Shown one piece after another: positions 1-64,000 of a stretch of DNA of 64,000 nt; within the stretch, counting starts at the first letter, position 1, and every line of letters begins with the position of its first letter. The DNA is from Liolophura sinensis (Eukaryota; Mollusca; Polyplacophora; Chitonida; Chitonidae), in NCBI RefSeq assembly GCF_032854445.1, contig NC_088297.1:12238163-12302162 (forward strand), in the 5' to 3' direction. The notes beneath the pieces are model-generated. The model was given only the letters and a program-made list of their open reading frames with translations, was not told the origin of the DNA and did not search any database. Both the position numbers and the translations under genes were made by a program.

Positions 1-301
1 CTTTTAAAGAGCTTCAGAAAAAACATGTTGTCTTTTTCTCTCGTTTCTGATCAAACACGGTTAAATGTTCTGACTGTACAGTTGTAGACCTGCATTAAAT
101 GGAAGAAACGGATTCAAATCAAGCAAGTTTCCTGTTTTATTGGATGTACCGTCACCTCCGGGAAGCGTTGAAGTTTTTCCTGAGTGAGGTGTGGTGGTTT
201 CCTAACCCTAAAAACCTGTCCACCACCCATACTAGTACACCATTTTATGGTCAATTAGGGGCCTGTCCTTCAAAAGAAAAAAAAAAAAAAAAAAAAAAAT
301 T

Positions 302-565
302 GGGGGCCTCCATGGCTCAGTCGGTTAGCGAGCCTAGTGACCAAGAAGCCTCTCACCAATGCGGTCGCTGTGAGTTCAAGTCCAGCTTATGTTGACTTCC
401 TCTCCGGCCGTACGTGGGAAGGTCTGCGAGCAACCTGCGGATGGTCGTAGGTTTCCCCCGGGCTCTGCCCAGTTTCCACCCACCATAATGCTGGCTGCCA
501 TCGTATAAGTGAAATATTCTTGAGTACGGCATAAAACACCAATCAAAAAAAAAAAAAAAAAAAAA
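302..565 (+). mobile_element. tRNA-derived SINE, family A, near full length
   Basis: The head carries an A-box-like TGGCTCAGTCGGTTAGCG and a B-box-like GAGTTCAAGTCCAGC. The body runs through CTCTCCGGCCGTACGTGGG and the tail ends GGCATAAAACACCAATC plus poly(A). Flanking AAAAGAAAA-type sequence on both sides may be the target duplication. Confidence 0.88.
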
Positions 566-720
566 TCAAAAGAAAATTAAACTTTTTTCTAATACAGCGC
601 AAAACTTTCCAAATTTTCAACTAGTACGGAAGCCTTCCATACCAAATGAAACTATGTGCTGATGGCAGGATTAAAATTCCCCTCTCTAAGTCCACTACAA
701 AACAACTGAAACAAACTTAC

Positions 721-3700
721 TTTTTTCTCCACCTCTATGGACACCACCTATACCCCCTGTAACAAAAATGGGAATGCATGCTTTGTGTGCTGCTACCATG
801 GTAGCTGAGACAGTGGTACCGCCACTTAGTTTCTGAAAAAGAATTTATAAACTGAATAAAGCATACAATTCATGTTGAACATAATTTCAGTTGTTCAACT
901 TACTGCATTAACTAAGTAACTTAGTTTTTGCTATACTTCCCTCGCCCATATTTGAACAAATGTTCTTGAAGCTTTCATACATTTATGTGATTAAAGTTGA
1001 TTATCCTCTAATCAAATTATACAAGCTCTTCAGAAAAAAACTGTGTAAACAGGAAAAATGTGAAAACAGTTCCGAGACTGGGATTGAACCCACCTTAACC
1101 CACGTATGGCCAGAGAGGAAGCCAGCATGAACTGGACTTGAACTTGATGCGATCACATTGGTGGGAGGCTCCTGGGTCACTTTGTGCATACCATCAGGCT
1201 AATGTATGGCGCATGTATAAATGCATGTGCATATGAATAGGCTAATATATGTATGCCAATGTATGTAAATGTGAATGTATGTGCATATGAATAGGCTAAT
1301 GTATGTACATGTATGAATGTATGTGCATATGAATATGCTAATGTATGTATGTGTGAATGTATGTGCATACGAATACGCTAATGTATGTACATGTATGAAT
1401 GTATGTGCATACAAATAGGCTAATGTATGTACATGTATGTAGGTATGTGCGTGTGAATGTATGTGCATACACATAGGCTAATGTATGTACATGTGTGTAT
1501 GTATGTGCATACAAATAGGCTAATGTATATACATGTATGAATGTATGTGTATATAAATAGGCTAATGTATGTACATGTATGTATATATGCTTGGGGTTTC
1601 TCAGCATACTTCACAATTTTCCAATCATGCAACGATTGTGTGATGATGATTCAAAGGTAAGCATCCAAAATGCACGGCCACACTTCCCCACCCCGACCCC
1701 CACCCCCATGCTTACATGTACCCACTGACGTCCATAACTCACCTGTGAGACAACATATGCCAGGTCTCTCCTGGACACCTTAACGAGATCTGTTCTCTCA
1801 CCTGCCAGGTATTCCAGCTCAGCATCGGTTAAACCTGAAATGTAATAACATACAATAGTGCTCATTACCATCCCATCTTGGCAGGCGGCATGTCCCAAGG
1901 CCTGGAGGAAAATGTTACACCTGAAGTGAAACAACATACAACAGAGCTCATTACCATCCCATCTTGACGGGTGGCATGTCCCAAGGCCTGGAGGAAACTG
2001 TTAAGCTTGAAGTGTAACAACATACAATAGTGCCCATTACCATCGCATCTTGATGGGCGGCATGTCCCAAGGCCTGGAGGAAACTGTTAAGCTTGAAGTG
2101 TAACAGCATACAATAGTGCTCATTACCATGGCATCTTGATGGGTGGCATAGCCCAAGGCCTGGAGGAAACTGTTAAGCTTGAAGTGTAACAGCATACAAT
2201 AGTGCTCATTACCATGGCATCTTGATGGGTGGCATAGCCCAAGGCCTGGAGGAAACTGTTAAGCTTGAAGTGTAACAGCATACAATAGTGCTCATTACCA
2301 TCAGCAGATGCTGATGATCATGGGTTTCCCCCAGGCTCTGGCCAGTGTGCCCCCACTGTAATGCTGGCAGCTGTCACATTAGTGAAAAATATTCTTGCGT
2401 ACTGCGTAAAACATCAATCAAATAAATAAATAAATTCATTTATTGTTCTTTAACGTTCTTTAATCAAGAATTGTGTCATCAGTTTTTTTTCGCTGGCAGG
2501 AAACCGACCTGCATGGAATCTTGAGAAGTTACTGATAATGGTTGAAAACAAGTGGGCCTAAATGTATGTTTAACTCTGAAAACAAACACACAAGGGACAA
2601 TGACAGCTCACTGTCACAAACGCTCACGGACAGTGGAAGCGAAGGAATCTGGAAATTTTCCATCAAAGGATTTAACCGCACATCGTCACTCACTGTCAAC
2701 CAACAGGGGAGTTTCCAGTTCGAAGTTTTTTTTTTATCACCAAAGGTAAGAAAAAAAGTCATACTATACCATGTGATCTGTCGAAAGTATTTAGGGAAGC
2801 ATTTCTGATTACATTTATTATAGCATTGGCGTTTGGAAAAAAGTTTCACAAAAAGAGATTTAGAGTAGATGACCAGTGGTGAAAACTGGGAAGCTGAGCT
2901 TCAGAAGGTCCTCATGGAAAGAGGTGTCAATTCTGCTCCTGGAACATGGACAGACAGGTGAACGGTAAATTAACATTGACAAAGGTTGTCTGACATTTTT
3001 CACAAATGACACGATACAGTAGCACTGTATCACCTTTAACGACCAAAGAGTTTGACCTCGAAACTCCCCTATTAAATCTGCTTGTTAAGTTGTCTTTCGT
3101 GAATGTTGTTTTAGCGTCAGTTATTGTATGACAAAAAACTACACTCAACAAAAATGTGAACGCACAAAGCAATTTCACATTGTTTTTTCTCAATATTACA
3201 TAACGTGGTAATAAACACTGACCCTAACTGTTGTTAGGATATCAATTGTTGCTTCAGTTTCCACCAGATTTTCACATTTTAGAGCAATAATCCAGGAGCT
3301 ATGACAGCGTGAAAACAAAGTGGTCGGTAATCACTGTTTACACTCTTTGTGATTTATTTATTTATTTATTTGATTGGTGTTTAACGCCGTACTCAAGAAT
3401 ATTTCACTTATACGATGGCGGCCAGCATTATGGTGGGTGGAAACCAGGCACAGCCTGGGGGAGACCCACGACCATCCGCAGGTTGCTGAAGACCTTCCCA
3501 CTTAAGACCGGAGAGGAAGCCAGCATGAGCTGGACTTGAACTCACAGCGACCGCATTGGTGAGAGGCTCCTGGGTCATTACGTTACGCTAGCGCGTTAAC
3601 CGACTGAGCCACGGAGACCCCCACTCTTTGTGATGCTAAGGGTAGGCACACTGGTTACTGAGTGCTTCAAACTGTGAATTATTTCATTATGACCCAAAAC

Positions 3701-6700
3701 AATATCAAAAGGCTTCGTGCGTTTATAATCTGTTGAGTATACATTCTGCTGATGGCTCTGTAGTCTGGAACCAGCCCCGATGGCTCAGTTGATAGAGTAT
3801 CCGCTTCGGGGGCGGTAGATTCAGGGTCAATTCTGGGTCAGGTAACGCCTGACCCAGTTGTAGCTTCCTCACTTGGTGTTCAGCATTAAGGAGATAGTGC
3901 AACGACTGGTTGATCCGTATCAGTATAATGGCTCAGGCAAGGCGGCTTACTTGCCTTTGGTAAATCGTCGCAGAGAAGCAGCACTAGATAAAAGAGCGGT
4001 GGAAATCCGTCCTGCAACAAGGAGGCGCATTACATGTACATGCACTCTTAAGATTCCTTAGTCGTCATATAACTGAAAAATAGTACAACGTTAAACCGTA
4101 AGCGCTCACTCACTCACTCACTCTGTAATCTGGGTAAGGGATAAGGATACACTCTCCTGTAAGAAGTGCAATCTCCATCATACCTATGTGCAGCTTGCCA
4201 TGAAGGACAGCCACTGTAGCCGGAGTTACTCCCTCCTCTCTTACAACTGCTTCTACATCACGGGCAGTTCTGTTGTCAAACAAAGGGAGATAACCATTTC
4301 ATTTGTTAGAGATCACATGATCAATCATTCTATCTCATTTTGCTTATTTGATTGCCTCTGGTTTAACGTCACTCTCAACATTTTAATATTTTATTTTTTG
4401 TTGGTATCATGAAAAGTCTCCCCTTGTAGCTGATTCATCTCAACTTCAGAATTTATTCACCTTTCAACATTGAAAATTCCTGAGACAACAGATTTGATAA
4501 AAAAAGTTGTCAAATGATTGGTTTCTTTCAACATTCATGACAGCCATATTGTGTCTATATTTATTTGATTATCATTTAATGTCTTACCCACTTACAATTA
4601 TGATTGTTATTTTTATGGATGGAGAAAACTAATGTATGCTTAACATGTGAGACTAAACTTTCCTCTTTCACTGATACCATGTGAACTGTTTCAAGTACAA
4701 AAGAAGAAAATGAGTTTACAAAGCTGTCCAAAACAGGAAACACTGGCCATAATTTTGTCAAAGAAGGATGAAATAGTCCAAAACTCACACCTGATCTTTA
4801 ACTTGTCGTGCTGAAACCACGTTATGAAAAGACATCTAAAAAACCTTTTTCACAAAAGACTGACAAATTAAAATTAAACAAATGTATAAAAATGTACACA
4901 TTTATATCATTAGCTTTTTCCGCCATACTTAAAATATTTTCCTTATACACTGGCAGCCATCATTGTGGTGGAAGGAATCAGAGTTTATGGGAAAACACAC
5001 GACCATCCGCTGATTGCTGGCAGCACTCTAACGAATAACTGAAGAGGAAACCAGCGAGAGCTTGATTTGAACTCACAGCCACTGGATTAGTGAAAATCTC
5101 CTGAGTTATTGTGAAGTGCTAGCCACTAGGCGATGCAGTACGAATAAAAATGTTTACAGCTGGGCGTCTGGAGAAATCAACGTGCATACTGTAGATTGAC
5201 GGGTCTGGGCATTCCATGCGTGATGATGGCACTCTCCAAAGCAATCACAGGCTTCCCAGCATGCAGTGCTTCCTGAACTTCCTCATGTACCTTCAGTGTG
5301 CCTGTTAACAAAACGACAAATAATGAATTCTATTGCTGCTGATGAAGTTTAGCTTTATCAACACAAACAAAAGCCCTCACTGATGCAGTTGGCTAAAGCA
5401 CTGGGCTCACTTTCACAAGACTTTCTAATATTTCTTGTAACTTTTTTCATGAAAGATGTTGCCTTGTTTATAGTGCAAAATAAGGCGACGCAATTTACGA
5501 GAAAAGTTGAAAAACTGATTTACAAACTTATGTGAAAGTGGGCTGATAGGTCCCTGACTTGTTAGGTTGCAGTTTCGAATTCCAGATCTTACTCATTCAA
5601 CTGTGGTATTAGGTCAGGAGGAAGCTGACAAAGGGCTGTCTTGTTTGTGATGAAACAAGACAAATCAGTGTATTCTTCACAAATTACTAATACAGCCACA
5701 ACAGTCTGTGAACCATTTACTGTCACCATAGCCCCATGGACAGTGAGAGTGTCGATCAAGTGAGCAGACACCAAGACTGTCAATCTCTAAAGGAAAAGGC
5801 TTCGAAAAATCAAAGTAATCATCACTAAATACACCCCTTAAAACTATGCGTAAATATCTTTTCATTTAATTTTTTTTAGCTTTTTGTGAAGGGAGTTAAA
5901 GGCATTCAAATATTTGGGTTCTAAGGCGGGCTTTATGGACCATACTAAGGGAGTTTAGGAATTCTGATGTGACAGGAAGTGTTCTCAACCCTAATCACAA
6001 CGCTCAATGTTGGAATAACTTTTTTACCCATGAGAAAAAGATTTCCGATAAAAGATTGCTTCCTTTTGGTGAACATCAGGAAAAAAAGGTGATGTGACAT
6101 CAGAGTTCCTAGATACTGTCAGTATGGCTCATAAAGCCCACCTTACTATTCAAATATTTGAATGCCTTTCAACACTCTTAAAAAATCTGAAAAAATAAAT
6201 GGAAGTATTTTTACACATAGTTTTCAGTTGTCTGTGTGATGAGCTTAACTTCACATTTTAGCTTTCTTTCACTTAAGGTTTGGGGAAGAACCAAGCTGGG
6301 GCTGAACATTTCTCTCTCGCATAATATTTATTTATTTCATTGGTGTTATGCCGTACTCAAGAATATTTCACTTCAATACACGACAGTGGCCAGCATTATA
6401 TTGGAAGAAAACTGGGCAGAGCTCAGGGAAAACCCACAAGCACCTGCACGCTGCTGGCAGATCTTTCCATGTACGGCCGGAGAAGAAGCCAGCATGAAGT
6501 GGATTTGAACATACAGTGACCGCATTGGTGAGAGGCTCCTGGGTCACTGCGCAGTGCTGGCATGCTAAGCCCGCTTGCCATGGAGGACCCATCACATAAA
6601 AGGCAAACAGTTAACTTCTTACTGTACCTGTGCTGGTTGACAGTAGTTTTTTTCCATTGCCCATGAACTGGTTTAATATCTGTCGACTGCATACTGTAGC

Positions 6701-6718
6701 CAGCTTCAGGGGTAGCAT
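721..6718 (-). CDS. Pseudouridine-5'-phosphate glycosidase (PsuG/YeiN family), first five coding exons; 3' end outside window
   Basis: The family splits pseudouridine 5'-phosphate into uracil and ribose 5-phosphate, a step of pseudouridine breakdown. I see five minus-strand coding exons with GT-AG borders and matching phases: 6718-6628, 5301-5190, 4269-4184, 1834-1743 and 832-721, about 164 codons. Family motifs appear in order: [15 protein letters not shown] with its conserved Glu, [13 protein letters not shown] then [29 protein letters not shown] with a conserved Lys, and [11 protein letters not shown] then [12 protein letters not shown]. Bacterial members are about 310 residues, so roughly half lies left of position 1. 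The Schiff-base Lys region known in E. coli PsuG is not in the window. The start was chosen as the first ATG after a good acceptor (exon begins at 6724). The first 30 residues ([18 protein letters not shown] onward) are basic and lack acidic residues, suggesting a mitochondrial presequence. Some eukaryotic homologues are fused to a PfkB-type kinase; whether this one is cannot be seen here. Confidence 0.9.
1070..1188 (-). mobile_element. SINE family A, head fragment
   Basis: It matches the tRNA-like head (GAAGCCAGCATGAACTGGAC, then GGGAGGCTCCTGGGTCA) but lacks the tail. It lies in the intron before glycosidase exon 5. Confidence 0.7.
1202..1592. repeat. Minisatellite of about 40 bp, glycosidase intron 4
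   Basis: About nine units built on AATGTATGTGCATA, GAATAGGCTAATGTATGT and ACATGTATG. The His/Tyr/Thr-rich open frames on the minus strand here are only translations of the repeat. Confidence 0.9.
1835..2300 (-). repeat. 85-bp minisatellite abutting glycosidase exon 4 acceptor
   Basis: There are five and a half units of about 85 bp (GGCCTGGAGGAAACTGTTAA, ACAATAGTGCTCATTACCAT). The unit nearest the exon contains the real acceptor. On the minus strand GAGCACTATTGTATG, then TTACATTTCAG and GTTTAACC at the exon is paralleled in each copy by GAGCACTATTGTATG, then TTACACTTCAAG and CTTAACA. So each unit holds about 29 nt of intron end and about 8 nt of exon. Confidence 0.88.
2312..2434 (+). mobile_element. 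SINE family A, tail fragment
   Basis: Only the 3' half is present (GGGTTTCCCCCAGGCTCTGG to GCGTAAAACATCAATCAAAT plus AAATAAAT), which is typical of 5' truncation. Confidence 0.75.
2590..3120. repeat. Old fold-back repeat
   Basis: The stretch 2655-2790 (AGGGGAGTTTC, then ATACTATACCATGTGATC) is similar, on the opposite strand, to 2985-3110 (CTACTGTATCGTGTCATTTG read on the minus strand). This suggests a decayed inverted-repeat element. The similarity also produces matching chance open frames. Confidence 0.45.
3140..3741. mobile_element. Tc1/mariner-like MITE, copy 1, split by a SINE
   Basis: The ends are TACACTCAACAAAAATGTGA and the complement of GCGTTTATAATCTGTTGAGT. The long terminal inverted repeats match those of 53027-53454. 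A family A SINE with its target duplication (3341-3634) splits it. No transposase frame. Confidence 0.8.
3354..3621 (-). mobile_element. SINE family A, full length, with 13-bp target duplication
   Basis: It runs from TTTATTTATTTATTTGATTGG through to GAGCCACGGAGACCCC. CACTCTTTGTGAT occurs at 3341-3353 and again at 3622-3634, a clean 13-bp duplication that fits LINE-driven insertion. The copy interrupts a MITE. Confidence 0.92.
3769..4120 (+). mobile_element. SINE family B (CACTCACT tail), with 13-bp target duplication
   Basis: The head GCCCCGATGGCTCAGTTGAT is tRNA-like. The body contains GAGCGGTGGAAATCCGTCC and the tail ends ACGTTAAACCGTAAGCG followed by (CACT)n, a form I associate with molluscan genomes. 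CTCTGTAGTCTGG at 3756-3768 and CTCTGTAATCTGG at 4121-4133 form the target duplication with one mismatch. Confidence 0.85.
4905..5140 (-). mobile_element. SINE family A, old degenerate copy
   Basis: Recognisable but diverged: CGCCATACTTAAAATATTTT, CAGCCATCATTGTGG and AGAGGAAACCAGCGAGAGC in family order. Confidence 0.6.
6327..6593 (-). mobile_element. SINE family A, near full length, diverged
   Basis: It runs from ATTTATTTATTTCATTGGTG to GCCATGGAGGACCC, with the body GTACGGCCGGAGAAGAAGCC. It lies just 3' of the first glycosidase coding exon. Confidence 0.85.
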
Positions 6719-7261
6719 TTTTTTCTGCAAAACAAAGTGTGATGCATGTGAGTCTTTTTCGTTCTATTATATTTTATGCCAAAACTTGTTGGAAAATAGA
6801 GCTATCTGAACAACATACTTTAACTGAAAATGTTGTTTTACTTTTAAATTACTAGAAAGCAGATATTTACATGTGCTCCTTAGGTAATATTTATTTCGCT
6901 GCAGAGGCAGGCAAAAGAACAGGTTGTTTAAAGACTGACTAAGAAAGGAGACATGCGGGCCAGGAGAAGAGTCTTAAATGAATTAAATTTCTGGTTAGGT
7001 ATCAACGACAACACCCACTGTGTCAAACACAGAGAATTTCAAAGAACGGGTTTACTTCATATAAAGCTTTTGTCGTCAAACCTAAAATTTCGCCCATGAC
7101 TATAAGGTACATTGAGCCTGTGAGCTCTGTTGACCTCAAAGCTGTTTTGAGGTTTGTTTTGAGGTTTGTTTGGAAGGTAGGAGGATACCCAGCTGGATAC
7201 ATGTGAGCTTCAATCCAAAAAGTTTTACTTCAGTTCTCAGGACAGTATTTTCCCTCAAAAA

Positions 7262-7710
7262 ATGCACATTTATGGCGGAAGTGTTTGGTCATTAACCCTA
7301 ATTACTATTGTCTTGGTAACAGTCAACACCTTCCCTGAGTTAGCAAATAATTCAGTGCGGAAAGCAGGTCTTTTGGTTGGTGTCCTTTACTTGCAGTTGT
7401 TCGATAACAAAGAGAATCGGCCTGGACCGTCGCTGAGTACGAAATTAATACTGTTAGCATGGAGACTCCAACGGCTGGGCCAATATAAGGAAAGGAGTTG
7501 GCGTCTTTCGGGGCTATCCGATGTCCAATTTTCGCTAATCACTGTTCATTCAACCCTTCGTCTTACGTCATTAACAACCCACACAATCATATTTAAGAGA
7601 CACCCATCGACTTAAAACTACTGTTAAACACTTATTCTTCACCCCGTGAAAATGAAAAGTGACAACAAAATACATTTGTTTATATACTTACAACACCTAT
7701 CACTCCCGCC
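7262..7710. other. 5' flank of the glycosidase gene up to the palindrome: no gene supported
   Basis: A 117-codon plus-strand open frame occupies 7262-7615, but it has no recognisable domain. The region probably holds the promoter or 5' UTR of the minus-strand glycosidase gene. CTCCCGCCC at 7703-7711 recurs at 35086-35094 on the other side of the palindrome. Confidence 0.4.
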
Positions 7711-8204
7711 CAACAGTACTCGTCAGCCTACATCCACGAGGGGAACGGAAGTACATCCACCAGGAGAACGGACATCCATCAGGAGGACGGTGTAGTGCGC
7801 ATGACCACACATATGGCGCAAAGTCGTGGGATATAGTTACACATTTGTGTTCACTAAAAAGACATAGGCCTACGGATTATATCACTGTATATCTCATAAT
7901 ATTCACTTAAATTTTATTTACTACAGGGCTTCTCCAAATAATCGAACTATAGACAACAGATGATGAATAAGACAAGGTATCTTATAAATTATCGGTATAA
8001 ATTATCGAACTATCGAAGACAGATGATGAATAAGACAAGGTATTCTATATCATAATAACCCAACAGACCACGGCCTCTCCAGACCTATTGTCCCGACATG
8101 CGGTTCATAGGCCTGTAGGACTATACAATATACAGGTACTTGGCAAGACGGTTGTTTTCCACCGGCATCTATATAAAATGTGCCTAATTTACCTTCAAAA
8201 TAGA

Positions 8205-11200
8205 TATAAAGTACAACATCCATACGGAGGACGGTGGCTAATTTAACTTCCTGCAGGTATACAGTACAACATCCATGAGGAGGACGGTGGCTAATTTACC
8301 TTCCTGCAGGTATCAGGTACAACATCCACGAGGTGGACGGTGGCTAATTTACCTTCCTACTGTTATAAGGTACAACATCCACGAGGAGGACGGTGACTAA
8401 TTTACCTTTCTGCAGGTGTGATGTACAACATCCACGAGGAGGACGGTGGCTAATTTACCTTTCTGCAGGTGTGAAGTACAACATCCATGAGGAGGACGGT
8501 GGCTAATTTACCTTTCTGCAGGTGTAAAGTACAACATCCACGAGGAGGAAGGTGACTAATTTAACCTCCTGCAGGTGTAAAGTACAACATCCACGAGGAG
8601 GACGGTGACTAATTTACCTTTCTGCAGGTGTAAAGTACAACATCCACGAGAAGGACGGTGACTAATTTACCTTTCTGCAGGTGTAAAGTACAACATCCAA
8701 GAGAAGGACGGTGACTAATTTACCTTTCTGCAGGTGTAAAGTACAACATCCATGACGAGGACGTTGGCTAGTTTACTTTCCTATAGGTATAAAGTACATC
8801 ATCCATGAGGAGGACGGTGGCTAATTTACCTTCCTACAGGTATCAGGAACAACATCCACGAGGAGGACGGTGGGTAATTTACCTTCCTGCAGGTATAAAG
8901 TACAACACCCACGAGGAGGACGGGGACTAATTTACCTTCCTCCAGGTATCAGGAAAAACATCCACGAGGAGGACGGTGGATGCTTTACCTTCATATAGTT
9001 ATAAAGTACAACATCCACGAGGAAAACGGTGGCTAATTTACCTGCCTATAGGTATAAAGTACAACATCCACAAGGAAGACGGTGGCTAATTTACATCCCT
9101 ATATGTATAAAGTACAACATCCACGAGGAGGACGGTGGCTAATTTACCTTCCTGCAGGTATAAAGTACAATATCCACGAGGAGGACGCTTGCTAATTTAC
9201 CTTTCTCCAGGTATCAGGAACAACATCCACGAGGAGGACGGTGGTTGCTTTACCTTCCTATAGGTATATAGTATAACATCCACGAGGAGGACGGTGACTA
9301 ATTTATGTTCCTATAGGCATAAAGTACAACAACCACGAAGCGGACGGTGACTAATTTAACTTCCTGCAGGTGTAAAGTACAACATCCACGAGGAGGACGT
9401 TGACTAATTTACCTTTCTGCAGGTGTAAAGTACAACATCCACGAGAAGGACGGTGACTAATTTACCTTTCTGCAGGTGTAAAGTACAACATCCACGAGGA
9501 GGACGTTGGCTAGTTTACTTTCCTATAGGTATAAAGTACAACATCCATGAGGAGGACGGTGACTAAATTACCTTTCTGCAGGTGCAAAGTACAACATCCA
9601 CGAGGAGGACGGTGACTAATTTACCTTTCTGCAGGTGTAGAGTACAATATCCATGAGGAGGACGGTGGCTAATTTACCTTCTGCAGGTGTGAAGTACAAC
9701 ATCCATGAGGAGGACGGTGGCTAACTTACCTTTCTGCAGGTGTGAAGTACAACATCCACGAGGAGGACGGTGGCTAATTTACCTTTCTGCAGGTGTGAAG
9801 TACAACATCCATGAGGAGGACGGTGGCTAATTTACCTTTCTGCAGGTGTAAAGTACATCATCCACGAGGAGGACGGTGACTAATTTACCTTCCTGCAGGT
9901 GTAAAGTAAAACATCCACGAGGAGGACGGTGACTAATTTACCTTTCTGCAGGTGTAAAGTACAACATCCACGAGGAGGACGGTGACTAATTTATGTTTAT
10001 ATAGGCATAAGGTACAACAACCACGAAGCGGACGGTGACTGAGTTATGTTCCTGCAGGTATAAAGTACAACATCCACGAGGCTATAGCTATAAAGTACAA
10101 CATCCACGAGAAGGACCGTGGCTTATTTATCTTCCTACAGGTATAAAGTACAACATCCATGAGGAGGACGGTGGCTAATTTACCTTCTGCAGGTGTGAAG
10201 TACAACATCTATGAGGAGGACGGTGGCTAACTTACCTTTTTGCAGGTGTGAAGTACAACATCCACGAGGAGGACGGTGGCTAATTTACCTTTCTGCAGGT
10301 GTAAAGTACAACATCCATGAGGAGGACGGTGGCTAATTTACCTTTCTGCAGGTGTAAAGTACAACATCCACGAGGAGGACGGTGACTAATTTACCTTCCT
10401 GCAGGTGTAAAGTACAACATCCACGAGGAGGACGGTGACTAATTTACCTTTCTGCAGGTGTAAAGTACAACATCCACGAGAAGGACGGTGACTAATTTAC
10501 CTTTCTGCAGGTGTAAAGTACAACATCCACGAGGAGGACGGTGGCTAATTTAACTTCCTGCAGGTGTAAAGTACAACATCCACGAGGATGACGGTGGCTA
10601 ATTTATCTTCTGCAGGTGTGAAGTACAACATCTATGAGGAGGACGGTGGCTAGTTTACCTTTCTGCAGGTGTGAAGTACAACATCCATGAGGAGGACGGT
10701 GGCTAATTTACCTTTCTGCAGGTGTAAAGTACAACATCCACGAGGAGGACAGTGACTAATTTACCTTCCTGCAGGTGTAAAGTACAACATCCACGAGGAG
10801 GACGGTGACTAATTTACCTTTCTGCAGGTGTAAAGTACAACATCCACGAGGAGGACGGTGACTAATTTATTTTTCTGCAGGTGTAAAGTACAACATCCAC
10901 GAGGGGGACGGTGACTAATTTATGTTCATATAGGCATAAGGTACAACAACCACAAAGCCGACGGTGACTAATTTATGTTCCTGCAGGTATAAAGTACAAC
11001 ATCCACGAGGCTATAGCTATAAAGTACAACATCCACGAGGAGGACCGTGGCTAATTTACATCCATATAGGTATAAAGTACAACATCCACGAGGAGGACGT
11101 TGGCTACTTTACCTTCCTATAGCTATAAAGTACAACATCCACGAGAAGGACGGTTGCTAGTTTACCTTCCTATAGGTATCAGGTAGAACATCCACGAGGA

Positions 11201-11485
11201 GGACAGTGGCTAATTTATCTTCCTATAGGTATAAAGTACAACATCCACGAGGAGGACGGTGGCTAATTTACATCCATATAGGTATAAGGTACCACATCTA
11301 CGAGGAGGACGGTGGCTAATTTACATCCCTATAGGTTTAAAGTACAAAATCCATGAGGAGGACGGTGGCTAATTTACATTCCTGCAGGTATAAAGTACAA
11401 CATCCATACGGAGGACGGTGGTTAATTGACGTTCCTATAGGTATCAGGTACAAAATCCACGAGGAGGACGGTGACTAATTTACCA
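8205..11485 (+). repeat. 53-bp satellite array, left outer (about 62 units)
   Basis: The unit is about 53 bp with the core ATCCACGAGGAGGACGGTGG, followed by CTAATTTACCTTCCTGCAGG and TATAAAGTACAAC. Units differ from each other by a few bases, and higher-order blocks recur (for example runs ending TTTCTGCAGGTGTAAAG). Two places show a truncated unit (CACGAGGCTATAGCTATAAAG near 10080 and 11005). The array stops at a pyrimidine-rich CTTTTTCTCCGCAG at 11488-11501. Confidence 0.93.
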
Positions 11486-11501
11486 TCCTTTTTCTCCGCA
11501 G

Positions 11502-11588
11502 ATGGGAAAAGCCCAACACGAACGAAGACAAACCGAGTTTGCCTTTCTCTACATGTACGTAGATGAGAAAGTTTTCACAGAGCCTTAG
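11502..11588 (+). other. Small open frame after a strong acceptor-like site (28 codons)
   Basis: Directly after the satellite array, CTTTTTCTCCGCAG is followed by ATGGGAAAAGCCC and an open frame of 28 codons (MGKAQHERRQ to KVFTEP, TAG at 11586). Its mirror is 31233-31147 on the minus strand. It may be a terminal exon of a transcript running through the array, or chance. No homology is recognised. Confidence 0.25.
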
Positions 11589-11914
11589 AATATAATCCTC
11601 GAATCATCCAATATGAGAAATCCAGTGACCACCAATTCCGGACAGTTGAATAAAAAAGTCAACAACCACATTCTAGTTTAAATATATGTATTTTAAGGAG
11701 CCCTGTCGCAGTGCCATAACCCACCGCCCATGGAGAGTTTGCCAACAGAAACTCTAATTCAACAAGTTCCTTTCCCTAAAAATGGTTACAGCATTGTATT
11801 CATCCGGTTTGCAAAAACCTTTACAGAAAAACTATTATAAACTGAAGAACGCTTTACTGAGATGTACGGATAAAAGTTGTGTTTCATTACATATGCTGCA
11901 GTACCCTAGGCAAG

Positions 11915-11920
11915 TTTATT
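11915..11920 (-). terminator. Poly(A) signal AATAAA, left-arm gene
   Basis: TTTATT on the plus strand, about 200 bp beyond the stop at 12123; mirror of the signal at 30815. Confidence 0.45.
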
Positions 11921-12122
11921 AGTGTATTAACTCTCTTGTACATTCTAAGATTCTATACATGTGTAAGTGAAGCAATGAATGGTATGGAGGTGGAATGGAA
12001 AATACATTATAGGTGTAGGCTATATGTACAAGGCATATAGCCATGATACAATGATAACAATGATATAAAATACACATTGTCAACTCATCAGTCATCTATT
12101 ATTTACACACACAGCATGCCAT

Positions 12123-15100
12123 TTACGACTCGGTACTGCTGATTAAGCGGTGTGCTCTTAATTGTTCACTTTTTTTAAGTGCCGTGTGTAACGATGAATG
12201 TTCAGTTTGACAGCATCTTCGTCTTGCTTCTGGTAAAGATATGTGCAGTTTGTTGGATACAAGCAGTGCGACTACATCCCGAACCAAAGCTTCCTTACAT
12301 CTCCTATTCCTGACTGTCCCTTCGTACCTACAAAGAAAAAAATGTGAACAGAATGCAATCCTGTTAAAGGCTTCCTATTTCATTTGTAAAAGACTGAAAT
12401 CTGGAAATGTATATATATTGCTACTAATTAAACACATATGCCTTCACACTTTTTAGCAAGTCATGCGCGGAACAAAATTATGAAATTATAATGATAAATA
12501 ATTAAACACACATCTACATGTAAATGACTACTTGATGACTGCAATATTCTTAGTTACTTTCCTCCTTTTTTATGACTTTAGCCTTGTCAAATGTTTATAC
12601 ACATTTGAACTGTCTGTATATAGATAACTTGAAAGCTGGAAAGCCATTCCGATACTACTCCATTCATAACTGGAGCCAAAATAGCCATATCTAATTGTAC
12701 CAAAAAATAAAAACAGACAGATAAAACACAAGGTAAATACAAACCCATCCACATTTAAAATCTTCTGAATTCGCTCGGTTCCTGGTAGCTGGACTAGCTT
12801 GTGTACAAATCCAGATGTGGCGGGGCGCCTGAAGCAATGTTTCACACAAGAATATAATCACACAGTGAAAGATAATCATGGCCGATTTCCAATGCACATA
12901 TACAGACAAGGTATACAAAAGCATATGCAGATAAGTTGTGACAACAAACAAACAGAACATCCCAGATCTGTACTGTAACAAAAAACCCTTATAGGCATGA
13001 TTATTTGAAACGTGCATGGAGAAGACCGGGATTACTGGCAACCACCCTACCTACATGTACCTATACGTACTGTTTGTCCCTAAGCTTCAATTTGAAGAAC
13101 TTTTTTTCCACATAGGCTTCGAGATATGTATAAGCCTAAAAGAGAAAATCTTATTAAGTACCATACGCATACCCATTCGAAATAACACCCAGAATGGCCA
13201 TAATTTACTCACAAAACATTTACAAAATTCCAAAGTCTCGCAGCGTTGTTTTTGGTACGTAAAACATATATAAATATAGTAACACGGCTTTTTCCATACA
13301 AAGGGTATTTTCAGTACATATAAATCAAGCTAAGCGAAAAAGTCAATATCAATTTATAAACAATTTATACACCGAAATCACACTTTTACGTACCAAGTCC
13401 AAGACATAACCGAAAACAAAGCCCTTTAGAAATTCCCTTCTCGGATTTGTCAAGAAAATCTCCAGCTCAGAGCTCTCGGACCTAGATAAACACATAATCA
13501 TGTATACAGTTGTACGAGGAAGGGGTTAGGAGAAGCTATCAATATAACACAGTGAAACACTCTAAAACACTCGTTTTAGATACATAATAATATATCCCGG
13601 GCGATGAAGTGCATGAGGATCTTTATGAAATCACATGCTACCATCAAGTGTGGCTGTATGATGTGAAACAATACATTAAACTATATGTCATGTAACAAAT
13701 TAATTATTTGTATCGCAGCAACTATTCTTCAAATAGCAGCGAAATCTTTCGAGTTTGTGTGATATGAATGTACAGTGGTGCTGCACGCCACTATAGAAGA
13801 ATAGGGAAAGACAGAAATTATCATATGTTTAAAACTACTGTATATAGTCAAATACAAGGGTCAATTAAATACACTGTGTCTGTAAATTATAATTGCGCAG
13901 AAAAATGTGTAGGTATTCCTAAGCTAATTGTTGTTCACACCAGTCACTGTGCGAAACTCCAGAATGCGCCTACACATATGAGGAAATATAGAAAAATATG
14001 TAAAAGACAAAGAAAATAAATGAAGTGTACAGATTTAAGCTATACATACCACTTTGAACCTCTGTCTGTCAACAAGCCTTCCACATACTGGTCGATCACA
14101 TCAACCTGAAATATCAACATTATGCGGCATATATATATACAATCCAAACATTGTGTTTAAGTTGGTTAAAAATCCAAAAATTGTCAGACACAGTTTAATG
14201 GTATTTTTCTACTGATGCTGAATACTTGAGGCTCAGACCCACCTGTTATTTCTAAACAGTTTGAGTATATGCCTCAGTGTCACCTGGGGCCCTCATGGCT
14301 CAGTCGGTTAGCGCGCTAGCGCAGCGTAATGACCTAGGAGTCTCTCACCAATACGGTCGCTGTGAGTTCAAGTCCAGCTCATGCTGGCTTCCTCTCCGGC
14401 CGTACGTGGGAAGGTCTGCCAGCAACCTGCGGATGGTCGTGGGTTTCTCCCGGGCTCTGCCCGGTTTCCTCCCACCATAATGCTGGCCGCCGTCGTATAA
14501 GTGAAATATTCTTGAGTACGGCGTAAAACACCAATCAAATAAACAAATCAATGTCACCTGCATGACAACTGCTCCCTTATCCATACCTGTGAAATGACAT
14601 CAGATACACAAATAAACATGTTGGAATCCTGCTCCTCATTGTTGAGTTCCTCGTCCGCAGATGGAATAATCCTGGACACTTGTAAGTCTTCTGACGAAAA
14701 CCTACAGAAATCAAGACATCACAAAAGTTGTATCTTTCTTGAAAACATACGAGAAATGACTGCAACACTTATCAAAATCGACGCCCACATCGTTACACAT
14801 TCTAAAGCAAAACGTATCGGAAAGAATGTGTTCAAGACAAAGACCTTAACCCTAAGACATGCAACAATGTTCAGTCATGCCCAGCATTTGTCGCCTCAAG
14901 CACCACAATGCAGATATACACGAGTATAATATTCAATTCAGATTTGAAATGCATTTCCTTAATTAGTGTTCTCTTTGCGAATAATTATCCTTCAACATGA
15001 CGTGCAATGGAAATGCCGTGAAGAACTCTGTTCAGTTAGATGGCAAAGAACGGCACTTTTACCTACAAAAATAAACACGTCTTTTGAACATTGTGATAAT

Positions 15101-16458
15101 TTAGTTATCTATTTCAATGGTGTTTTACGCCTCAAAAACAGCTCAATTTACAGCCCATGTGATGGCGGTCAATTTTATGGACATATGTGCATGGACTGTA
15201 ATATATAGCGCAGACTTAAAGCCTAATTAGATTGCTCGCACAGTGAAGCCTTTGGAAAGAAGTTTAAACCCGTGCATAGCTGATCCAATTTCTTGTGTGA
15301 ATATATACAGTGTAATTTGACAAATAGATTATGAATCTGGCTTTGCTTTTGTTCTAGCTTAAGAAGTTTGACCACAATTTACCTACTGTTCATGCATTTG
15401 GCATAAATAGCTAACCACGAATGTGGCTTTGTTTTGGTTCTAAAGAAGTTTTCGCTTTTAGGCACACTTTATTCTGATATTTGAGACACGATGCGAAAAG
15501 CAGTAATGGTGCAATGCTGAAAGTTGGTCAGCAGGACAAATTGTGCTCTTCTCTCGTATCAAATTATTACAGATGAATAGTTTTCCAGTGATTGGCATTA
15601 AAATTTTTGCCACCGTTCATGCATTACGTAAGAAAAACATCTGTTGGCTTTCGAGTTACGGTTAGCGCAGCGGGAGCGTTCTTTACATTGTGTGGTATTA
15701 AAACATACACGCCAAATGACTAATCTGTTGGTCTAATAGAGAGAATATGTACACAAACACTACACAACTACTATTCACATGAGGCCATTGAGTAGAAGTT
15801 CTATTGCAGGCATAGATGATCTGATCTCTTTGTGTTACTTATTTTTTCCCTTGCAAATTAGACACTTGCATTTGCCCGACCGGAAGTTGATGGCATCTTT
15901 CTGTTTTACATCCATCTCCGGGGCCAATCACGAAAATAAGATCTGTAAGTTTAGATTGCTTTGATACCTATTTTACTCTGCCTCATCAGTGGAAGAATAT
16001 TTTAAATTGGCGTCACCTACAGAGCCGATAAATCTGCATATACGTCTGGATGACCACTAGGAGTATACATTTCGAAAAAAGATGTAGAAAATAATTTAAG
16101 AACATATCATCTCATTGACAGGGAATGTATCTATTTTTTTAACATGAAAAGTTAATCAAAAAGCTCGCCTATCATATAAAGCCGCAGACGATAACTATAT
16201 ATGTACACAGTATTTTAGATGAATGAAACGTATTGATGCTTAATTTTACGTGCCGTTTTGTCCCTCAACGCGTGCTTTCCAGTGTACAGCTCTTAAATGG
16301 TTCTCTACTTTCTTCTTCCTTGTTGGCTTGAACTTTGACGGTGGACATAACGGACAATGGAATGAAATATAGTCTCCTTTACAACAATCCTTGCAACTTT
16401 TTACACAACTTAACAATTCATCCACAGACTGAATCACGACAGGTTGGTGTGCTGTCAT
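12123..16458 (-). CDS. Unrecognised seven-exon gene, 273 residues, C2H2-like motif (left-arm copy)
   Basis: I do not recognise the family. Minus-strand exons: 16458-16250, 14701-14587, 14105-14050, 13481-13394, 13135-13071, 12828-12745 and 12327-12123, with all GT-AG borders and phases agreeing and a TAA at 12125-12123. Exon 1 has a Cys cluster (C18, C22, C25, C26) and a zinc-finger-like C35-x2-C38-x15-H54-x4-H59 in FHCPLCPPSKFKPT and VENHLRAVHW. Then come an acidic stretch (PSADEELNNEEQDSN), helical segments (EFLKGFVFGYVLDLAYTYLE) and a basic C-terminal third rich in Arg and Lys. This suggests nuclear DNA or RNA binding, but only as inference. It differs from the right copy by at least one residue (HKLVQL here, HKLAQL there). 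A SINE sits in intron 1. A poly(A) signal is at 11920-11915. Confidence 0.7.
14286..14551 (+). mobile_element. SINE family A inside left-arm gene intron 1
   Basis: A well-preserved, nearly full-length copy (GGGGCCCTCATGGCTCAGTC to CCAATCAAATAAACAAATC). The identical copy at 28184-28449 shows that the insertion predates the duplication of the arm. Confidence 0.93.
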
Positions 16459-16501
16459 TGTTACATTGAGGCGTCCAGAAATAAACTCGTCGGAAAAGTG
16501 G

Positions 16502-16517
16502 AAAGCTTTTATAAAAG
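16502..16517 (-). promoter_or_regulatory. Palindromic TATA-like box upstream of the arm gene (left)
   Basis: Mirror copy of the box at 26207-26222, identical in sequence and at the same distance from the left-arm gene start at 16458. Confidence 0.35.
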
Positions 16518-18759
16518 CTATGTACTACATTAGCCAAACTGCAAAGCTAACAAGTCACCCTGAGATAGTATTACTTCAGCAGACATGCGATGGGAAACTG
16601 TGTTTACAAACACACCGCCACCTCGGCTTTCCACGGTCCAGACACACGAAAGTTACCCATAAATTTGTTTTGTTTAGACATTGTGGCAAGTGATGCACGG
16701 AGGTATAAAAGTGTAGAAAGAGCAGGCCTATATACTGAATGTTCTTAGAAACTCCACGTTTTTAACTTTAACTGAAAATGTTTTATCTTATAATCGAATT
16801 AGAAAATCATTTATACTTCTATCAACATCGAGTTTTTCCAAATATTGTATTGTTTTGGCGTCCGAAAAACATAAACAAACTCGTACATGATAGAACTCGT
16901 TAATTTTTCTGGAAATAACTCTCCACCGTCGAATTCCAAGTAAATTGGGATTAGGAGACATGAAGATCATTCATGTGAGACAACATGTCCATATGAACAA
17001 AATAAAATAGTCCTACTTAATTTCTAAGATGAAGATATTGGTCCGAAGTACATTTTAAATTCTTCAACCATAACAAAAGTTATCACGACACTGCAGATAT
17101 GACTTTCAAGCACTATAGTAGGCCCAATGTGCTAGGTAGTACAAATGAAATGGTATTTGCTTGACATACTTCCTTTTCAGCCATCTCATGAGGATTTCAT
17201 TCATTGTATGAATAAAATCAAAGCGCTATTCAAAAAGCCCGACCCCAATTCATATTGTATTATACATGGATCTTCTGCTGCTTGGTTGTTGGGCAGGGAA
17301 AGGCAAATTTTAATGCGAATTGAGTTACATAATTACATTGACGGTATATTTACATACACCTGTATTGTTGCATACTTTTGCCTGTACACATATTTGTTAA
17401 GAAATATTTTGTGATGTGTGGATTTTTATGATTCTGATCATTTTTATTTTTTTAAAACTTAATAATAGTAGTAATAAATGCATCTTGCTTAGGTCAAAGA
17501 AAACAATTCTGGGTATGAGAAAGTTATAGCTGACAGATTTCCTTGACAAGGAGATAAGTCTGAATTCCTTTTTAAGTCTGAGGACTATAATGTCTTTCTA
17601 AAAATTCCACCGTGGTTTGCTGGGCTAGGATGTTATATACATTACGTTGTGAATAAACAAACCATGTGTCCTAAAGAGAGGGTGGCGTTAAACAATAATC
17701 AAATAAATAAATACATAAATAAAGCAAGCAACTTTATGGTAGCGCGACATATGAAAACCCTATAAGATGGAGACGCCTAATTTAGTTTCAAGTTAAATGT
17801 TTTCACTTAGAGAATTCAGGAGCAATAAAGCGGGCGATCACTTGTCCACCAGTGAAATCTGATATATGTGGATGTAAGCTTCTGCGGTATAACAAAATAA
17901 ACTGGGTCATGCATGAAAGTCAGAGGTCAGACACACAGAATTTAGACGCTTGAACCTTTCTCTGCCATAAGAGGAAATAATGTGTGGGGTGTGTTAAGAA
18001 GCAAACTCTGAAAAACTTACTTGATATCTTTGGCAAAATAAGCTTTCTTAAATATTCAATGTTTTTCGCACTTTACAAATTATGGTCTCAAGCTACATAT
18101 GTGCATTTTTTGGGTTATAAAAAAGGCTATACAACAGCAGCAAAGACCTTGTTTGTCCTTATCAAGGAACTGAGCGTAACAATTCGCCAGGCTTTATATC
18201 TCTGCAAGTTTTTATATACTAATTAAATGGCCATTGAACGTTAATTGACAACATGAGCGCTGTGAACAGCTATGCACAGGCAGAGATCAAAAGGGATTAC
18301 AACATTAAGCGTCAGAAGTTTACTGTACACAGAATAAAGCAATAATAATAATCATGTACATAAAACATATAACATTCCTAAGTAACAATAAACAACCTAT
18401 GGTTAATTACCACACAAGCGTGATTAGGCTGGCGAAGAGCTATTGTATAACTTATAGGACTTCCATTCAAATCGGGCTAATACTTAGTTTTAAAAAAGTT
18501 TCCTAAACATGTAACAAACCCTGGTATCCATCACCTTACATACATACTTATACATTATATGTTATATATATTTCTCAGAAATAAACAAGGCAACAGTCCT
18601 CCGCATATAGATTTTAGCTGTACCAAAACGACATATAACTTATCTATTGTCCTCATAAGTGTGTGTCAATCAATCAGTTAAATCTTTATTAGAAGTTAAT
18701 TTGGTAATCATCAATGTTGTACTGCATACCTGAAGGATGGAAAACTTTATACCTATAAA

Positions 18760-21095
18760 GGTTGAACTTTATACCTATAGGGAGGTAAATCAGCCACCGT
18801 CCTTCTCATGGATGTTGTACTCTATAGCTATAGGAAGGTAAACTGGTCACCGTCCTCCTCATGGATGTTGTACCTCATGCTTACATGGAGGTAAGTTAGC
18901 CACCGTCCTCCTCGTGGATGTTGTACCTTATACCTACATGGAGGTAAATTAGCCACCGTCCTCCTTATGGATGTTGTACCTTATACCTATATGAAGGTAA
19001 ATTAGCCACCGTCCTCCTCGTGGATGTTGTACTTTATACCAGTAGGAAGGTAAACTAGTCACCGTCCTCCTCGTGGATGTTGAACTTTATACCTATAGAA
19101 AGGTAAACTAGTCACCGTCCTCCTCGTGGATGTTGAATTTTATACATGTAGGAAGGTAAATTAGCCACCGTCCTCCTTATGGCTGTTGTACTTTATACCA
19201 GTAGGAAGGTAAATTAGGCACCGTCCTCCTCGTGGATGTTGTACCTGACACCTCCAGAAAGGTAAACTAGCCACCGTCCTCCTCGTGGATGTTGTACTTT
19301 ATACCAGTAGGAAGGTAAACTAGTCATCGTCCTCCTCGTGGATGTTGAAGTTTATACCTATAGAAAGGTAAACTAGTCACCGTCCTCCTCGTGGATGTTG
19401 TACTCTATACCTATAGGAAGGTAAACTGGTCACCGTCCTCCTCGTGGATGTTGAATTTTATACATGTAGGAAGGTAAATTAGCCACCGTCCTCCTCGTGG
19501 ATGTTATACTTTATACCAGTAGGAAGGTAAACTAGTCACCGTCCTCCTCGTGGATGTTGAACTTTATATCTATAGAAAGGTAAACTAGTCACCGTCCTCC
19601 TCGTGGATGTTGAATTTTATACATGTAGGAAGGTAAATTAGCCACCGTCCTCCTCGTGGATGTTGAACTTTATACCTATAGAAAGGTAAACTAGTCACCG
19701 TCCTCCTCGTGGATGTTGTACTTTATACCTATAAGAAGGTAAATCAGCCACCGTCCTCCTCGTGGATGTTGAACTTTATACCTATAGAAAGGTAAACTAG
19801 TCACCGTCCTCCTCGTGGATGTTGTACCTTATACCTACATGGAGGTAAATTAGCCACCGTCCTCCTTATGGATGTTGTACTTTATACCTATATGAAGGTA
19901 AACTAGCCACCGTCCTCCTCGTGGATGTTGTACTTTATAACTATATGAAGGTGAATTAGCCACCGTCCTCATCGTGGATGTTGTACCTTATACCTATGGG
20001 AAAGCAAATTAGCCACCGTCCTCCGCGTGGATGTTGTACCTCATGCCTACATGGAGGTAAGTTAGCCCCCGTCCTCCTCCTGGATGTTGTACCTTATACC
20101 TACATGGAGGTAAATTAGCCACCGTCCTCCTCGTGGATGTTGTACTTTATACCAGTAGGAAGGTAAATTAGGCACAGTCCTCCTCGTGGATGTTATACCT
20201 GACACCTCCAGAAAGGTAAACTAGCCAACGTTCCCTTCGTGGATGTTGTACTTTACACCTGAGGAAAGGTAAATTAGCCACCGTCCTCTTTGTGGATGTT
20301 GTACTTAAGACCTGCAGGAAGGTAAATTGGCCACCGTCCTCCTCATGGATGTTGTACTTTATACCTACATGAAGGTAAATTAGCCACCGTCCTCCTCGTG
20401 GATGTTGTACTTTATGGCTAAAGGAAGGTAAATTAGCCACCGTCCTCCTCGTGGATGTTGTACTTTATGGCTAAAGGAAGGTAAATTAGCCACCGTCCTC
20501 CTCGTGGATGTTGTACTTTATACCTATATGAAGGTAAATTAGCCACCGTCCACCTCGTGGATGTTGTACCTTATACCTACATGGAGGTAAATTAGCCACC
20601 GTCCTCCTCGTGGATGTTGTACCTTATACCTACATGGAGGTAAATTAGCCACCGTCCTCCTTATGGATGTACTTTATACCTATATGAAGGTAAATTAGCC
20701 ACCGTCCTCCTCATGGATGTTGTACCTGATACCTGCAGTAAGGTAAAGTAGCCACCGTCCTCCTCGTGGAGGTTCTACCTGATACCTATAGGAAGGTAAA
20801 CTAACAACCGTCCTCCTCGTGGATATTGTACTTTACGGCTATAGGAAGGTAAATTACCCACCGTCCTCCTCGTGGATGTTGTACTTTATACCTATATGAG
20901 GGTACATTAGCAACCGTCCTCCTCGTGGATGTTGTACCTTTTACCTGGAGGAAGGTAAATTAGCCACTGTCCTTCTTGTCGATGTTGTATCTTATGCCAG
21001 TAGGAAGGTAAATTAGCCACCGTCCTCCTCGTGGATGTTATACTTTATACCTATGGGGAGGTGAACTAGGCAAGGTCCTCCTCGTGGATCTTTAA
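18760..21095 (-). repeat. 53-bp satellite array, left inner (about 44 units, inverted)
   Basis: This is the same family as the outer array but on the opposite strand (CCACCGTCCTCCTCGTGGAT). It contains variant units with CCAGTAGGAAGG and TACATGGAGG segments that are rare in the outer array, so the two arrays have diverged in variant content. It is about one unit longer than its mirror on the right. Confidence 0.92.
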
Positions 21096-21689
21096 TATTT
21101 TTTCTTTAAGTTAGTGATGGAGGACTATTAGGTTACTAATTAACAATGACACATTAGAGAAGGTCTTCAGGGTTACAGTAATGTCTGTGTTTTCGGATAA
21201 TAAGGGGTTTAAAGTGTTGAGAATTTATCTGCTCGGCTATAGGCCTATATAAATATACAGGCCTATAGTCTCGTACCTTGCCCAATTATTCGTAAACGAA
21301 CAAGTTACTTGTTCCGTTCTGCTCATGGATGTCCGTTCTCCTCGTGGACGTTCTCCTCATGGATGGCGGCTGCCCAGTGCTACTCGGAGGAGTAGCACTG
21401 GGCAGCCGCCATCCATGAGGAGAACGTCCACGAGGAGAACGGACATCCATGAGCAGAACGGAACAAGTAACTTGTTCGTTTACGAATAATTGGGCAAGGT
21501 ACGAGACTATAGGCCTGTATATTTATATAGGCCTATAGCCGAGCAGATAAATTCTCAACACTTTAAACCCCTTATTATCCGAAAACACAGACATTACTGT
21601 AACCCTGAAGACCTTCTCTAATGTGTCATTGTTAATTAGTAACCTAATAGTCCTCCATCACTAACTTAAAGAAAAAATATTAAAGATCC

Positions 21690-23970
21690 ACGAGGAGGAC
21701 CTTGCCTAGTTCACCTCCCCATAGGTATAAAGTATAACATCCACGAGGAGGACGGTGGCTAATTTACCTTCCTACTGGCATAAGATACAACATCGACAAG
21801 AAGGACAGTGGCTAATTTACCTTCCTCCAGGTAAAAGGTACAACATCCACGAGGAGGACGGTGGCTAATGTACCCTCATATAGGTATAAAGTACAACATC
21901 CACGAGGAGGACGGTGGCTAATTTACCTTCCTATAGCCGTAAAGTACAACATCCACGAGGAGGACGGTTGTTAGTTTACCTTCCTATAGGTATCAGGTAG
22001 AACCTCCACGAGGAGGACGGTGGCTACTTTACCTTACTGCAGGTATCAGGTACAACATCCACGAGGAGGACGGTGGCTAATTTACCTTCATATAGGTATA
22101 AAGTACAACATCCATAAGGAGGACGGTGGCTAATTTACCTCCATGTAGGTATAAGGTACAACATCCACAAGGAGGACGGTGGCTAATTTACCTCCATGTA
22201 GGTATAAGGTACAACATCCACGAGGTGGACGGTGGCTAATTTACCTTCATATAGGTATAAAGTACAACATCCACGAGGAGAACGGTGGCTAATTTACCTT
22301 CCTTTAGCCATAAAGTACAACATCCACGAGGAGGACGGTGGCTAATTTACCTTCCTATAGCCATAAAGTACAACATCCACGAGCAGGACGGTGGCTAATT
22401 TACCTTCATGTAGGTATAAAGTACAACATCCATGAGGAGGACGGTGGCCAATTTACCTTCCTGCAGGTCTTAAGTACAACATCCACAAAGAGGACGGTGG
22501 CTAATTTACCTTTCCTCAGGTGTAAAGTACAACATCCACGAAGGGAAAGTTGGCTAGTTTACCTTTCTGGAGGTGTCAGGTATAACATCCACGAGGAGGA
22601 CTGTGCCTAATTTACCTTCCTACTGGTATAAAGTACAACATCCACGAGGAGGACGGTGGCTAATTTACCTCCATGTAGGTATAAGGTACAACATCCAGGA
22701 GGAGGACGGGGGCTAACTTACCTCCATGTAGGCATGAGGTACAACATCCACGCGGAGGACGGTGGCTAATTTGCTTTCCCATAGGTATAAGGTACAACAT
22801 CCACGATGAGGACGGTGGCTAATTCACCTTCATATAGTTATAAAGTACAACATCCACGAGGAGGACGGTGGCTAATTTACCTTCATATAGGTATAAGGTA
22901 CAACATCCACGAGGAGGACGGTGACTAGTTTACCTTTCTATAGGTATAAAGTTCAACATCCACGAGGAGGACGGTGGCTGATTTACCTTCTTATAGGTAT
23001 AAAGTACAACATCCACGAGGAGGACGGTGACTAGTTTACCTTTCTATAGGTATAAAGTTCAACATCCACGAGGAGGACGGTGGCTAATTTACCTTCCTAC
23101 ATGTATAAAATTCAACATCCACGAGGAGGACGGTGACTAGTTTACCTTTCTATAGATATAAAGTTCAACATCCACGAGGAGGACGGTGACTAGTTTACCT
23201 TCCTACTGGTATAAAGTACAACATCCACGAGGAGGACGGTGGCTAATTTACCTTCCTACATGTATAAAATTCAACATCCACGAGGAGGACGGTGACCAGT
23301 TTACCTTCCTATAGGTATAGAGTACAACATCCACGAGGAGGACGGTGACTAGTTTACCTTTCTATAGGTATAAACTTCAACATCCACGAGGAGGACGATG
23401 ACTAGTTTACCTTCCTACTGGTATAAAGTACAACATCCACGAGGAGGACGGTGGCTAGTTTACCTTTCTGGAGGTGTCAGGTACAACATCCACGAGGAGG
23501 ACGGTGCCTAATTTACCTTCCTATAGCCATAAAGTACAACATCCATAAGGAGGACGGTGGCTAATTTACCTTCCTACATGTATAAAATTCAACATCCACG
23601 AGGAGGACGGTGACTAGTTTACCTTTCTATAGGTATAAAGTTCAACATCCACGAGGAGGACGGTGACTAGTTTACCTTCCTACTGGTATAAAGTACAACA
23701 TCCACGAGGAGGACGGTGGCTAATTTACCTTCATATAGGTATAAAGTACAACATCCATAAGGAGGACGGTGGCTAATTTACCTCCATGTAGGTATAAGGT
23801 ACAACATCCACGAGGAGGACGGTGGCTAACTTACCTCCATGTAAGCATGAGGTACAACATCCATGAGGAGGACGGTGACCAGTTTACCTTCCTATAGCTA
23901 TAGAGTACAACATCCATGAGAAGGACGGTGGCTGATTTACCTTCCTATAGGTATAAAGTTCAACCTTTAT
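21690..23970 (+). repeat. 53-bp satellite array, right inner (about 43 units)
   Basis: This is the mirror of 18760-21095, unit by unit in the same order in the stretches compared, but one unit shorter. That is the expected signature of unequal exchange or slippage after the palindrome formed. Confidence 0.92.
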
Positions 23971-24000
23971 AGGTATAAAGTTTTCCATCCTTCAGGTATG

Positions 24001-26206
24001 CAGTACAACATTGATGATTACCAAATTAACTTCTAATAAAGATTTAACTGATTGATTGACACACACTTATGAGGACAATAGATAAGTTATATGTCGTTTT
24101 GGTACAGCTAAAATCTATATGCGGAGGACTGTTGCCTTGTTTATTTCTGAGAAATATATATAACATATAATGTATAAGTATGTATGTAAGGTGATGGATA
24201 CCAGGGTTTGTTACATGTTTAGGAAACTTTTTAAAACTAAGTATTAGCCCGATTTGAATGGAAGTCCTATAAGTTATACAATAGCTCTTCGCCAGCCTAA
24301 TCACGCTTGTGTGGTAATTAACCATAGGTTGTTTATTGTTACTTAGGAATGTTATATGTTTTATGTACATGATTATTATTATTGCTTTATTCTGTGTACA
24401 GTAAACTTCTGACGCTTAATGTTGTAATCCCTTTTGATCTCTGCCTGTGCATAGCTGTTCACAGCGCTCATGTTGTCAATTAACGTTCAATGGCCATTTA
24501 ATTAGTATATAAAAACTTGCAGAGATATAAAGCCTGGCGAATTGTTACGCTCAGTTCCTTGATAAGGACAAACAAGGTCTTTGCTGCTGTTGTATAGCCT
24601 TATTTATAACCCAAAAAATACACATATGTAGCTTGAGACCATAATTTGTAAAGTGCGAAAAACATTGAATATTTAAGAAAGCTTATTTTGCCAAAGATAT
24701 CAAGTAAGTTTTTCAGAGTTTGCTTCTTAACACACCCCACACATTATTTCCTCTTATGGCAGAGAAAGGTTCAAGCGTCTAAATTCTGTGTGTCTGACCT
24801 CTGACTTTCATGCATGACCCAGTTTATTTTGTTATACCGCAGAAGCTTACATCCACATATATCAGATTTCACTGGTGGACAAGTGATCGCCCGCTTTATT
24901 GCTCCTGAATTCTCTAAGTGAAAACATTTAACTTGAAACTAAATTAGGCGTCTCCATCTTATAGGGTTTTCATATGTCGCGCTACCATAAAGTTACTTGC
25001 TTTATTTATGTATTTATTTATTTGATTATTGTTTAACGCCATCCTCTCTTTAGGACACATGGTTTGTTTATTCACAACGTAATGTATATAACATCCTAGC
25101 CCAGCAAACCACGGTGGAATTTTTAGAAAGACATTATAGTCCTCAGACTTAAAAAGGAATTCAGACTTATCTCCTTGTCAAGGAAATCTGTCAGCTATAA
25201 CTTTCTCATACCCAGAATTGTTTTCTTTGACCTAAGCAAGATGCATTTATTACTACTATTATTAAGTTTTAAAAAAATAAAAATGATCAGAATCATAAAA
25301 ATCCACACATCACAAAATATTTCTTAACAAATATGTGTACAGGCAAAAGTATGCAACAATACAGGTGTATGTAAATATACCGTCAATGTAATTATGTAAC
25401 TCAATTCGCATTAAAATTTGCCTTTCCCTGCCCAACAACCAAGCAGCAGAAGATCCATGTATAATACAATATGAATTGGGGTCGGGCTTTTTGAATAGCG
25501 CTTTGATTTTATTCATACAATGAATGAAATCCTCATGAAATGGCTGAAAAGGAAGTATGTCAAGCAAATACCATTTCATTTGTACTACCTAGCACATTGG
25601 GCCTACTATAGTGCTTGAAAGTCATATCTGCAGTGTCGTGATAACTTTTGTTATGGTTGAAGAATTTAAAATGTACTTCGGACCAATATCTTCATCTTAG
25701 AAATTAAGTAGGACTATTTTATTTTGTTCATATGGACATGTTGTCTCACATGAATGATCTTCATGTCTCCTAATCCCAATTTACTTGGAATTCGACGGTG
25801 GAGAGTTATTTCCAGAAAAATTAACGAGTTCTATCATGTACGAGTTTGTTTATGTTTTTCGGACGCCAAAACAATACAATATTTGGAAAAACTCGATGTT
25901 GATAGAAGTATAAATGATTTTCTAATTCGATTATAAGATAAAACATTTTCAGTTAAAGTTAAAAACGTGGAGTTTCTAAGAACATTCAGTATATAGGCCT
26001 GCTCTTTCTACACTTTTATACCTCCGTGCATCACTTGCCACAATGTCTAAACAAAACAAATTTATGGGTAACTTTCGTGTGTCTGGACCGTGGAAAGCCG
26101 AGGTGGCGGTGTGTTTGTAAACACAGTTTCCCATCGCATGTCTGCTGAAGTAATACTATCTCAGGGTGACTTGTTAGCTTTGCAGTTTGGCTAATGTAGT
26201 ACATAG
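24001..26206. other. Core of right arm between inner array and gene: no gene supported
   Basis: This is A+T-rich sequence with short open frames only. An old SINE-like fragment on the minus strand lies at about 25005-25230 (TTTGATTATTGTTTAACGCC start). A 60-codon open frame at 25754-25936 begins directly after an in-frame stop and lacks recognisable similarity. The mirror stretch 16518-18724 is equivalent. Confidence 0.5.
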
Positions 26207-26222
26207 CTTTTATAAAAGCTTT
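26207..26222 (+). promoter_or_regulatory. Palindromic TATA-like box upstream of the arm gene (right)
   Basis: AGCTTTTATAAAAGCT is a perfect 16-base palindrome containing TATAAAAG, centred about 50 bp before the ATG at 26266. The mirror copy lies at about 16502-16517. The distance fits a short 5' UTR. Assigned on motif and position only. Confidence 0.35.
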
Positions 26223-26265
26223 CCACTTTTCCGACGAGTTTATTTCTGGACGCCTCAATGTAACA

Positions 26266-29200
26266 ATGACAGCACACCAACCTGTCGTGATTCAGTCTGT
26301 GGATGAATTGTTAAGTTGTGTAAAAAGTTGCAAGGATTGTTGTAAAGGAGACTATATTTCATTCCATTGTCCGTTATGTCCACCGTCAAAGTTCAAGCCA
26401 ACAAGGAAGAAGAAAGTAGAGAACCATTTAAGAGCTGTACACTGGAAAGCACGCGTTGAGGGACAAAACGGCACGTAAAATTAAGCATTAATACGTTTCA
26501 TTCATCTAAAATACTGTGTACATATATAGTTATCGTCTGCGGCTTTATATGATAGGCGAGCTTTTTGATTAACTTTTCATGTTAAAAAAATAGATACATT
26601 CCCTGTCAATGAGATGATATGTTCTTAAATTATTTTCTACATCTTTTTTCGAAATGTATACTCCTAGTGGTCATCCAGACGTATATGCAGATTTATCGGC
26701 TCTGTAGGTGACGCCAATTTAAAATATTCTTCCACTGATGAGGCAGAGTAAAATAGGTATCAAAGCAATCTAAACTTACAGATCTTATTTTCGTGATTGG
26801 CCCCGGAGATGGATGTAAAACAGAAAGATGCCATCAACTTCCGGTCGGGCAAATGCAAGTGTCTAATTTGCAAGGGAAAAAATAAGTAACACAAAGAGAT
26901 CAGATCATCTATGCCTGCAATAGAACTTCTACTCAATGGCCTCATGTGAATAGTAGTTGTGTAGTGTTTGTGTACATATTCTCTCTATTAGACCAACAGA
27001 TTAGTCATTTGGCGTGTATGTTTTAATACCACACAATGTAAAGAACGCTCCCGCTGCGCTAACCGTAACTCGAAAGCCAACAGATGTTTTTCTTACGTAA
27101 TGCATGAACGGTGGCAAAAATTTTAATGCCAATCACTGGAAAACTATTCATCTGTAATAATTTGATACGAGAGAAGAGCACAATTTGTCCTGCTGACCAA
27201 CTTTCAGCATTGCACCATTACTGCTTTTCGCATCGTGTCTCAAATATCAGAATAAAGTGTGCCTAAAAGCGAAAACTTCTTTAGAACTAAAACAAAGCCA
27301 CATTCGTGGTTAGCTATTTATGCCAAATGCATGAACAGTAGGTAAATTGTGGTCAAACTTCTTAAGCTAGAACAAAGCTAGAACAAAAGCAAAGCCAGAT
27401 TCATAATCTATTTGTCAAATTACACTGTATATATTCACACAAGAAATTGGATCAGCTATGCACGGGTTTAAACTTCTTTCCAAAGGCTTCACTGTGCGAG
27501 CAATCTAATTAGGCTTTAAGTCTGCGCTATATATTACAGTCCATGCACATATGTCCATAAAATTGACCGCCATCACATGGGCTGTAAATTGAGCTGTTTT
27601 TGAGGCGTAAAACACCATTGAAATAGATAACTAAATTATCACAATGTTCAAAAGACGTGTTTATTTTTGTAGGTAAAAGTGCCGTTCTTTGCCATCTAAC
27701 TGAACAGAGTTCTTCACGGCATTTCCATTGCACGTCATGTTGAAGGATAATTATTCGCAAAGAGAACACTAATTAAGGAAATGCATTTCAAATCTGAATT
27801 GAATATTATACTCGTGTATATCTGCATTGTGGTGCTTGAGGCGACAAATGCTGGGCATGACTGAACATTGTTGCATGTCTTAGGGTTAAGGTCTTTGTCT
27901 TGAACACATTCTTTCCGATACGTTTTGCTTTAGAATGTGTAACGATGTGGGCGTCGATTTTGATAAGTGTTGCAGTCATTTCTCGTATGTTTTCAAGAAA
28001 GATACAACTTTTGTGATGTCTTGATTTCTGTAGGTTTTCGTCAGAAGACTTACAAGTGTCCAGGATTATTCCATCTGCGGACGAGGAACTCAACAATGAG
28101 GAGCAGGATTCCAACATGTTTATTTGTGTATCTGATGTCATTTCACAGGTATGGATAAGGGAGCAGTTGTCATGCAGGTGACATTGATTTGTTTATTTGA
28201 TTGGTGTTTTACGCCGTACTCAAGAATATTTCACTTATACGACGGCGGCCAGCATTATGGTGGGAGGAAACCGGGCAGAGCCCGGGAGAAACCCACGACC
28301 ATCCGCAGGTTGCTGGCAGACCTTCCCACGTACGGCCGGAGAGGAAGCCAGCATGAGCTGGACTTGAACTCACAGCGACCGTATTGGTGAGAGACTCCTA
28401 GGTCATTACGCTGCGCTAGCGCGCTAACCGACTGAGCCATGAGGGCCCCAGGTGACACTGAGGCATATACTCAAACTGTTTAGAAATAACAGGTGGGTCT
28501 GAGCCTCAAGTATTCAGCATCAGTAGAAAAATACCATTAAACTGTGTCTGACAATTTTTGGATTTTTAACCAACTTAAACACAATGTTTGGATTGTATAT
28601 ATATATGCCGCATAATGTTGATATTTCAGGTTGATGTGATCGACCAGTATGTGGAAGGCTTGTTGACAGACAGAGGTTCAAAGTGGTATGTATAGCTTAA
28701 ATCTGTACACTTCATTTATTTTCTTTGTCTTTTACATATTTTTCTATATTTCCTCATATGTGTAGGCGCATTCTGGAGTTTCGCACAGTGACTGGTGTGA
28801 ACAACAATTAGCTTAGGAATACCTACACATTTTTCTGCGCAATTATAATTTACAGACACAGTGTATTTAATTGACCCTTGTATTTGACTATATACAGTAG
28901 TTTTAAACATATGATAATTTCTGTCTTTCCCTATTCTTCTATAGTGGCGTGCAGCACCACTGTACATTCATATCACACAAACTCGAAAGATTTCGCTGCT
29001 ATTTGAAGAATAGTTGCTGCGATACAAATAATTAATTTGTTACATGACATATAGTTTAATGTATTGTTTCACATCATACAGCCACACTTGATGGTAGCAT
29101 GTGATTTCATAAAGATCCTCATGCACTTCATCGCCCGGGATATATTATTATGTATCTAAAACGAGTGTTTTAGAGTGTTTCACTGTGTTATATTGATAGC

Positions 29201-30612
29201 TTCTCCTAACCCCTTCCTCGTACAACTGTGTACATGATTATGTGTTTATCTAGGTCCGAGAGCTCTGAGCTGGAGATTTTCTTGACAAATCCGAGAAGGG
29301 AATTTCTAAAGGGCTTTGTTTTCGGTTATGTCTTGGACTTGGTACGTAAAAGTGTGATTTCGGTGTATAAATTGTTTATAAATTGATATTGACTTTTTCG
29401 CTTAGCTTGATTTATATGTACTGAAAATACCCTTTGTATGGAAAAAGCCGTGTTACTATATTTATATATGTTTTACGTACCAAAAACAACGCTGCGAGAC
29501 TTTGGAATTTTGTAAATGTTTTGTGAGTAAATTATGGCCATTCTGGGTGTTATTTCGAATGGGTATGCGTATGGTACTTAATAAGATTTTCTCTTTTAGG
29601 CTTATACATATCTCGAAGCCTATGTGGAAAAAAAGTTCTTCAAATTGAAGCTTAGGGACAAACGGTACGTATAGGTACATGTAGGTAGGGTGGTTGCCAG
29701 TAATCCCGGTCTTCTCCATGCACGTTTCAAATAATCATGCCTATAAGGGTTTTTTGTTACAGTACAGATCTGGGATGTTCTGTTTGTTTGTTGTCACAAC
29801 TTATCTGCATATGCTTTTGTATACCTTGTCTGTATATGTGCATTGGAAATAGGCCATGATTATCTTTCACTGTGTGATTATATTCTTGTGTGAAACATTG
29901 CTTCAGGCGCCCCGCCACATCTGGATTTGTACACAAGCTAGCCCAGCTACCAGGAACCGAGCGAATTCAGAAGATTTTAAATGTGGATGGGTTTGTATTT
30001 ACCTTGTGTTTTATCTGGCTGTTTTTATTTTTTGGTATAATTAGATATGGCTATTTTGGCTCCAGTTATGAATGGAGTAGTATCGGAATGGCTTTCCAGC
30101 TTTCAAGTTATCTATATACAGACAGTTCAAATGTGTATAAACATTTGACAAGGCTAAAGCCATAAAAAAGGAGGAAAGTAACTAAGAATATTGCAGTCAT
30201 CAAGTAGTCATTTACATGTAGATGTGTGTTTAATTATTTATCATTATAATTTCATAATTTTGTTCCGCGCATGACTTGCTAAAAAGTGTGAAGGCATATA
30301 TGTTTAATTAGTAGCAATATATATACATTTCCAGATTTCAGTCTTTTACAAATGAAATAGGAAGCCTTTAACAGGATTGCATTCTGTTCACATTTTTTTC
30401 TTTGTAGGTACGAAGGGACAGTCAGGAATAGGAGATGTAAGGAAGCTTTGGTTCGGGATGTAGTCGCACTGCTTGTATCCAACAAACTGCACATATCTTT
30501 ACCAGAAGCAAGACGAAGATGCTGTCAAACTGAACATTCATCGTTACACACGGCACTTAAAAAAAGTGAACAATTAAGAGCACACCGCTTAATCAGCAGT
30601 ACCGAGTCGTAA
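26266..30612 (+). CDS. Unrecognised seven-exon gene, 273 residues, C2H2-like motif (right-arm copy)
   Basis: Plus-strand exons: 26266-26474, 28034-28148, 28630-28685, 29254-29341, 29600-29664, 29907-29990 and 30408-30612. Total coding length is 822 nt including TAA, with phases consistent at all six introns; donors include GTAAAA, GTATGG and GTACGT. The start was chosen as the first ATG of the open frame, 55 bp after a TATA-like box. The open frame over seven small exons in both copies, with almost no difference, argues that it is a real gene rather than chance. It could be an element-encoded protein or a captured host gene; no transposase, recombinase or helicase motif was seen. The first donor (GTAAAA) is the weakest junction. 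Confidence 0.72.
28184..28449 (-). mobile_element. SINE family A inside right-arm gene intron 1
   Basis: Mirror of the copy at 14286-14551. Confidence 0.93.
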
Positions 30613-30814
30613 ATGGCATGCTGTGTGTGTAAATAATAGATGACTGATGAGTTGACAATGTGTATTTTATATCATTGTTATCATTGTATCATGGCTATAT
30701 GCCTTGTACATATAGCCTACACCTATAATGTATTTTCCATTCCACCTCCATACCATTCATTGCTTCACTTACACATGTATAGAATCTTAGAATGTACAAG
30801 AGAGTTAATACACT

Positions 30815-30820
30815 AATAAA
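30815..30820 (+). terminator. Poly(A) signal AATAAA, right-arm gene
   Basis: AATAAA about 200 bp after the stop codon at 30612. It is conserved at 11915-11920 (as TTTATT) in the mirror copy. Confidence 0.45.
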
Positions 30821-31244
30821 CTTGCCTAGGGTACTGCAGCATATGTAATGAAACACAACTTTTATCCGTACATCTCAGTAAAGCGTTCTTCAGTTTATAA
30901 TAGTTTTTCTGTAAAGGTTTTTGCAAACCGGATGAATACAATGCTGTAACCATTTTTAGGGAAAGGAACTTGTTGAATTAGAGTTTCTGTTGGCAAACTC
31001 TCCATGGGCGGTGGGTTATGGCACTGCGACAGGGCTCCTTAAAATACATATATTTAAACTAGAATGTGGTTGTTGACTTTTTTATTCAACTGTCCGGAAT
31101 TGGTGGTCACTGGATTTCTCATATTGGATGATTCGAGGATTATATTCTAAGGCTCTGTGAAAACTTTCTCATCTACGTACATGTAGAGAAAGGCAAACTC
31201 GGTTTGTCCTCGTTCGTGTTGGGCTTTTCCCATCTGCGGAGAAA

Positions 31245-34200
31245 AAGGATGGTAAATTAGTCACCGTCCTCCTCGTGGATTTTGTACCTGATACCTATAG
31301 GAACGTCAATTAACCACCGTCCTCCGTATTGATGTTGTACTTTATACCTGCAGGAATGTAAATTAGCCACCGTCCTCCTCATGGATTTTGTACTTTAAAC
31401 CTATAGGGATGTAAATTAGCCACCGTCCTCCTCGTGGATGTTGTACCTTATACCTACGGGGAGGTAAATCAGCCACCGTCCTCCTCATGGATGTTGTACT
31501 TTAAACCTATAGGGATGTAAATTAGCCACCGTCCTCCTCGTAGATGTGGTACCTTATACCTATATGGATGTAAATTAGCCACCGTCCTCCTCGTGGATGT
31601 TGTACTTTATACCTGTAGGAAGATAAATTAGCCACTGTCCTCCTCGTGGATGTTCTACCTGATACCTATAGGAAGGTAAACTAGCAACCGTCCTTCTCGT
31701 GGATGTTGTACTTTATAGCTATAGGAAGGTAAAGTAGCCAACGTCCTCCTCGTGGATGTTGTACTTTATACCTATATGGATGTAAATTAGCCACGGTCCT
31801 CCTCGTGGATGTTGTACTTTATAGCTATAGCCTCGTGGATGTTGTACTTTATACCTGCAGGAACATAAATTAGTCACCGTCGGCTTTGTGGTTGTTGTAC
31901 CTTATGCCTATATGAACATAAATTAGTCACCGTCCCCCTCGTGGATGTTGTACTTTACACCTGCAGAAAAATAAATTAGTCACCGTCCTCCTCGTGGATG
32001 TTGTACTTTACACCTGCAGAAAGGTAAATTAGTCACCGTCCTCCTCGTGGATGTTGTACTTTACACCTGCAGGAAGGTAAATTAGTCACTGTCCTCCTCG
32101 TGGATGTTGTACTTTACACCTGCAGAAAGGTAAATTAGCCACCGTCCTCCTCATGGATGTTGTACTTCACACCTGCAGAAAGGTAAACTAGCCACCGTCC
32201 TCCTCATAGATGTTGTACTTCACACCTGCAGAAGATAAATTAGCCACCGTCATCCTCGTGGATGTTGTACTTTACACCTGCAGGAAGTTAAATTAGCCAC
32301 CGTCCTCCTCGTGGATGTTGTACTTTACACCTGCAGAAAGGTAAATTAGTCACCGTCCTTCTCGTGGATGTTGTACTTTACACCTGCAGGAAGGTAAATT
32401 AGTCACCGTCCTCCTCGTGGATGTTGTACTTTACACCTGCAGAAAGGTAAATTAGCCACCGTCCTCCTCATGGATGTTGTACTTCACACCTGCAGAAAGG
32501 TAAATTAGCCACCGTCCTCCTCGTGGATGTTGTACTTCACACCTGCAAAAAGGTAAGTTAGCCACCGTCCTCCTCATAGATGTACTTCACACCTGCAGAA
32601 GGTAAATTAGCCACCGTCCTCCTCATGGATGTTGTACTTTATACCTGTAGGAAGATAAATAAGCCACGGTCCTTCTCGTGGATGTTGTACTTTATAGCTA
32701 TAGCCTCGTGGATGTTGTACTTTATACCTGCAGGAACATAACTCAGTCACCGTCCGCTTCGTGGTTGTTGTACCTTATGCCTATATGAACATAAATTAGT
32801 CACCGTCCTCCTCGTGGATATTGTACTTTATACCTGCAGAAAGGTAAATTAGTCACCGTCCTCCTCGTGGATGTTGTACTTTACACCTGCAGAAAGGTAA
32901 ATTAGTCACCGTCCTCCTCGTGGATGTTTTACTTTACACCTGCAGGAAGGTAAATTAGTCACCGTCCTCCTCGTGGATGATGTACTTTACACCTGCAGAA
33001 AGGTAAATTAGCCACCGTCCTCCTCATGGATGTTGTACTTCACACCTGCAGAAAGGTAAATTAGCCACCGTCCTCCTCGTGGATGTTGTACTTCACACCT
33101 GCAGAAAGGTAAGTTAGCCACCGTCCTTTTCATGGATGTTGTACTTCACACCTGCAGAAGGTAAATTAGCCACCGTCCTCCTCATGGATATTGTACTCTA
33201 CACCTGCAGAAAGGTAAATTAGTCACCGTCCTCCTCGTGGATGTTGTACTTTGCACCTGCAGAAAGGTAATTTAGTCACCGTCCTCCTCATGGATGTTGT
33301 ACTTTATACCTATAGGAAAGTAAACTAGCCAACGTCCTCCTCGTGGATGTTGTACTTTACACCTGCAGAAAGGTAAATTAGTCACCGTCCTTCTCGTGGA
33401 TGTTGTACTTTACACCTGCAGAAAGGTAAATTAGTCACCGTCCGCTTCGTGGTTGTTGTACTTTATGCCTATAGGAACATAAATTAGTCACCGTCCTCCT
33501 CGTGGATGTTATACTATATACCTATAGGAAGGTAAAGCAACCACCGTCCTCCTCGTGGATGTTGTTCCTGATACCTGGAGAAAGGTAAATTAGCAAGCGT
33601 CCTCCTCGTGGATATTGTACTTTATACCTGCAGGAAGGTAAATTAGCCACCGTCCTCCTCGTGGATGTTGTACTTTATACATATAGGGATGTAAATTAGC
33701 CACCGTCTTCCTTGTGGATGTTGTACTTTATACCTATAGGCAGGTAAATTAGCCACCGTTTTCCTCGTGGATGTTGTACTTTATAACTATATGAAGGTAA
33801 AGCATCCACCGTCCTCCTCGTGGATGTTTTTCCTGATACCTGGAGGAAGGTAAATTAGTCCCCGTCCTCCTCGTGGGTGTTGTACTTTATACCTGCAGGA
33901 AGGTAAATTACCCACCGTCCTCCTCGTGGATGTTGTTCCTGATACCTGTAGGAAGGTAAATTAGCCACCGTCCTCCTCATGGATGATGTACTTTATACCT
34001 ATAGGAAAGTAAACTAGCCAACGTCCTCGTCATGGATGTTGTACTTTACACCTGCAGAAAGGTAAATTAGTCACCGTCCTTCTCTTGGATGTTGTACTTT
34101 ACACCTGCAGAAAGGTAAATTAGTCACCGTCCTTCTCGTGGATGTTGTACTTTACACCTGCAGAAAGGTAAATTAGTCACCGTCCTCCTCGTGGATGTTG

Positions 34201-34590
34201 TACTTTACACCTGCAGGAGGTTAAATTAGTCACCTTCCTCCTCGTGGATGTTGTACTTTACACCTGCAGAAAGGTAAATTAGCCACCGTCCTCCTCATGG
34301 ATGTTGTACTTCACACCTGCAGAAAGGTAAATTAGCCACCGTCCTCCTCGTGGATGTTGTACATCACACCTGCAGAAAGGTAAATTAGTCACCGTCCTCC
34401 TCGTGGATGTTGTACCTTATAACAGTAGGAAGGTAAATTAGCCACCGTCCACCTCGTGGATGTTGTACCTGATACCTGCAGGAAGGTAAATTAGCCACCG
34501 TCCTCCTCATGGATGTTGTACTGTATACCTGCAGGAAGTTAAATTAGCCACCGTCCTCCGTATGGATGTTGTACTTTATATCTATTTTGA
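31245..34590 (-). repeat. 53-bp satellite array, right outer (about 63 units)
   Basis: This is the mirror of 8205-11485 with the same order of variant units and truncated units near 31805-31850 and 32700. It is about one unit longer than the left array. Confidence 0.92.
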
Positions 34591-35808
34591 AGGTAAATTA
34601 GGCACATTTTATATAGATGCCGGTGGAAAACAACCGTCTTGCCAAGTACCTGTATATTGTATAGTCCTACAGGCCTATGAACCGCATGTCGGGACAATGG
34701 GTCTGGAGAGGCCGTGGTCTGTTGGGTTATTATGATATAGAATACCTTGTCTTATTCATCATCTGTCTTCGATAGTTCGATAATTTATACCGATAATTTA
34801 TAAGATACCTTGTCTTATTCATCATCTGTTGTCTATAGTTCGATTATTTGGAGAAGCCCTGTAGTAAATAAAATTTAAGTGAATAGTATGAGATATACAG
34901 TGATATAATCCGTAGGCCTATGTCTTTTTAGTGAACACAAATGTGTAACTATATCCCACTACTTTACATTTCGCGCCATATGTGTGGTCATGCGCACTAC
35001 ACCGTCCTCCTGATGGATGTCCGTTCTCCTGGTGGATGTACTTCCGTTCCCCTCGTGGATGTAGGCTGACGAGTACTGTTGACTCCTCCCGCCCGCCAAT
35101 CTTATTGTAAAGTTACAAGTGGCTGACTCGTACCTTGTGATAGCCGACGAGTACTGTTGGTCAATCCGTGACTGGTGTGTCAACAAACTCCGCACTGCCC
35201 TGTCTGACAAATTTGAACATCCTTCGGGAAAGCCGGGTTCAATCCTCATAAGGGCCATTTTAAAGGTAGATAAAAGTATACATCTTTTTACATTTTTTGT
35301 GATAAAGATTTCACTGTCGTTTAAAGCTCAAGATTACCTTTTTTTCTTAACTGAGAAAACACGTTTGAGAGGGAGACACGCCTACCCTGATACATTATTT
35401 GCAAATCTTTAAAAAGTAAAAACTATAGGGTTGGCTTGTCCTTATGAAGCAAAATGAAGTAATTATTGTCAACTGTAAAATTTTTTAAAAATATTTCTTC
35501 TGTGAGAAAATATGAGAAACGCCGTCTTATTAATTTGTTCCTCTTTTAAGACGTAGGGTTACATGTACCTAGGGCCTACAGCCTAGCTCTATATACCTCT
35601 ACACCTTCGCTAATATTTATTTTTTTATTTATTTGAAAAACCACATAAACCTTCACTACCCCCATTTCTACTCGAATAAACCATAATGTATGGTCGTCGT
35701 GTATGGATCACCATCTAGAATTGGAAATGATTTATTTAGTGTATTTGCATGATAATTACTCGAAACTTTGGCAGTATGTTTTGGGGATCGTTTACTTGTC
35801 GGTGTGTT

Positions 35809-35811
<3 letters not shown>

Positions 35812-35843
<32 letters not shown>
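35812..35843. repeat. (TCTG)n microsatellite
   Basis: A perfect run of eight TCTG-type units. Confidence 0.95.
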
Positions 35844-35999
35844 AGCTCTCAGTAACTTGCTATGCATGAAGTTCTGCGACTGAATTTTGTGCACAGGTCG
35901 TCCATGAACTATTGAGCAATCCATTAAATTCAACACTGCTATAGTGATTATCCCGATCGGGACACAGGAATGTTTTGTAACGATTCTTTTCTATTAAAA

Positions 36000-36136
36000 G
36001 ATATATTTATTTACTTGATTGGTGTTTTACGTCGTACTCTAGAGTTTTTCACTTATACGATGGCCGCCAGCACTATGGTGGGAGGAAACCCGGGTAGAAC
36101 CCGAGGGAAACCCACGACCATCCGCAGGTTGCTGCA
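36000..36136 (-). mobile_element. SINE family A, 3' half only
   Basis: It runs from the AT-rich tail (TTGATTGGTGTTTTACGTCG) to the truncation at CCGCAGGTTGCTG. The same break point recurs in several truncated copies here (44397, 46690, 62795). Confidence 0.85.
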
Positions 36137-36844
36137 GGCCTTCAGACGTACGATTAACAGATATAGCAAAGAAATACAGGATATCGTCCCTTTGTACATA
36201 TCCCGTGACGAAGGTTTGCGCTCTAGCATATCCAGTGCCATCTATAGTCAGCTGGGCTGTAGTATAGCTATAGATAATGTAACAGCAGGTGCTTGCTATA
36301 AATCGGGCAATCAGAATCAATTTCAGTATGTAGATAGTCGTTATAAAGTTACATTCATTCTGCAACTTAAGATAATGACTCTAGATCGATGTAGAATGCA
36401 TAGGGATATATACGACACATGAGTGTGAGTTTTACTACGTATGCAGCGTTGTCTGAATGCAGTGTGTTCTATTTTTACAAGCGTCACAAGAGTGTACATG
36501 TGTACTATTTCAGAAAGCGTTGACGGGGCAGTGTGACCAGCTCTGGGCAATTAAGCTTTGTATATACGGACTGGATACGGGCTGGATACATAGACATATG
36601 TATGTCTATAAGTTTATAAGATTGGATATATCTTATCATTCTGCAACTTAAGATAGACTCTAGATCGATGTAGAATGCATATGGATATATACAACACATG
36701 AGTTTTACTACGTATGCAGCGTTGTCTGAATGCTGTGTGTCCTATTTTTACAAGCGTCATCTAAAGGCCTAGTCAACACTGCTGGGTTAGCCCTCCCCAT
36801 AATAGAGCAGCGCCAAGCAGGGACGTACCCACCCGATTGTCACC

Positions 36845-58357
<21,513 letters not shown>

Positions 58358-60360
58358 CCGGAAGGAACTACTTTCGGAGGTATCAAATCGCCTATATAGC
58401 GATTGGACATGAGATTTGGAGAGATTTTGTGCACGAGCAGGACAACTTCATAGCCACTGGCTTGGATTGATCGGTAAGCCGGAGCCATGGACTTTCTAGA
58501 CATCGTCGAAACGACAGATTTGTTGGTGATGTAACTGTTTGACGCTGCTGGGATTTTTGCCTTTGGTGGCGCCTGATATTTAACAAAGTTGAATATTATT
58601 ATGGTTACGATCACGGGCAAAAGTGAAATTTCTCCTGTTTGCTGTTGCATTTTTGTTACTACTAGTTTATTATTACATCTACACACTTAATATTCAGAAT
58701 ATTTGATATTCAGAATAAGATCTTCTGTATAAATAACAGTATTAATATTCATGTTGTTCCATTTATTTCCCATTGGAAGAAAGAAAAACCGACTTGCACT
58801 TTTAAACGTCACATGCGTGCAGCGTCTCGTACCTTTATAGCCAAGCCCTTAGAGAGCTCTGTCAAACGCGTGATACACTTACTTTGAGACTAATACTGGT
58901 CTTATATTCGTTTAAACCGCCCTTTGCTTTCGCAAAAATTTGAATATGTATAAGTAGACAAAATACAAGTATTCAGCACAACAAAATATTTGGATGTTTA
59001 TATTTTATATACCTTTTAGCGTATCGTATAAATATGTATATCCACACATTACACTAAAAAGCCCATTACTGACACTTATGTGTATGTGGAAAATTTTACT
59101 AATGTATCTAAAGTTTGTACATATTAAAATTAAGAATTATGGAAAATGTAGACAAATTTCAAAATCCCAGCACAGTTCTGTAAATTTTCAAATCAGAAGT
59201 GTCCAGTCGTCCAGAAAAGTTATATGGCCTGAAAAGAGATGGTTGCCCGCTAAAATGTACTCTTGATCAAAAACGCCAATTTTTCGTTCAAATGAGGCAC
59301 TGTGTCTTTAATTTACAATATGAAGATCAACATTAACCAGAAAAATATCTTTACTGAAGCTATCATATGAGTATTTCTGCCAAAGTTTCGTTCTGGTTAA
59401 CGTTGGTAAAAACTAAACTTTATAATGTGATTAATTTTGTCATATTTAAAAACATTTAAAATTCGTGTTTCGTCCATAATCTATAGGTCATACTGCATAG
59501 TCTGTATATGGATAACGGGTTGCGTTTTGAGAAAGAGTTCGAATCTTTGTTGTTCTTTTTTGCTTTGGTAACATTCTTTTTGTGTGAGAAAAAGATATAA
59601 GCTGTCTTGCATTAAATAAGCGTTATCATGAATTAGAATGGATAATTGTTAAGTTATTTTATTACGTAACGTGTGGCATTTATGGCGGAATCATAAATGA
59701 ATACCTGGTTGAGAGCACTTGTGGTCCTCGTTAACAATGTTATGCGTAGAAGAAGTATAAGGCTCAACATTTGTTGTCTATGTTTATAAATGAGTGGTGC
59801 ATAACTGCTTGCTCAATAATTTTTCAGAAAGATACATTTCGGTGTAGTGATTTTCCCCACTCTACAATGTCTGATGCGAAAAAAAAAGAGATATTTCGTG
59901 CCACTGAAGCAGTCTACCATTTTTTTTTTCGATTCTATGACCTGTGCTTTCCTTCCGTGTATGTTTGGAGCTTTATAATTAACAGGAAAAGAAGAGTAAG
60001 AGAGAACTGAAAAATAAGTAGCCTCATGAGTGTGTCTGCAGCAGTGACTCACAGCTATTGTCTGTTTCCCTACTTGAGGTGCACAGCTTCTTGCACTGAG
60101 GCTGATTGCCCGCCTTGCCCTACCAGGTTCTTTGTTATAATAATTGTGTTCAAATTCATGAATAAACAAACTTTCATACAAACACGTACCATTATTCCAC
60201 TAAAAAGCATTTTGATTTATGTTATCAAAAACTATACTATTGAGACTATTCGTAAACAGAATTCTGTGTTGCTGATTTGTTTTTCCTTCCAACATGTCAG
60301 CTGCCGGAGGTTGCCTTGATGATTGTGCTGATATGTTAGTCTTTAAGCTACTTTTTATAA
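58358..60360. other. 3' flank of TTC38: no gene seen
   Basis: Probably holds the TTC38 3' UTR. The nearest poly(A) candidates I found are ATTAAA at 59611 and AATAAA at 60161; neither is convincing. Open frames on both strands are short and featureless. Confidence 0.4.
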
Positions 60361-60370
60361 ATTTATTTTT

Positions 60371-60560
60371 TGGTTTATTTATTTGATTTGCCTTTTACGC
60401 CGTACTGAAGAATATTTCACTTATACGACGACATCCAGCATTACTGTGTGAGGAAATCGAACAGAGCCTAGAGGAAACCCACGATCATCTACAGTTTGCT
60501 GTCAGACCTTTCCATGTGCGGCCAAAGAGGTCATCTGATGCAATGAGCATCAGATGACTT
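60371..60560 (-). mobile_element. SINE family A, diverged
   Basis: TTGCCTTTTACGCCGTACTG, ACGACGACATCCAGCATTAC and CTTTCCATGTGCGGCC in order; the head is partly lost and rearranged near 60535-60560. Confidence 0.75.
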
Positions 60561-60759
60561 GAACTCACAACGATCGCAATGGGTTTTTTTTTTGCAGAAT
60601 TATAGCAGTTTATGGAATATTTTGTTAAGATGATCGGTGTTTTATCGGGTACTCAGGAACATTTAAGCCATGAGGAAATCCCACAGGTCCCAGCTGTGAG
60701 GATGACAAACTCTCCAGGACTCAATGAAATCAAATCTATTATACTGCCATTGATTTGAT

Positions 60760-61240
60760 TTTTTTATTAGCCATACAATAATAAACATATACACTGGATT
60801 TTAAGACATCAACAAAATACAGACACAACGTGATAACAATAAAGTCTAGAAAGGTATAATACATGGAGGGAATAAAGCTCAGGTTGAGCTTGTTCTATCC
60901 CATGTATGAGTAATAACAGCATTGGAGGGGTGAGGCTGACCTTTTAGTTTGTGTCTAAATAATTGTCTATTTTGTGTCTAAATAATTGTCTTTCTAAATA
61001 TATATGAATTTATTTTACCTCAACTATGCCTTAATTGTGTAATGTTAGACTGAAGATTGCACCTTTAGAAAGTAGAAAAGATTTTAATAAAGATTGAAAG
61101 TGTGATTTAGAAGAAACTGATCTCAGTGTTAATGGAATCTTGTTCCATTCTCTAGGACCGGAAGTTCTGAATAAATATGATAGATTTGTATTATACAATA
61201 GTTTGTGGAAGGCCAGATCTCTATCGCGCGTGTGATACTA
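60760..61240 (-). pseudogene. LINE remnant: end of reverse transcriptase frame and 3' tail
   Basis: The minus strand from about 61200 to 61040 encodes YLFRTSGPREWNKIPLTLRS then SHFQSLLKSFLL and a stop. This is the SGP-x-WN-x-(I/L)P pattern seen at the C-terminus of non-LTR retrotransposon polymerases (CR1/L2/Jockey-like). 5' truncated; only the last 60-70 codons remain, followed by non-coding tail. Confidence 0.75.
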
Positions 61241-61382
61241 GTTTGGCAAAATTTTCAGTTCGCAAAAAGCGTTTGGGTATCGCAAACTCAGTCTGAAGAA
61301 ACATCATCTCTCAGCCGATTCAATTCACTGGACCCCATGCTTCTCTGTTTCAGCAATCAATTAACTTCGACAACGTAATATC

Positions 61383-61530
61383 AACCTGCGAATTGTCGGG
61401 GGTTTCCCTCGGGCTCTGCCTGGGTTTCCCCCCACAATAATGTCTTCCGCCGTCGTATAAGTGAAATATTCTACACGGCGTAAAATTCCAAGCAAATAAG
61501 TGAATAAATATATAAATAAATAAAGGAATA
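61383..61530 (+). mobile_element. SINE family A, 3' half
   Basis: AACCTGCGAATTGTCGGGGG to ACGGCGTAAAATTCCAAGC, with an AATAAATATATAAATAAA tail. Confidence 0.8.
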
Positions 61531-61544
61531 AATACATTAGAGTG

Positions 61545-62660
61545 AAGTTTAACGCTGTACTCCAGAAGTTGCTGTTCCATATATATGATTGTTGTCTGGT
61601 TTATGGTTGGAAGATTAGACCGAAGTATTCGAAATAAACCTGTGTTCTAAGCGAGAGCGGGAATGTGACATCATTGTTTAGGGGGCACGTCTGCGGTTAA
61701 AAAGGGTTTGACCTAAAACGAATAATCAGGCGATGTGCCCCACAGCCCCTTAAGATCGATATATACGAGAGTTGGAAGCTCGACATACACGAGAGGCCTA
61801 ACTCATCTCAACCGGACTGTCGCGTCGGGTGGTAAACGCCCGTGTATGCGAAATCCACGCGACACAACCTTAATCAGTGCCGACTGTACCCAGTCGTAGT
61901 TCTTTGATAGTGTCGGAAAACTGTGACTGTCTCCAACTTTGGTGAGTCGCGTCGTAAGCGTATAAGACACTCAGTCTTCGGCTCAAAAGCCTTGTAGCCA
62001 ATCTATATTCAATTTTTGGTCATGTGACACTTCATCAAAATGGTATCAGCACAAAGTTTCTGGACCGCCGAAAAAGAATCAACAGGGATAAATGAACTGG
62101 AAGTTTCAGATGTTATGATTAAGAATTTGCCGCTAAACATGGCTATATTTGTCACGTAGACCTACCTCGTGGTTACTGTTAATAAATAAAGAAAATGCCT
62201 TTCAACGGCCGGAAAAATTTGAGTTACCTATAGCAAGAAAGGGTGAATTAATAGACAGACATTCCTTTGTCACTATGTTCTTTCTCACCACTATGCCTTC
62301 TTTATGGAAAAGGACCGATTTTCTCACAAAAGAACTTGCAGTACTCAACCTCCATACGAAATTCTCGTTGCAGATTGGCAAATGCATTCTGTACCTGGCG
62401 ATTCTTTAACCATGGTTTCACCTCGCTCGAGCTCAATCGCTTTCTGCGTTAGCTTGAATTTTGAATAACGAAGAAGGGGCCAATTGCAATGTTCGCATAA
62501 ATCGCCATCTTTGTGGTTGCTTAGGAACCCGGAAGAAATCGTTGGTCTCATTTGTCAGCCTTAGCCTGTAAACGGTTCAGTCGTAAGCCTTATGGTCATC
62601 GGCGACTGGAAACATCTCCATACCAAAAAGTTGAGTAGAGGTGGGTTTGGCCGGTTATTT
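61545..62660. other. No gene seen
   Basis: The composition is ordinary. Open frames near 62149-62452 overlap on both strands and show no recognisable domain. Confidence 0.4.
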
Positions 62661-62667
62661 TATCAAT

Positions 62668-62800
62668 TTGATTTATTTGATTGGTGTTTTACGCTGTACT
62701 CAAGAATATTTCACTTATACGACGGCGGCCAGCATTATGGTGGGTGGAAACCGCGCAGAGCCCGGGGAAGCCCACGACCATCCACAGGTTGCTGACAAAT
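62668..62800 (-). mobile_element. SINE family A, 3' half
   Basis: TTGATTTATTTGATTGGTG to CCACAGGTTGCTGAC. It stops at the same place as other truncated copies. Confidence 0.85.
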
Positions 62801-62835
62801 ACACATAATAACAGGAATATTACATATTTACCTCC

Positions 62836-62995
62836 CAGGCCGTACGTGGGAAGATCTGTCAGCAACCTCCGGTTGGTCGTGGGTTCCCCCCGGGGTCTGT
62901 CCAGTTTCCTCCCATCATAATGTTGGCCGCCGTCGCATAAGTGAAATATTCTTGATTATGGGGTAAAACACCAAACAAATAAATAAATAAATGAA
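62836..62995 (+). mobile_element. SINE family A, truncated, facing the previous copy
   Basis: CCTCCCAGGCCGTACGTGGG to GGTAAAACACCAAACAAATA. With 62668-62800 it forms an inverted pair of SINE halves about 36 bp apart. Confidence 0.85.
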
Positions 62996-63298
62996 TGAAA
63001 TAAATAGATCTTGTGTGCTGTATATTTAACAGAATAATCTGCTGCAATAACAGAATACATTCTAGCATCGCTTAGAAAACAGACCGTTGAGTTTAGTAAA
63101 GTGATTTTTAGAGTGTGTACTTTTGACAGAAGCCGGGTTTCTTACCACGTGTTCGATAGACATCCTTGCTGCAGATAACACGTGGAATAGAATGTAGAAA
63201 GTTTATAACCTATTAGTGAATGAGAAACACCATTTCATTAACACTTCTATGTCTCAAAATAACAGTACGGAGGATATTTTTCTAATACAAGTTACTTA

Positions 63299-63497
63299 TA
63301 TTTATTTATTTGATTGGTGTTTTACGCCGTACTCAAGAATATTTCACTTATACTACGGCGGCCAGCATTATGGTGGGTGGAAACCGGGCAGAGCCCAGGG
63401 GAAACCCACGACCATCCGCAGGTTGCTGGAAGACGTTCCCACTTACGGCCGGAGAGGAAGCCAGCATGAGCTGGACTTGAACTCACAGCGACCGGAC
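63299..63497 (-). mobile_element. SINE family A, most of the element
   Basis: TATTTATTTATTTGATTGGTG start, body CTTACGGCCGGAGAGGAAG, ends within the head at CACAGCGACCGG. Confidence 0.88.
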
Positions 63498-63499
63498 AC

Positions 63500-63800
63500 A
63501 GGTTAAGCAAAATGTTGGCAGCGTCATGTGCTGCAGAAGTTATTACTTTAGGCAGATCTCATGAATATTTCATTTGGTACTTGATTGCATTCAGCTTTAT
63601 GTTTGGCGAAAATGCACAACAGAGTGCTGTAAAAACCACCGCCCATCACTTATCACCCCCAAAATCTCCTGACAGAAGGCCGCGGCCGAGTCAACTGGAG
63701 CTAGATTCGAGCCCACGGCCTCAGTTATGAAGACTCTATAGCTTTCAGGGATATCAACGCCTTACACGACTGAGTCAGCGTAGAACCTTCCATGTAATCG
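63500..63800 (-). mobile_element. Possible tRNA-derived SINE, family D
   Basis: On the minus strand GGTTCTACGCTGACTCAGTC, AAGGCGTTGA and GGGCTCGAATCTAGCTCC resemble a tRNA head with A and B boxes. The body runs towards 63500 without a clear tail. Confidence 0.5.
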
Positions 63801-64000
63801 ACTTATTTTTGTGACTTTTGGCGACACAGTAAGAAAATATTCACGTGGCGGTCATGCAGTCTTATGGGTGAAGAAAACGGGCATGCCATGTACTGGTGGA
63901 AGACGAACGTAACACTGGGCAAACGACCACGAGCATCGTTGACAGCTTATTATCACAAAGGTCCGAACATGAAACAGTGCGTGTGGGAGAATAAAAAAAT

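Follow-up and report, generated by a model that had tools for sequence, protein, structure and literature searches.

The 64,000-nucleotide stretch of the Liolophura sinensis genome analysed here (the window) contains a 27.4 kb palindrome with satellite DNA in both arms, and the question that it raises is what these arms are and how they came to face each other. An earlier note on this DNA had described a 27 kb palindrome with four 53-bp satellite arrays in the order plus, minus, plus, minus, and had read it as a large mobile element present twice, the copies being joined tail to tail. The geometry is confirmed (Table 1): the palindrome is near-perfect, arm homology ceases at exactly 7711 and 35081, and the arrays follow one another within the window in the order described. 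With gaps excluded, the left arm (W1) and the right arm (W2) agree at 7254 of 7270 core positions (99.8%), at 3178 of 3233 in the 5' arrays, at 2258 of 2276 in the 3' arrays and at all 296 positions of the inner ends. In what follows, the outer terminus of a window arm is called the out end and the central terminus the inn end. The two termini of one arm are related, as had also been claimed, since 12 of the 18 outer bases are common to CAACAGTACTCGTCAGCC and GAGTAGCACTGGGCAGCC (compared by eye), and in both the outer bases are followed by copies of a motif like ATCCAYGAGGAGAACGG.

Table 1. Positions of the palindrome, its two element copies and their parts in the window.
Feature	Position	Strand	Remarks
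Element copy W1	7711..21385	+	Out end to inn end, 13,675 bp; termini are those of single copies elsewhere
Element copy W2	21390..35081	-	Inn end to out end, 13,692 bp; W1's termini in reverse
4-bp spacer GGAG	21386..21389	.	Palindrome centre; CTCC (reverse complement) predicted by two insertions
Left target duplication of W1, CTCCCGCC	7703..7710	.	Flanking bases
ACTCCTCCCGCC	35082..35093	.	W2 target duplication ACTCCTCC, then remainder of W1's second duplication; predicted 12-mer equals observed
Out terminus CAACAGTACTCGTCAGCC and three copies of the motif common to the satellite unit	7711..7800	+	
Inn terminus GAGTAGCACTGGGCAGCC and three motif copies	21318..21385	-	
W1 53-bp satellite array, out side	8180..11489	+	61 units counted
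W1 53-bp satellite array, inn side	18761..21089	-	44 units counted
W2 53-bp satellite array, inn side	21683..23964	+	43 units counted
W2 53-bp satellite array, out side	31246..34605	-	62 units counted
Internally deleted transposase gene of W1	12123..16458	-	Mirrored in W2; without the conserved transposase exons
W1 gene, first exon, Cys/His-rich	about 16458-16250	-	Read by eye
W1 gene, further exons	about 14703-14587, 14105-14049, 13480-13394, 13135-13070, 12830-12742, 12326-12123	-	
SINE-like insertion in core, both arms	14285..14548	+	Matches copies at 301-555, 3356-3611, 63300-63494 and others

The check proposed for the mobile-element reading was a genome-wide search for the 53-bp unit and both termini, with duplications flanking single copies as support. 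In the 609 Mb assembly, 3,952 sites (2,160 forward and 1,792 reverse) match a 40-base piece of the unit with three or fewer mismatches, compared with none for a control pattern read backwards. The 13 copies examined are W1, W2 and those at ten further loci (A to H, I1 and I2 together, and J), which are all the loci among the 100 exact matches listed, of 3,952 in total. Paired inverted arrays, plus then minus, are present at ten of ten loci among the matches listed, and all 13 copies have this foldback architecture when read from the out side; the single copies carry the window's outer terminus at one side and its central terminus at the other. A perfect 8-bp target duplication flanks eight of the 11 copies outside the window (B, C, E, F, G, H, J and I1), and these eight span 6.6 to 25.8 kb. 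In the other three, an end is missing, altered or truncated: copy A (C1:23.63 Mb) has out-type sequence on both sides without a target duplication and is likely a recombinant, copy D has altered ends (located by eye), with TACTC as the close of the inn side and no second occurrence of the left 8-mer, and copy I2 lacks its outer 10 bases. The duplications flanking W1 and W2 fit only if one insertion is nested in the other. The lack of target duplication that typifies Helitrons and Helentrons was not found, given the 8-bp duplications, and it is the paired arrays, the termini and the duplications elsewhere that support two copies of one mobile element in the window. The family is a foldback-type DNA transposon whose satellite ends are unusually long and whose transposase group is identified. 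Because W1 and copy B differ at only 6 of 7,269 core bases, it has probably been active recently.

Each terminus contains three copies of a motif of roughly 17-20 bases that is also found inside the 53-bp unit. Over the 1,509 units of the 13 copies, the best conserved of the 53 possible 20-base segments starts at unit position 8 (0.950, with 0.835 for the worst), which is where the terminal motif lies, and positions 11-30 average 0.948 against 0.871 for the rest. This pattern is what selection on a binding site would leave, although homogenisation of the arrays could do the same. The transposase would bind the terminal motif, to which the best-conserved stretch of the satellite unit corresponds, and, because the presumed bound motif is present both at the two termini and in the unit, the arrays would represent amplified transposase binding sites.

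The earlier note had also placed a multi-exon gene in the 7 kb core and had recognised no transposase. The exons are present, but the gene that they form is an internally deleted transposase remnant, and the conserved transposase exons, absent from the window copies, are carried by longer copies. The core exons match the predicted Liolophura sinensis proteins P0001 and P0002, and the exon limits in W1 derive from tblastn of these proteins, trimmed by eye; LOC135464211 and predicted genes like it may accordingly be remnants of transposons. The fish relatives P0003 and P0004 match four of the 13 copies (C, E, G and J; E<=1e-3) and at the same threshold have no match in W1, W2 or B. These comparisons show that the multi-exon gene of the longer copies is related to DDE transposases from a group with a CxC4 cysteine cluster, and that the window copies are deletion derivatives without the transposase's conserved exons. 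The encoded protein has the RNase H-like catalytic fold with D, D and E of a DDE transposase. Since the catalytic exon of copy J contains one in-frame stop, there is no intact source copy among the copies examined; the transposase would be supplied in trans by longer copies.

The CxC4 cluster (PF18717) is matched by 46 of 46 fish relatives at E<=1 (best 5.8e-19), and part of the CxC4 region of the fish proteins can be aligned with chiton exon 3, which alone falls below a Pfam match. The KDZ catalytic domain (Pfam PF18758) has no match at E<=1 in six chiton pieces or in P0003 and P0004, and among the 46 fish relatives it is absent from the best 25 of 43 families, so that at most one member can contain it; the family is therefore not filed as KDZ. 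Neither Pfam P nor THAP is matched by the six chiton pieces, which match almost nothing in Pfam. Foldseek with the fish protein model found nothing in PDB below E 0.03, with SENP proteases ranking first; PDB searched by sequence gave no match, NCBIfam only noise and Rfam 0 matches. A host gene in the core had been considered on the basis of a weak Pfam match to Intu_longin_3 (E 0.076) in an exon near 17178-17345, and was dropped because this stretch is part of the element, being present in copy C too. The transposase group is seen here mostly as uncharacterised fish proteins (P0003-P0122), some of them labelled HMG domain-containing protein 3-like, which look like a large transposase family; a Ulp1-type peptidase is also found in nine of the 46 aligned fish proteins.

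As for the origin of the palindrome, it very probably consists of two copies of this one large DNA transposon family, the second inserted at the end of the first. To judge from the flanking bases, W1 would have inserted first, at CTCCCGCC, and W2 later, into the eight bases formed by W1's final ACTC and the initial CTCC of its duplication, with the inn end of W2 facing that of W1. These eight bases together are ACTCCTCC, and the bases observed after W2 (ACTC CTCC CGCC) agree at 12 of 12 positions with those predicted for an insertion of W2 at W1's end. The spacer counts against this model, as it reads GGAG and not the predicted CTCC; it may have been inverted afterwards, as the centre of an unstable palindrome may be, and recombination or hairpin repair between near-identical arms could do it. 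A further indication comes from the 16 core substitutions between W1 and W2, in which W2 has the majority state of the other copies 11 times and W1 five times, a polarity that fits different source copies but by itself is no proof, so that the flanking bases are the stronger support.

The main competing explanation is a single insertion followed by an inverted duplication (through a template switch, a hairpin or a sister-chromatid event), with copy B derived later from the left arm. Both the 99.8% likeness of the cores and the identity of the inner 296 bases between the arms are in its favour, and the 11-to-5 polarity alone would be compatible with it if B had been copied from W1. Copy B, however, lies on another scaffold than the window (C1:37.07 Mb) and is the nearest of the copies compared; W1 is closer to it than to its partner W2, the three-way alignment giving 98 events in which W2 stands alone, 4 for W1 and 10 for B, and the 98 states that W1 and B share against W2 argue against a duplication within the locus. 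So does the 12-base right flank, which agrees with a second insertion that made an 8-bp duplication of its own. Once copy B had been found, gene conversion was no longer needed to account for the likeness of the arms. A second palindrome, at locus I (C1:16.81-16.84 Mb; one of the ten listed loci, a small sample), joins copies that are unlike, being 16,196 and 8,501 bp long with a best matching block of 2.6 kb at 87%. There I1 is flanked on both sides by GGGCAGCC, of which the right-hand one is bases 11-18 of I2's inn terminus; therefore I1 inserted into the end of I2, whose outer bases are gone. This joining of unlike copies also speaks against inverted duplication, which is an improbable origin for the palindrome in the window. 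Near-perfect palindromes are also a classic assembly artefact, and the unexpected orientation of the 4-bp spacer would suit a fold-back read or false inverted join, but the arms differ by 102 events (98 of W2 alone and 4 of W1 alone in the comparison with B), which a mere double copy of a single read or contig would not show; as the outer flanks fit two insertions and the second palindrome has unlike arms, an artefact is very improbable. A local segmental duplication in place of an element, though compatible with the window taken alone, is next to inconceivable and in effect refuted, because the unit, termini and paired arrays recur at ten other loci, with 8-bp duplications in eight of 11 copies.

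That both palindromes arose by insertion at a copy's end, as the two-insertion reading holds, bears on the choice of target. Around 11 loci, the 121,181 bases outside the elements contain the 8-mer ACTCGTAC/GTACGAGT (either strand) four times, a count that is about the chance expectation, yet all four occurrences lie 34-45 bp outside an element end (at copies B, C and I, and at window position 35126); it is absent within that distance at seven of the 11 loci. Six bases of ACTCGTAC occur in the out terminus. The 8-mer was chosen after seeing the data, and with about 33,000 possible 8-mers allowed for, the corrected chance is ~1e-4 by a hand estimate. In both palindromes the inn ends face each other, and the second insertion lies no more than 18 bases from an inn terminus. 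The position of ACTCGTAC near ends, together with the two palindromes formed by insertion at inn ends, suggests a transposase preference for end-like targets. It is a more tentative idea, possible though on balance doubtful, that the transposase directs new copies to sequence like the transposon's own ends, always head to head, and that the family thereby builds long palindromes itself; the open-access literature on foldback/TU elements and head-to-head P insertions, judged by titles and abstract starts, yielded nothing decisive. At 35146-35159, 65-78 bp outside W2, 14 bases of the out terminus (CAACAGTACTCGTC) recur exactly; they may be a remnant or may have served as an end-like target.

Several other repeats occupy the window. 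The SINE-like repeat at 14285-14548 is represented in part before each of two arrays of 40-bp units (44264-44909 and 46555-47101, 90% alike), which flank an open reading frame at 45479-45961 that is gag-like by eye and has no Pfam match. The region 45479-49669 contains a retroelement broken up over several frames, with Pfam matches to reverse transcriptase, RNase H and integrase. Further tandem arrays lie at 1828-2302, 38154-39188 and 54198-54399, with units of 86, 74 and 44 bases, respectively.

In the chiton family a transposase gene is combined with the foldback plan, in which the inverted satellite arrays reach 10.5 kb. The family offers two testable routes, one leading from transposase sites to dispersed satellite DNA and the other, by way of insertion onto the end of a copy of the element itself, to large palindromes, from which rearrangements are known to start. 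Sea urchin TU elements have long inverted ends with short tandem repeats (unit about 15 bp) and 8-bp duplications, and to our knowledge no transposase is known for them. Satellite-like arrays on a mollusc mobile element are shared with the oyster HINE Helentrons, which are of the rolling-circle type and, in the available text of their description, have one central array and no target duplication (PMC7492417), unlike the paired inverted arrays and 8-bp duplications found here. The duplication length, seen in eight of 11 copies outside the window, is that of Zisupton and a Dileera element (8 bp), whereas Kyakuja has 7 (PMC12730594), and KDZ elements likewise have multi-exon transposase genes, with PF18758 as the catalytic domain (PMC9297572); the CxC cysteine clusters are named for KDZ. 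However, the Pfam KDZ catalytic model is unmatched in the chiton family, and the available parts of PMC12730594 and PMC9297572 describe no satellite TIR. Among the open-access papers listed, judged by their titles and abstract starts, none dealt with KDZ elements that end in satellites, and one, on pogo-like elements, came up for HMGXB3 with a transposase; nor was there an open-access paper that treats transposable elements in the genome of Liolophura sinensis.

The resemblance that the earlier note saw to the foldback elements of Drosophila extends to the architecture but not to the transposase, which is probably of another group. Some foldback elements are without an identified transposase, among them Tetris of Drosophila virilis, of which no transposase-coding copy was found according to the part of the report available (PMC4079207). 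There, the tandem repeats of the TIRs, which seed satellite arrays, have 37 bp in common with the outer domain, and complete copies have 8-9 bp duplications (PMC4079207); the chiton family resembles Tetris in TIR repeats related to the terminal sequence and in duplication length, and differs in that its long copies carry transposase exons. Galileo, of the P superfamily in Drosophila, as portrayed in the accessible portion of its account, has long inverted ends containing tandem repeats, in which additional sites for the transposase are reported or proposed, and ranges from nearly complete copies to deletion derivatives, with chimeric copies that are without matching duplications (PMC3573991). 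The repeat-bearing inverted ends, the deletion derivatives and the copies without matching duplications all recur here, but the Galileo TIRs, of about 0.3-1.2 kb, contain two or three repeats, and the duplications are of 7 bp (PMC3573991), in contrast to chiton arrays of up to 10.5 kb (copy J), 8-bp duplications and a transposase that is probably of another group. By analogy, and as far as these partial accounts go, Galileo and Tetris provide a precedent for end repeats that may serve as transposase sites.
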